A DNA stretch of 48,493 bases from Clostridia bacterium (GTDB taxonomy: Bacteria > Bacillota > Clostridia > Christensenellales > Aristaeellaceae), in the NCBI GenBank assembly GCA_017508975.1, contig JAFWQU010000001.1, forward strand, positions 1-48,493, in the 5' to 3' direction. The translations under genes were made by a program, and so were the position numbers. Below, in pieces: positions 1 to 48,493 of this stretch; positions within the stretch are counted from its first letter, which is position 1, and the number at the start of each line of letters is the position of its first letter. The notes beneath the pieces are model-generated. The model ran no database searches and was not told where the DNA came from. It was given only the letters and a program-made list of their open reading frames with translations.

Positions 1-372
1 GGCGCCGGGGCCGAAGCGCGGCGCGGGCCGGGGTGCGACGGGCGCCTGGGCGGGCCGGGGCTGCGGTGGCGCAGCCTGATAAGTGCGGCTCAGGGAGCCG
101 GTATAACGGTTGGAAGGATTCCGCCAGGCGGAGCGGAAGGCAGGCTGGGACTCGGGGGCAGGCTTCGGGGCTTCCTCGGGGATCGCGGGGGCGGTCTTCG
201 GAGCCTCCTCCGGCGCCGCGGGCGCGGAGCTCGCGGTCTCCTGCGGCTCGGCCTCCTCCAGCTTCTGGATAATGTCAGATTTATTAAGCCCGGCGCCCAG
301 GGTTACCCCGTGCTCCTTGGCATATTTGCGCAGTTCCACCACCGTCATGGCGCTGAAATCGGTTGTAGACAA
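1..372 (-). CDS. rho: Transcription termination factor Rho, N-terminal part (cut by window edge)
   Basis: Only the first 124 codons lie in the window. Reading starts at a TTG at 372-370, preceded at a 7-base gap by AGGAGG; an in-frame ATG lies at 348. Residues from that ATG begin MTVVELRKYAKEHGV and continue GLNKSDIIQKLEE, which fits the Rho_N (SAP-like) helical domain. After it comes an Ala/Pro/Glu-rich, low-complexity stretch that turns Arg/Pro-rich, like the disordered insertion many GC-rich Firmicutes and Actinobacteria carry between Rho_N and the RNA-binding domain. The RNA-binding and ATPase domains would lie outside the window, so another Rho_N-containing protein cannot be excluded. 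Known role of the family: hexameric RNA helicase that ends transcription of untranslated RNA. Confidence 0.72.
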   Translation of the reverse strand, partial: MSTTDFSAMTVVELRKYAKEHGVTLGAGLNKSDIIQKLEEAEPQETASSAPAAPEEAPKTAPAIPEEAPKPAPESQPAFRSAWRNPSNRYTGSLSRTYQAAPPQPRPAQAPVAPRPAPRFGPGA

Positions 373-431
373 TGAAGACCCTCCTCTGACGGAATGTATG
401 CATTGAAAACAAGGCGTAAAACGCTGATTAA

Positions 432-460
432 ATTATAGCAGATCCTTTTTGAGAAAGCAA
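432..460 (-). promoter_or_regulatory. Promoter of rho
   Basis: On the minus strand TTGCTT (460-455) and a perfect TATAAT (437-432) are separated by 17 bases. The likely leader is about 55 bases long before the TTG start. Confidence 0.7.
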
Positions 461-469
461 GGGCCCCGG

Positions 470-499
470 TTGCGCAGAAAATGCTTTTCATGGTATAAT
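470..499 (+). promoter_or_regulatory. Promoter of the 532-6396 operon
   Basis: TTGCGC (470-475), an 18-base spacer and TGG-TATAAT (491-499), an extended -10. It lies back to back with the rho promoter. Confidence 0.65.
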
Positions 500-531
500 C
501 CCCGTGCAGATCCAATCGAGGGGGAAGAGGC

Positions 532-1860
532 ATGAAACTTGCGCTCATCGGACAGGACATCCCGGAATTGCTGGCCTCCATGCTGGCGGATCTCTGCTTT
601 GCCCACAAGGCGGACGCGGAGGTTTGGATCCTGGAGAAAAACGAGGCGATGCGGGAATTGCTCGCGCGCTACGGCAGGGCGGTCACGGACAAGGCGGGCT
701 GCGGCCGGGTGGAGCTCAGCGCGAACCGGGAGGAAGTCCTGCGGGACGCGGACTGCGTGATCTATGCCGGGGATCTCATGGCCTCAAGCCGCTTCCGCAT
801 GGACCAGGAGGCGCTCTCCCCGCCGGAGGACGCGGCCCAGGAGGCGGGCCTGCGGGATCAGGCGCGCCCACTGGGCGGGATCGGCGGCCTGATGCACACG
901 CTCCGGCAGGGCGAGGTGATTGCCGAGCTCTGCGAGGAGATGCGGGGGTGCTGCCCGGACGCGCTGGTGATTACGCTGGGCGCGCCCGTGGGGCGGACGG
1001 TCTCGCTGTTTGAGCGGGGCGGCTTCCGCGCGGCAGGTCTGACTCGCGGCTGGCGGAAAGGCCCGGGCGGACTGGAGTGGATCGCGAAGAAACTGCGCGT
1101 CAAGCCCGAGCATCTGGAGGTTCAGGCGGCGGGCGTGCCGTATTTCTGCTTTTTCACGGAGCTGCGCGACCGGCGCACCGGGCGGAATCTGCTGCCGGCG
1201 GTCTGGGGCATGGCCGCGTCCGGGGAGCTGGGGCGCCTGGCCCGGCGCTGGCTGGATACGCTGGAGGCGGTGCCGGTGGGCAATCTGCCGGAGCACGCCT
1301 CCCTGATGGCGGCGCAGGAGGACTATGTCCCGGACCCCAACCCGGTGCTGTCGGAGCCGGTGGAGCTGCGCAAGGAGCGCATCCTGCGCATGAACACGGT
1401 GGGCGAGAAGGGACTGGCGGACCCAGAGGGACAGGTGGCGCAGCTGCGGCTATTGACCCGCGCGCCCTCGGTGCGGCCCGTGCAGCTGGCGCTGGCGCTC
1501 CTGCAGGGGCGGGATCTGGAGGCCGACGCGGTGGTGCGGCGCAACGGCAGGGCGATCGTGAACCTGCCCCCGGAGGCCATCGTGGAGGCCCCGCTGTACC
1601 TGAAAAACGGCGTAGAGATTCCGCCGGAGCTGACGCTGCCGGGGGCTCTCGCGGACTGCTGCACGGAGATCGACGAGGCCGCCCGCCTGGCGGCGCAGGC
1701 CGCGCTGGGCGACCGCACCGCGCTGCGGGAATGCCTGGAGACAGACCCCGCGCTGGACGGCCTGGACCGCCTGTATGTGCAGGACCTGGTGGACCGGATG
1801 ATTCAGCTCCACAGCGATATCCTGACCCGGTGGGGGGATGACTTTGAGGAGGACCTGTAA
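532..1860 (+). CDS. Degenerate GH4-family (LplD/MelA-like) glycosidase homologue
   Basis: 442 residues, the usual length for glycoside hydrolase family 4, whose members use NAD and a metal bound by Cys and His. The family frame is visible: an N-terminal Rossmann strand (KLALIG), the GGLMHTLRQ segment near 118-126, ELRDRRTGRNLLP near 209-221 and the C-terminal INLPP-like segment VNLPPEAIVEAPLYL. The working parts look eroded. The glycine-rich loop reads GQDIPEL, the Asn-Pro loop reads LGAPVG (149-154), and the Asn-His pair expected after Gly is GVPYF (201-205). A good ribosome site (GGGGGAAGAGG) precedes ATG 532. It leads an operon of RNA-modification genes and its stop overlaps the next start by one base. 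Loss of catalysis is inferred; a non-hydrolytic role is possible. Confidence 0.6.
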   Translation: MKLALIGQDIPELLASMLADLCFAHKADAEVWILEKNEAMRELLARYGRAVTDKAGCGRVELSANREEVLRDADCVIYAGDLMASSRFRMDQEALSPPEDAAQEAGLRDQARPLGGIGGLMHTLRQGEVIAELCEEMRGCCPDALVITLGAPVGRTVSLFERGGFRAAGLTRGWRKGPGGLEWIAKKLRVKPEHLEVQAAGVPYFCFFTELRDRRTGRNLLPAVWGMAASGELGRLARRWLDTLEAVPVGNLPEHASLMAAQEDYVPDPNPVLSEPVELRKERILRMNTVGEKGLADPEGQVAQLRLLTRAPSVRPVQLALALLQGRDLEADAVVRRNGRAIVNLPPEAIVEAPLYLKNGVEIPPELTLPGALADCCTEIDEAARLAAQAALGDRTALRECLETDPALDGLDRLYVQDLVDRMIQLHSDILTRWGDDFEEDL

Positions 1861-2709
1861 TGTTTCTGTGTGACAGCTGGGAAGACTACGAGGTGCTGGA
1901 CACTGGGGGCGGCGAGAAGCTGGAGCGCTGGGGCGATGTGATCCTGTGCCGGCCGGACCCGCAGACGATCTGGCCCCGGCAGGACGGCGCGCTGTGGGGA
2001 AAGGCCCAGGCGGTCTACCACCGCTCGGAGCGCGGCGGCGGAAACTGGGAGTTCCGGGCGAAGCTGCCGGAGAAATGGATGGTGCGGCACGGCGAGCTGA
2101 AGTTCTGGGTGCGGCCCACGGGCTTCAAGCACACGGGCCTCTTCCCGGAGCAGGCGGCGAACTGGCTGTGGATGGCGGATCTGATCCGCCGGCGGGGCTC
2201 CGCGCGGGTGCTGAACCTCTTCGGCTACACGGGCGGCGCGACGCTGGCCTGCGCGGCGGCGGGCGCACATGTGACGCATGTGGACGCGGCCAAGGGCATG
2301 GTGCTCTGGGCGAAGGAGAACCGGGAGCTCTCCGGACTGCCGGAGGAGCGCTTCCGCTTTATCGTGGAGGACGCGCTACGCTTTGTGCAGCGGGAGATCC
2401 GCCGGGGCAGCCGCTACGACGGCGTCCTGATGGACCCGCCCAGCTACGGCCGGGGCCCCAACGGGGAGGTCTGGAAACTGGAGAACGAGCTGTTCGGCCT
2501 GGTGGAGACCTGCGCGCAGGTGCTCTCCAACGAGCCGCTGTTCTTTCTGATCAACAGCTACACCACGGGCTTTCAGGCCAGCGTGCTGAGCAATCTGCTG
2601 GGCCGCTGCGTGGCCGCGGAGCACGGCGGCAGCGTGGACGCGCAGGAGCTGTGCCTGCCGGTGACCGCGGGCGGCGTGCTGCCCTGCGGCGCCAGCGGGA
2701 GGTGGCGCT

Positions 2710-2717
<8 letters not shown>
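1860..2717 (+). CDS. Class I SAM-dependent methyltransferase (RlmI/RlmK-like core)
   Basis: 285 residues. The Rossmann-fold methyltransferase motifs are clear: VLNLFGYTGGATLACAAAG (SAM-binding motif I), VDAAKGMV (motif II acid) and VLMDPPSYGRG (DPPS catalytic motif). The DPPSYGRG form is typical of the COG1092 family, which makes 5-methylcytosine or N-methylguanine in 23S rRNA. There is no N-terminal PUA domain, so this is a short member and its target is unknown. The start ATG overlaps the previous stop (TAATG), and a pseudouridine synthase gene follows with an 8-base overlap, which supports an RNA substrate. Confidence 0.8.
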
Positions 2718-4529
<1,812 letters not shown>

Positions 4530-4545
4530 GAGGGGGGAAGGCGGC

Positions 4546-6396
4546 ATGAGAAAGATCGCGGGGCTCGCGCTGATGCTGGTTCTGCTGCTGGGAGCGGCCC
4601 TGGCGCTGGGGGAGACGGCCCGGGTGGCGACCCCCGGCGGGAAGCTGAATGTCCGGAAGACCCCCGACGAGAAGGGTAAGCTTGCGATGAGCGTGCCCAA
4701 CCACGCACTCGTGGAGGCAGAACCGGCCGAGGAGGCGGGCTGGGTGCGCGTCACCTACAAGGGCAAGACCGGCTACGCCCGGGAGGAGTATTTCCTGCTG
4801 CCCTCGCGCCTGCCCGGAAAGACGGTCTACTCCGACAAGGGGACGGTGAAGCTGTTGAATGAACCGGGGCTCGGCGCCGTGTGCGTCTGGACGGTCAGCA
4901 ACCAGGAGCCGATGGAGGTCCTGGAGGTCCGGGACGGCTGGGCGTCCGTCCGCTGTGGGGAGCACATGGGCTGGGCCCCGGTCGAGAACTTTTTCACCTG
5001 GCAGCGGGAGGCGCCCGCGGGCGAGCCGGAGTGGATCGAACTCCGGGGCCGGACGGTGGCGGAGACCCCGTTCATCGGCGCTTCCGGCCCAAAATCGCTC
5101 GCAGCGGGCACCCCGGTGCGCGTGACTTTCTTCTCCGGCAGCGGGGCGAAGGCGTGGGCCTGGATTGAGACGGAGGGCGAGTGGGGCGTGGCGCCGCAGT
5201 TCGCGCTGAGCCTGCTCCCGCCGGAGGAGGCGGAGGAGGACTGGACCGGCCGCACCCGGCAGCAGGCGCTGATGGCCGCGGAGGAGGCCCTGCGCCGGAA
5301 AGTCAAAGCCTTTGCCAAAAAAGAGACCTATGGGGTGGTCGGCGCCGCGGAGTCCGTCAGCGGCATCCCGGGGCCCCTGTATCTCTGCGCATTTTGCGAT
5401 GAGAACGACCAGATGCTGTTCCTCGCCGTGGTCCGCGCCGCGGACGGGAAGGTGCTCTTCACCGAGGACTACTCGGATTTCGCCGCGCCGAAGACGATCA
5501 AGGAGTTCCTGCCGAAGGGAGAGGTGCGGCTGACGCTGAGCGCGGAGGAGCTGGCGGTCGGGGAGAACCTCGACGCGCGGGCGGAGGCCTGGTGCGCGGG
5601 CACCTTCGCCTGGAGCCTCGCGCGGGACGGGCAGACGGAATCGAAGAGCGAGCCCGGGGAGCACGACGCCGCGGCCTTCCGCCCCCGCGAGCCCGGAAGC
5701 TACACCCTGACCGTGACCGTACGGGATCCGGAGGGCCTCAGCGAGAGCGCCTCCGCCGCTTTCACGGTGACGGAGCCGGCCTCGGCCGAGGATGCCGCCA
5801 TTTACAGCCAGAAGGACGGCTGGTGGCTGGACAAGCCCTACCGCAAGAGCACCCTCGACCAGTCCGGCTGCGCGATCTTCACGCTCTCGCACGCCCTGCA
5901 CCGCATGGGCTACACCGGGCAGGAGACGCTGCCCGAGCATCTGGCGGTGAAGTACAGGCTCTGCCTGACCCCGGACGGGACCAACAACGAGCGGCTGATC
6001 AACGAGTCCGGCGCGGCCTTCGGCTTCAAAACCGAGCGCGACCTGATCGAGGATCAGAAGCGGATCGCCAAGCTTCTGAAGGATGGCGCGCTGTTCAGCT
6101 TCTCGATTGTGCGCGGGCATATTGCCCTGATCGACGGAATCTCCGAGGATGGGAGCATGGTGCACATTGTGGACAGTGCTCCCTCGGCGACGATGGAGCG
6201 CAAGGTGAACGTCGCTCTCTACCGGCAGACCCGCAGCGGCGGCTTCCGCGCGGTGCTGAGCCTCTCGGAGTTCGAGGGCGCCCGCTGGTACTTTGAGACG
6301 GACCATTACGGCGGGCTGAGCTACTGGATGCCCCTCAGCTACGCCGCCAAGCGCGGCGTGCGGCTGATCCAGCCTCCGAGGGCCGCGGCGGAATAA
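4546..6396 (+). CDS. Secreted SH3b - Ig-like - C39-type cysteine peptidase protein
   Basis: 616 residues. A signal peptide (1-22, ending ALALG-ET) is followed by two bacterial SH3-like domains (about 25-86 with KLNVRKTPDEKG, and 92-150 with GWASVRCGEHMGWAPV), a middle region of unclear fold (160-325), an Ig/PKD-like domain (about 326-408, ending SYTLTVTVRDPEG...FTV), and a C-terminal papain-like domain of the Peptidase_C39_2 type. In that domain Cys442 (DQSGCAIFTLSHAL), His525 (RGHIALIDG) and Asp543 (HIVDSAP) form a plausible triad. SH3b domains usually bind cell wall, so wall-associated peptidase activity is inferred; the substrate is unknown. It is last in the operon, 16 bases after tgt, and ends at a hairpin. 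Confidence 0.78.
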   Translation: MRKIAGLALMLVLLLGAALALGETARVATPGGKLNVRKTPDEKGKLAMSVPNHALVEAEPAEEAGWVRVTYKGKTGYAREEYFLLPSRLPGKTVYSDKGTVKLLNEPGLGAVCVWTVSNQEPMEVLEVRDGWASVRCGEHMGWAPVENFFTWQREAPAGEPEWIELRGRTVAETPFIGASGPKSLAAGTPVRVTFFSGSGAKAWAWIETEGEWGVAPQFALSLLPPEEAEEDWTGRTRQQALMAAEEALRRKVKAFAKKETYGVVGAAESVSGIPGPLYLCAFCDENDQMLFLAVVRAADGKVLFTEDYSDFAAPKTIKEFLPKGEVRLTLSAEELAVGENLDARAEAWCAGTFAWSLARDGQTESKSEPGEHDAAAFRPREPGSYTLTVTVRDPEGLSESASAAFTVTEPASAEDAAIYSQKDGWWLDKPYRKSTLDQSGCAIFTLSHALHRMGYTGQETLPEHLAVKYRLCLTPDGTNNERLINESGAAFGFKTERDLIEDQKRIAKLLKDGALFSFSIVRGHIALIDGISEDGSMVHIVDSAPSATMERKVNVALYRQTRSGGFRAVLSLSEFEGARWYFETDHYGGLSYWMPLSYAAKRGVRLIQPPRAAAE

Positions 6397-6409
6397 CGGA
6401 CAGAATCAA

Positions 6410-6446
6410 AAAACGCTGCTGTGAGCCAAAATCACAGCGGCGTTTT
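6410..6446. terminator. Bidirectional terminator hairpin
   Basis: A 15-bp stem (6410-6424 with 6432-6446, one G-T pair) with a 7-base loop. T4 follows on the plus strand and T6 on the minus strand. It lies between convergent genes. Confidence 0.85.
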
Positions 6447-6455
6447 CGATATGGA

Positions 6456-6557
6456 ATTTCGCGGCCTGCGGGCCGCGACCAGGGCTTTCCGATCGCCCTG
6501 GACCTTCGGCCACATGCTGTTGTTGGATTTGCATTTCTTTCTTGAACTTGGTATAAG
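6456..6557 (-). repeat. Structured intergenic repeat, copy A
   Basis: One of nine copies. Read on the minus strand: a tail (6557-6510), then CCGAAGG, hairpin 1 (CCAGGGC, loop GATCGGAAAG-like, GCCCTGG) and hairpin 2 (CGCGGCC, CGCA, GGCCGCG), ending GAAAT at 6456. The tail end carries TTGCAT, 17 bases and TATAAG on the plus strand, a promoter-like sequence pointing out of the element against the 3' end of the next gene. Confidence 0.85.
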
Positions 6558-6559
6558 AA

Positions 6560-7285
6560 TTACGCTTCTTCCGCAGGTTCCTCGGGAGCCTTTCCGAATG
6601 TACAACCGAGCTCCTCGGCGTAGGCCACGGGGTCGATATAGCCGAACTGGGCTTTGCGCAGGGAGTCGTAGGGGTAGGTGACGTCCATTGTGGTGCCGTC
6701 GGGATGCTCCCCGTGCACCTGGACCTCGCGCACCGGGAGCAGCGCGAGCACATCCCGCGCGCAGCGCAGGGCGAGGCCGCTCAGCAGGCGCTGCGGCTCG
6801 ACGGTGTTCTCCAGCGCGGCGAAGCGCACCTGCGCCTGGTCCGGGGTCGGCGCGCTCACGGTGACGTGCCCCGCGTAGGGCGCCAGGTCCGCCAGCGGAT
6901 TGCGCTCCTGCAGCACCTCCGCGTAGGCCGCGAGATCACCGCTGAGCACGCGCTCGGCGCGCTCGTGTAGGAAAGTCCACTGCGCGGCAGTGGTGATGCC
7001 GTCGTTGGGCGTAGTGCGCAGCAGTACCTCGGTCCAGTCGATGCGCTCGTCCGCGCGCCGCCAGAACTCCTCGAAGGGCGGCGGCGCCGGCGCCTTCTGC
7101 GGCGCGGGGCGGGCGGGCGCGGGGGTGGGAACGGACGCCGCTCCGACCGGCTGCGGCACCGGGGAGGTGGTGCGCAGCGTCTCGTTCATCTTCTGCGCGG
7201 TGCGCACATCCTTGGCCCAGAGGTCGTTGACGATCTGATAGAGCATATCCAGGGGATTCTGATTCTTGTTGTCCTGCACGGCCAT
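6560..7285 (-). CDS. Unknown protein, partner of the AAA+ ATPase
   Basis: 241 residues, not recognised. The N-terminal 45 residues are helical (MLYQIVNDLWAKDVRTAQKMNE), then an Ala/Pro-rich linker (about 46-72), then a folded region starting PFEEFWRRADERIDW and ending in an acidic tail (EEPAEEA). No signal peptide, membrane segment or catalytic motif is visible. It starts 12 bases after the stop of the ATPase gene with a clear GAGGAGG site, so the two are co-transcribed and probably work together; it may be an adaptor or substrate-recruiting subunit (inference). Its stop is four bases from repeat copy A. Confidence 0.6.
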   Translation of the reverse strand: MAVQDNKNQNPLDMLYQIVNDLWAKDVRTAQKMNETLRTTSPVPQPVGAASVPTPAPARPAPQKAPAPPPFEEFWRRADERIDWTEVLLRTTPNDGITTAAQWTFLHERAERVLSGDLAAYAEVLQERNPLADLAPYAGHVTVSAPTPDQAQVRFAALENTVEPQRLLSGLALRCARDVLALLPVREVQVHGEHPDGTTMDVTYPYDSLRKAQFGYIDPVAYAEELGCTFGKAPEEPAEEA

Positions 7286-7297
7286 GGCTGCACCTCC

Positions 7298-9172
7298 TCA
7301 GTCCTCCGTCCGGCACTGCAGCGCGGGCGGGTTGGCATCCACGTCAAAGGATTCGATGACCACTTTCGCGTCCGAGAGGATCTCGTGGTCAAACAGCCAG
7401 CGGGAGAGCGGGTTGATCAGCAGGCTCTCCACCTTGTTTCCGATGCCGCGGCCGCCGTTGGACAGGTCCGCCAGGGCGGCGTCGTGCAGCTGCTGATAGG
7501 CCTCCGGGGTGACGGTCAGGGTCAGATCCTTCTGCTCCCGCAGCCGGGTGGTGATCTTCTTGACCTGGGACTGCAGAATCGCCTCGCCGGCCTCGGCGCG
7601 GATATAGTCGAAGACCACAATGTTTTCGCCGATGCGGTTCAGGATTTCCGGACGGCCGAGCTCCAGCTTGAAATAGTCCTCGATGGCGCCGCGGACCTTC
7701 TGCTGCACCTCCTCGTAGGGCATGTCCATGGTCACGTTGGCGTGCCGCTGTCCCATGGCGTCCTCCACGTAGATGCCCAGGTTGGAGGTGAAGATGATGA
7801 TCGTCTCGCCGAAATAGACGGTGTTGCCCTGGCCGTCGGTCATGCGGCCGTCCTCCAGAATCTGCAGGAACTTGTCGAGAATGTTGGTGTGCGCCTTCTC
7901 GATCTCGTCGAAGAGCAGAATGCAGAAGGGGTTTTTCTTGATGGCGTTGGTCAGCTGGCCGCCGGCCTCGTAGCCCACATAGCCGGGAGGCGCGCCCATG
8001 AGCTTCTGGTCGGAGTGGCTCTGGCCGTACTCGCTCATGTCGAAGCGCACGCAGGCGCTCTCGTCGCCGAAAAGCTTCTCGGCCAGCGCCTTGGCGGTCT
8101 CGGTCTTGCCCACGCCGGTGGGGCCGGCGTAGAAGAGCACGCCCTTGGGCTTGGAGGTGGAGGAGGAGGACAGGCCGTTCATGCCGGTCACGGCGCGCTT
8201 GACCACGTCCAGCGTGCGCTCCAGCGCGGCGTCCTGGCCCTTGATGCGCTTCTGGAAGTCCTCCTTCGCGGTGCGCAGGCTCGCCATGGACAGCCGTTCC
8301 CACGGGTTGTCCTTGAAGCCGTATTTATACAGATCCACCACCTGGCACAGGTCGCGGATGGCGGTCAGCTCCTGCTTGCCCAGTGTGCGCAGGGCGTCCA
8401 GCTCCGTCATGGTAAGCCCTTCGGTGAGGCCGACGAACTTCTCCTGGAGCTTCGCGAGCTCCTCGGGGTGCTCGCGGTACCAGGGCATGTCCGTGCGGTA
8501 GACCGCGCCGTCGAAGAAGGTGGCGAACTGGCTGGTGATCAGCCGCATGCGCTCCTCGCGGTCAGGCGCCTCCAGCGTGATGGCGCGGCAGCAGGGGACG
8601 TTCAGATAGAACCACGCCGGCAGGTCGTTGCGCTTGTCGACGACCACGACCAGCAGATTGCGCCGCCGCCCGGTGGGCGTGCGCACGGTGGACGCGGACA
8701 TGGCGGCCTGCAGGAGCAGGTTGAAGCTGTTCACGTCCGCCTGGTCCATGCGGTCGGGGGAGGTGATGTAGTGGCTGGCCATCTCCAGCACGGTCACCGT
8801 GGCGACGTCCTGCTGCGCCATGGCGCGGCGGATCACGTTGGGCGCCGTGGTGGCCGCGGTGCCGCGGAATTCAGCCGGGATCGCGCCGTTCTTGACCTCC
8901 GCCCGCGCGGCCTTGGCGTAGGCGGTGAGCATCTCCGGCGAGTAGGGGTTGATGAGCCCCAGCAGGTTGGAGTAGAACACGACCGAGCCCCAGCCGTGGT
9001 CCGCAAAGTAGGCCATCAGATAGCGCGGCAGCGAGACCAGCTCATCCTGCCCCACGGATCCGGCCACGGGATAGCGGAACTTGTCCGTGACGTTGCCCTC
9101 CAGAATCAGAAGCGGCTTGACCGTGCTGAACAGCTCCAGTTCCCGGTACCACTTGGAAATCAAAGCGTCCAT
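7298..9172 (-). CDS. AAA+ ATPase with a ClpA/ClpB-type second ring domain
   Basis: 624 residues. The C-terminal half (about 305-610) is a ClpB-D2-like AAA+ module: Walker A GPTGVGKT (350-357), FDMSEY, pore-loop GAPPGYVGY, Walker B ILLFDEIEKAH (Asp422, Glu423), sensor-1 FTSN (Asn464), arginine finger region EILNR (Arg513) and sensor-2-like GGRGIGNK. The N-terminal half looks like a worn-out AAA core: it has a Walker-B-like strand (LLVVVVDKRNDLP) and an ITLEAPDREERMRLI segment but no Walker A. There is no Clp N-domain, no middle coiled coil and no ClpP-binding IGF loop that I can see. It is therefore not ClpA, ClpC or ClpB itself but a related unfoldase or remodeller. Confidence 0.75.
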   Translation of the reverse strand: MDALISKWYRELELFSTVKPLLILEGNVTDKFRYPVAGSVGQDELVSLPRYLMAYFADHGWGSVVFYSNLLGLINPYSPEMLTAYAKAARAEVKNGAIPAEFRGTAATTAPNVIRRAMAQQDVATVTVLEMASHYITSPDRMDQADVNSFNLLLQAAMSASTVRTPTGRRRNLLVVVVDKRNDLPAWFYLNVPCCRAITLEAPDREERMRLITSQFATFFDGAVYRTDMPWYREHPEELAKLQEKFVGLTEGLTMTELDALRTLGKQELTAIRDLCQVVDLYKYGFKDNPWERLSMASLRTAKEDFQKRIKGQDAALERTLDVVKRAVTGMNGLSSSSTSKPKGVLFYAGPTGVGKTETAKALAEKLFGDESACVRFDMSEYGQSHSDQKLMGAPPGYVGYEAGGQLTNAIKKNPFCILLFDEIEKAHTNILDKFLQILEDGRMTDGQGNTVYFGETIIIFTSNLGIYVEDAMGQRHANVTMDMPYEEVQQKVRGAIEDYFKLELGRPEILNRIGENIVVFDYIRAEAGEAILQSQVKKITTRLREQKDLTLTVTPEAYQQLHDAALADLSNGGRGIGNKVESLLINPLSRWLFDHEILSDAKVVIESFDVDANPPALQCRTED

Positions 9173-9219
9173 GGAAAGAAATCACCTCCGGATCACTGCA
9201 GAAAACGATTACGCCCTTT

Positions 9220-9248
9220 ACTTTATCACACTTGGGGATGGATATCAA
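9220..9248 (-). promoter_or_regulatory. Promoter of the AAA+ ATPase unit
   Basis: On the minus strand TTGATA (9248-9243), a 17-base spacer and TAAAGT (9225-9220). The ribosome site GGAGGTG lies just before ATG 9172. Confidence 0.5.
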
Positions 9249-9288
9249 CTGAGAGGACGCTTGAAAAAAGATGAGACTTTGATGAGCG

Positions 9289-10149
9289 TCAGGGTACCAG
9301 CGTCGCGAACCAGATGCAGTCGCCGACAGGCCGGACCCGGTGGGTGGAGAGCGCGTTGATCTTGCGGTAGTTCAGTACTACCGAGGAGGAGGACGCGCCG
9401 TCCAGATTGTAGGCGTTGACGCAGCCGAGCTCCGCGCACAACTCCGCCATCTCCAGGATCGTGAACCCGCGGCTGCCGGGGTTGTCGGGCCCCTCCGTGG
9501 CGACGATCAGGTAGGAGAGCGGTCCGAGCTGCCCGAGGGCGAGGCGCTGGGTGCGCTTGTTCTTGCCGAGATTCAGCTTGATGCCGTTCACGTCCCGCAG
9601 CGGTTCGCCATCGATGACCAGCCCCGGGCCGAAGCAGAATGCGTGGACCACGTTGCCCTCGAAGGCCTCCCAGGACGCGCGCGTGGTGGGGGAGAGGATC
9701 GTGAAATTCCCCTTGTCGTCGATGATCAGCGTGTCCCGGCGGGAGGAGGGCTTCACCCGGTAGGTTTTGCCGTTGCGCACGGCGATGCCCTCGTCGTGGT
9801 AGATGAAATAGTCCCCGCTGATCGCCAGCACCGCTTGGACCCGCTTGGCCATGGTCGGCACCACGGTCGCGACCTTGGAGGGGTACTTCTGCGAGAGCGC
9901 GGTGCGCAGCTGGCTGGGGTCGGTCAGGGTGACGTAGACGCACATCACGGTCGTCTCGTTGCGGCGGATGCTCTCCACGCGGATGTCCAGAGAGGGGTCG
10001 TGGTATCCCGCGTTGTCCGGCAGAAAGCACTCCTCGTGCGGCGGGTACGGCGCGACTTTGACATCCCACGGAATCGGCTCGAGCGACGGCTCCGCCCCGG
10101 CGGCGGGCAGACAGAGCAACAGACAGAGCAGCACCAGCAGGATCCGCAT
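9289..10149 (-). CDS. Secreted phosphodiester glycosidase (NAGPA-domain) protein
   Basis: 286 residues from ATG 10149, chosen because AAAGGAGGAT sits eight bases upstream and a signal peptide follows at once (MRILLVLLCLLLCLPAAGA). A longer frame upstream merely reads through two repeat copies. The body fits the NAGPA/phosphodiester alpha-GlcNAcase family: SIRRNETTVMCVYVTL, ISGDYFIYHDEGIAVRNG, GPGLVIDGE, and near the C-terminus GFTILEMAELCAELGCVNA followed by NLDGASSSSVV. Family members cleave sugar phosphodiesters; bacterial ones are surface proteins of largely unknown substrate. It follows the AAA+ gene promoter region and may be transcribed alone. Confidence 0.8.
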   Translation of the reverse strand: MRILLVLLCLLLCLPAAGAEPSLEPIPWDVKVAPYPPHEECFLPDNAGYHDPSLDIRVESIRRNETTVMCVYVTLTDPSQLRTALSQKYPSKVATVVPTMAKRVQAVLAISGDYFIYHDEGIAVRNGKTYRVKPSSRRDTLIIDDKGNFTILSPTTRASWEAFEGNVVHAFCFGPGLVIDGEPLRDVNGIKLNLGKNKRTQRLALGQLGPLSYLIVATEGPDNPGSRGFTILEMAELCAELGCVNAYNLDGASSSSVVLNYRKINALSTHRVRPVGDCIWFATLVP

Positions 10150-10171
10150 GACGACATCCTCCTTTACCTGT

Positions 10172-10270
10172 GATACCAATCTCAAGTCAAAACACACATC
10201 AGGCAACGGCATGTAACCGAAGGTCCAGGGCGATCGGAAAGCCCTGGTCGCGGCCCGCAGGCCGCGAAAT
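10172..10270 (+). repeat. Structured intergenic repeat, copy B
   Basis: Full-length copy with tail (GATACCAATCTCAAG) and both hairpins; stem 2 is the 7-bp CGCGGCC/GGCCGCG version. It forms a head-to-tail pair with copy C, with a 100-base period. The gene-free stretch 10150-10483 holds copies B and C, about 70 bases with nothing recognisable, and a terminator. Confidence 0.85.
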
Positions 10271-10271
10271 C

Positions 10272-10370
10272 TTATACCAATCTCAAGTAAAAACTGCAAA
10301 TCCAGCAACAGCATGTGCCCGAAGGTCCAGGGCGATCGGAAAGCCCTGGCCGCGCCCGCAGGCGCGGAAT
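10272..10370 (+). repeat. Structured intergenic repeat, copy C
   Basis: Full-length copy. Stem 2 is CCGCGCC/GGCGCGG, so the outer pair is C-G where most copies have T-A. On the minus strand its tail reads TTGCAG, 17 bases, TGG-TATAAG, a promoter-like sequence pointing toward the glycosidase gene. Confidence 0.87.
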
Positions 10371-10442
10371 CCCCTTCTGAAAACCGGAATAATGATGAAG
10401 CGTTTTCAAGAATACGATGGTTTCTTGAGGGTGGTTTCAGTG

Positions 10443-10467
10443 AAAAAACCGGCTCGCGAGGAGCCGG
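10443..10467 (-). terminator. Intrinsic terminator of the LRR gene
   Basis: Stem CCGGCTC/GAGCCGG (10449-10455 with 10461-10467), 5-base loop, followed on the minus strand by T6 (10448-10443). Confidence 0.88.
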
Positions 10468-10483
10468 ATGGGTAGCGTTCGGA

Positions 10484-11650
10484 TTACTCAAGCGCCAGAT
10501 ATCCCAGCGAATGCGCCTCCGCGTAGCTCCTGACCTCGGCATTCTCGCCGTTCGTCACCAGCACCGCGTGCTCGCAGTCGTCGAAGGCGCTGCCTGCCAT
10601 GTCGATACTGCGTGCGGGGAGGTAGACGTAGTACAGCATATCGTTCTCCGCGAAGGCGCGGCTGCCGATGGTGTCCACGCTCGCCGGGATGACCACGGCG
10701 CAGGCGGTGATCCCGCAGAAGGCCTCCTCCCCGATCTCCTGGGTGCCGGTGGGGAGCTGCAGGGTGTCCAGGGGAGCGTTGATCAGGGCGTCGGGGGCGA
10801 TATCGTACGCGGGGATTCCGCTGAAATCCTCCGGAATGACAGGGTGGGAAGAATTGCCCAGATAGCGCCTCACAGCCGCAATAACGCCGTTCACCTGCCA
10901 CTCAAGCTCCCAGTCGGGCTGTTCCGGATCACGGAAGACTTCCAGCTGTGTGGCTGTCTGACTGTCCGCGAAGCAGTACAAGATGCAATTCTCCGGCAGC
11001 GCGTAGTTTCCCTCAATGGCAACATTGAAGGGCAGAGTAAGCTCTGACAGGTTATTGCAGAGCGCAAATGCATAATTGGAAATCACGGAGAGTGTCTCGG
11101 GCAAGTCTACGGAGGTTAAGCTGGTGCACCTCTGGAAGACGCCGGTTTTCAGTTCGGCAAACCCAAAGGGGAGAGCGACTCTTGAAAGAGAAGAACAGCC
11201 GTTGAAGGCCATATTGTCAATCACTTCAAGGGTAGACGGAAATGAAATGTTATCAAGGGCGCTGCAGTCGCGGAAAGCGTTTTGTCCAATGGAAACCAGC
11301 CCTTCCGGGAGGTTGATGTAGGTCATGGCACTACAGCCGAGAAAAGCCTGCTTTTCAATAGCGGTCACGGTGCCCGGAATAGTGAGCTGTTGAATCTCCC
11401 CATGCCTGAAGAAGGCATTCTCGCCGATTACAGTCACGGGATATCCGTCCATTGTGGAGGGCACAATGACCGTACTCTGCTGGCTGACAGGAACATTCGT
11501 AATATCATAACGCGTGATAACGGCATTTCCATCACGAATGCTGTATTCCCATCCACCGGCAGCAAAAAAGACCTCATCTGCCAGCGTGCTTCCAGGAATG
11601 AACGTGCCCAGCAAGGCAAGTGATAACAGGATAAGTACGATCCTGCGCAT
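10484..11650 (-). CDS. Secreted leucine-rich-repeat (BspA-like, LRR_5) protein
   Basis: 388 residues. A signal peptide (1-24, ending STLA-DE) precedes a short strand-rich segment and then a series of 22-24-residue LRR_5 repeats with the IGxxAFxxCxxLxxIxLPxxL pattern: VIGENAFFRHGEIQQL, AIEKQAFLGCSAMTYI, SIGQNAFRDCSALDNI, VIDNMAFNGCSSLSRV, and further ones after an interrupting segment (about 235-290). No LPXTG or other wall anchor is visible at the C-terminus. Such proteins are surface adhesins or binding proteins. The central part (about 10900-11650) is visibly less GC-rich than the neighbouring genes, which may reflect transfer or a different selective history. Confidence 0.88.
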   Translation of the reverse strand: MRRIVLILLSLALLGTFIPGSTLADEVFFAAGGWEYSIRDGNAVITRYDITNVPVSQQSTVIVPSTMDGYPVTVIGENAFFRHGEIQQLTIPGTVTAIEKQAFLGCSAMTYINLPEGLVSIGQNAFRDCSALDNISFPSTLEVIDNMAFNGCSSLSRVALPFGFAELKTGVFQRCTSLTSVDLPETLSVISNYAFALCNNLSELTLPFNVAIEGNYALPENCILYCFADSQTATQLEVFRDPEQPDWELEWQVNGVIAAVRRYLGNSSHPVIPEDFSGIPAYDIAPDALINAPLDTLQLPTGTQEIGEEAFCGITACAVVIPASVDTIGSRAFAENDMLYYVYLPARSIDMAGSAFDDCEHAVLVTNGENAEVRSYAEAHSLGYLALE

Positions 11651-11692
11651 AATATCCCTCCATCGGCCCGAAGACCATACAGATTCAAAGAT

Positions 11693-11721
11693 ATTTTACG
11701 CGACAAGAGACAAAAAGTCAA
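11693..11721 (-). promoter_or_regulatory. Promoter of the LRR gene
   Basis: Minus strand TTGACT (11721-11716), 17-base spacer, TAAAAT (11698-11693). The leader is short, about 35 bases. Confidence 0.75.
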
Positions 11722-11756
11722 GAAGATGCAATGACTTTGTAACAATTTGGACAAGG

Positions 11757-11780
11757 AAAAGGCGCTGCCGAAGCAGCGCC
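11757..11780 (-). terminator. Intrinsic terminator of the carbohydrate ABC operon
   Basis: GGCGCTGC-TTCG-GCAGCGCC with a stable UUCG tetraloop (11780-11761), followed by TTTT on the minus strand. Confidence 0.92.
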
Positions 11781-11796
11781 AGGGATTCCGGGAGTT

Positions 11797-13419
11797 TTAC
11801 TTCTGGGTGGAGGCGTACCACTCCTCGACTTCCTTGACCATGCGGCTCAGGCCGGCGGAATTCAGCTCGCTGATATAGGCGTCCCAATCCGCGTCAACGT
11901 CCTTCTTGCCGGTGATGAAGTCGATCATCCAGGTGTCCTTCAGGTGGGTGATGTTGCTCTGATCCTCAGCCATGGCCGGCAGAGAGAACTGCACCAGGTT
12001 CACGATGCCGCCCTCTTCGTAGCCAATGCTGGTCGCCCACTGGTTGCCCTTGGTGGGGAGCAGGATCGGCAGGGTCGGACCCCACTGGGTCGGGCCCCAG
12101 GGATCGGTGGAGGCGAATCCGGGATAGTCCTCTTCGAACTTCGCGGTGGTGCGGGCAACGCCGGCTTCCTCGTCCTCCCAGATCCAGTACTTGCCATACT
12201 CGCCGTAGAGGCTGGTGTAGTAGTCCACATAGAGGTCACGGTCAGTCACATACTGATGATCCATGTACTCCATGATCGCGCAGATGCGCTCCCACTTCTC
12301 GGAATTCTCGGTAGCATTCTTGGAGAAGCAGTAGATCTGAGCCAGCAGGTTCCAGCTCTTCACGCCGGAGCCATAAGGGCCCACCGGGGGCTGGCCGAGA
12401 ACGACCTTCTCGTCGGGGTTGACAGCCAGGAATTCCTTGGCCACGGCGCCGGCGTCGCAGTCCACCAGGTTGCCTTCCTCGTCGAAGAGCTGGTAGGCGC
12501 CGGGCATCACCCAGTGATAGTAGTTGCCGCGGACGGTCATGCCGATGCGGTGGTTGACCATGCTGTGGGAGATGGCCCAGTAGCCACCCGTGTTCTCACC
12601 GGTGATGAACTCGGGATCGATGATGCCTTCCTTGTACCAGGCGGCGGCAACCTTCAGGGCTTCCTTGTACTGCTCGGTGGTCGCGGCATAGGCGGGCTTG
12701 CCGTCGATCAGCTGGAAGTAGCTGTGGTCGGTGCGGCCGTCGCAGGCGCCGGGGTTCACGCCATAGGCGCCCCAGAGCGCGCGCAGACCGTCGGAGGACA
12801 GACCGTAGGTGTCCTTCTCGCCGTTGCCGTCCGGATCCTCGTTGGTGAAGCGGACCATCAGGTCATGGAACTCCTCGATCGTGGTGGGGATCTCCGCGCC
12901 CAGCTTCTCCAGCCAGGTCTGGTTGTACACCACGGGCAGGTGATAGATGTTGCCGGGGGCCACGGCGGGGATGCCGTAGGGCTCGCCGTCCACCACGGCG
13001 TAATCCCAGAAGGCGCCGTCATGGAAGTTGTCGATCGCGGAGCAGATGCTCGGGGCCTGCGCGCGCAGCACGTCCATGTCGATGACGCCCAGCTCGCCGG
13101 ACTCCACATAGCTGACAAACTGGCCGGGATCCTTCAGACGGATGACGTCCGGGGTCTTTTTGGCCAGGATGTAAGAGTTCAGCGTCTCGTTGAAGTTGCT
13201 GTCGTCAATGGGGAGCATGTCGATGTCCACATTGAACTTGTCTTCCACGAACTTGATGAAATGGGAGTCTTCCGTGGGCAGGGACGTGAAGTAGGTGGTC
13301 CAGGTGATCGTGATCTTGTTCTTGGCGGACCAGTCCACTTCCTCGGCGGAAGCCATGGGGATCGCCATGACGGAGATCAGCATCGCGATCGCCAGCACCA
13401 GAGCCAGGGTCTTGCGCAT
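11797..13419 (-). CDS. Extracellular solute-binding protein of a carbohydrate ABC transporter (LplA/YtcQ type)
   Basis: 540 residues, the large size of family-1 solute-binding proteins that partner LplB/LplC permeases. A signal peptide (1-25, IPMASA-EE) is followed by ITWTTYFTSLPTED, the usual first strand of the binding lobe, and by aromatic-rich ligand-pocket segments (GNYYHWVMPGAYQLF, WEDEEAGVARTTAKFEEDYPG). There is no lipobox cysteine near the signal cleavage site, although most such proteins of Gram-positive bacteria are lipoproteins. It is the last gene of the operon and follows a stem-loop, an arrangement that often raises binding-protein output. The substrate is unknown; the linked enzyme suggests an oligosaccharide or uronide (weak inference). 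Confidence 0.85.
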   Translation of the reverse strand: MRKTLALVLAIAMLISVMAIPMASAEEVDWSAKNKITITWTTYFTSLPTEDSHFIKFVEDKFNVDIDMLPIDDSNFNETLNSYILAKKTPDVIRLKDPGQFVSYVESGELGVIDMDVLRAQAPSICSAIDNFHDGAFWDYAVVDGEPYGIPAVAPGNIYHLPVVYNQTWLEKLGAEIPTTIEEFHDLMVRFTNEDPDGNGEKDTYGLSSDGLRALWGAYGVNPGACDGRTDHSYFQLIDGKPAYAATTEQYKEALKVAAAWYKEGIIDPEFITGENTGGYWAISHSMVNHRIGMTVRGNYYHWVMPGAYQLFDEEGNLVDCDAGAVAKEFLAVNPDEKVVLGQPPVGPYGSGVKSWNLLAQIYCFSKNATENSEKWERICAIMEYMDHQYVTDRDLYVDYYTSLYGEYGKYWIWEDEEAGVARTTAKFEEDYPGFASTDPWGPTQWGPTLPILLPTKGNQWATSIGYEEGGIVNLVQFSLPAMAEDQSNITHLKDTWMIDFITGKKDVDADWDAYISELNSAGLSRMVKEVEEWYASTQK

Positions 13420-13449
13420 AGAGAATTCCTCCTTTGTACTATTTGTTCC

Positions 13450-13471
13450 AGAAAGGCTGTCCCGCCTTTCT
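13450..13471 (-). other. Intercistronic stem-loop before the binding-protein gene
   Basis: Perfect 8-bp stem AGAAAGGC/GCCTTTCT with a 6-base loop and no T-run after it on the minus strand. It is more likely an mRNA end-stabiliser between the permease and binding-protein cistrons than a terminator. Confidence 0.55.
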
Positions 13472-13490
13472 TAAAACCTTGGGGAAGGGC

Positions 13491-14414
13491 TCAGCCCTTG
13501 ACCGATCCGACCATGACGCCCTTGACGAAGTACTTCTGAACGAAGGGGTACACGCACAGGATCGGGAGCGTCGCCACCATGATCGTCGCGGCCTTGATGG
13601 TCTCGCTGGTCATGTTGGTGTTCATCTCCTCGCCGCTCATGGAGGTGGCGGAGGCGTTGGTGCCGGCGATAACGATGCGGCGCAGGGTGATGGCCAGCAC
13701 CTGCTTGTTGGACTTCGTGATGTACAGCATGGCGTCGAACCAGGCGTTCCAGTGGCCCACCGCCGTCCACAGGGCGACGGTCGCCAGGATCGGCAGGCTC
13801 AGCGGGAAGATGATCTTGTAGAGGATCACGATGTCGTTGGCGCCGTCGATGCGGGCGGATTCCTCCAGGGAGTCCGGCAGCGACATCAGGTAGTTGCGCA
13901 TGATCGTGATGTTGTAGGCGGAGATCGCGCCGGGCAGGATCAGGGCGAACACGCTGTCTGTCAGACCCAGGTCGCGGATCAGCAGGAAGTCGGGCACCAT
14001 GCCGCCGGAGAAGAACATCGTGAAGACCAGCAGGCCCGTCCAGAGCACCCGGTTGGGGAAGTACTTCTTGCTCAGCACATAGGCGAAGTGGAAGCCGAGC
14101 ATCAGCGCGATGACCGTTCCCAGCACCGTACGGATGATGGTCCACATGTAGCCGCTCCAGATATTGGGGTCGGAGCAGACGTTCTTATAGCTCTCCAGAC
14201 TCATGGCCTCGGGCCAGATGAAGACCTTGGAGATGGCGACCTTGTTGGCGTCCGCCAGGGAGATGGCCAGCTCGTACCAGAAGGGGTAGAGCATGGTCAG
14301 CGCCAGGAGACCCAGGAAAATGATGTTGCAGGTGTCGAAGATATGCTCCCCGACGCTCCGCTTGATTTTGCGCGCGTGATGCAGATTCGGCTTCTTGGCA
14401 GCCACAGTACTCAT
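13491..14414 (-). CDS. Carbohydrate ABC transporter permease, LplC/YtcP type
   Basis: 307 residues with six predicted membrane segments, the first at about 30-50 (IIFLGLLALTMLYPFWYEL). The EAA-loop that contacts the ATPase is EESARIDGANDIVILYKIIFPLSLP. The C-terminal PFVQKYFVKGVMVGSVKG is characteristic of MalG/LplC-type permeases. The start has a strong AAAGGAGG site. It forms the membrane channel with the LplB-type protein encoded 18 bases upstream. No ATP-binding subunit is in the operon; such systems often share an MsmK-like ATPase encoded elsewhere. Confidence 0.9.
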   Translation of the reverse strand: MSTVAAKKPNLHHARKIKRSVGEHIFDTCNIIFLGLLALTMLYPFWYELAISLADANKVAISKVFIWPEAMSLESYKNVCSDPNIWSGYMWTIIRTVLGTVIALMLGFHFAYVLSKKYFPNRVLWTGLLVFTMFFSGGMVPDFLLIRDLGLTDSVFALILPGAISAYNITIMRNYLMSLPDSLEESARIDGANDIVILYKIIFPLSLPILATVALWTAVGHWNAWFDAMLYITKSNKQVLAITLRRIVIAGTNASATSMSGEEMNTNMTSETIKAATIMVATLPILCVYPFVQKYFVKGVMVGSVKG

Positions 14415-14432
14415 CTTTCCGGACCTCCTTTC

Positions 14433-15395
14433 TCACCAGATGCCGTTGTCGCTGATCTTCTTGGAGATGGCGTTGGTGGTCAGCACCAGGATCAGCGCGA
14501 TCACGTTTTTGAACAGACCCACGGCGGTGGACTTGGCCAGACCGGAGTTGGACAGGTTCTTCAGGCCCAGGTCGTAGGTGTAGACGCCCAGCACGTTCGC
14601 CACGCGGTAGACGGCGTCGTTCATCATGTTGAACACCTGGTCGAAGTTGTCGTTCAGGATGGAGCCGGACTGGAGGATCAGCATGATGGTGATGGTCGGG
14701 AAGATGGAGGGCAGGGTGATGTACCATACGCGCTGGAAGCGGGTGGCGCCGTCGATCAGCGCGGCCTCGTACATCTCCTGGTCCACGCCGGCCAGCGCGG
14801 CGAGGTAGATGATGGAACTCCAGCCCACGCTCTTCCAGATGTTGGTGACCACCAGCACCCAGCGGAAGGTTTCCACGCGGCCCATGAAGAAGTAGGGTTC
14901 CCCGCCGAAGAGGCGCGTGATGGCCGCGATCGGGCCTGTCGAGGGCGACAGCAGCTGGATGAACAGACCGGAAAGGGTAACCCAGGAGATGAAGTGGGGC
15001 AGATAGGAGAGGGTCTGCACGACCTTCTTATAGCGCTCCTGCCGCAGCTCGTTGAGCAGCAGCGCCAGGATGATGGGCATCGGGAAGCCGATGACCAGGT
15101 TCATCGCGCCCAGGATCAGGGTGTTCCAGAAGGCGTTCCAGAATACTGGATTCTCAAAGACGCTCTGGAAGACGGACCAGAAGGGGTTTGCCCAGGGGGA
15201 CCCGACAATGCCCTTGCCGATCTTGAAATTCTTGAAGGCGATCTGGACGCCGTACATGGGGATGTACTTGAAGATGATCAGCACCACCAGGCTGGGGATC
15301 AGAAGCATCACCAGGTATTTGCAGCGCCAGTACTGCTGCATCAGGTGCTTGAAGCCGCGGTCTTTGCGATGCGACTCTTGAGCCTTGACGGTCAC
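14433..15395 (-). CDS. Carbohydrate ABC transporter permease, LplB/YteP type
   Basis: 320 residues, six membrane segments, starting at about 28-48 (YLVMLLIPSLVVLIIFKYIP). The early IPMYGVQIAFKNFK motif is typical of LplB/YteP permeases, and the EAA-loop reads EMYEAALIDGATRFQRVWYITLP. It pairs with the downstream permease. The gene starts 55 bases after the preceding enzyme gene, within one minus-strand operon driven from 17169. Confidence 0.9.
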   Translation of the reverse strand: MTVKAQESHRKDRGFKHLMQQYWRCKYLVMLLIPSLVVLIIFKYIPMYGVQIAFKNFKIGKGIVGSPWANPFWSVFQSVFENPVFWNAFWNTLILGAMNLVIGFPMPIILALLLNELRQERYKKVVQTLSYLPHFISWVTLSGLFIQLLSPSTGPIAAITRLFGGEPYFFMGRVETFRWVLVVTNIWKSVGWSSIIYLAALAGVDQEMYEAALIDGATRFQRVWYITLPSIFPTITIMLILQSGSILNDNFDQVFNMMNDAVYRVANVLGVYTYDLGLKNLSNSGLAKSTAVGLFKNVIALILVLTTNAISKKISDNGIW

Positions 15396-15449
15396 GGGGC
15401 ATCATCCTTCCTTCCAAACTCTGATTCTCCGGGGGTGTTGAATCGTTTT

Positions 15450-17090
15450 TTATATAACGGGACCGAACAGACGCTCCGTGCCCAGCAGAAGGGTTTGCTG
15501 CAGGGGGGTGACGCCTGTCAGATAAACGGTGAAGCGGCTCGGATCCTCCGGGAGCGCACCGCCCATGCGGTTCATCACCCGATGCGCCGCGAAGCAGGGA
15601 GAGATGGTCAGGCAGTCGCCGGACTCGCCCAGGAGCTCCGCGCGGCCGCCGGTGAGGAGAATGCTTCCGCCGGGCTTCGCGTCCATCACGAACTGCTCGC
15701 CCCGCAGAATGCCCGGGCTGAAGCTCAGCTCCAGACGCAGCGGCACCCCGGAGAGCCCCTCCGCGCGGATGGTCAGCTGCAGGCCGCCTTCCACGAGGTC
15801 GCCGGTCACGGTCAGGTCCATCGCGTCGCGGATCTGCCTGCGGCGGGTGGCGGGGTTGTCCATGGCCCACCAGTCGCGGGTGTCGGGACCGTCGCCCTCG
15901 AAGGGGAGATAGTACCAGCTGTCGGCGCGGCTGTGGAGCCGGAAGCCCGTGGGCGTCTCCTCCACGGCGTCCGGAACGAAATTCCGCTGCGCGCAGACGT
16001 TGGCGTAGATGCTGGCCTGCAGGTTCACCTGCCCGTTGGCCACCGAGAGGAAGCAGGGCTGGTGCGCCAGGGCGGTCACGCTCAGCGCGCCCCTGCGCCA
16101 GCGGCCGATGCCCGAGGCGGGCCACACGCGGCGGTCCTCCAGCAGCGGCTGCCGGTCCGGCGTGCCGCGCTCCAGCCACTCCCGCAGCTGCGGGAAGCGC
16201 ATCAGCCAGATGAGGCCGCGCGGGGTCTCGCCCAGGGACGCGCAGGCCTCCCAGATGACCTGCGACCAGGCGGCGAAGGTCTCGTCCTCCAGCAGCATGC
16301 CGGTCATCAGATAGAGGGGATAGTAGGAGGAGGGCGCGGGCTTGTGGCCGCGGTCCTGCCGGGTGGAGTTCAGGGTGAAGAGGCTGCCGTCGGGCTCCAG
16401 ATAGTGCCGCATCAGCTCCAGGTTGCTCCGGGCGGCGTCGAGATACTCCCGCTCTCTGGTGCAGAGGTAGAGGCGGATCATCTGTTCGTCGTTGACCGCG
16501 TTGTAGGTGCCGGTGGAGCGCTCCGCGAACTCGCCCGCCGTGTCGATATCCAGGCCCTCGCCCAGATAGACGCGCGCCTTGGCGGCGAAATCCTCCCGGC
16601 CGGTGAGCGCGGCGCCCTGCAGCAGGCAGGCGGAGATGGCCCAGCGGTGGTTCGGCGTGTGGAAGCCGCCCGCGCAGATGCCCTCGCAGGCGCGGAGAAT
16701 GATCTCGTCCAGCGCCGCCAGGAGCTCCTCCTTCCGGCTCAGCGGCGCGCCCGCGGCGACCTGCCGGGCGTCCGTCAGCGCGTTGACGGTGAAGGCGGTG
16801 TCCGGCGCGGAGTCGAAATTGCAGGAGGAGAGATCGAAGCAGCCGCTCGGCCGCCGATCCTGCTGCAGCGCGTGGAGCGCGCGGAGCGTCTTCTCCTGCA
16901 GCTCCTCGCTCCCGGCGTAGACGCTCTGGGGATGGGCGAGCGCCGTCAGCCAGGTGGAGACCACAAAGCCGATGAACCGGGTGTCCGGGTAACCGGTCGG
17001 GGGAACGGGAATACCGCGGGCCTCGTCCCAGCGCCGGAGAGAATCCTGCACACCGCGTTCCAGCTGGCGAAGCATCATAATCTCTTTCAT
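15450..17090 (-). CDS. Unrecognised cytosolic enzyme of the carbohydrate operon, probably an (alpha/alpha)-toroid lyase or hydrolase
   Basis: 546 residues without a signal peptide. The first ~330 residues are helix-rich with repeated helix pairs and conserved-looking polar motifs HTPNHRWAISACLL and FAERSTGTYNAVNDEQM; the rest is strand-rich (GFRLHSRADSWYYLPFEG, LQLTIRAEGLSGVPLRLEL). A helical toroid followed by a beta-sandwich is the architecture of heparinase II/III-like and some other polysaccharide lyases and hydrolases, but I cannot assign a family. His, Tyr and Asn in the two motifs are candidate catalytic residues. It is the first gene of the operon with the two permeases and the binding protein, so it should act on the imported sugar. 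The ribosome site is weak. Confidence 0.6.
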   Translation of the reverse strand: MKEIMMLRQLERGVQDSLRRWDEARGIPVPPTGYPDTRFIGFVVSTWLTALAHPQSVYAGSEELQEKTLRALHALQQDRRPSGCFDLSSCNFDSAPDTAFTVNALTDARQVAAGAPLSRKEELLAALDEIILRACEGICAGGFHTPNHRWAISACLLQGAALTGREDFAAKARVYLGEGLDIDTAGEFAERSTGTYNAVNDEQMIRLYLCTREREYLDAARSNLELMRHYLEPDGSLFTLNSTRQDRGHKPAPSSYYPLYLMTGMLLEDETFAAWSQVIWEACASLGETPRGLIWLMRFPQLREWLERGTPDRQPLLEDRRVWPASGIGRWRRGALSVTALAHQPCFLSVANGQVNLQASIYANVCAQRNFVPDAVEETPTGFRLHSRADSWYYLPFEGDGPDTRDWWAMDNPATRRRQIRDAMDLTVTGDLVEGGLQLTIRAEGLSGVPLRLELSFSPGILRGEQFVMDAKPGGSILLTGGRAELLGESGDCLTISPCFAAHRVMNRMGGALPEDPSRFTVYLTGVTPLQQTLLLGTERLFGPVI

Positions 17091-17140
17091 GCTCGCTCCA
17101 AATCTGCGCTTGCCGCGCCCGTGTTTTTGATGATAGTCAG

Positions 17141-17169
17141 ATTGTAGCGGATTGCGTTGGTTTTGTCAA
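17141..17169 (-). promoter_or_regulatory. Promoter of the carbohydrate ABC operon
   Basis: Minus strand TTGACA (17169-17164), 17-base spacer, TACAAT (17146-17141): near-consensus. Confidence 0.85.
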
Positions 17170-17177
17170 GGTGTTTA

Positions 17178-17200
17178 TGAAAATAATCATCATTTTATCA
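17178..17200. promoter_or_regulatory. Possible operator between divergent promoters
   Basis: An AT-rich imperfect dyad (TGAAAAT at 17178-17184 facing ATTTTATCA at 17192-17200) sits just upstream of the minus-strand -35 element and about 50 bases from the regulator promoter. It is a candidate site for the DeoR-type regulator; the sequence alone does not prove binding. Confidence 0.35.
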
Positions 17201-17250
17201 CAAGATACCCAAATTTCCGGAGAAATAAGAGCAAATCCGCTTGCAAGTGG

Positions 17251-17278
17251 TTGACAGATTGGATTTTTCTGCTATACT
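17251..17278 (+). promoter_or_regulatory. Promoter of the DeoR-type regulator
   Basis: TTGACA (17251-17256), 16-base spacer, TATACT (17273-17278). Confidence 0.8.
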
Positions 17279-17341
17279 TCCAACAGGAAATGAGTAATTT
17301 ACCTTTCTGCCCGAAAATACAACAGCAGGGGGGCTAATCGC

Positions 17342-18109
17342 ATGAAAACAAAACGGCTGAAAGAGATGGAGGAACTGATTCTGCGGCAGGGATCGGTCTC
17401 CATGGAGGAACTGCGGGAACATTTCGGGGTTTCCATGAATACGGTGCGCCGGGACGCCGCGTCGCTGGTGCGCAAGGGACAGGTGGAGAAAGTCTACGGC
17501 GGCCTGCGCGCGGTCAGCACGCCCTCGCTGCTGGTGCCCTACGAGGAGCGTCTCGCGCGGCCGGACAGCGCCAAGCGGGCGATCTGCGCCGCCGCGGCGG
17601 AGATGGTGCACGAGGGGGATATCATCTTCATCGACTCCGGCACGACCACCGTCCATCTGATGAACATGCTCAAGGACCGCCGGATCACGGTGATCACCAA
17701 TAATATTGATGTGATGATGCTGGCGCTGGAGCACGCGAACATCCGGCTGATCGTCGTGCCCGGCGAACTGCGGCGGGACACCCATTCGATCACCGGCGAG
17801 GCCTCGGCCAGCTTCCTGAGCCAGTTCAACACCCACATGGCCTTCATGGCGGCCACGGGCGTGTCCTCCAACGGGGACGTGACCAACTCCAGCCCGCTGG
17901 AGCACGCGATCAAGCGCGAGGCGGTCGCGCACACGGAGCGTGCCGTGCTGATGGTCACCAGCGGCAAGTTTGACGTGACCAGCCTGCTGACCTACGCGAA
18001 CCTGAAGAACTTCCAGCAGGTGATCACCGACAGCCAGATCACGCCGGCCTGGCGGGAAAAGCTGGCGGAGATGAAGCTGGACACCGTCGTGGTGCCGGCC
18101 GGCGACTGA
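17342..18109 (+). CDS. DeoR/GlpR-family transcriptional regulator
   Basis: 255 residues, the standard size. The N-terminal DeoR-type winged helix (about 1-57) contains GSVSMEELREHFGVSMNTVRRDAASL, then the sugar-phosphate-binding isomerase-like domain with IIFIDSGTTTVHLMNML, the phosphate-binding loop of the family, and ITVITNNIDVM. Such repressors sense phosphorylated sugars. It is divergent from the carbohydrate ABC operon across a 251-base gap with good promoters on both sides, so control of that operon and of itself is likely. A strong terminator follows directly. Confidence 0.92.
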   Translation: MKTKRLKEMEELILRQGSVSMEELREHFGVSMNTVRRDAASLVRKGQVEKVYGGLRAVSTPSLLVPYEERLARPDSAKRAICAAAAEMVHEGDIIFIDSGTTTVHLMNMLKDRRITVITNNIDVMMLALEHANIRLIVVPGELRRDTHSITGEASASFLSQFNTHMAFMAATGVSSNGDVTNSSPLEHAIKREAVAHTERAVLMVTSGKFDVTSLLTYANLKNFQQVITDSQITPAWREKLAEMKLDTVVVPAGD

Positions 18110-18122
18110 CCCCCGGACCCCG

Positions 18123-18155
18123 GCCCCGCGCGGAGAAAGACCGCGCGGGGCTTTT
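18123..18155 (+). terminator. Intrinsic terminator of the regulator gene
   Basis: Perfect 11-bp stem GCCCCGCGCGG/CCGCGCGGGGC, 7-base loop, then TTTT. Confidence 0.92.
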
Positions 18156-18188
18156 CTGTGCCGGAACAGAGGAAACACACCCGGATTC

Positions 18189-18217
18189 TTGCATTGCGCG
18201 GGGGAATCCGCTATAAT
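18189..18217 (+). promoter_or_regulatory. Promoter of the ppk2 operon
   Basis: TTGCAT (18189-18194), 17-base spacer, TATAAT (18212-18217). Confidence 0.8.
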
Positions 18218-18267
18218 AGCGCAAAGGAACAGCCAAGAGGCTGCCCGGGAAAGGATGAGACGATTCC

Positions 18268-19128
18268 ATGCCGCTGAAAGATTACCGCTTTGACGGGGAG
18301 CGCAAGGTGCAGCTCCGGCAGATGCCCACCAACGCCGGGGAACACAAGGGCCATAAAGCCGAGCTGGTGGAGGCGACGCAGATCAACCTGCTGCGCGCCG
18401 CCGAGCTGCAGGAGAAGCTCTATGCCGCGGGGCGCGAGGGACTCGTGATCGCGATCCAGGCGCGGGACGCGGCGGGCAAGGACTCCCTGATCAAGAAGGT
18501 TTTCTCCGGGCTGAATCCGGCCGCGCTGGAGGTGCACTCCTTCAAAACGCCCAACTCGACGGAGCTCAGCCACGACTATCTGTGGCGCATCAACGCCGCG
18601 CTTCCGCCGCGGGGCAAGATCGGCGTGTTCAACCGCAGCCAGTACGAGGACGTGCTGGTGGTGCGCGTGCACCATATCGAGCAGGGCTACAGGATGGCGG
18701 AGCGCTGCCTGACCGAGGACTTCTTCGAGCGGCGTTATGTGCAGCTGCGCAACTGGGAGGACTATCTCTGGGAGAACGGCTACCGGATGGTGAAGGTGTT
18801 CCTCCATGTCAGCAAGGAGGAGCAGCGCACCCGTTTCCTGGAGCGGATCGAGCGCGATGAGAAGCACTGGAAGCTCTCGACCAATGATATGAAGGAACGC
18901 GCCGCCTGGGAGGCGTACGACGAGGCCTTCCAGGACGCGATCAACCAGACCGCGACGCCCCGCAGCCCCTGGTATGTGCTGCCGGCGGACACCAAGTGGT
19001 ACACCCGCTACCTGATGAGCCAGATCCTGGTCGAAACCCTGGAGGCGATGAACCCCCAGTGGCCGGATCTGGATCCCTCGGAGGCGGCGAAGATTCCCCA
19101 GGTGCTCGAAGAGCTCGAGGCGGACTGA
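18268..19128 (+). CDS. ppk2: Polyphosphate:nucleotide phosphotransferase, PPK2 family
   Basis: 286 residues, the usual single-domain PPK2 length. The Walker A-like motif is QARDAAGKDS (64-73) and the lid/Walker B block is FNRSQYEDVLVVRV (121-134); HDYLWRI lies before it. The overall pattern (NPAALEVHSFKTPNSTELSHDYLWRI) is closest to class III PPK2 enzymes, which phosphorylate both AMP and ADP with polyphosphate, but the class assignment is by eye. It starts an operon with tyrA and three further genes; no ppk1 or ppx is in the window. Confidence 0.9.
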   Translation: MPLKDYRFDGERKVQLRQMPTNAGEHKGHKAELVEATQINLLRAAELQEKLYAAGREGLVIAIQARDAAGKDSLIKKVFSGLNPAALEVHSFKTPNSTELSHDYLWRINAALPPRGKIGVFNRSQYEDVLVVRVHHIEQGYRMAERCLTEDFFERRYVQLRNWEDYLWENGYRMVKVFLHVSKEEQRTRFLERIERDEKHWKLSTNDMKERAAWEAYDEAFQDAINQTATPRSPWYVLPADTKWYTRYLMSQILVETLEAMNPQWPDLDPSEAAKIPQVLEELEAD

Positions 19129-19141
19129 AGGAGGAGACAGC

Positions 19142-19978
19142 TTGAATATCGGCATTGCAGGCCTTGGCCTGATCGGCGGCTCCCTGGCGCGGACGATCCG
19201 CCTTCACACCGACCACCGGATCTGGGGCGCGGACACGGATCCCGCGGCGCTGGAGCGGGCGCGCCAGATGGACGTCATCGACGGCGTGCTGGATTCGGAG
19301 AAGCTCCGGGGATGCTCCCTGGTGCTGGTGGCGCTCTATCCCGGCGCGATCGTGGAGTGGATTCGGGAGCATGCGGGACTCTTCGCGCCGGACTGCCTGG
19401 TGATCGACTGCGGCGGCGTGAAGCAGGCCGTGATGGAGGACGTGACGCCCATCGCCGCGGGCCAGCGCTGGCATTTCATCGGCGGACACCCGATGGCCGG
19501 GCGCGAGTACTCGGGCTTCCGCTACGCGCAGGACGACCTGTTCGACCACGCGAGCATGATCCTGACGCCGCTGCCGGAGGAACAGCTCTCCGTGCTGCAG
19601 CGCGCGCGGGACTTCTTTATGGATATCGGCTTCCGGCGCGTCCAGTTCACGACGCCCGGGCAGCACGACGAGATGATCGCCTACACCTCCCAGCTGGCGC
19701 ACGTGGTGTCCAGCGCCTACGTCAAGAGTCCGCTGGCCCCGCGGCACAAGGGCTTCTCCGCCGGCTCCTTCGCGGACATGACCCGGGTGGCGCGGCTGAA
19801 CGAGGAGCTGTGGACCGAGCTCTTCCTGGACAACCGGGAGGCGCTGCTGCCGGAGCTCGAACACCTGATTGAGCGCCTGGGCGAATACCGCGACGTGCTG
19901 CGCGCGGGCGACGCGGAGAAGTTGCGCGCCATGCTGCGCGAGGGGCGCGAGATCAAGGAAGCCCTGGAGGAGGGCTGA
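19142..19978 (+). CDS. tyrA: Prephenate dehydrogenase
   Basis: 278 residues from TTG 19142, placed by GGAGGAG ten bases upstream. The N-terminal Rossmann motif GIAGLGLIGGSLA binds NAD(P), followed by ADTDPAALERA, DCGGVKQAV and the TyrA block HFIGGHPMAGREYSGF; the C-terminal helical dimerisation half carries HDEMIAYTSQLAHVVSSAYV. It oxidises and decarboxylates prephenate to 4-hydroxyphenylpyruvate in tyrosine synthesis. No ACT domain or chorismate mutase domain is fused. The other aromatic genes are not nearby, so its place after ppk2 is probably an unrelated operon assembly. Confidence 0.92.
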   Translation: MNIGIAGLGLIGGSLARTIRLHTDHRIWGADTDPAALERARQMDVIDGVLDSEKLRGCSLVLVALYPGAIVEWIREHAGLFAPDCLVIDCGGVKQAVMEDVTPIAAGQRWHFIGGHPMAGREYSGFRYAQDDLFDHASMILTPLPEEQLSVLQRARDFFMDIGFRRVQFTTPGQHDEMIAYTSQLAHVVSSAYVKSPLAPRHKGFSAGSFADMTRVARLNEELWTELFLDNREALLPELEHLIERLGEYRDVLRAGDAEKLRAMLREGREIKEALEEG

Positions 19979-19979
19979 G

Positions 19980-20414
19980 ATGACGGTTGCGGTGAGCGCC
20001 TGCCTGCTGGGGGAGCGCTGTAAGTGGGACGGCGGCGACAACCGCAGCGAGGCGGTAATCCGCTTCTGCGAGGGCTGCCGGGTGATTCCGGTGTGCCCGG
20101 AGGTCGCCGGCGGACTGCCGGTGCCGCGGCTGCCCGCGGAGCTGCGCGGCGGCGAGGTGATCCGGCGCGACGGCGTGAGCGTCGACGCGGCGTTCCGCGC
20201 GGGCGCGGCGCGGTGCCTGGCGCTCCTGGAGGCGGAGTCGGTGGATCTCGCGATCCTCAAGGCGCGGAGTCCCTCCTGCGGCAGCGGACAGATCTACGAC
20301 GGCAGCTTTTCCGGACGGCTGGTTCCCGGAGACGGTGTCTTCGCGGCGCTCCTGCGGGGGCGGGGCATCCCGGTGACCGACGAGGAGCATCTGCCGGTGA
20401 AAACGGACGAATAA
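19980..20414 (+). CDS. DUF523 (YbbK-like) protein
   Basis: 144 residues from ATG 19980, one base after the tyrA stop. The family signature is clear: VSACLLGERCKWDGG at the N-terminus, VCPEVAGGLPVPRLPAE, and LKARSPSCGSGQIYDGSFSG. The conserved Cys residues (Cys8, and those of CKW, VCPE and SPSCG) suggest a metal or sulfur role, but the biochemical function of the family is unknown. The fusion partner DUF1722 found in some proteobacterial relatives is absent. The start overlaps the tyrA end, so translation is coupled. Confidence 0.88.
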   Translation: MTVAVSACLLGERCKWDGGDNRSEAVIRFCEGCRVIPVCPEVAGGLPVPRLPAELRGGEVIRRDGVSVDAAFRAGAARCLALLEAESVDLAILKARSPSCGSGQIYDGSFSGRLVPGDGVFAALLRGRGIPVTDEEHLPVKTDE

Positions 20415-20426
20415 GAGAGGAGAAGG

Positions 20427-20969
20427 ATGCGCATGAGCAAGGGCGGGGAGAAGACCCTGGGACGGCTGGCGCGGTTCGCGCCCTGGGGAATCATGGCGCT
20501 GATCGGGCTGGCGCTGATACTCTTTCAGCGGACGGCGAAGGACATCCTGTTTGTGGTCACGGGCGTCGGCCTGATCGTGTCGGCCGCCATCGGGCTGGTG
20601 AACGCCTGGAACCGCCGGCAGGAGATCAAGCGGACGCTGCCGGTGCTGCTGCTGGGCAACCTGGCGCTCCTGGCGCTGGGCATCTGGATCCTGGCCAACG
20701 GCGGCATCTTCGACCGGATTGTGAACATCGCCATCGGCCTGGTGATGATCGTCGTGGCCATCCAGTGGCTGGTGCACAACAAGGGCTTTGCCCGCAGCCG
20801 GCTGGTGGCCGTGCTGGCGCTGATCAGCGCCGTGCTGGGCCTGGTGATTATCTTCTGCGGCAATGTGGTGGGCTGGATGATTGTCGTGGAGGGCATCGGC
20901 CTGATCTATGCCGCGATTCTGGGACTCCTGGGCGTGAAGAACCTGGACGAAGGAGAGAAGACGGAATGA
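20427..20969 (+). CDS. Six-helix membrane protein, HdeD/DUF308-like
   Basis: 180 residues with about six membrane segments in three pairs (GIMALIGLALILFQ, DILFVVTGVGLIVSAAIGLV, TLPVLLLGNLALLALGIWIL, IVNIAIGLVMIVVAIQWLV, LVAVLALISAVLGLVIIFCG, VVEGIGLIYAAILGLLG), matching the repeat pattern of DUF308/HdeD proteins. ATG 20433 is better spaced from GAGGAG than ATG 20427, so the first two residues may not be made. Function is unknown; relatives are linked to acid stress in enterobacteria. The stop overlaps the next start (ATGA). Confidence 0.68.
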   Translation: MRMSKGGEKTLGRLARFAPWGIMALIGLALILFQRTAKDILFVVTGVGLIVSAAIGLVNAWNRRQEIKRTLPVLLLGNLALLALGIWILANGGIFDRIVNIAIGLVMIVVAIQWLVHNKGFARSRLVAVLALISAVLGLVIIFCGNVVGWMIVVEGIGLIYAAILGLLGVKNLDEGEKTE

Positions 20970-21790
20970 AACGGACGATTGCTTTGACCCTGGCGCTGCT
21001 GCTGGCGGGATGCCTGTGGACGGGCGCGCTGGCGGACCTGAGGACGGAGACGGAGGAGGCCGCGCGGGCGATCCTGCGCTCGAACGGCGGCGCGCTGCTC
21101 AACGCGCTGAAGAGCGTTCCGGCGGCCGTGGAGACGGCGTATGAGGCGGAGGCGCCGGCGGGGAACGGATCATCGGCGGGATCGCTGCTGACGGCGGACG
21201 GGAGCGCGATCCTGGCGGCGCTGAAGGGACAGCCCGCGCAGGAGCCTGAGAGCGCGGCGGAGGCCGAGGAGGTGCCGGCGGGGAACGGATCCCTTGATTC
21301 GCTGCTGACGGCGGACGGGAACGCGATCCTGGCGGCGCTGAGCGGAGAGCCCGCGCCGAGGGCGGAGATTGCGGCGGAGGCCGGGGAGGCGCCGGCGGGG
21401 AACGGATCCCTTGATTCGCTGCTGACAGCGGACGGGAGCGCGATTCTGGCCGCGCTGAGCGGAGAGCCCGCGCCGCGGACAGAGACGGCCGTGGAAGCGC
21501 CTGTCTATGGCAGCTCGCCGGCTGCGGACACCCCCGTGTCGGAGGCGGCCCGGGCCATTCTCGGCGCCAACCCGATCCGGATTCTCTCGGCTCTGCAGAA
21601 TGCGGATGCTGCGGACACGCAGAGATGGGCGGAGACCGTCCCGGCGGTTGAGACCGGAACGCCCGACGAGGAGCCCGAGCTGATCGAGGAGCCCGAACCG
21701 GCAATCCCCGAGGATGCGGAGGAGCGCCCGGTGGGGGAGACCTTCTATAATATTCTCGACAAGGTCCACGAGATCTTCAAAACGCCGTGA
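20966..21790 (+). CDS. Exported repeat protein with possible lipoprotein signal
   Basis: 274 residues, not recognised. The signal sequence MKRTIALTLALLLAGC fits a lipobox (LAGC, Cys16), but a type I cleavage after ALA at 21-23 is also possible. The body is built from three near-identical 39-40-residue units with the core SLLTADGSAILAALSGEPA and a GNGSLDS linker, plus two related degenerate units near each end (EEAARAILRSNGGALLNAL and EAARAILGANPIRILSAL). Each unit looks like one short amphipathic helix in an acidic, Ala/Glu/Pro-rich linker. The C-terminus (FYNILDKVHEIFKT) is another amphipathic helix. It shares style with the secreted protein encoded next. A terminator follows. Confidence 0.65.
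   Translation: MKRTIALTLALLLAGCLWTGALADLRTETEEAARAILRSNGGALLNALKSVPAAVETAYEAEAPAGNGSSAGSLLTADGSAILAALKGQPAQEPESAAEAEEVPAGNGSLDSLLTADGNAILAALSGEPAPRAEIAAEAGEAPAGNGSLDSLLTADGSAILAALSGEPAPRTETAVEAPVYGSSPAADTPVSEAARAILGANPIRILSALQNADAADTQRWAETVPAVETGTPDEEPELIEEPEPAIPEDAEERPVGETFYNILDKVHEIFKTP
21161..21514 (+). repeat. Tandem coding repeat, units of 120 and 117 bases
   Basis: GGGAACGGAT begins units at 21161, 21281 and 21398. Units 2 and 3 are nearly identical over GGATCCCTTGATTCGCTGCT and beyond. The repeat is in frame, so unit number could change without breaking the protein. Confidence 0.85.
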
Positions 21791-21802
21791 CAGGGGCATT
21801 TC

Positions 21803-21828
21803 AAGCCGGGAAGCACTCCCGGCTTTTT
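21803..21828 (+). terminator. Intrinsic terminator of the ppk2 operon
   Basis: Stem AAGCCGGGA/TCCCGGCTT, 5-base loop, T5 including the stem end. Confidence 0.88.
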
Positions 21829-21929
21829 GACCGGAACAAAATTGCCGCCGCAGGCAGGAAAACCGCCGGAGCGCGCGAATAATACATTGAAACGGAAAAA
21901 CCAAATCAACCCGAGAGGAGTGTTCGTGG

Positions 21930-23363
21930 ATGAAGAGACGGATCTTGGCGCTGCTGCTGGTCCTGTCGCTGCTGCTGACCGGCGGAGCGCTGGCGGAGCT
22001 GGATTTTTCGGCGATCACGGAGAATCCGAACATCCAGCCGCCGGAAGTCGATGGTGACGGGGACGCCTTTGTCTACTCCACCGTGGACATCAGCGCGGCG
22101 CTGCTGAACTTTGACGGTGTTCCGGAGAACAGCCAGAGCCTGATCTACAGCGATATGCTGATCCTCGGCTATGCGGAGGGTCAGAGCGCGATTCCGGTGT
22201 GGCGGATCAAGCTGACGCTGCAGACGGCGGAGGGCCTGGAGCCCACCGCGGTCACCTTCTCGCGGGACGCGAAGGACTTCACCTTCTCGCTGGAGGACGT
22301 GCGCATCAACACGGGGACGAAGGACAACGGCCTGGTGGAGGAGAGCTTCTATCTCTTCATGGGGAAGGACAACGAGGTCTTCTGGCGGCCGATCCTGGAG
22401 CAGGCGGCGGCCGGGGATCTGACAGCCGCGCAGCTGACGGTCCACGGCAGCCGCGACCTGACGGCGGAGGTCTCCGCTGAGGCGGTCCGGGACATCGCAC
22501 TGGTCGGCGAGGCGTTCCTGCGGCTCATCGGCGGGGACTGGTCGCAGGCGCTCGATTTGGCCGGCACTCCTGTCACGGCCGTTGAGAATGCCCCGGCGAG
22601 GGAGCCTGAACCGGAACCCGAACCGGAACCGGATCCCGAACCCGCGCGGAACGACGGGACGGAGGTCCCGCTGGGGGACGCGGCCGGACAGATCCTGCAG
22701 CACCTGCAGCAGATCCTGAGCCCGGAGAACACGGAACCCGCCCGGAAATCCGATCCGGAACCGCAGCCGGAGCCTGAACCTGAGCCGGAACCGGAACCCG
22801 AACCGGAGCCCGAACCCGAGCCGGAACCGGAACCCGAACCGGAGCCCGAACCGGAGCCCGAACCCGAACCGGAACCCTCCTACCAGCCCATTGAGCTGAC
22901 GCCGGTGGAGAATTCGGAGAGCGCGAAGGCGTATCTGCGCATCACCGACCGCAGCGGCGCCACCCAGTACTGGGGTGAGGAGGCGCCGGAGGGGATGACC
23001 CTGACCGCGGCGACGGTGGACGGCTACGGACGCTATACGGTGGCGATCACCTTCGCGAATCCGGTGGCAGACCTGGGCTACGCCTGCGTGGTGGTGGAGG
23101 GCGGCGAGACGCTCTGGCCCGGCGCGCTGATCCATGTTGAGCGCGTGGCGGTGGACGGCCGCGAGATCGAGTGCCGGAAGGGATACACCTATACCGAGGA
23201 CAACGGGATCCTGTGGAACCTCTACAACGAGCGGGTGAACATCCTGCCCAAGACCGCCCGCGCGGAGGACGGCGAGCTGCAGGGCGCGAGCGCGACGCCC
23301 GTCGATCGGGATGACTTCAACGGCTTCACGGCCCTGGAGGTCACCTTCCTGCTGATGCCCTGA
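21930..23363 (+). CDS. Secreted two-domain protein with Pro-Glu repeat spacer
   Basis: 477 residues, not recognised by family. A signal peptide (1-22, TGGALA-EL) leads to a beta-rich domain (about 40-210; [31 protein letters not shown]). Then come a short Glu-Pro run (225-238), a helix with [15 protein letters not shown] (close in style to the repeat units of the previous protein), a long (Glu-Pro)n spacer (276-316), and a C-terminal beta domain (317-477) with [14 protein letters not shown] and [12 protein letters not shown]. Glu-Pro spacers are stiff and typical of proteins that reach out from the cell surface. No anchor motif is visible. Confidence 0.7.
22755..22878 (+). repeat. Glu-Pro coding microsatellite
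   Basis: About 20 Glu-Pro dipeptide codons made of GAACCG, GAGCCC and GAACCC hexamers in mixed order. A shorter run lies at 22602-22645. Slippage could change the spacer length in frame. Confidence 0.85.
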
Positions 23364-23391
23364 GAGCATGAAGAATTGGAGGATTTGACTC

Positions 23392-23829
23392 ATGCAAGAA
23401 AATCGCGGACTTCTGAAACTGATTCTGCTGTCGTTGATCACGTTCGGCATCTACGGGCTCTGGTTCTGGAGCAAGTACGCCTCGGACATGAACGTCGTGT
23501 GCGCCGGCGACGGACGGAAAACCCGGGGCATCCTGGCGCGCATCCTGCTGAGCCTGATCACGTTCGGCATCTACGAGTGGGTCTGGGAGTACGGCGTCGG
23601 CGAGCGCATCATGATCAACTGCCAGAAGCGCGGCATCCCCTGCACGACCAGCGGCGGCAACATCCTCCTGTGGTCGATCCTGGGATCCCTGCTGTTCGGC
23701 ATCGGCCCGCTGGTGGCGTGCTACAAGATGATCCACGGGCTCAATGACCTTTGCATCGACTACAACCGCAACGGCGGCGGCATGAACCGCGGCGGCGTGA
23801 ACGTGAAGGTGGACGTCTACAACAACTGA
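23392..23829 (+). CDS. DUF4234-type small membrane protein
   Basis: 145 residues with three membrane segments. The DUF4234-like signature LLSLITFGIYGLWFWSKYASDMN occurs at 9-34 in overlapping pieces, and ILLSLITFGIYEWVW repeats it at about 51-65, so the protein is an internal duplication of one helix-turn unit. A third segment (LLWSILGSLLFGIGPLVACY) follows, then a Gly/Asn-rich tail. Function is unknown. It starts 28 bases after the Glu-Pro protein gene and ends at a terminator, so the two are probably one unit. Confidence 0.75.
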   Translation: MQENRGLLKLILLSLITFGIYGLWFWSKYASDMNVVCAGDGRKTRGILARILLSLITFGIYEWVWEYGVGERIMINCQKRGIPCTTSGGNILLWSILGSLLFGIGPLVACYKMIHGLNDLCIDYNRNGGGMNRGGVNVKVDVYNN

Positions 23830-23843
23830 GCGGCCACCGCCCC

Positions 23844-23874
23844 AAGGAGCCCGGCGCAGCGCCGGGTTCCTTTT
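23844..23874 (+). terminator. Intrinsic terminator
   Basis: 12-bp stem (23844-23855 with 23861-23872, one G-T pair), loop GCAGC, TTTT. It opens the 366-base gene-free stretch 23830-24195, which otherwise holds repeat copies D and E and the uvrC leader. Confidence 0.88.
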
Positions 23875-23899
23875 GAGCCCGGGGGAAGAAAGCCATTCC

Positions 23900-23996
23900 A
23901 GATGATCTCAAGCAGAAACTGCAAATCCAGTAAACAGCATGTATCCGAAGGTCCAGGGCGATCGGAAAGCCCTGGTCGCGCCCGCAGGCGCGAAAT
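23900..23996 (+). repeat. Structured intergenic repeat, copy D
   Basis: Both hairpins are intact, but the tail end reads CAGATGATCTCAAG, so the promoter-like TATAAG is lost. It is followed by GTTGACA and AGCATACGA, which recur after copy E: the D-E pair is a 126-base direct duplication that includes flanking sequence. Confidence 0.85.
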
Positions 23997-24024
23997 CCCA
24001 CCGTTGACAAGAAGCATACGAAAC

Positions 24025-24122
24025 TTATACCAATCTCAAGTAAAACTGCAAATCAAGAAAAGGCATGTAACCGAAGGTCCAGGGCGATCGGAAAGCCCTG
24101 GTCGCGCCCGCAGGCGCGAAAT
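24025..24122 (+). repeat. Structured intergenic repeat, copy E
   Basis: Full-length copy with tail TTATACCAATCTCAAG. Both hairpins intact. On the minus strand the tail reads TTGCAG, 16 bases, TATAAG. About 70 bases separate it from uvrC. Confidence 0.87.
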
Positions 24123-24195
24123 CTCCCTGTTGACATTTAGCATACGATACTGCGATCAGTATGAGATCAATTCAGAATAAAAAGGGGGCGAGACC

Positions 24196-26070
24196 ATGGC
24201 GCAGCACTGGGGAGAGAACCTCGAACTGAAGATCAGCATGCTGCCGGAGAGCCCCGGCTGCTACCTGATGAAGGACGCGGAGGGGACTATCATCTATGTC
24301 GGGAAGGCCGTGAACCTGAAGAACCGGGTGCGGTCCTATTTCCGCGGCAACGAGCACACCCCCAAGGTCGCCGCCATGATCGCGCACATCGCCGATTTCG
24401 ACATCCTGCTGTGCGAGACGAATCTCGAGGCGCTGTGCCTGGAGTGCAACCTCATCAAGGAGCACAAGCCCTATTACAACATCCTGCTCAAGGACGACAA
24501 GCACTATCCCTATCTGCGGCTGGACCTGCGGGAGCCCTTCCCGCGGCTGACGCTGGCCCGCCGGATGCAGCGCGACGGCGCGCGGTATTTCGGCCCCTAC
24601 ATCGGCGCGACGGCGGTGAAGCAGATCATCGACGCGGTGCGCGAGGTGTTCCCGCTGCGCACCTGCCGTATGGCGTTCCCGCTGAAGAAGCCGGTCCGGC
24701 CCTGCATCAACTACGACATCGGGAAATGCCTGGCCCCCTGCGCGGGAAAGTGCACCGAGGCGGAGTACTGGGACATGATGGACGGCGTGCTGTCCTTCCT
24801 GCAGGGGGACTACGACCTGGTGCTGGACAAGCTGAACGAGCAGATGACCAAGGCCGCGGAGCGCATGGAGTACGAGAAGGCGGCGGTCTGGCGCGACAAG
24901 ATCCGGGACGTGCAGGGCATCATGGAGCGGCAGATCGCGATCCGGACCGACCGCAGCGAACAGGACATCATCGCCCTGGCGCAGGACGGCGTGGACGCGA
25001 TGGCGCAGGTGGTCTATGTCCGGGGCGGGCGCATGCTCGGCGGCGACCACTTCCTGCTGGAGCGGGAGGGCGGCGAGGATCCCGGCGAGGTGCTGATGGG
25101 CTTCCTGACCCAGTACTACAGCGCCGGAACGCTGATCCCCCGGCATGTGCTCGTGCAGACGCTGCCCGAGGGCGCCGCGGAGCAGGTCGAGCAGTGGCTC
25201 CGGCAGGAGAAGGGCCAGGCGGTAACGCTCGTGACGCCCCGGCGCGGGGAGAAGCATGACCTGGTGCTGCTCGCTGCGAAGAACGCCGAGGATGCGCTCC
25301 TCAAGCGCAACGCGAAGGAGCAGATCCGCCAGGAGCGCACCCAGGGCGCCGCGGCGCAGCTGGGGCGTCTGCTGGGCATGGACCGCTATCCCCGGCGGAT
25401 CGAGGGCTACGACATCTCCAACACCCAGGGCGTGCTCTCCGTGGGCTCCATGGTCGTGTTCATCGACGGCGTGCCCGCGAAGAAGGAGTACCGGAAGTTC
25501 CGCATTAAGACCGTCGAGGGCGCGAACGATTTCGCCTCGATCAGGGAGGTGCTGGGGCGGCGTTTTGCCCACGGTCTGCGGGAGCGGGAGGAGCGCGCGG
25601 CGGAGGGCCTGCCCGCGGCTGGCGGCCGCTTCAGCGATCTGCCGGACCTGGTGCTGATCGACGGCGGCCCGCAGCAGCTCCGCTTCGCCCGGGAAGCGCT
25701 GGAGGAACTGGGCGTGCGCGATCTGGCGATGTTCGGCCTGGCCGAGCGGCTGGAGGAGATCTGGCTGCCCGACCGGGAGGAACCGCTGGTGCTGGACCAC
25801 TCCACGCCGGAACTGCAGCTGGTGCAGCGCGTCCGCGACGAGGCGCACCGCTGCGCGATCACCCACCACCGCGCCCTGCGCGACGCGGCCTTTACCCACA
25901 GCCAGCTGGAGGACATCCCGGGCATCGGTCCCGCGCGCCGCAAAGCGCTGCTCAAGCACTTCGGCAGTCTGAAGGCGATCCGCGCCGCCACCGAGGAGCA
26001 GCTGCTCGAGGTGCGGGGCATGACCAAAAGCGCGGCTGCGGCTGTGGCGGCCTGGGCGGAAAAGGGCTGA
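24196..26070 (+). CDS. uvrC: Excinuclease ABC subunit C
   Basis: 624 residues, the full family length. Domains in order: GIY-YIG nuclease (about 15-95, with GCYLMKDAEGTIIYVGKA and NLKNRVRSYF) for the 3' cut; a Cys cluster at 157, 170, 178, 182 and 186 (PCINYDIGKCLAPCAGKC) that in this family can hold an Fe-S cluster; the UVR helix that binds UvrB (about 208-243); an RNase-H-like nuclease (IEGYDISNTQG, LVLIDGGPQQL) for the 5' cut; and a C-terminal helix-hairpin-helix pair (DIPGIGPARRKALLKHFGS, EVRGMTKSAA). ATG 24196 has AAAGGGGGCG upstream. uvrA and uvrB are not in the window. Confidence 0.97.
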   Translation: MAQHWGENLELKISMLPESPGCYLMKDAEGTIIYVGKAVNLKNRVRSYFRGNEHTPKVAAMIAHIADFDILLCETNLEALCLECNLIKEHKPYYNILLKDDKHYPYLRLDLREPFPRLTLARRMQRDGARYFGPYIGATAVKQIIDAVREVFPLRTCRMAFPLKKPVRPCINYDIGKCLAPCAGKCTEAEYWDMMDGVLSFLQGDYDLVLDKLNEQMTKAAERMEYEKAAVWRDKIRDVQGIMERQIAIRTDRSEQDIIALAQDGVDAMAQVVYVRGGRMLGGDHFLLEREGGEDPGEVLMGFLTQYYSAGTLIPRHVLVQTLPEGAAEQVEQWLRQEKGQAVTLVTPRRGEKHDLVLLAAKNAEDALLKRNAKEQIRQERTQGAAAQLGRLLGMDRYPRRIEGYDISNTQGVLSVGSMVVFIDGVPAKKEYRKFRIKTVEGANDFASIREVLGRRFAHGLREREERAAEGLPAAGGRFSDLPDLVLIDGGPQQLRFAREALEELGVRDLAMFGLAERLEEIWLPDREEPLVLDHSTPELQLVQRVRDEAHRCAITHHRALRDAAFTHSQLEDIPGIGPARRKALLKHFGSLKAIRAATEEQLLEVRGMTKSAAAAVAAWAEKG

Positions 26071-26087
26071 AATTCCTGCTTTTCCCA

Positions 26088-26116
26088 TTGCCAAGCGGTC
26101 TGGATTGTGGTATTAT
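26088..26116 (+). promoter_or_regulatory. Promoter of pfkA
   Basis: TTGCCA (26088-26093), 17-base spacer, TGG-TATTAT (-10 at 26111-26116). Confidence 0.75.
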
Positions 26117-26156
26117 TTCCATATCTACGGGATACAGAAGGGATGGAAGGATCGGT

Positions 26157-27206
26157 ATGAAGAAAATAGGAGTTCTGACCAGCGGAGGCGACGCACCGGG
26201 CATGAACGCGGCGGTGATGGCGGTGGCGAAGAGCGCCGCCCTCTACGGCATGCCGCTGGTGGGCATCAAGCGGGGCTACAACGGTCTTCTGCGCAAGTCC
26301 ACGAGCCTGTATGACGACATGGAGGAGCTGCGGCTCGACACGGTGCTGGACATCGCGGACCGCCCCGGCACCTACCTGCGCACGGCGCGCTGCATGGAGT
26401 TCCTGGACCCGGCCTGGCGCGAGGTGGCGGCGAACACGCTGCGCGCCATGGGCATCGAGGGCCTGGTGGTCATCGGCGGCGACGGCTCCTTCCACGGCGC
26501 GGAGTACCTGTGCGAGCTGGGCATCCACTGCATCGGCATCCCGGGGACCATCGACAACGACCTGGCCTATACCGAGATGACGCTCGGCTATGACACGGCG
26601 GTCAACGTCTGCGTGAACGCGGTGCGCGCCATCCGCGCGACCTCCCGCTCCCACGACCGGCCCCACGTGGTCGAGGTCATGGGCCGCCACTGCGGCGACA
26701 TCGCGCTGACCACGGCGGTCTCCACCGGCGCGGAGATCGTGCTGGTGCCCGAGGTGCCATGGAGCGTAGAGGAGGTCGCGGACCGGCTGAACCAGCAGAT
26801 CGCCAAGGGCAACTACCGCGCGACGATCGTCGTGGCGGAGGGCTGCTGGGAGTCCATGGCGCCCTTCGACATGTACACCTTCCTCAACAGCCACGGCAAG
26901 CGCTGCTACGAGGGCGAACCGATCAGTTCGCTCCGCTTCGCCTCGATCCTCAAGCGGATGTGCGGCATGGTCGAGGTGCGCTCCACCGTGGTAGGCTACA
27001 CCCAGCGCGGCGAGCAGCCTACGGCCCGCGACTCCGCCTTCGCCTTCGAGGCGGGCCACCTGGCGGTGCGGCTCCTGCGGGACGGCATCTCCAACCAGGT
27101 GATCGGCATGCGCGACGGCCAGGTCTACTACACGTCCATCGACACGGCGCTGCAGGCCGAGCGGCCTTTCCGGCGCGCGCTGTACGACCTGGTCAACAGC
27201 CTGTGA
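26157..27206 (+). CDS. pfkA: 6-phosphofructokinase, ATP type
   Basis: 349 residues from ATG 26157, which follows GGAAGGAT by seven bases; an upstream TTG frame would start inside the promoter and is rejected. Motifs: LTSGGDAPGMNAAV (ATP phosphate loop), GGDGSFHGA with Gly at the position where PPi enzymes have Asp, IPGTIDND with Gly before the catalytic Thr-Ile-Asp rather than Lys, and VMGRHCGDIAL. Both Gly positions indicate the ATP-dependent enzyme. It phosphorylates fructose 6-phosphate in glycolysis. The usual VQRGGSPTA segment reads TQRGEQPTA, a small departure near the sugar-binding region. The protein is about 30 residues longer than the Bacillus enzyme. It is monocistronic by appearance. 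Confidence 0.95.
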   Translation: MKKIGVLTSGGDAPGMNAAVMAVAKSAALYGMPLVGIKRGYNGLLRKSTSLYDDMEELRLDTVLDIADRPGTYLRTARCMEFLDPAWREVAANTLRAMGIEGLVVIGGDGSFHGAEYLCELGIHCIGIPGTIDNDLAYTEMTLGYDTAVNVCVNAVRAIRATSRSHDRPHVVEVMGRHCGDIALTTAVSTGAEIVLVPEVPWSVEEVADRLNQQIAKGNYRATIVVAEGCWESMAPFDMYTFLNSHGKRCYEGEPISSLRFASILKRMCGMVEVRSTVVGYTQRGEQPTARDSAFAFEAGHLAVRLLRDGISNQVIGMRDGQVYYTSIDTALQAERPFRRALYDLVNSL

Positions 27207-27251
27207 CGGCTGGGACGCCAAAGCTGACAAATGGATCACCCGGGCGGCGTT

Positions 27252-27277
27252 TTGAACCGTCAGGCTATTGAACCGTC
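27252..27277 (+). promoter_or_regulatory. Direct repeat over the -35 of the Ca2+-ATPase/Ter operon
   Basis: TTGAACCGTC occurs at 27252-27261 and again at 27268-27277, a 16-base step. The second copy contains the -35 element, so a regulator bound here would affect this promoter. No known site is recognised. Confidence 0.45.
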
Positions 27278-27296
27278 CGGATCCCTTTGCTATAAT
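27268..27296 (+). promoter_or_regulatory. Promoter of the Ca2+-ATPase/Ter operon
   Basis: TTGAAC (27268-27273), 17-base spacer, TATAAT (27291-27296). Confidence 0.8.
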
Positions 27297-27342
27297 ACCC
27301 CTGGAAAACGGAAACGACAGTCAAGATTGGAGGAACCACACG

Positions 27343-30018
27343 ATGAAACTCACCGGTCTCACCAGGGCGCAGGTCGAGGAGAGCCGCCGCAAAAACGGTG
27401 CGAACACTCTGACGCAGATCCCGCCGGACCCCCTGTGGAAGAAGATTCTCGAGGGCTTCAAGGACCCCATGATCATGATCCTGCTGGTCGCGCTGGCGAT
27501 CCAGGTCGTGCTCTGGGTCATGGGCAAGGCCGAGTGGTATGAGCCCGTCTGCGTGCTCATCGCCATCCTGCTGGCCAACGGCGTGGCCTCGATCTCCGAG
27601 CACAGCCAGGAGGGCAAGGCGAGCGTGCTGAAGGCCGAGGAGGAGGCCAAGGAGATGACCAAGGTCCTCCGCGACGGCCAGCTCCATGAGATCCATGTCT
27701 CCGAGGTCGTCGTGGGCGATCTCATCTACCTGCAGGCCGGCGACAAGCTGCCCGCCGACGGCGAAATCATCGAGGGCGAGGTCCATGTGGACCAGGCCGC
27801 GCTCAACGGCGAGACCGAGGAAGCCAAGAAGCATCCGAACACCGACGGCGAGTCCTACGACGTCAAGGACCTGCTGAACACCTTCTACGCCTACCGCGGC
27901 ACGGTGGTCGTCTCCGGCGAGGCCTATATGGAGGTCAAGGTCGTCGGCGACAAGACCCTCTTCGGCGAATTGGCCCTGGAGGTGCAGGAGGACAGCCGCG
28001 AGACGCCCCTGCAGGTCAAGCTGGGCAAGCTGGCGCAGCAGATCTCCATGTTCGGCTACATCGGCGCGGCGGCCATCATCGTGGCCGTCATCGGCATCAA
28101 CATCTTCAACGGCACCGTGGCGAGCGCTGAGTTCCAGGCGGACGCCCTGTCCAACTGGATCAAGCTGGTCATCGAGGCCGTGACCGTGGCCGTGACGATC
28201 ATTGTCTGCGCGGTGCCTGAGGGCCTGCCGATGCTGACCTCGATCCTCATGTCCTTCCAGTCCATCCGCATGATCAAGGACAACGTGCTGGTCCGCAAGA
28301 TCAACGGTCTGGAGACCGCGGGCTCCCTGTCCCTGCTCTTCACCGACAAGACCGGTACCATCACCGAGGGCCGCCTCTCCGTCGTGGAGCTCGCGACCGG
28401 CAACCAGCGCATCTTCACCAAGCTCAGTGAGCTGCCTGCCTCCATGCGGGCGGACATCGTCACCGGCATCGGCCTGAACAACTCCGCCACCGTCTCCGGC
28501 CAGGAGATCATCGGCGGCAACTCCACCGACCGCGCCATGATGGCCTTCCTGCTGGGCGAGGGCGCCGTGGCCCAGATGAACCGCGACGAGGTCCGCGCCT
28601 TCAATCCCTTCAACTCCACCAAGAAGATGTCCGACGTGACGGTCAGCCACGACGGAAAGACCATCACCTACCTGAAGGGCGCACCGGAGCGCATCATCGA
28701 GCGCTGCTCCCACTTCATCGACGAGAACGGCGAGGTCAAGCCCCTCAACCACGAGGTGCAGTCCTCCCTGCTGACTTACATGGACCGCCAGGCGGGCCGC
28801 TCGATGCGCCTGCTGGGCGTGGCCAAGACCGAGGGCGACCCGGAGGGCAAGGACCTGACCCTGGTGTGCGTCCTGTCCATCCGCGACAACGTCCGCAAGG
28901 AAGTCATCCCGGCCATCAAGGAAGTGCAGGACGCCGGCATCCAGGTCGTCATGGTCACCGGCGACCGCAAGGAGACCGCCGTGGCCATCGCCCGCGAGTC
29001 CGGCCTGCTGCGGGAGCCCTCTGACGTCGCCATGACCAGCCAGGAGATGGCGGAGAAGACCGACGACGAGCTTAAGAAGATCCTGCCCAACCTGCGCGTG
29101 GTCGCCCGCGCGCTGCCCACCGACAAGAGCCGCCTGGTGCGCATCGCCCAGGAGCTGAACCTGGTGGTCGGCATGACCGGCGACGGCGTGAACGACTCCC
29201 CGGCTCTGAAGAAGGCCGACGTCGGCTTCGCCATGGGCTCCGGCACCGAGGTTGCCAAGGAGGCCGGCGACATCACGATCCTGGACGACAACTTCACCTC
29301 CATCGACAAGGCCATCCTCTACGGCCGCACGATGTTCAAGTCCATCCGCAAGTTCCTGATCTTCCAGCTGACGGTCAACGTGGCCGCCGTGCTGACCTGC
29401 TTCCTGGCGCCCTTCTTCGGCGAGAACGAGATCCTGACGGTCGTGCAGCTGCTGCTGGTCAACCTGGCCATGGATACCCTGGCGGCCATCGCCTTCGGAT
29501 CCGAGCCCACGCTCAAGGAGTACATGAAGGAGAAGCCCGTGCCGCGCGACGCCTCGATTGTCTCCGGCAAGATGCTCTTCCAGATCATCCTCTCGGCGCT
29601 TTACATCACCGCGGCCTGCCTGTGCATCCGCTTCGTGCCCGCGATCTGGAACCTGATCGGCGCCAATGCGACCGGCTACACCTGGGATCTCATCAGCGAG
29701 CAGATCGGCAAGTCCAACATGCAGCTGTACCTGAACTCCGCGGTGTTCGCCACCTTCATGATGGCCATCACCTTCAACGGCTTCAACGCCCGCACCGAGC
29801 ACCTGAATGTGTTTGAGGGCATCGGCCGGAACAAGATGTTCCTGCTGATCATGGGCGTCATCCTGGCCGCGCAGTTCGTCTTCGTCACCATCGGCGGCGA
29901 CGTGCTGAAGACCCGCGCCCTGACCTCCACCACCTGGCTCGTGTGCTGCGCCATCGCCTTCCTGGTGATCGTGGTCGGCACGATCGCGAAGATCCTCTCC
30001 AAGAAAAAGAATGCCTGA
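27343..30018 (+). CDS. Calcium-transporting P-type ATPase (P2-type, PMCA-like)
   Basis: 891 residues from ATG 27343, which has TTGGAGGAAC upstream; the longer frame from 27268 overlaps the promoter. Actuator-domain loop NGET (155-158), M4 ion-binding motif PEGLP (292-296), phosphorylated Asp335 in FTDKTGT, nucleotide-domain KGAPERI, hinge TGDGVNDSPAL, and M6 NLAMDTLAAIAFGSEP with the Asn and Asp that bind Ca2+ in P2 pumps. About ten membrane segments. The PEGLP/NxxMD combination points to Ca2+ export rather than heavy metals or K+. There is no long C-terminal regulatory tail. It is first in an operon with two TerD proteins, which are Ca2+ binders in characterised cases, so a shared calcium role is a reasonable inference. 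Confidence 0.93.
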   Translation: MKLTGLTRAQVEESRRKNGANTLTQIPPDPLWKKILEGFKDPMIMILLVALAIQVVLWVMGKAEWYEPVCVLIAILLANGVASISEHSQEGKASVLKAEEEAKEMTKVLRDGQLHEIHVSEVVVGDLIYLQAGDKLPADGEIIEGEVHVDQAALNGETEEAKKHPNTDGESYDVKDLLNTFYAYRGTVVVSGEAYMEVKVVGDKTLFGELALEVQEDSRETPLQVKLGKLAQQISMFGYIGAAAIIVAVIGINIFNGTVASAEFQADALSNWIKLVIEAVTVAVTIIVCAVPEGLPMLTSILMSFQSIRMIKDNVLVRKINGLETAGSLSLLFTDKTGTITEGRLSVVELATGNQRIFTKLSELPASMRADIVTGIGLNNSATVSGQEIIGGNSTDRAMMAFLLGEGAVAQMNRDEVRAFNPFNSTKKMSDVTVSHDGKTITYLKGAPERIIERCSHFIDENGEVKPLNHEVQSSLLTYMDRQAGRSMRLLGVAKTEGDPEGKDLTLVCVLSIRDNVRKEVIPAIKEVQDAGIQVVMVTGDRKETAVAIARESGLLREPSDVAMTSQEMAEKTDDELKKILPNLRVVARALPTDKSRLVRIAQELNLVVGMTGDGVNDSPALKKADVGFAMGSGTEVAKEAGDITILDDNFTSIDKAILYGRTMFKSIRKFLIFQLTVNVAAVLTCFLAPFFGENEILTVVQLLLVNLAMDTLAAIAFGSEPTLKEYMKEKPVPRDASIVSGKMLFQIILSALYITAACLCIRFVPAIWNLIGANATGYTWDLISEQIGKSNMQLYLNSAVFATFMMAITFNGFNARTEHLNVFEGIGRNKMFLLIMGVILAAQFVFVTIGGDVLKTRALTSTTWLVCCAIAFLVIVVGTIAKILSKKKNA

Positions 30019-30056
30019 GGCATTGCGTTTGATCGAATTTGAAAGGGGGAATCTCC

Positions 30057-30671
30057 ATGGTTAATCTGCAAAAGGGACAAAAGGTCAATCTGGTCAAGGA
30101 AAGCGCGGGTCTGACGCAGGTACGCGTCGGCCTGGGCTGGGATGAGGCGCAGCCGCAGACGAAGGGTTTCTTCGCCTCCCTGTTCGCTTCCAAGCCCCAG
30201 GACATCGACTGCGACGCCTCCGTGATCCTCTGCGGCGCGGACGGCAAGGTGGTCGGCACGAGCATCCGGGATTGCTGCGTGTACTTCGGCAACCTGCACC
30301 ACGCCTCCGGCGCCATCAACCACGCCGGCGACAACCTGACCGGCGGCGGCGAGGGCGACGACGAGCAGATCACCGTGGATCTGCCCCGCATCCCCGCGAA
30401 CGTGCAGAAGCTGGTCTTCGTCGTGAACATCTACGACGCCGCGCCGCGGCACCAGCACTTCGGCATGATCCGCAACGCGTTCATCCGCCTGGTGGATACG
30501 CGCAACGAGCGGGAGATCTGCCGCTACAACCTGACCGAGGACTACAGCGGCATGACCGGCCTGGTAGTCGGCGAGCTGAACCGCAACGGCGGCCAGTGGG
30601 AGTTCGACGCGATCGGCCGTGGCGTGGCGCAGGCCAGCCGTCTGGACGCGCTGATCAATCTGTATCGCTGA
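30057..30671 (+). CDS. TerD-family stress protein, first copy
   Basis: 204 residues from ATG 30057 (site GAAAGGGGG); an upstream TTG is too close to that site. TerD features: N-terminal LQKGQKVNL, VGLGWDE, the acidic strand DIDCDASVIL, HAGDNLTGGGEGDDEQI, in which the Asp/Glu cluster binds Ca2+ in characterised TerD, and YNLTEDYSGMTGLVVGELNR. An insertion of about 15 residues (KGFFASLFASKPQ, 37-49) follows GLGWDE and is absent from the next gene's product. The protein is cytosolic. It lies 38 bases behind the calcium pump gene. Confidence 0.94.
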   Translation: MVNLQKGQKVNLVKESAGLTQVRVGLGWDEAQPQTKGFFASLFASKPQDIDCDASVILCGADGKVVGTSIRDCCVYFGNLHHASGAINHAGDNLTGGGEGDDEQITVDLPRIPANVQKLVFVVNIYDAAPRHQHFGMIRNAFIRLVDTRNEREICRYNLTEDYSGMTGLVVGELNRNGGQWEFDAIGRGVAQASRLDALINLYR

Positions 30672-30719
30672 GAAATATCGCTTCGTAATATAATTGCCAC
30701 CGAGAAAGGGGATAGACAG

Positions 30720-31304
30720 ATGGCAGTCAATCTTTCCAAGGGACAAAAAATCAGCCTGGATAAGGGCATGCGCCTGGCGCTGGTCGGTCTGGGCTGGGAC
30801 ACCAACCGCTACACCGGCCGCGCGGACTTCGACCTGGACGCCTCCGCCTTCCTGCTGGGCGCCAACGGCCGCGTGCGCAAGGATGAGGACTTCGTGTTCT
30901 ACGGCAACCTGCGCGCCGACAGCGGCTGCGTGGTGCACACCGGTGACAGCCTCTCCGGCGGCTCCGGCGGCGACGACGAGACGCTCTTCATCGACTTCAG
31001 CAAGGTGCCGGCGGACGTGGAGCGCATCGCCATCACGGTGACGATCTACGAGGCCGAGTCCCGCGGACAGAACTTTGGACAGGTGTCCAACGCCTATGTG
31101 CGCCTGGCCCGCCGTTCCTCCGAGGACGACACCGTGGGCCGTGAGGAGCTGCGCTACGACCTGGGCGAGGAGTTCTCCATCGAGACGGCGCTGGTGGTCT
31201 GCGAGCTGTACCGCTCCGGCAGCGACTGGCGGTTCAACGCGGTGGGCGCCGGCTATCAGGGCGGCCTCTACGCGCTGTGCAAGGCATACGGCGTCAACGT
31301 CTAA
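30720..31304 (+). CDS. TerD-family stress protein, second copy
   Basis: 194 residues, the standard TerD length. NLSKGQKISLDK, VGLGWDTNRYTG, DFDLDASAFLLG, HTGDSLSGGSGGDDETL (Ca2+-site cluster) and YDLGEEFSIETALVVCELYR match the family closely, and this copy is nearer the YceD/YceE/TerD consensus than the first. B. subtilis carries three such genes in a row at yceCDE; here there are two. Ribosome site AAAGGGG. A strong hairpin lies between it and the rhomboid gene. Confidence 0.95.
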   Translation: MAVNLSKGQKISLDKGMRLALVGLGWDTNRYTGRADFDLDASAFLLGANGRVRKDEDFVFYGNLRADSGCVVHTGDSLSGGSGGDDETLFIDFSKVPADVERIAITVTIYEAESRGQNFGQVSNAYVRLARRSSEDDTVGREELRYDLGEEFSIETALVVCELYRSGSDWRFNAVGAGYQGGLYALCKAYGVNV

Positions 31305-31316
31305 TCATTCCATTCT

Positions 31317-31353
31317 GCGCGGCGCCGTGATCCGATGCGGCGCCGCGCCCTTT
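31317..31353 (+). terminator. GC-rich hairpin inside the Ter operon
   Basis: Perfect 11-bp stem GCGCGGCGCCG/CGGCGCCGCGC with a 10-base loop, followed by CCTTTGCTTT. The T-run is broken, so it may only partly stop transcription and lower expression of the rhomboid-yceG-telA part relative to terD. Confidence 0.6.
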
Positions 31354-31412
31354 GCTTTCATGGACCGTGACCGGCAATCCATCGGAGATTTGATGGTTTC
31401 AGGAGGTGCGCG

Positions 31413-32018
31413 ATGACAGCGATGGGTGGGAAAAGAAAAATCCGCCTGAGCTATAACAGCCCGGTGGTGCTTAGCTTTGCGCTGGCCTGCGTGGCGGTGC
31501 AGGTGCTCAGCCTGCTCACCGGCGGCGGGAGCAACCGGCTGCTTTTCAGCGTGTACCGGGCCTCGCTGCTAGACCCGCTCACCTGGATTCGCCTGGTGGG
31601 GCATGTGCTGGGCCACTCGGGGTGGGAGCATCTGCTCAACAATATGATGTTCATTCTGATCCTGGGTCCGATGATCGAGGAGAAGTACGGCACCTCCAAC
31701 ACCCTGTTCATCATGCTGGCGACCGCGGTGGTGACCGGAATCCTGAACACGCTCCTGTTCCCGGGCGTCCGGCTGCTGGGCGCGAGCGGTATCGTCTTCG
31801 CGTTCATCCTGCTGGCCTCCATCACCAGCGTGGAGGAAAAAACGATTCCGCTGACCTTTGTGCTGGTGGCGCTGCTCTATATTGGCCGCGAGGTCTATAA
31901 CGCCGTCGCCGTGCGGGACAGCATCAGCCAGATGGCGCATATCGTCGGCGGCCTCGTCGGCAGCGGCCTCGGGTTCCTGCTGAACCGCGGACGCACCGGC
32001 AGCGCTTTCGGGAGGTAA
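31413..32018 (+). CDS. Rhomboid intramembrane serine protease
   Basis: 201 residues with six membrane segments. Rhomboid marks are complete: HVLGHSGWEHLLNNMMFI (loop 1/TM2 with the His-x-x-x-Asn), catalytic Ser125 in LLGASGIVFA and catalytic His176 in QMAHIVGG, with GxxxG spacing in the last helix (GGLVGSGLG). It should cut membrane proteins within or near the bilayer. A strong AGGAGG site precedes ATG 31413, and its stop is three bases from yceG. A rhomboid in this position of a Ter operon is unusual; TerC is the membrane partner in the Bacillus operon. The substrate is unknown. Confidence 0.9.
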   Translation: MTAMGGKRKIRLSYNSPVVLSFALACVAVQVLSLLTGGGSNRLLFSVYRASLLDPLTWIRLVGHVLGHSGWEHLLNNMMFILILGPMIEEKYGTSNTLFIMLATAVVTGILNTLLFPGVRLLGASGIVFAFILLASITSVEEKTIPLTFVLVALLYIGREVYNAVAVRDSISQMAHIVGGLVGSGLGFLLNRGRTGSAFGR

Positions 32019-32021
32019 GCC

Positions 32022-34436
32022 ATGCTCACCAGAGGAAAGGCGCAGCGCCCGGAGGCGCTGCTGAGCCCCGTGGCAAGCCGGAATCCGGCATGCTGGTATT
32101 TCCTGCGCGTGGACGGCTGGTCTCCCCAGCTGGAGGAGGTCCTGTGGCAGTGTCATGAGGCGGCCCGGAAACGGGGCGTGGTGCTGGGGGAGATTCCCAA
32201 CCCCGACATGACGCAGCTGACCTACTACCGGGAGCAGCTGGGCAGCGACTTTGAGCTCTCGGGCTCTTTCATCACCACGGCCCTGCAGAAATGGCTGCCG
32301 GGGCTGCGGCCGGACACCCGGCGGCGGCTCGCGGACGCGATGACGCAGCTATTGCACCAGGAGAAACAGCGCGGGAAATCCGACAGCGCGCTGCGGGGAC
32401 TGTTCACGAAGCTGATGTGCTGGCTGTATTACCGGTTCCGGGGCATCACGGATCAGCTGGGCGGCGACCGGCTGCCGCTGATCTTCTGCCTGTGCGCGGA
32501 GCTGTCCAGCCACGCGCTGGCCCTCCTGCAGATGCTCGGAGGGCTCGGTGCGGACATCCTGCTGGTGGAGCCGCAGGGCGACGAATGGTATCAGCTGATC
32601 GACCCGAACTCGGCCTTCTCCGAGAAGTGCGAGGTGCCGGGACTGCAGCCGTTCCCGAAGGATTTCACGCTCAAGAGCTTCCAGAAAAAACACGCCTCGG
32701 CGCCGCCGCCTCCGAAGCCGCCGGCCCCGAAGCCGGCGGTGAACCCCGGTCCGCGGCCCGTTCCGCCGCAGGTTCCGCCCGTGCGCCCCGCCGCGCCGCC
32801 GCCTGTCGTGCGGCCCGCGATGCCGCCGGTGGATCCGCTGCAGCGCTTCACGCCGCCCTCGGCGAACGTGCAGCCAAACGTGTGGATGAAGAACGCGGAG
32901 CTGGAGTCGATCCTGACCCCGGTGGCCCACCGCGGCGGCACGGAAGCCTACCACACAGTGCTGATGCGGCTGCGGGGCGTGCGCGACAAGCTGACCTACC
33001 CCAACGAGCTGTATCAGTTCTACCGGAAGCTCTCCGCCACCGGGCGGCGCGTGGCGGTGGTCGACGGCGCGTTCCCGGAGCCGAGCCCCGAGGAGCTGCG
33101 GCAGATCCGCCGCCGCGGACGCTATCTCTCGGTCGGGGAGATGGCGGTAGACCTGGCGGGCAACCTGCCCACCGGCGCCTCGCAGGAACTGACCCGCCTG
33201 GCGCAGCGTGCCTTTGCGGAGGTGCTGCTGGAGGCGGAGAAGGCCGGCGAGCCGCTGACCCGGCTGATGACGAACGCGGTGATCCTGCTGTGCTGGGTCC
33301 GCCGCTATCACGCCTCGCTCTACAGCGGCTGGAAACCCACGGAGATGCCCTGCCTGATCCGCATGGGACACTGCGAGCACGCCCGGGAGGAGCTCTTCCT
33401 GAGCTGGCTGAGCCGGATGCCGGTGGACCTGCTGCTGCTGGCGCCGAACCTGAACCAGATCGACTCGTTCCAGCACCCGGCGCTGCTGGAACTGACCGGC
33501 GAGGAGAGCCTGCCGGAGTTTGCCTTCCCGCGCGACGCGTCCTCGCTGCAGATGCGCACCCTGGCCTCGCACGCGCAGGAGGAGCTGACGGGGATGCTCT
33601 TCGAGGACAGCGGCCTGTACCGCGACCGGCAGTTCAGCCGCGCCAACGCGGTGGTGCTGCAGAGCACGCAGGATGAGGTCGACATCTACTGGGACCAGGA
33701 GCTGCGCTTCCGGCCGAACTTCGCGGCGGAGGGCGGCGAGGTGACCCTGCCGGTGCTCTGGGCGCGCATGAGCGGCGTCCCGGACGGGGAGCCGCTGCGC
33801 TACTGGCAGCACATCAAGAGCCTGACCATGGCGCCGGACACGCTGCTCTTCCAGCAGATGCCGATGATTCCCGCCAGCCAGGCGCGGCAGCACACAGCCC
33901 TCGCCACCAAATACCTGCGGGACGGCCGCATCCGCGCGGACGGGCTGATCAGCGACAAACAGTATCCCTACGGCCCGCTGCGCCGCGAGGTGCAGGCTCA
34001 CATGCTCCTGAAGGTGCAGGAGATGCTGGACCAGCGGCTGATCCTGGGAACCTTCGAGAACGGGACGGAGTACACCGTGCTCTCCACCGCGCTGAGTCTG
34101 CCCGCGGCGGTGTCGCGGATGATCCAGAGCTTCGACTTCACCAAGAAAAACCCGAAGATCGTCTGTATCCACACCGCCGAGCGCGAGGGGACGCTGGAGG
34201 ACGCGATCTTCCTGACCTTCCTGAGCCTGGTGGGCTTCGACGTGGTGCTGTTCGTGCCCACGGGCTACCAGACGATCGAGCGCTTCCTGCGCGAGCGGCT
34301 GCCGGTGGATCACCAGCTGGGCGCTTACCGCTTCGATCTCCATGTACCGGACTTCTCCACCCTGCCGAATCCCAAGAACGGCTTCCTGGCCGAGGGACTC
34401 AGCTGGGTCGGCAATCTGTTTAAGAGGGGGAATTGA
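32022..34436 (+). CDS. yceG: YceG-family protein of the Ter stress system
   Basis: 804 residues, clearly longer than the ~540-residue Bacillus YceG. It has an N-terminal part (1-215), a Pro-rich linker (226-280) and a large second part (281-804). The order next to telA and after terD genes matches yceG-yceH of Bacillus, and the C-terminal FDVVLFVPTGYQTIE and HQLGAYRFDLHVPDF look like that family. The N-terminal part contains LPLIFCLCAELSSH and LGADILLVEPQGDEWY, which resembles the C-terminal KIVCIHTAEREGT and VGFDVVLFVPTGY in pattern, so it may be an extra duplicated Rossmann-like unit. The family is proposed, from genome context, to work with Ter proteins; no activity is established. Confidence 0.75.
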   Translation: MLTRGKAQRPEALLSPVASRNPACWYFLRVDGWSPQLEEVLWQCHEAARKRGVVLGEIPNPDMTQLTYYREQLGSDFELSGSFITTALQKWLPGLRPDTRRRLADAMTQLLHQEKQRGKSDSALRGLFTKLMCWLYYRFRGITDQLGGDRLPLIFCLCAELSSHALALLQMLGGLGADILLVEPQGDEWYQLIDPNSAFSEKCEVPGLQPFPKDFTLKSFQKKHASAPPPPKPPAPKPAVNPGPRPVPPQVPPVRPAAPPPVVRPAMPPVDPLQRFTPPSANVQPNVWMKNAELESILTPVAHRGGTEAYHTVLMRLRGVRDKLTYPNELYQFYRKLSATGRRVAVVDGAFPEPSPEELRQIRRRGRYLSVGEMAVDLAGNLPTGASQELTRLAQRAFAEVLLEAEKAGEPLTRLMTNAVILLCWVRRYHASLYSGWKPTEMPCLIRMGHCEHAREELFLSWLSRMPVDLLLLAPNLNQIDSFQHPALLELTGEESLPEFAFPRDASSLQMRTLASHAQEELTGMLFEDSGLYRDRQFSRANAVVLQSTQDEVDIYWDQELRFRPNFAAEGGEVTLPVLWARMSGVPDGEPLRYWQHIKSLTMAPDTLLFQQMPMIPASQARQHTALATKYLRDGRIRADGLISDKQYPYGPLRREVQAHMLLKVQEMLDQRLILGTFENGTEYTVLSTALSLPAAVSRMIQSFDFTKKNPKIVCIHTAEREGTLEDAIFLTFLSLVGFDVVLFVPTGYQTIERFLRERLPVDHQLGAYRFDLHVPDFSTLPNPKNGFLAEGLSWVGNLFKRGN

Positions 34437-34439
34437 CCG

Positions 34440-35585
34440 ATGGCTATCCAATTCAAGAACACAGGCACACCCGCCTATCAGCAGCCCGCGGCACCCAGCC
34501 AGCCGGAGCTGATCGAGCTGGAGCCCTACGACATTCAGGCGGACCGGAACAGCCTGGCGCAGGAACTGCAGGGCTCTCCGGAGATCGAGTCGCTGACCGC
34601 CGGCATCGACGTGAGCGACCTGACGACGATCGTCTCCTTCGGCGCGAACGCGGCCGACGAGATGTCCAAGGCGTCGGATGTGATCCTGCGCTCCCTCTCG
34701 ATGAGTGATCTGGATGAGTCGAGCCAGCTGCTGGCGACGCTGACCAAGATCATGGACAAGTTCGATATCGACGAGGTGAAGCAGAATCCCTCCCTGCTCG
34801 GGAAGCTCTTCGGCAACCTCCGCAAGCAGCTGGAGAAGATCATCGGCAAGTACCAGACCATGGGCGACGAGGTGGACAAGATCTACGTCCAGCTGCGGCA
34901 GTACGAGACCGAGATCAAGCAGAGCAACCAGAAGCTGGACTCGCTCTTCGACGCCAACGTCGGCTACTACCATGAGCTGGTGAAGTACATTGTGGCCGGC
35001 GAGCAGGGCGTGCAGGAGATCAGCGACTATATCGACGAGCGCGCGGCGGCCATGGAGGCCAGCGGCGACCAGTCCATCGCCTTCGAGATCCAGACGCTGC
35101 AGCAGGCGCGCGACATGCTCGACCAGCGCGTGCAGGACCTGCGCACGGCCGAGGTTGTGGCCATGCAGTCCATCCCCATGATCCGCACGATGCAGTTCAG
35201 CAACATGAACCTCGTGCGCAAGATCAACTCCGCCTTCATCATCACCCTACCCGTGTTCAAGCAGGCCCTGGCGCAGGCGATCCTGCTCAAGCGGCAGCAG
35301 ATCCAGGCCCAGGCGATCAGCGCGCTGGACGAGCGCACCAACGAGATGCTGATCAAGAACGCGCGCAACGCCACCGAGACCAGCAAGCTGACCGCACGGC
35401 TCGCCAGCGGCTCCTCCATCAAGGCCGACACCCTGGAGACCACCTGGCGCACGATCGTCAACGGCATCGACGAGACGAAGAAGATCCAGGAGAACGCCTC
35501 CCGGCAGCGCGCCGAGGACCAGGCGAAGCTCGAGCGGATCAAGGCTGAGTATCACCAGCGCTTTGACATGCCGGACCGGCGCTGA
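34440..35585 (+). CDS. telA: TelA/YceH toxic-anion-resistance-family protein
   Basis: 381 residues, the family length. It is almost wholly helical and charged, with long coiled-coil-like stretches (KLDSLFDANVGYYHELVKYI, EIQTLQQARDMLDQRVQDL) and the TelA-typical middle block MQSIPMIRTMQFSNMNLVRKINSAFIITLPVFKQAL. No membrane segment. It starts three bases after yceG, as telA/yceH does in Bacillus. Family members are linked to tellurite, nisin and cell-envelope stress tolerance; the mechanism is unknown. It is the last gene of the operon, and repeat copy F follows nine bases after the stop. Confidence 0.94.
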   Translation: MAIQFKNTGTPAYQQPAAPSQPELIELEPYDIQADRNSLAQELQGSPEIESLTAGIDVSDLTTIVSFGANAADEMSKASDVILRSLSMSDLDESSQLLATLTKIMDKFDIDEVKQNPSLLGKLFGNLRKQLEKIIGKYQTMGDEVDKIYVQLRQYETEIKQSNQKLDSLFDANVGYYHELVKYIVAGEQGVQEISDYIDERAAAMEASGDQSIAFEIQTLQQARDMLDQRVQDLRTAEVVAMQSIPMIRTMQFSNMNLVRKINSAFIITLPVFKQALAQAILLKRQQIQAQAISALDERTNEMLIKNARNATETSKLTARLASGSSIKADTLETTWRTIVNGIDETKKIQENASRQRAEDQAKLERIKAEYHQRFDMPDRR

Positions 35586-35593
35586 GAGATACG

Positions 35594-35677
35594 GGATTCC
35601 GCGCCTGCGGGCGCGGCCAGAGGCTTTCCGGTCGCCTCTGGACTCTTCGGTACATATCCTTGTTTGATGTGCTGTTC
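35594..35677 (-). repeat. Structured intergenic repeat, copy F
   Basis: Read on the minus strand. Stem 1 is the 8-bp CCAGAGGC/GCCTCTGG version, and stem 2 has the C-G outer pair. The loop has one change (GACCGG for GATCGG). The tail is of a second type (GCACATCAAACAAGGATATG) that also resembles copy B. Confidence 0.83.
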
Positions 35678-35694
35678 TGAGCGGAGGAAAGCCT

Positions 35695-36267
35695 ATGAGA
35701 AGGATCATCTGCCTGCTGGTGCTCCTGTGTCTGTTTGTGCCCTGCGGATTTGGCGAGGGGCTCGACACGGATCCAGGCTACCAAACGTGGATCAGCGGCG
35801 TGGACACGGTGCACCGGCCGGTGGACCAGCCCTTCTTCGGCACGGTGTCGGAGGGCACCATCTGCGCTTTCCTGGACCTGGCGGAGCTGGCGGACAGCGA
35901 GCTCCTGGTCCCGCGCCTGGTGCTCGCCACCGAGCTGGAGGAACCCCTCTACGCGGCGGAGCTCACCCTGCAGGTGGGCAAGACCGTGTGGCACGCCGGC
36001 GTGCATGCGGAGATCTCCGAGTATGACATGCTCTACCTGGAGGATTACACGATTCTTCTGGCGGGCGGCGGGCTCGACCTCCTGCAGGCGATGGCCAAGG
36101 CCAAGAGCAGCGAGTTCCCCTTCACCCTTACCGCCGAGGGCCGCGCGCTGCAGGGCTCCCTGACCATCCCCACGGGCAGCGTCCAGCGCCTCTGGAAGGA
36201 CTTCAAGCGCCTCAGGGGCGACAAGCAGGACCTGTCGGGGATTGAGGACGTGTGGAGGAAGGAATAA
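35695..36267 (+). CDS. Secreted protein of unknown function
   Basis: 190 residues. A signal peptide (1-20, CGFG-EG) is followed by a mixed alpha/beta domain with no recognised motif; strand-like stretches are YAAELTLQVGKTVWHAGVHA and EFPFTLTAEGRALQGSLTI. There are no Cys residues after the signal peptide and no wall anchor. The ribosome site GCGGAGGAAAG is good. It stands alone between a repeat and a hairpin, and no function is proposed. Confidence 0.7.
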   Translation: MRRIICLLVLLCLFVPCGFGEGLDTDPGYQTWISGVDTVHRPVDQPFFGTVSEGTICAFLDLAELADSELLVPRLVLATELEEPLYAAELTLQVGKTVWHAGVHAEISEYDMLYLEDYTILLAGGGLDLLQAMAKAKSSEFPFTLTAEGRALQGSLTIPTGSVQRLWKDFKRLRGDKQDLSGIEDVWRKE

Positions 36268-36270
36268 CAG

Positions 36271-36308
36271 AATACACGGCTTGTGAGTCGCATCACAGGC
36301 CGTGTATT
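36271..36308 (+). terminator. Hairpin after the secreted-protein gene
   Basis: 16-bp stem AATACACGGCTTGTGA/TCACAGGCCGTGTATT (one G-T pair), 6-base loop. Only TTGTTCT follows, so termination may be incomplete. Confidence 0.65.
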
Positions 36309-36368
36309 GTTCTGGAGAGGCTTTTCCGCAAGCGTTCCGTATAAAGATACCGTCATTTCTCTTCTGGA

Positions 36369-36399
36369 ATGAATAAACAAACAAAACACATGAATAAAC
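36369..36399 (+). promoter_or_regulatory. Direct repeats resembling ArgR half-boxes
   Basis: ATGAATAAAC at 36369-36378 and 36390-36399, two helical turns (21 bases) apart, with a partial third copy (CATAAAC) at 36401. They resemble the TGAATAWWWA part of ARG boxes and lie upstream of the arginine promoter. Confidence 0.5.
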
Positions 36400-36409
36400 G
36401 CATAAACTA

Positions 36410-36438
36410 TTGACAAATCAAGGATATGCGTGTATATT
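36410..36438 (+). promoter_or_regulatory. Promoter of the arginine operon
   Basis: Perfect TTGACA (36410-36415), 17-base spacer, TATATT (36433-36438). Confidence 0.88.
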
Positions 36439-36449
36439 CCACGCATATC
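36423..36449. promoter_or_regulatory. Perfect palindrome over the -10 of the arginine promoter
   Basis: GATATGCGTG (36423-36432) faces CACGCATATC (36440-36449) across 7 bases that contain the -10 element. The position is ideal for a repressor. The sequence is not a plain ARG box. Confidence 0.75.
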
Positions 36450-36477
36450 ACTGCATGAAGCAGGGAGGTGCTGTGCT

Positions 36478-37407
36478 GTGTGGACCGTGTTCATTGACGG
36501 GAGCGCGGGGACGACGGGACTGCGGATCGCGGACCGGCTGGCGGAGCGGAAGGAACTGCGGATCCTGCGGCTGGAGGAGTCGGAGCGCAAGGACCCCCAG
36601 GCGCGGCGCGACGCGCTGAACCGGGCGGATATCGTGTTCCTCTGCCTGCCGGATGACGCAGCGCGCGAGGCGGCGTCCTGGGTGGAGAACCCGGACACGG
36701 TGGTGATCGACACCTCGACGGCGCACCGCACGGCGGAGGGCTGGGTGTACGGATTCCCGGAGAAGCGGGGACAGCGGGAGAAGATCCGCACGGCAAAGCG
36801 GATCGCGAACCCGGGATGCCACGCGACCGGGTTCATCTCGCTGGTCGCGCCGCTCCGGGAGGCCGGGCTGATCGGCGCGGACGCGATGCTCAGCTGCTTC
36901 TCCCTGACGGGCTACTCCGGCGGCGGCAAGAAGATGATCGCCGCGTACGAGGCGGCGGAGCGCGATCCCCTGCTGGACGCGCCGCGGCAGTACGGCCTCG
37001 GACAGCAGCACAAGCACCTGCCGGAGATGACGAAGATCTGCGGCCTGGAGCACGCGCCGGTCTTCTGCCCGATCGTCGCGCCTTATTACGCGGGCATGGA
37101 GGTCACGGTGCCGCTCTTTGCCGGACAGGTGAATGGCGGCGCGGAGGCGCTGCGGGACTGCTGCCGCTCCTACTACCAGGACGGGCTGATCCGGTATGCC
37201 GACGAGACGGAGGACGGCTTCCTCTCGGCGGGCGCGCTGGCCGGCTGCGACGACCTGGCCGTCTCGGTGCTCGGCGGGGAGGAGCGGATCCTGCTGGTCT
37301 CCCGCTTCGACAACCTGGGCAAAGGCGCCAGCGGCGCGGCGATCCAGAACATGAACATCGTGCTGGGACTGGATGAGAACACGGGACTGGTGAGGTCGCA
37401 TGGGTGA
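36478..37407 (+). CDS. argC: N-acetyl-gamma-glutamyl-phosphate reductase, type 2
   Basis: 309 residues from GTG 36478, nine bases after GGGAGG. The short type-2 form is shown by VFIDGSAGTTGLRIADRL at the N-terminus and by the length. Catalytic Cys lies in ANPGCHATGF, and the binding segments CFSLTGYSGGGKKMI and LGQQHKHLPEM follow. It reduces N-acetylglutamyl phosphate to the semialdehyde, step three of arginine synthesis. It opens the operon argC-GNAT-argJ-argB-argD under a promoter with a palindrome, and its end overlaps the next start by eight bases. Confidence 0.95.
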   Translation: MWTVFIDGSAGTTGLRIADRLAERKELRILRLEESERKDPQARRDALNRADIVFLCLPDDAAREAASWVENPDTVVIDTSTAHRTAEGWVYGFPEKRGQREKIRTAKRIANPGCHATGFISLVAPLREAGLIGADAMLSCFSLTGYSGGGKKMIAAYEAAERDPLLDAPRQYGLGQQHKHLPEMTKICGLEHAPVFCPIVAPYYAGMEVTVPLFAGQVNGGAEALRDCCRSYYQDGLIRYADETEDGFLSAGALAGCDDLAVSVLGGEERILLVSRFDNLGKGASGAAIQNMNIVLGLDENTGLVRSHG

Positions 37408-37861
37408 GATACAGCTGAAACCGATGACCGTGGCGGACTACGATTCGGTGCGTCGGCTGTGGCTGACGATCCGCGGCTTCGGCATCCGCGCGCTGGACGA
37501 CAGCCGCGAGGAGATCGAACGGTTCATCGAGCGCAACCCGACCACAAGCGTCGTGGCGGTGGCGGACGGGGAGATCGTCGGGTCGATCCTCTGTGGGTCG
37601 GACGGACGCCAGGGCTCGCTCTACCACGTCTGCGTCGCAAAGCAATACCGCCGCCGGGGCATCGGCACCCGGATGGTGGCCTACTGCATGAACCAGCTGC
37701 GGGATATGGGCATCAACAAGGTGACCCTGATCGCCTTCAAGAGCAACGACGCGGGCAACGCCTTCTGGAAGACCATCGGCTGGACCTGCTCGGACGTGAA
37801 TTACTATGAGTTTGTGCTGAACCGGGAGAACATCACCCAGTTTATCGGAGGGGGAGAATGA
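37400..37861 (+). CDS. GNAT-family N-acetyltransferase inside the arginine operon
   Basis: 153 residues, single GNAT domain. The acetyl-CoA pyrophosphate loop is QYRRRGIGTRM (motif A), preceded by the strand GSLYHVCVAK and followed by FKSNDAGNAFWKTIGW (motif B). It overlaps argC by eight bases and argJ by four, so it is tightly coupled to both. It might acetylate glutamate or another amino-acid substrate and so feed the acetyl cycle, but ArgJ here can probably do that; a protein substrate is also possible. The substrate cannot be read from sequence. Confidence 0.85.
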   Translation: MGEIQLKPMTVADYDSVRRLWLTIRGFGIRALDDSREEIERFIERNPTTSVVAVADGEIVGSILCGSDGRQGSLYHVCVAKQYRRRGIGTRMVAYCMNQLRDMGINKVTLIAFKSNDAGNAFWKTIGWTCSDVNYYEFVLNRENITQFIGGGE

Positions 37862-39105
37862 CGATGCGGCGGATATCGGGAGGCGTCACGGCGGCGAAGG
37901 GATTCCGGGCGGCCAGCTGCGCAGCGGGAATCAAATACCAGGGGCGGACCGACATGGCGATGCTCGTGAGCGACGTGCCCTGTGCTGTGGCGGGCACCTT
38001 CACCACCAACAAGGTGAAGGCGGCGCCGGTCCTCTGGGACATGGGGATTGTCTACGGCGAGAAGACCGCCCAGGCGGTCGTGGTCAACGCCGGGATCGCC
38101 AACGCAGCCACGGGTCCGGAGGGCCTGCGCCTCTGCGAAGGAACCGCCGCATTTGCCGGGGAGACGCTGGGCATCCCGCCGCGGGCAGTGCTGCTGGGCT
38201 CCACCGGTGTGATCGGGCCGCAGATTCCCCTGGACCGGATCACCGCGGGCGTGCGCATGATGGCGGGTGTGCTCTCCGACACGCAGGAGGCCGGGACCGC
38301 CGCCAGCCGCGCGATCATGACCACGGACACGGTGAACAAGGAGTTCGCGGTGGCCTTTGACCTGCCAACCGCCTCCGGCGAGGGCACGGTGACCGTGCAC
38401 CTGGGCGGCATGAGCAAGGGCTCCGGCATGATCCATCCGAACATGTGCACCATGCTGGGCTACATCACCACCGACTGCGCGATCGATCAGGCACTCCTGC
38501 AGCAGGCGCTGAGCGCGGTGGTGCCGGACACCTTCAATATGATCACCGTGGACGGCGATACGAGCACCAACGACACCCTGCTTGTGCTGGCCAACGGCCT
38601 GGCGGGCAACGCGCCGATCACGGCGGCGGACGAGGGCTACGGGCTGTTCTGCGAGGCGCTGTTCTCTGTCTGCCGGGACCTGGCGGTGAAGATGGCGGGC
38701 GACGGCGAGGGCGCGACCCGGCTGATCGAGACGAACGTCAAGAACTGTGATACAAAAGAAAACGCGAAGGCCTTTGCCAAGGCCGTGGTCGGCTCCAGCC
38801 TGGTCAAGGCGATGGTCTTCGGCAGGGACGCCAACTGCGGCCGCATCCTCTGCGCGCTGGGCTACGCGGGGCCGGACTTCGACCCGGCGAAGATCGAGGT
38901 ATATCTGGTCGGCGACGAGGACACGGTCTGCTTCTATAAGGACGGGCAGGTGCAGGCCTTTGACGAGGAGCGCGCCCTGGCGATCCTCTCGGCGGACCAT
39001 GTGCGCTTCGACTGCGACATGCAGACCGGAGAGTGCGGGGCCACGGCCTGGGGCTGCGACCTGACCTACGACTATGTGAAGATCAACGGCGACTATCGGA
39101 GCTGA
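37858..39105 (+). CDS. argJ: Ornithine/glutamate N-acetyltransferase
   Basis: 415 residues from ATG 37858 (overlapping the GNAT stop as ATGA); ATG 37864 is possible. The self-cleavage site of the family reads MIHPNMCTMLGYITTD, with nucleophile Thr198; the residue before it is Cys197 where Ala is usual. Upstream KGSGM is conserved and the C-terminal half has GRDANCGRI. The enzyme recycles the acetyl group from acetylornithine to glutamate and in bifunctional forms can also use acetyl-CoA. The precursor should split into alpha and beta chains between 197 and 198. Confidence 0.95.
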   Translation: MTMRRISGGVTAAKGFRAASCAAGIKYQGRTDMAMLVSDVPCAVAGTFTTNKVKAAPVLWDMGIVYGEKTAQAVVVNAGIANAATGPEGLRLCEGTAAFAGETLGIPPRAVLLGSTGVIGPQIPLDRITAGVRMMAGVLSDTQEAGTAASRAIMTTDTVNKEFAVAFDLPTASGEGTVTVHLGGMSKGSGMIHPNMCTMLGYITTDCAIDQALLQQALSAVVPDTFNMITVDGDTSTNDTLLVLANGLAGNAPITAADEGYGLFCEALFSVCRDLAVKMAGDGEGATRLIETNVKNCDTKENAKAFAKAVVGSSLVKAMVFGRDANCGRILCALGYAGPDFDPAKIEVYLVGDEDTVCFYKDGQVQAFDEERALAILSADHVRFDCDMQTGECGATAWGCDLTYDYVKINGDYRS

Positions 39106-39120
39106 GGAGGCGGCGGAGCG

Positions 39121-39990
39121 ATGCACGAGGAGTTCACCAATGCGGAGCGCGCGGAGGTCCTGACCCAGGCGCTTCCCTACATCAAGCGCTATACCGGCAA
39201 GATCGTGGTGGTGAAGTACGGCGGGAACGCGATGGTCAACGACCAATTGCGCCAGCAGGTCATGGAGGACATGGTGCTTCTGTGGCTCATCGGCGTCAAG
39301 GTCGTTCTGATCCACGGCGGCGGGCCGGAGATCAGCGAGATGATGCGCCGGATGGGCAAGGAGCCGGAGTTCGTCGACGGCCTGCGGGTGACCGACCGGG
39401 AGACGGTGGACATCGTGCAGATGGTGCTGGCGGGCAAGATCAACAAGACGCTCGTGAACCTCCTGGAGATGAAGGGCGGCCGCGCGGTGGGCCTCTCCGG
39501 CATGGACGGCCGGCTGATCGAGGCGAAGCAGAAGGACGCGCGCCTGGGCTATGTGGGCGAGGTGACCCGCATCCACATCCGCCCGGTGATGGACCTGCTC
39601 GGCAGCGGCTATATCCCGGTGGTCTCCACCCTGGGCTGCGACCGGGAGAGCAATACCTACAACATCAACGGCGACACCGCCGCGGCGCACATCGCCGGCG
39701 CTTTGGGAGCCGAGCGGCTGATCCTGATGACGGACATCGCCGGAATTCTGCGGGACCGGAACGATCCGGCCTCCCTGATCCCGGAGCTGACCCTGCAGGA
39801 GGCCGCCGAGCTCAAGGAGCAGGGCGTGGTCTTCGGCGGCATGATTCCCAAGCTGGACTGCTGCGTGGAGGCGATCCACGCGGGCGTGAAGAACGCGGTC
39901 ATCATGGACGGGCGGATTCCCCACTCGATCCTGATGGAGCTGCTGACCAACGAGGGCGCGGGCACCTGGATCAAAGGAGGCGTCTCATGA
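39121..39990 (+). CDS. argB: Acetylglutamate kinase
   Basis: 289 residues. Amino-acid-kinase motifs: KIVVVKYGGNAM, LIHGGGPEISEMM, the arginine-binding-type N-terminal helix preceding them (TNAERAEVLTQALPYIKRY), NINGDTAAAHIAGAL and LMTDIAGIL, and the C-terminal GGMIPKLDCCVEAIHAGV with catalytic Lys. The N-terminal helix is a mark of the hexameric, arginine-inhibited type, so feedback control by arginine is likely. The end overlaps the argD start by four bases. Confidence 0.96.
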   Translation: MHEEFTNAERAEVLTQALPYIKRYTGKIVVVKYGGNAMVNDQLRQQVMEDMVLLWLIGVKVVLIHGGGPEISEMMRRMGKEPEFVDGLRVTDRETVDIVQMVLAGKINKTLVNLLEMKGGRAVGLSGMDGRLIEAKQKDARLGYVGEVTRIHIRPVMDLLGSGYIPVVSTLGCDRESNTYNINGDTAAAHIAGALGAERLILMTDIAGILRDRNDPASLIPELTLQEAAELKEQGVVFGGMIPKLDCCVEAIHAGVKNAVIMDGRIPHSILMELLTNEGAGTWIKGGVS

Positions 39991-41153
39991 GCAATCTGCA
40001 GGAACGGGACCGGACCTACGTCGCCGGGACCTACAAGCGTTTCCCGGTGGAGATCGCCTCCGGCAAGGGCTCGCTGTACTTCGACACGGCGGGGAAGCGC
40101 TACATCGACCTGGGCACCGGCATCGCGGTGAACAGCTTCGGCGCGGCGGACGACGTCTGGCAGCAGGCGGTGATCGACCAGATCGGGAAGGTGCAGCACA
40201 CCTCGAACCTTTATTACACTGAGCCCTGTGTCCGCCTGGCGGAGATGCTCTGCCAGCGGACCGGGATGAAGAAGGTCTTCTTCGGCAACTCCGGCGCGGA
40301 GGCGAACGAGTGCGCGATCAAGGTTGCGCGCAAGTGGGCCGCGGAGGAGCGGAACATCACCGATCCGCTGATCGTGACGCTGAAGGGCAGCTTCCACGGC
40401 CGGACGCTGACCACGCTGGCTGCCACCGGACAGGAGCACTACCATGAGCTGTTCCAGCCGCTGACCCCCGGCTTCGTGCACGTGACGGCGGGGGATGCCG
40501 AGGAACTGGCGCGGGTCATGATGGGCGGCCGGGTCGCGGCGGTGCTGGTGGAATGCATTCAGGGCGAGGGCGGCGTGATCCCGCTCACCCAGAGTTACGC
40601 GGCGGCGGTGGCGGAGCTGACCCAGCGCTGCGGCGCGCTGCTGATGGTGGACGAGGTGCAGACCGGCAACGGCCGCACGGGCACGCTCTACGCCTATGAG
40701 CAGTACGGGCTGAAGCCGGACGTGGTGACCACCGCAAAGGGCCTGGCGGGCGGCCTGCCGCTGGGCGCGGCGCTGCTGGGCGAGCGCGTGGAGAAGGTGC
40801 TGGGCTACGGCGACCACGGCTCGACCTTCGGCGGAAACCCGGTCTGCTGCGCGGCGGCCTGCTCGGTACTCTCCCGGATCGACGACGATCTGCTGGCGGA
40901 GGTCCGGAAGAAGGGCAATTATCTCCGGGAGCGCTTCACCGGCGCGCCTGGAATCCGGGAGGTCACGGGCCTGGGCCTGATGCTCGGCCTGGTGACCGAG
41001 CGCCCGGCGGGGGAGGTCGTGGCGGACTGCATGGCCGAGGGCATTCTCTGCCTGACCGCAAAGAACAAGGTCCGCCTGCTCCCGGCGCTGAACATCCCCT
41101 GGGAACTCCTGGAGGAGGCCGCGGACGGCATCCTGCGCGTAGCGGGGAAATAA
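39987..41153 (+). CDS. argD: Acetylornithine aminotransferase
   Basis: 388 residues from ATG 39987, with AAAGGAGG upstream. Class-III PLP enzyme: GTGIAVNSFG, NSGAEANECAIKVARK, SFHGRT, ECIQGEGG, MVDEVQTGNGRTG and TTAKGLAGGLPLGA with the PLP lysine, then HGSTFGGNPV. It converts acetylglutamate semialdehyde to acetylornithine. It ends the operon; argF, argG and argH are not in the window. Confidence 0.95.
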   Translation: MSNLQERDRTYVAGTYKRFPVEIASGKGSLYFDTAGKRYIDLGTGIAVNSFGAADDVWQQAVIDQIGKVQHTSNLYYTEPCVRLAEMLCQRTGMKKVFFGNSGAEANECAIKVARKWAAEERNITDPLIVTLKGSFHGRTLTTLAATGQEHYHELFQPLTPGFVHVTAGDAEELARVMMGGRVAAVLVECIQGEGGVIPLTQSYAAAVAELTQRCGALLMVDEVQTGNGRTGTLYAYEQYGLKPDVVTTAKGLAGGLPLGAALLGERVEKVLGYGDHGSTFGGNPVCCAAACSVLSRIDDDLLAEVRKKGNYLRERFTGAPGIREVTGLGLMLGLVTERPAGEVVADCMAEGILCLTAKNKVRLLPALNIPWELLEEAADGILRVAGK

Positions 41154-41177
41154 ATTTACCGAACGCGGGTGCTGTTC

Positions 41178-41206
41178 TTGACAGCGCCGCGGGGAAGTGC
41201 TACCAT
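41178..41206 (+). promoter_or_regulatory. Promoter of the FMN riboswitch/ribU unit
   Basis: TTGACA (41178-41183), 17-base spacer, TACCAT (41201-41206). Confidence 0.75.
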
Positions 41207-41233
41207 ACGCTTGACAAGTGCATGACCGTGAAG

Positions 41234-41346
41234 CTTCTTCGGGGCAGGGTGAAATTCCCTACCGGCGGTACAGCCCGCGAACCTGCGTATGCAGGCCGAA
41301 CCGGTGTGATTCCGGTGCCGACAGTAGAGTCTGGATGAGAGAAGAG
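41234..41346 (+). promoter_or_regulatory. FMN riboswitch (RFN element)
   Basis: All hallmarks are present: CGGGGCAGGGTGAAATTCCC, ACCGGCGGT, GCCCGCGA, a variable hairpin (CCTGCGTATGCAGG), GGTGTGATTCCGGTGCCGAC and AGTAGAGTCTGGATGAGAGAAG. CTTCT at the start pairs with AGAAG at the end to form P1. It senses FMN and controls ribU by the terminator that follows. Confidence 0.97.
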
Positions 41347-41370
41347 CTGGGAATCCCTCCGCGCGATTTC

Positions 41371-41407
41371 CGCCCCTGAGAGCGAGTTGCTTCAGGGGCG
41401 TGTTTTT
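41371..41407 (+). terminator. Riboswitch expression-platform terminator
   Basis: Stem CGCCCCTGA/TCAGGGGCG (41371-41379 with 41392-41400), then TGTTTTT. It is expected to form when FMN is bound and stop transcription before ribU. Confidence 0.88.
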
Positions 41408-41427
41408 GTCAGAGAGGAGGGACTGTC

Positions 41428-41976
41428 ATGTCTCAAAAGAAATCAATTCTGTCTACCCCGTATCTGACCCGCATCGCCATTCTGGCGGCCCTGGGCGCGG
41501 CGCTGTCGATGATCGAGTTCCCGATCTTCCCCGGCGCGCCGTTCTACAAGATGGACCCCAGCGGACTGCCGGTGATCCTCGCGGCGTTCTCCATGGGGAC
41601 GCCCGCCGGGATCCTGACCCTGCTGGTCAAGGACCTGATCGGCCTGCTGATCCATCCGAGCGGCGGCTGGGTCGGCCAGCTGGCGGACTTCCTGGTGCTG
41701 CTGGCGTTCATCATTCCGCCGTCCATTCTCTATCAGCAGAAGAAGACCCGCGGCAACGCGCTGATCGGCATGCTGATGGGCATCCTGCTGATGCTGTCGG
41801 TTGCCGTGCTCGCCAACAAGTATATCCTCTTCCCAGCATTCGGCGTGCCGAACGCGGAGAAGTACATCATCCCCTTCACAATCCCCTTCAATGCGATCAA
41901 GGGTGTCGCGCTGACTCTGATCACCTTCCTGATCTACAAGCCTCTCTCCCCGCTGCTGAAGGTCAAGATGCGCTGA
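41428..41976 (+). CDS. ribU: Riboflavin transporter, ECF S-component
   Basis: 182 residues, six membrane segments. Near the N-terminus RIAILAALGAALSMIEFPI, then FYKMDPSGLPVILAAFSMG and LLVKDLIGLLIHPSGGWVG(Q)LADF are typical RibU segments; the AxxxA in helix 1 contacts the EcfT subunit. It captures riboflavin and works with a shared EcfAAT module encoded elsewhere. The FMN riboswitch upstream settles the substrate. A strong AGGAGG site precedes ATG 41428 and a terminator follows. Confidence 0.95.
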   Translation: MSQKKSILSTPYLTRIAILAALGAALSMIEFPIFPGAPFYKMDPSGLPVILAAFSMGTPAGILTLLVKDLIGLLIHPSGGWVGQLADFLVLLAFIIPPSILYQQKKTRGNALIGMLMGILLMLSVAVLANKYILFPAFGVPNAEKYIIPFTIPFNAIKGVALTLITFLIYKPLSPLLKVKMR

Positions 41977-41984
41977 GAACTCTG

Positions 41985-42010
41985 CCCCGGCCCCGAACGG
42001 CCGGGGTTTT
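41985..42010 (+). terminator. Intrinsic terminator of ribU
   Basis: Stem CCCCGGCC/GGCCGGGG, 6-base loop, TTTT. Confidence 0.92.
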
Positions 42011-42011
42011 C

Positions 42012-42040
42012 TTGACAGTATCCGCCGGAATCTCTATAAT
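42012..42040 (+). promoter_or_regulatory. Promoter of tsaE-tsaB-rimI
   Basis: Perfect TTGACA (42012-42017), 17-base spacer, perfect TATAAT (42035-42040). It starts two bases after the ribU terminator. Confidence 0.92.
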
Positions 42041-42076
42041 GTCCGGCGGGTAGAAAGAGGAAAGGGGGCCTGCCTT

Positions 42077-42520
42077 GTGATCAGCCATTCATCCGCGGAG
42101 ACCCGGCTCTGGGGCGCGCGGCTGGCGGAACAGCTGCAGCCGGGGGACGTGCTGCTGCTGGAGGGCAACCTGGGCGCCGGCAAGAGCGAGCTGACCCGCG
42201 GCATTGCGGAGGGCCTGGGAATCCACGGACCCGTGCCGAGCCCTTCTTTCACAATCCTGAACGTTTATGACAGCGGCCGGATCCCGCTGTACCATTTCGA
42301 CTGGTACCGCCTGGAGAGCGCCGAGGAGCTCTTCGAGATGGGCATGGACGAATACCTGGGCGGGGACGGCGTGGCGGCGGTGGAATGGCCGGAGCGCTGC
42401 CCGGAGGCGATCCCGGAGCGGTATCTCCGGGTCACGATCACGCCCACCGCGGAGAACGAGCGGGAGATCACCTGGGAGCCCGTAGGCGGCTTCCGGAACC
42501 TGAGGGAGATGGACGCATGA
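42077..42520 (+). CDS. tsaE: tRNA threonylcarbamoyladenosine synthesis ATPase TsaE
   Basis: 147 residues from GTG 42077 (site AAAGGGGG). Walker A is GNLGAGKSELTRGIAEGLG, with Ser where Thr is usual; VPSPSFTILNVY and LYHFDWYRL are the family's switch and Walker-B regions, and VEWPER follows. TsaE works with TsaB and TsaD to make t6A at position 37 of ANN-decoding tRNAs. It overlaps tsaB as ATGA. Confidence 0.95.
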   Translation: MISHSSAETRLWGARLAEQLQPGDVLLLEGNLGAGKSELTRGIAEGLGIHGPVPSPSFTILNVYDSGRIPLYHFDWYRLESAEELFEMGMDEYLGGDGVAAVEWPERCPEAIPERYLRVTITPTAENEREITWEPVGGFRNLREMDA

Positions 42521-43221
42521 ATATCCTGGCGATCGACACCTCCGGCCCGGTCTGCGGGACCGCGGTCCGGACGGACGCGGGGATCCGCGCCTCGAGCATG
42601 GTGCTGAACCAGCGGACGCACTCCGTGAACCTGATGCCCATGGTGGACACGGTGCTGCAGGCCGCCGGACTCACGCTGGCGGAGATGGACCGGCTGGCGG
42701 TGGTCGTGGGCCCCGGCTCCTTCACGGGCGTGCGGCTGGGGGTCAGCACGGTCAAGGGCCTGGCGCACGGCGCGGGAAAGCCCTGCGTGGCGGTCAACGC
42801 GCTGGAGGCGATGGCCCTGGGCGTGGGAGTGTTTCCGGGGCTGATCTGCCCGGTGCAGGACGCCCGCGCGGGACAGGTCTACGCGGCGCTGTTCCGCAGC
42901 GGGGAGACGCGCCCGGTGCGCCTCTGGAAGGACGAACCGCTGAAGGTGGAGGTGCTGGCGGCGCGCCTGCGGGAGCTCGGCGAGCCGGTGCTCTTTGCGG
43001 GCGATGGGATGCCCGTGCAGCGGGAGAAACTGCGGGCGCTCCTGGGCAGCCAGGCGGTCTTCGCGCAGGCGCCCTTCGCCTTCCTGCGGCCGGAGGCGGT
43101 CGCGGAGCTTGCGGCGCGGACGGAGGAGACCGTGGACTATCTGACTCTCATGCCGCTGTACCTGCGCGCGCCCAGCGCGGAGCGGAACCGGCGCCTGATG
43201 GAGGCGGCCCATGAACAGTGA
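42517..43221 (+). CDS. tsaB: tRNA threonylcarbamoyladenosine synthesis protein TsaB
   Basis: 234 residues from ATG 42517. The N-terminal ASKHA fold is shown by ILAIDTSGPVCGTAV, the phosphate-region helix by HSVNLMPMVDTVL, and the family signature by VVGPGSFTGVRLGVSTVKGLA, then DARAGQVYAALF. TsaB is the non-catalytic partner of TsaD. The gene lies between tsaE and rimI, a common order; tsaD is absent from the window. Confidence 0.95.
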   Translation: MNILAIDTSGPVCGTAVRTDAGIRASSMVLNQRTHSVNLMPMVDTVLQAAGLTLAEMDRLAVVVGPGSFTGVRLGVSTVKGLAHGAGKPCVAVNALEAMALGVGVFPGLICPVQDARAGQVYAALFRSGETRPVRLWKDEPLKVEVLAARLRELGEPVLFAGDGMPVQREKLRALLGSQAVFAQAPFAFLRPEAVAELAARTEETVDYLTLMPLYLRAPSAERNRRLMEAAHEQ

Positions 43222-43711
43222 AATCACGATCCGGCGCATGGAGATGAGAGACCTGGATCCGGTGTGCGCCATCGAGAACGCGACCTTCGCGCACCCCTGG
43301 ACCCGGGCGGACTACGAGGGCGAGCTGACGCGCAACAAGGTCGCCCGCTACCTCGTCGCGGAGCGGGAGGGAGAGATTCTGGGCTTCGCCGGCGCCTGGG
43401 TGATCCTCGATGAGAGCCATATCACGAACATCGCCGTGGCGGAGCCCTATCGCCGGCAGGGGATCGGCGAACAGGTGACGCGCGCTCTGCTGCAGTATCT
43501 CTCGAACCTCGGCGCCGCCTACGCGACCCTCGAGGTGCGGGAGAGCAATCTCCCGGCGCAGGCCCTCTACGCTAAGCTGGGTTTCCAGAAGGTCGGCCGC
43601 CGCAAGCGCTACTATGAGGACAACGGCGAGGACGCGCTGCTCCTGGTCTGCGACCGGATGCCGCCGCCCGAGGAGGGCTTCGAGGAGCCGGAGACGGTGC
43701 GGGAGGAATAA
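43211..43711 (+). CDS. rimI: Ribosomal protein bS18-alanine N-acetyltransferase
   Basis: 166 residues, GNAT fold. RimI features: IRRMEMRDLDPVCAIE, FAHPWTRADYEGEL, acetyl-CoA loop EPYRRQGIGEQVTRALL, and LEVRESNLPAQALYAKLGFQKVGRRKRYYEDNGEDALLL, with the YY(x)NGEDA ending typical of RimI. The C-terminus has an extra acidic tail (PPPEEGFEEPETVREE). It acetylates the N-terminal alanine of ribosomal protein bS18. It overlaps tsaB by eleven bases. Confidence 0.93.
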   Translation: MNSEITIRRMEMRDLDPVCAIENATFAHPWTRADYEGELTRNKVARYLVAEREGEILGFAGAWVILDESHITNIAVAEPYRRQGIGEQVTRALLQYLSNLGAAYATLEVRESNLPAQALYAKLGFQKVGRRKRYYEDNGEDALLLVCDRMPPPEEGFEEPETVREE

Positions 43712-43832
43712 CCGCCCTCCGTGACGTTTGAGCCTTTCCGCGGCTGTTTTGAAACACTAAGCCTGTTCAGAAGCCGGGCTTTATGCTATGCTGAGACCGT
43801 GATCCGGAGAGCGGATCGGGGAGGAAAAAACC

Positions 43833-44579
43833 ATGATTGAGTTTGTGCAGACCACCAAGCGGTATGGAAAGAGCAACAAGCTGGCGCTAGACCAGCTGAA
43901 CCTGAGCGTGCCGAACCGGTGCGTATACGGTTTTCTGGGCCCCAACGGCGCGGGCAAGACCACGGCGATCCGGATGCTGACCGGCGCGCTGCGGCCGACC
44001 TCGGGAACGGTCAAGGTCAACGGCATCGACGTGACGGAGGACCCGGTGGCGGCCAAGCGGCTGATCGGGTTCGTGCCGGATACGCAGGAGATGTACGAGC
44101 GGCTGACCGGCTGGGAGTACCTGAACTTCATGGCGGATATCTTCGGCGTGAACGAGGAGGACCGCCGCGCGCGGGCGGACCGGTACCTGGCGACCTTCGA
44201 GATGACGGAGGCGGCGGGCTCCCGGATCCAGAGCTATTCCCGCGGCATGAAGCAGAAGATCGCCGTGATCGGCGCGCTGATCCACGACCCGGAGGTCTGG
44301 GTGCTGGATGAGCCGATGGTGGGCCTGGATCCCCGGGCGGCCTTCCTGCTCAAGGAGGAGATGCGCCGCCAGGCGGACGCGGGCAAGACCGTCTTCTTCT
44401 CTACCCACGTGCTCGAGGTGGCGGAGAAGCTCTGCGACCGGGTCGGCATCATCTCCCACGGCAAGCTGATCGCCGAGGGCACGCCGGAGGAACTGCAGCA
44501 CAGCGCCGGCGACGAGTCCCTGGAGCAGGTCTTCCTGGAGATGACCGGCGGGGATCCCGCGGAGGAGACGTCCAAATGA
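43833..44579 (+). CDS. ABC transporter ATP-binding protein (exporter type)
   Basis: 248 residues. Walker A GPNGAGKTT, Q-loop region FVPDTQEMYERLTGWEYLNF, signature YSRGMKQKIAV in place of LSGGQ, Walker B VWVLDEP, switch His in FFSTHVLE. The YSRGMKQK signature is usual in ABC-2-type exporters of the CcmA/YxlF group. It overlaps the permease gene by four bases and forms an exporter with it. The substrate is unknown; candidates are antimicrobials, lipids or peptides. Confidence 0.93.
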   Translation: MIEFVQTTKRYGKSNKLALDQLNLSVPNRCVYGFLGPNGAGKTTAIRMLTGALRPTSGTVKVNGIDVTEDPVAAKRLIGFVPDTQEMYERLTGWEYLNFMADIFGVNEEDRRARADRYLATFEMTEAAGSRIQSYSRGMKQKIAVIGALIHDPEVWVLDEPMVGLDPRAAFLLKEEMRRQADAGKTVFFSTHVLEVAEKLCDRVGIISHGKLIAEGTPEELQHSAGDESLEQVFLEMTGGDPAEETSK

Positions 44580-46234
44580 AAAACTATGGCATTCTGACCC
44601 GGCTGATGCTCAGCAATATGCTGAGCTCGCTGAATCCGTTCGGCATCAGCTATGAGGATAAGAAAAAGCGCGGCCGGGCGCTTCTGCGCACGCTGGGCGT
44701 GCTGATCATTCTTGCGAGCGGCATCGGCTTTGTGGTTTTCCTGGAGTACGAGCTCTCCACGCTGCTCAAGCCCATGGGGCAGCTGTCGCTGCTGCTGGGC
44801 ATGGCGGTCCTGTTCTCGATGGTCCTGACCCTGGTGCTGGGCCTGTTCCAGACGCTCTCGGAGCTCTACCAGGGCAAGGACGCGCCCTTCCTGGCGGCGC
44901 TGCCGCTGACCAGCCGGCAGGTGTTCGCGGCGCGGATGACCTCGCTGTATGTCTCGGAACTGGGAATCGACGCGCTGATCACGATCCCCGCGATGGTGCT
45001 CTACTGCATGGGCACGGGGAAGGTACTGCCGGTGGCGCTGACCGGGCTGCCGGTCCTGCTGCTCCTGCCGGTGATCCCGCTGGTGCTCGTGACGCTGATC
45101 GGCTCGCTGCTCATGCGGGTGAGTTTCTTCAGCCGGAACCGCGAGACGATTGTCATGGTGCTCAGCATGGGCATCGCCATCGCCTACTCGGTCGCGGTGA
45201 CCATGATGAACACCTCCGCGAGCGACAGCCCCGCGACGCAGCTTGTCAGCTACCTGACGCGGGAGAACGGTCTGGCGGAGCTGCTGATCAGCCGCTTCCC
45301 GCCCGCGCTGTGGGCGATGCGCGGCCTGATTGGACAAGGGCTCTGGCTGGCGCTGCTGGCGGGTGTGTCCGTCCTGGCGGCCGCCCTGCTGATCCTGCTG
45401 GTGGGCGCAGACTACCTGCCCCAGGCGCTGAGTGCCGGGGAACACACGGTCGGCCAGTGCCGCGTCAAGGGACAGGCCAGCTGGCGTGCCTCCTCCGCGT
45501 TCGGCGCACTGCACAGCCTGGAGTGGCATGAGCTGCTCCGCACACCCGCCTGGGCTTACAACGCCCTCGCCGGCGTGATCATGTTCCCCCTGATGATGGG
45601 GATCGGCCTGTTTGCCGGCTTCTCCAAGGGCGGAGCCGGGGATCCCACCGCGCTGATCGAAGAGCTTGCGCAGGAGTTTGGCTACGGCTATATCGCGCTG
45701 GTCGCCGCCGCGCTCTTCGCCATGGGCAGCATGGTGAACCCCGCCGTGTCGACCGCGATCTCCCGTGAGGGCGGACGCTGGCCCTTCGCGCTGACCCTGC
45801 CCGTGCGGCAGCGGACGCGCTTCGCGGCGAAACTGATGGTGGGCGTGGAGATCAACCTGATCTGTGGGCTGCTGATCGCGGTCGTGGTTGAGTATCTGGC
45901 GCGGATGCCCCTGCTGTGGCTTCTGGCAGCCCTGGCACTCTCGCAGGCGATCGGCCTGGCCGCCTCCGCGGCGTCGCTGTGGGTGGACGCGCGTCGTCCC
46001 CAGCTGAAGTGGAACAGCGAGATGGAGGCCATCAAGAAGAATTTCAACCAGGTCTTCGGCATGTTCCTGTGGCTGGCGTTCCTGGGCCTGTGCGTGATCC
46101 CCGCGGTGTTCCTGTGGAACAGGGGCGGCGGCATCGCGATGCTCGGCTGTGCCGGGATGGCGCTGCTGGAGGTCGCTGTGAGCCTCTTGCTCCTCTCCCG
46201 CGTCACGGAAAAGCACACGGCTCTGCAGGACTGA
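44576..46234 (+). CDS. ABC-2-type exporter permease
   Basis: 552 residues with about twelve membrane segments in two sets, for example LGVLIILASGIGFVVFLEY, LLLGMAVLFSMVLTLVLGLF, ALTGLPVLLLLPVIPLVLV, LALLAGVSVLAAALLILLV and FLWLAFLGLCVIPAVFLW. The segment ELYQGKDAPFLAALPLTSRQVFAARM is the cytoplasmic coupling helix common to large bacterial ABC-2 permeases (YtrF/putative ABC exporter group). It works with the preceding ATPase. Repeat copy G follows 15 bases after the stop. Confidence 0.88.
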   Translation: MKNYGILTRLMLSNMLSSLNPFGISYEDKKKRGRALLRTLGVLIILASGIGFVVFLEYELSTLLKPMGQLSLLLGMAVLFSMVLTLVLGLFQTLSELYQGKDAPFLAALPLTSRQVFAARMTSLYVSELGIDALITIPAMVLYCMGTGKVLPVALTGLPVLLLLPVIPLVLVTLIGSLLMRVSFFSRNRETIVMVLSMGIAIAYSVAVTMMNTSASDSPATQLVSYLTRENGLAELLISRFPPALWAMRGLIGQGLWLALLAGVSVLAAALLILLVGADYLPQALSAGEHTVGQCRVKGQASWRASSAFGALHSLEWHELLRTPAWAYNALAGVIMFPLMMGIGLFAGFSKGGAGDPTALIEELAQEFGYGYIALVAAALFAMGSMVNPAVSTAISREGGRWPFALTLPVRQRTRFAAKLMVGVEINLICGLLIAVVVEYLARMPLLWLLAALALSQAIGLAASAASLWVDARRPQLKWNSEMEAIKKNFNQVFGMFLWLAFLGLCVIPAVFLWNRGGGIAMLGCAGMALLEVAVSLLLLSRVTEKHTALQD

Positions 46235-46249
46235 CAGGAGCCCTTCAAA

Positions 46250-46334
46250 AGCAAAGGTATCTGCCTGAAGGTCCAGGGCGATCGGAAAGCCGCCGGTCCG
46301 GCTGCGGACCTGGCCGCGCCCGCAGGCGCGAAAC
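46250..46334 (+). repeat. Structured intergenic repeat, copy G with an internal insertion
   Basis: Core intact except for an 18-base insertion (46292-46309) in the descending arm of stem 1. The insertion carries its own inverted repeat, GGTCCG/CGGACC. The tail is short and diverged, and stem 2 has a C-A mismatch at the outer pair. Confidence 0.8.
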
Positions 46335-46382
46335 CCCTGCTTCGGTCAAGGAAAACCCAATAAACCGGCTGGAGAGAAAAGC

Positions 46383-47894
46383 ATGTATCAGATTCTGACT
46401 GCTGACCAGGCTGCGGAGCTGATCCCGGATGGCGCCTGTATCTGCGTCAACTCGTTCGTAGGCATCGAGAATCCGGTGGAACTCCATGAGGCCCTGGGGA
46501 GACGGTACCATGAGACCGGCTCCCCGGGCCATTTGACGATCATCTCCAGCGCGGGCTTCGGCGTATGGGATGAGGACCGCGCCGCCGAGGGCTATATCCG
46601 GGAGGGCGCGGTGGACCGGCTGATCTGCGGCCACTTCGGCGCGATGCCCAGCACCAAGCGGATCATCCTCGAGGACCGTTTCGAGGCGTACAACCTGCCG
46701 CTGGGCTGCATTTCGCACGCGATCCGTGCGCAGGCCGGCGGCCTGCCCGGCGCGCTGTCCAAGGTGGGCCTCGACCTGTTCGTGGATCCCCGCCGCGAGG
46801 GGCCCGGCATCAACCGCATCTCCCACGACCCGAGCCTCGTGAAGCTCGTGGAGCTGGACGGGGAGGAGTTCCTGTACTATAAACTGCCCCGGATCACCTG
46901 CGCCCTGATCAAGGGCACGGCGGCGGATCCCCGGGGCAATATCTCGTTCGACGACATGTATATGTCGGGCGACGCGCTCTCCATCTGCCAGGCGACCAAG
47001 GCCAACGGCGGCAAGGTGATCGTGCAGGTGGACAAGCTGGTGGATGTCCCCTCCCGGCCGCGAAACGCGGTTATTCCCGGCTGCCTGGTGGACGCGATCG
47101 TGGTGGTGGAGCCCGGCTGGCGCGACGAGGCGTACACGGCGCTGATGGGCTCCTTCGAGATCCCCTACGCGCAGTGGCCGGAGTGGACCGACCGCCTGGA
47201 GGCGCTGACCGCCACCCGGCGGCAGGATTCCACCGCCAGCCGGATCATCGGCCGCCGCGCCGCGCAGGAGCTCAAGAAGGGCGATATCGTCAACGTGGGC
47301 ATCGGCATTCCGGAGGCGGTCTCGCACTACGCGCGCAAGAACGGCATGCTGGACCATGTGACGCTGACGGTGGAGTCCGGCAGCGTGGGCGGCTTCCCGG
47401 CTTCGGGCCAGGTGTTCGGCGCCATGATCGGCGCGACCTCCGTCTGCGATATGTCCAACCAGTTCGACCTGTATGACAACGGCGGACTGGACATCTGCTT
47501 CATGGGCGCGCTGGAGGTGGACCGGCACGGGAATGTCAACGCCCACCGCGGCCCCGGCGCCTTCGCCGGCATCGGCGGTTTCGCGAACATCACCGCGCGG
47601 ACGCCCACCGTGGTCTTCTGCCTGACTTTCAACACCAAGGGCCTGACGGTCACTCGCAAGGGCGGCATCGTCACGGTCGAGCAGAACGGCTCCATCCCGA
47701 AGTTCGTCAACGAGATCCAGGCGGTGAGCTTCTCCGCCAAGCAGGCGCTGGCCAACGGTCAGCGGGTGCTGTACGTGACTGAGCGCTGCGTGCTGGGGCT
47801 GACCTCGAACGGCCTGAAGCTCCTGGAGGTCTATCCGGGCGTGGACGTCGTGCGCGACATACTGGCACTGCTGCCTTTCGCGGTGGAGATCTGA
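46383..47894 (+). CDS. Acyl-CoA:acetate/propionate CoA-transferase (class I, Pct-like)
   Basis: 503 residues with alpha and beta halves fused, as in propionate CoA-transferase. N-terminal half: ELIPDGACICVNSFVGIENP, the oxyanion-type loop in IISSAGFGVWDE, GGKVIVQVDKLV. C-terminal half: IVNVGIGIPEAVSHYA and LTVESGSVGG, in which Glu331 is the nucleophile that forms the enzyme-CoA thioester. FMGALEVDRHGNVNAHR completes the family pattern. It moves CoA between short-chain acids, as in propionate or butyrate fermentation; the exact acid is not predictable. Ribosome site GGAGAGAAAAG. Confidence 0.9.
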   Translation: MYQILTADQAAELIPDGACICVNSFVGIENPVELHEALGRRYHETGSPGHLTIISSAGFGVWDEDRAAEGYIREGAVDRLICGHFGAMPSTKRIILEDRFEAYNLPLGCISHAIRAQAGGLPGALSKVGLDLFVDPRREGPGINRISHDPSLVKLVELDGEEFLYYKLPRITCALIKGTAADPRGNISFDDMYMSGDALSICQATKANGGKVIVQVDKLVDVPSRPRNAVIPGCLVDAIVVVEPGWRDEAYTALMGSFEIPYAQWPEWTDRLEALTATRRQDSTASRIIGRRAAQELKKGDIVNVGIGIPEAVSHYARKNGMLDHVTLTVESGSVGGFPASGQVFGAMIGATSVCDMSNQFDLYDNGGLDICFMGALEVDRHGNVNAHRGPGAFAGIGGFANITARTPTVVFCLTFNTKGLTVTRKGGIVTVEQNGSIPKFVNEIQAVSFSAKQALANGQRVLYVTERCVLGLTSNGLKLLEVYPGVDVVRDILALLPFAVEI

Positions 47895-47910
47895 TTCTTT
47901 CACGAAAAAG

Positions 47911-47981
47911 GATTTCGCGCCTGCGGGCGCGACCAGAGGCTTTCCGATCGCCTCTGGACTCTTCGGACACACTCTTTTGGA
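47911..47981 (-). repeat. Structured intergenic repeat, copy H
   Basis: Minus orientation, stem 1 of the 8-bp CCAGAGGC/GCCTCTGG type, stem 2 intact. It is paired tail to tail with copy I; together they fill the 224-base gap between convergent genes. Confidence 0.85.
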
Positions 47982-48029
47982 GAAGTTGGGTATTTCAGCG
48001 CAGGGCCTTCCTGCTATCCCCAAACTTCC

Positions 48030-48098
48030 AAAGAAGTGCATTGCCGAAGGTCCAGGGCGATCGGAAAGCCCTGGTCGCGGCCCGCAGGCCGCGAAATC
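48030..48098 (+). repeat. Structured intergenic repeat, copy I
   Basis: Plus orientation, 7-bp stem 1 and 7-bp stem 2 (CGCGGCC/GGCCGCG). The tail is short. It ends 20 bases from the metK stop. Confidence 0.85.
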
Positions 48099-48118
48099 CT
48101 TATTTATGTTGAGCAGAC

Positions 48119-48493
48119 TTATTTACCTTTTACCGCCTGCCGCAGATCCTCCACAGCGTCGAGGTGCTCCCAGGGGAGGTCGAGGTCCGGACGGCCGAAG
48201 TGGCCGTAGGCCGCGGTCTGCCTGTAGATGGGCCGCCGCAGGTCAAAACGCCGGATGATGACGGCGGGACGCATGTCAAAAACCTCGGAGACAGCGGCGG
48301 TCAGGACGTTGTCGCTGACCACGCCGGTGCCGCGGGTATCCACGCGGAGACTGACCGGGTGTGCGACGCCGATGGCGTAGGCCAGCTGGATCTCACACTG
48401 CCGGGCCAGCCCGGCGGCGACCAGATTCTTGGCCGCGTGGCGGGCGGCGTAGGCGGCGGAGCGGTCCACCTTGGTGGGGTCCTTGCCCGAGAA
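48119..48493 (-). CDS. metK: S-adenosylmethionine synthetase, C-terminal part (cut by window edge)
   Basis: The last 124 codons are present. [18 protein letters not shown] at the window edge is the MetK phosphate/K+-binding block of domain 3; [15 protein letters not shown] and [15 protein letters not shown] with the DLPWE ending are the usual C-terminal MetK segments. The enzyme makes S-adenosylmethionine from ATP and methionine. No separate terminator is seen; repeat copy I lies just downstream and its hairpins could serve. Confidence 0.96.

Follow-up and report, generated by a model that had tools for sequence, protein, structure and literature searches.

The closest described relatives of the repeat analyzed here are an intrastrand-triplex repeat and the REP-like palindromes. 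According to the work on ITxF, a database of such repeats (Holder et al. 2015, PMC4666352), the best studied triplex repeat of bacteria, BoxC/TM_ECO, has a single consensus and adopts its fold in vitro; its duplex form gave no triplex signal, and in vivo footprinting was unsupportive. The core of our repeat resembles BoxC/TM_ECO, as described there, in its putative G/C-rich, purine-motif third strand within one DNA strand of ~37 nt, its intergenic location, a copy number that is patchy among close relatives, and the occurrence of two types in inverted pairs. It differs in that the third strand would lie 5' in the core (class I) rather than as in the class II TM_ECO, in having a pseudoknot stem that ties the loop to the 5' end and stems that vary freely among copies, and in being strand polar in one genus, whereas TM_ECO is unbiased; vehicles of the core also include a MITE. 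The hairpin loop is 9 nt, against an ITxF search range of 1 to 6 nt, and the TM_ECO/BoxC consensus, CCCTCNCCC-N3-6-GGGNGAGGG-N3-GGGNGAGGG, was not found in the core, which differs from it in both order and sequence.

REP, REPIN and BIME elements (GTAG and CGTC superfamilies; PMC3733652) are extragenic palindromes of 20 to 60 nt that form inverted dimers, as does the core, and CGTC REPs likewise have no known transposase. Unlike REPs, the core has a CCGA 5' segment in place of a GTRG or CGTC tag, a pseudoknot and triplex constraint, and no linked RAYT that we could find. A folded single strand and a replication-strand bias are features that the core appears to share with IS200/IS605 elements (PMC6006769), from which it differs in its ~40-nt unit; neither a linked Y1 transposase gene (TnpA) nor a pair of left and right ends was seen. 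We read the core as a variant of the known bacterial intrastrand-triplex and REP-like repeats, in a previously undescribed form.

Nine copies of the repeat in the window

The window is the whole stretch of DNA analyzed, 48,493 nt. A first-pass annotation had reported nine copies of the repeat, between genes and on both strands, and all nine were present at the places named (Table 1). The ORF list, our own gene calls and the Pfam matches of neighboring genes agreed on the intergenic placement. Pfam matches placed the end of TelA (+, 34440-35582) just before the copy at 35594, which is overlain by a spurious reverse ORF of our home-made gene caller (35247-35708). With up to one mismatch, the loop GATCGGAAAG was matched 14 times in the window compared to an expected 3.9 (0 of 100 shuffles reached this number), and the draft genome of 1.52 Mb to which the window belongs had 338 exact matches and none to the reversed pattern.

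Table 1. Copies of the repeat in the window
Copy	Position	Strand	Composition	CCGA-to-loop	Remarks
1	6456..6553	-	Core (stem CCAGGGC) and hairpin 2, 6456-6509; type A 5' arm reaching 6553	6485-6509	3' arm unrecognized
2	10174..10268	+	Type A 5' arm; core (CCAGGGC) starting at 10217, hairpin 2	10217-10241 (+)	DNA fold z -4.44
3	10275..10372	+	MITE-like 5' arm of type A, TACCAATCTCAAG...; core starting at 10319, hairpin 2	10319-10343 (+)	3' arm unrecognized
4	23904..23997	+	Type A 5' arm with an approximate start, core starting at 23945, hairpin 2	23945-23969 (+)	
5	24028..24161	+	Complete unit of type A (TACCAATCTCAAG ... CGATCAGTA), core starting at 24071	24071-24095 (+)	Upstream of uvrC
6	35594..35650	-	AG-flavor core (CCAGAGGC), loop GACCGGAAA, hairpin 2	35624-35650 (-)	
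7	46264..46335	+	Degenerate core, CTGA replacing CCGA; hairpin 2	46264-46289	17-nt insert 46292-46308 within 3' arm of S2; outer mismatch C/A in hairpin 2
8	47910..47966	-	AG-flavor core (CCAGAGGC), hairpin 2	47940-47966	
9	48044..48097	+	G-flavor core (CCAGGGC), hairpin 2	48044-48068	

The loop described as conserved was exact in eight of the nine copies, that at 35594 carrying GACCGGAAAG instead. CCGAAGG had been assigned to each core, and the copy at 46250 departed from this with CTGA for CCGA; its hairpin 1 also carried the 17-nt insert on the 3' side. Hairpin 2, described for every copy in the window, was family-wide an add-on of some subfamilies only. The quoted stem changes (CCAGGGC against CCAGAGGC, and CGCGCC against CGCGGCC) were real, as was the replacement of an outer T-A pair by C-G at 10319 and 35594. 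Because just two stem-1 alleles occur in it, the window by itself is weak evidence of covariation. Copies 1 and 9 were complementary at 100% over 55 nt, copies 8 and 9 formed a head-to-head pair (8 the left half and 9 the right half), and the 3-mers flanking copy 5 differed (TTA versus TGA). Single-strand DNA folds of four copies had energies of -18.6 to -19.6 kcal/mol, with z scores of -4.41 to -4.89. An FMN riboswitch was also present in the window according to Rfam.

Covariation of the core

What stayed constant throughout one bacterial family was a core of ~37 nt, CCGA-L1-stem-GA-TCGG-AAA-stem, with a constant 5' segment of CCGAAG (or GCGAAG); MAFFT left the 5' part of the copies unaligned. 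The earlier description in terms of two hairpins had overlooked the two defining features, the pairing of the loop with CCGA and the match, by a triplex rule, of the intervening segment (L1) to the purine strand of the stem. Two hairpins are not the essence of the element. Three interactions, termed S1, S2 and L1-S2, covaried.

In the variable hairpin stem, S2, all 277 cells were paired, 69 cells were double changed compared to a shuffled mean of 17.8, and the covariation score was 0.599, versus at most 0.207 in slid registers. Selection on the folded form, proposed from the window, had stronger backing from family-wide covariation of the stems than had been claimed. S1 is a pseudoknot stem between CCGA and the TCGG of the loop. 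Among de-duplicated copies from fetched loci, with the window left out, 570 of 582 combinations were paired (552 CCG/CGG, 17 GCG/CGC and 1 CCA/TGG), 2 had a wobble and 10 were broken; an S1/core tally made before de-duplication had counted overlapping pattern matches. The GCG/CGC copies came from few genomes. Scans of viral contigs for S1 variants yielded five GCG/CGC matches, with a real stem in locus L525 only, and one chance match in each of two broken-pair scans and one CTG/CAG scan.

With L1 placed against the purine strand of S2 in antiparallel orientation, a G-C pair faced G and an A-T pair faced T or A. This rule was obeyed at register +2 in 344 of 391 cells (88%) and broken in 47, compared to 73% and 61% obeyed at the adjacent registers. 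Of the 79 cells that faced an A of S2, 67 had T or A in L1, compared to 15 of the 292 that faced a G. Beyond the constant first positions, 186 of 229 cells obeyed, a value reached by 0 of 2,000 length-matched permutations, and viral variants missing from the host set obeyed in 87 of 101 cells, or 50 of 64 beyond the first positions (equalled by 7 of 2,000 permutations), although these permutation values are not strict probabilities because variants share descent. The pattern is that of the purine-motif DNA triplex rule, with a third strand (G.GC, A.AT and T.AT; class I) antiparallel to the purine strand that was recognizable through covariation only.

We lean slightly, and with considerable doubt, toward a DNA-level foldback mobile repeat whose core folds as a triplex-braced H-type pseudoknot and in which the fold rather than the stem sequence is kept. 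The single-stranded core would form this pseudoknot from S1 and S2, and L1 would run antiparallel in the major groove of S2 with G.G-C, T.A-T and A.A-T triples. Such a fold may well form in cells, where the DNA rather than the RNA would matter. The cellular use of triple-helical DNA is a long-open question, and many copies with differing stems, a third strand that tracks the stem and a compensated S1 amount to evolutionary evidence that the DNA folds. The core could thus offer a rare natural test case of a mobile genomic element made of triple-helical DNA.

Strand polarity and gene context

GC skew marks the replication strand. In one genus, g51, the core often occurred alone and on the C-rich strand. 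All 63 sampled copies of genome G306, in stretches picked for holding copies, were on the negative-skew strand, as were 4 of 4 in G124 when one stemless loose-pattern match (1,350,001 stretch) was left out. Agreement with local 3-kb skew was 28 of 30 in G144, 31 of 32 in G306 and 24 of 25 in 18 other g51 genomes, and G306 copies listed for the same contig shared a strand. Polarity was absent from G000, G009 and G035, the core had no strand bias in the window's genome, and 13 of 60 copies in viral contigs were on the positive-skew strand.

In g51 the bare ~40-nt core would have inserted into narrow gaps between genes and, in nearly every case, on one replication strand as defined by GC skew. 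We infer from such patterns how the repeat moves and what role it has: an enzyme would insert it at the fork via single-stranded DNA, and this coupling would have produced the polarity. Polarity in ~20 related species makes the link between a foldback DNA and the replication fork directly testable. More tentatively, the repeat may represent a new class of single-stranded DNA mobile elements, namely a bare DNA pseudoknot of ~40 nt that is braced by an intramolecular purine-motif triplex, recognized by its shape, inserted at the fork by a non-RAYT enzyme and later carried as cargo by MITEs, inverted pairs and phages.

It is unlikely that the core or its complement instead acts as an H-type pseudoknot of mRNA, located between genes or past stop codons, in stability, processing or translation. 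Pseudoknot topology is possible on either strand, and several g51 copies finished within 5 to 10 nt of where a gene on the opposite strand stops. Neighbor orientations, which are approximate counts because our home-made gene caller errs (in the window at 32349-34973 and 35247-35708), pointed in two directions: 39 of 60 copies in viral contigs were antisense to both neighbors, so that the complement would be in mRNA, whereas around G306 copies orientation was mixed (25 opposite to both neighbors, 13 in the same direction as both and 4 same/opposite, host [g51] copies not being de-duplicated) and strand nevertheless tracked GC skew. Selection on one RNA strand should favor G-U, but G-T and A-C mismatches in S2 were nearly equal (41 and 32 of 3,759 pairs). 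Moreover, the triples fit the DNA purine motif, and the commonest A-T triple of the complement misfits the pyrimidine motif. The suggestion of a family of RNA 3' ends is unsupported, given the same mismatch counts and the tracking of the skew strand, not of genes, by g51 copies.

Vehicles of the core

In the window's genome the core rode a TNA-flanked MITE and inverted pairs. Like MITEs, the type A copies of this genome had TIRs and identical flanking 3-mers (14 of 21, all TNA); TIRs together with a target-site duplication were a property of type A only, and the core in g51, unlike MITEs, was TIR-less. In the ~0.44 Mb examined of the 1.52-Mb genome, all 24 matches to the type A 5' arm carried the core, and no autonomous MITE partner was found. 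Head-to-head neighbors 100 to 399 nt apart numbered 36 in G009, 15 in G035 and 17 in G000 and were mostly of two flavors. Under the foldback-repeat reading, these other vehicles would scatter the core in either orientation, both in the window's genome and in those allied to it.

Less likely than an RNA role is a host-useful chromosomal signal, in which the fold would serve the fork as a polar pause, a priming site or a segregation signal and the g51 polarity would be selected rather than insertional. This would accommodate the polarity and also the much greater constraint on the core than on the MITE arms in G000 (non-consensus bases, 2/620 versus 131/872 and 158/897, in 20 rows that include one with a loop insert and one with a different 3' half). 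However, the 13-mer was missing from 15 of 37 g51 genomes and yet up to 145 strict copies occurred in one, 10-mer and 13-mer counts being upper limits because low counts include, by eye, coding or chance matches. The lack of polarity in the three genomes named above also argues against a host signal, and head-to-head pairs would cancel polarity.

Search for an associated transposase

The REP-like label given by the first-pass annotation is a fair analogy for a small, intergenic, palindromic repeat with some inverted pairs and patchy copy number. The RAYT link that it raised did not emerge: searches for Y1_Tnp in 60 genomes (the window's own included), 12 genomes (four of them repeats) and 34 genomes revealed no association of RAYT/Y1 with the core. 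A classical REP/REPIN mobilized by RAYT (Y1 HUH transposase) is accordingly improbable, even though the palindromes, the two-flavor inverted neighbors and the lagging-strand biology of Y1 enzymes (PMC6006769) would suit it, and even though G489, outside the family, combined three core copies with a RAYT-size gene and G005 combined copies with a weak Y1 match. Y1_Tnp was unmatched in five genomes (G000, G009, G011, G035 and G068), single absences being soft because these are drafts (66 to 94% complete). The core was absent from the 14 Y1 loci checked; loci of the 34-genome search were listed for hairpins only. RAYT-size genes were present in 10 of 15 g51 genomes without the 13-mer versus 12 of 22 with it, a few of these 22 possibly being false, and many such genes were flanked by other hairpins, of the GGGACGG type. 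The tetranucleotide GTRG (R being A or G) was missing 5' of the hairpin foot, where the constant segment lies.

Template-switch correction is a mutational process able to make paired changes without selection. That template switching at quasi-palindromes keeps the stems perfect, with shared ancestry explaining the remainder and no fold selected, is very improbable, as it would not make the mirror/triplex L1-S2 relation, which holds in viral variants too.

Distribution across genomes

The strict pattern was detected in 13 of 297 genomes of the order and 5 of 341 of the class, the window's own being counted in both. The four other class-level matches were stemless by eye and attributed to chance, as were order matches outside the family except those of G489 and G163. 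Insertion sites were empty in relatives. At gathering scores, Rfam matched nothing of the repeat in the window, so identity to an Rfam family, which would have spoken against the first-pass annotation, was not seen there. Five loci searched at E values up to 5 gave nine Rfam matches, every one below gathering; one of these, PhotoRC-I (18.3 bits; gathering, 45), lay over the L095 core on the opposite strand and was taken as chance. A plasmid search with one 261-nt query was without matches. One diverged copy was present in phage record MT837061. Genomes of some gut and rumen bacteria carried hundreds of copies of the repeat.

Copies in the window and plan of the core

All nine copies named in the first-pass annotation were recovered, between genes and on both strands. 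The loop it had described as conserved, GATCGGAAAG, was exact in eight of these but not in the remaining one. In the window's own genome (G000; a draft of 1.52 Mb, 66% complete), GATCGGAAAG was found exactly 338 times and the reversed pattern was not found. When four copies were folded in silico as single-stranded DNA, a pair of hairpins was predicted, with energies near -19 kcal/mol (z scores of -4.41 to -4.89), and the repeat had no Rfam match in the window at gathering scores. Other features of the window are listed in the table.

Coordinates of features in the window and in one phage record
Feature	Sequence	Positions	Remarks
Repeat copy	window	46264	degenerate
FMN riboswitch	window	41231-41350	RF00050, 115.5 bits
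ORF	window	41428-41976	downstream of the riboswitch
Repeats within ORFs	window	21135-21532 and 22572-22889	three 117-nt tandem copies; array of 12/18-nt units reading GAACCGGAACCC
Diverged repeat copy	L469 (MT837061.1), human-gut phage record	542-601	85.5% identity over query bases 15-70

A common plan was shared by many genomes: CCGA, a putative third strand (L1; AGG...), the S2a arm ending in ...GGGC, the loop GA-TCGG-AAA and the S2b arm beginning GCCC.... A second hairpin (TCGC..GCGA, then AAATC), previously assigned to every core, was present in only some subfamilies; in genus g51, many copies were bare cores with unrelated flanks on both sides (83 copies listed for genome G306). Because hairpin 2 was limited to some subfamilies and the g51 flanks were unrelated, the essential unit is the core of ~37 to 45 nt. 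Some cores of relatives G009 (L072-L077) and G035 (L055-L067) carried long structured S2 inserts ending directly before GATCGGAAAG; a shorter hairpin insert, of about 17 to 19 nt, lay in the opposite arm in G000.

Covariation and the proposed third strand

The earlier proposal of selection on the folded form was upheld and extended by covariation. All 277 S2 cells in 32 distinct hand-picked sequences held standard pairs. Double changes affected six of nine pairs (69 cells, versus 17.8 in shuffles), and the covariation score was 0.599, compared to ≤0.207 for slid partners. For S1, the pseudoknot stem between CCGA and the TCGG of the loop, a scan of all fetched loci, de-duplicated and with pairing not demanded, detected CCG/CGG (552), GCG/CGC (17), CCA/TGG (1), wobble (2) and broken (10) combinations. 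Intermediates were almost missing (GCG/CGG, 1; CCG/CGC, 0). Among six GCG/CGC loci listed, five were from MAG RUG13572 and one from G009, and viral locus L525 was another; as five of the six share one MAG, these copies represent few events.

The arrangement matches an H-type pseudoknot, with L1 spanning the deep groove of S2 and the AAA segment spanning S1. Positions were counted in L1 starting at CCGA and in S2a starting at the loop, which places L1[k] opposite S2a[k+2]. Of the 292 cells with G in S2a, 277 had G in L1; of the 79 with A in S2a, 67 had T (49) or A (18) in L1. This triplex rule was obeyed in 344 of 391 cells, compared to 295 of 405 one register lower and 226 of 373 one register higher. 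After the first positions, 186 of 229 cells fitted, versus a mean of 146.7 and a maximum of 164 in 2,000 permutations among variants of equal length. With the rule fixed, nineteen viral variants outside the host set fitted in 87 of 101 cells, and in 50 of 64 after the first positions, a value attained in 7 of 2,000 permutations. On the complementary strand, bases opposite A-T pairs misfitted the pyrimidine motif where L1 was T. According to Holder et al. (PMC4666352), the purine (R) motif of DNA consists of G.G-C, A.A-T and T.A-T triples in which the third strand runs antiparallel, and it cannot form in RNA.

If selection acted on S2 as RNA from one strand, an excess of G-U would be expected; S2 mismatches were instead 41 G-T and 32 A-C in 3,759 pairs (537 copies). 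The best reading of the element is a mobile foldback repeat of DNA, with a class I triplex and a pseudoknot. The structure is strongly indicated and probably correct, and we hold the DNA-level reading with moderate confidence.

In the literature searched, neither this element nor any natural repeat that combines a DNA pseudoknot with a triplex was described. The closest known case is TM_ECO (Holder et al. 2015, PMC4666352), which, according to that article, is class II and intergenic, lacks strand bias, has types A and B paired as inverted repeats, and gave no stable triplex in vivo. The finder described there permits loops of 1 to 6 nt and therefore would miss a 9-nt loop.

Mobility and vehicles

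The sequence around three G306 copies aligned with G144, and in some cases with G221 or G282 as well, in blocks from which the copy was missing in these relatives; looser alignments yielded two more such empty sites. The clearest comprised about 35 nt between CTCC and TTAT, and a target duplication was not evident there in the G306 comparison.

Roughly half of the own-genome copies read lay in a MITE-like vehicle, type A (46 of 80 matched a loose flank pattern, which admits some false ones), with arms TACCAATCTCAAG... (5') and ...TGAGATYAGTA (3'). Identical TNA 3-mers flanked 14 of 21, and all 24 matches to the 5' arm in about 0.44 Mb of the genome contained the core. Among 20 type A copies, non-consensus bases numbered 2/620 in the core and 131/872 and 158/897 in the arms (singletons: 2, 25 and 31); this comparison is somewhat biased, as a loose core pattern was used together with the 5' arm to retrieve the copies. 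An arm-only search gave 36 of 39 true copies perfect in the loop and CCGAAG (2 of 41 matches were unrelated). Other copies formed head-to-head pairs spaced 100 to 399 nt apart, and pairs with one of each stem flavour made up 35/35 in G009, 20/22 (G/T) in G035 and 12/17 in G000. Many non-type-A copies in G000 (L036-L046) were fused to GC-rich modules such as CAGCAAGCTGGGG, GGTAGGGAGGGG and GGTGCCCGAAGGGCGG, giving mosaic repeats.

Strand polarity

Positive GC skew generally marks the leading strand. Copies in g51 tracked the skew strand rather than genes: the negative-skew strand held 63 of 63 sampled copies in G306 (twenty 20-kb stretches picked for holding copies; genome total, 145) and 4 of 4 in G124, whose 3.26-Mb contig had two skew sign changes, as expected for two replichores. 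By 3-kb skew, the corresponding figures were 28/30 in G144, 31/32 in G306 and 24/25 in 18 other g51 genomes. Gene contexts, counted with overlapping loci not de-duplicated, varied: they were 25 opposite/opposite, 13 same/same, 4 same/opposite, 4 inside and 1 open in G306, and 18 opposite/opposite, 8 same/same, 4 and 4 mixed and 3 inside in G144. No polarity was detected between G-poor and G-rich strands in G000 (46/53), G009 (43/42) or G035 (33/32), and skew was weak in many of these stretches. Of 60 copies in viral contigs, 47 were on the negative-skew strand and 39 were antisense to both neighbours. Insertion may, as a hypothesis, be coupled to the replication fork.

The transposase search covered the Y1_Tnp family. 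A Y1_Tnp match was absent from G000, G009, G011, G035 and G068 and present in 14 of 60 relatives, mostly at IS200 size; the core was absent from all 14 Y1 loci checked. RAYT-size genes occurred in 10 of 15 g51 genomes without the 13-mer GCGATCGGAAAGC and 12 of 22 with it. Many of these genes (e.g., L380, L381, L389, L391 and L394) were flanked by perfect GGGACGG/GGGAC-type hairpins whose stems differ, which appear to be another family of REP-like repeats in which the stem varies.

Distribution

Copy number, by the 12-mer GATCGGAAAGCC, was very uneven among 60 relatives: 512 in G009 and 62 in G011 (one genus), 274 in G035 (a different genus) and ≤10 in nearly all others. GCGATCGGAAAGC was present in 89 of 300 family genomes, a count that includes chance matches and is therefore an upper limit. 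A stricter pattern matched 13 of 297 genomes at the order level and 5 of 341 at the class level, with the own genome counted in each; beyond the family, the sole real-looking carrier by eye was G489 (3 copies). Among the matches listed, named motif-bearing records were mostly Clostridia MAGs, many ruminant-derived, and one title read Bacteroidales.

A viral-contig scan yielded 51 stretches on 48 contigs, at least one (L501) being a chance match. Two contigs were examined: L490 carried terminase and portal genes of tailed phages, and L516 a tailed-phage terminase gene. In L490 (IMGVR_UViG_3300037512_001174), cores occupied three consecutive gaps around the large-terminase and portal genes, all antisense to genes.
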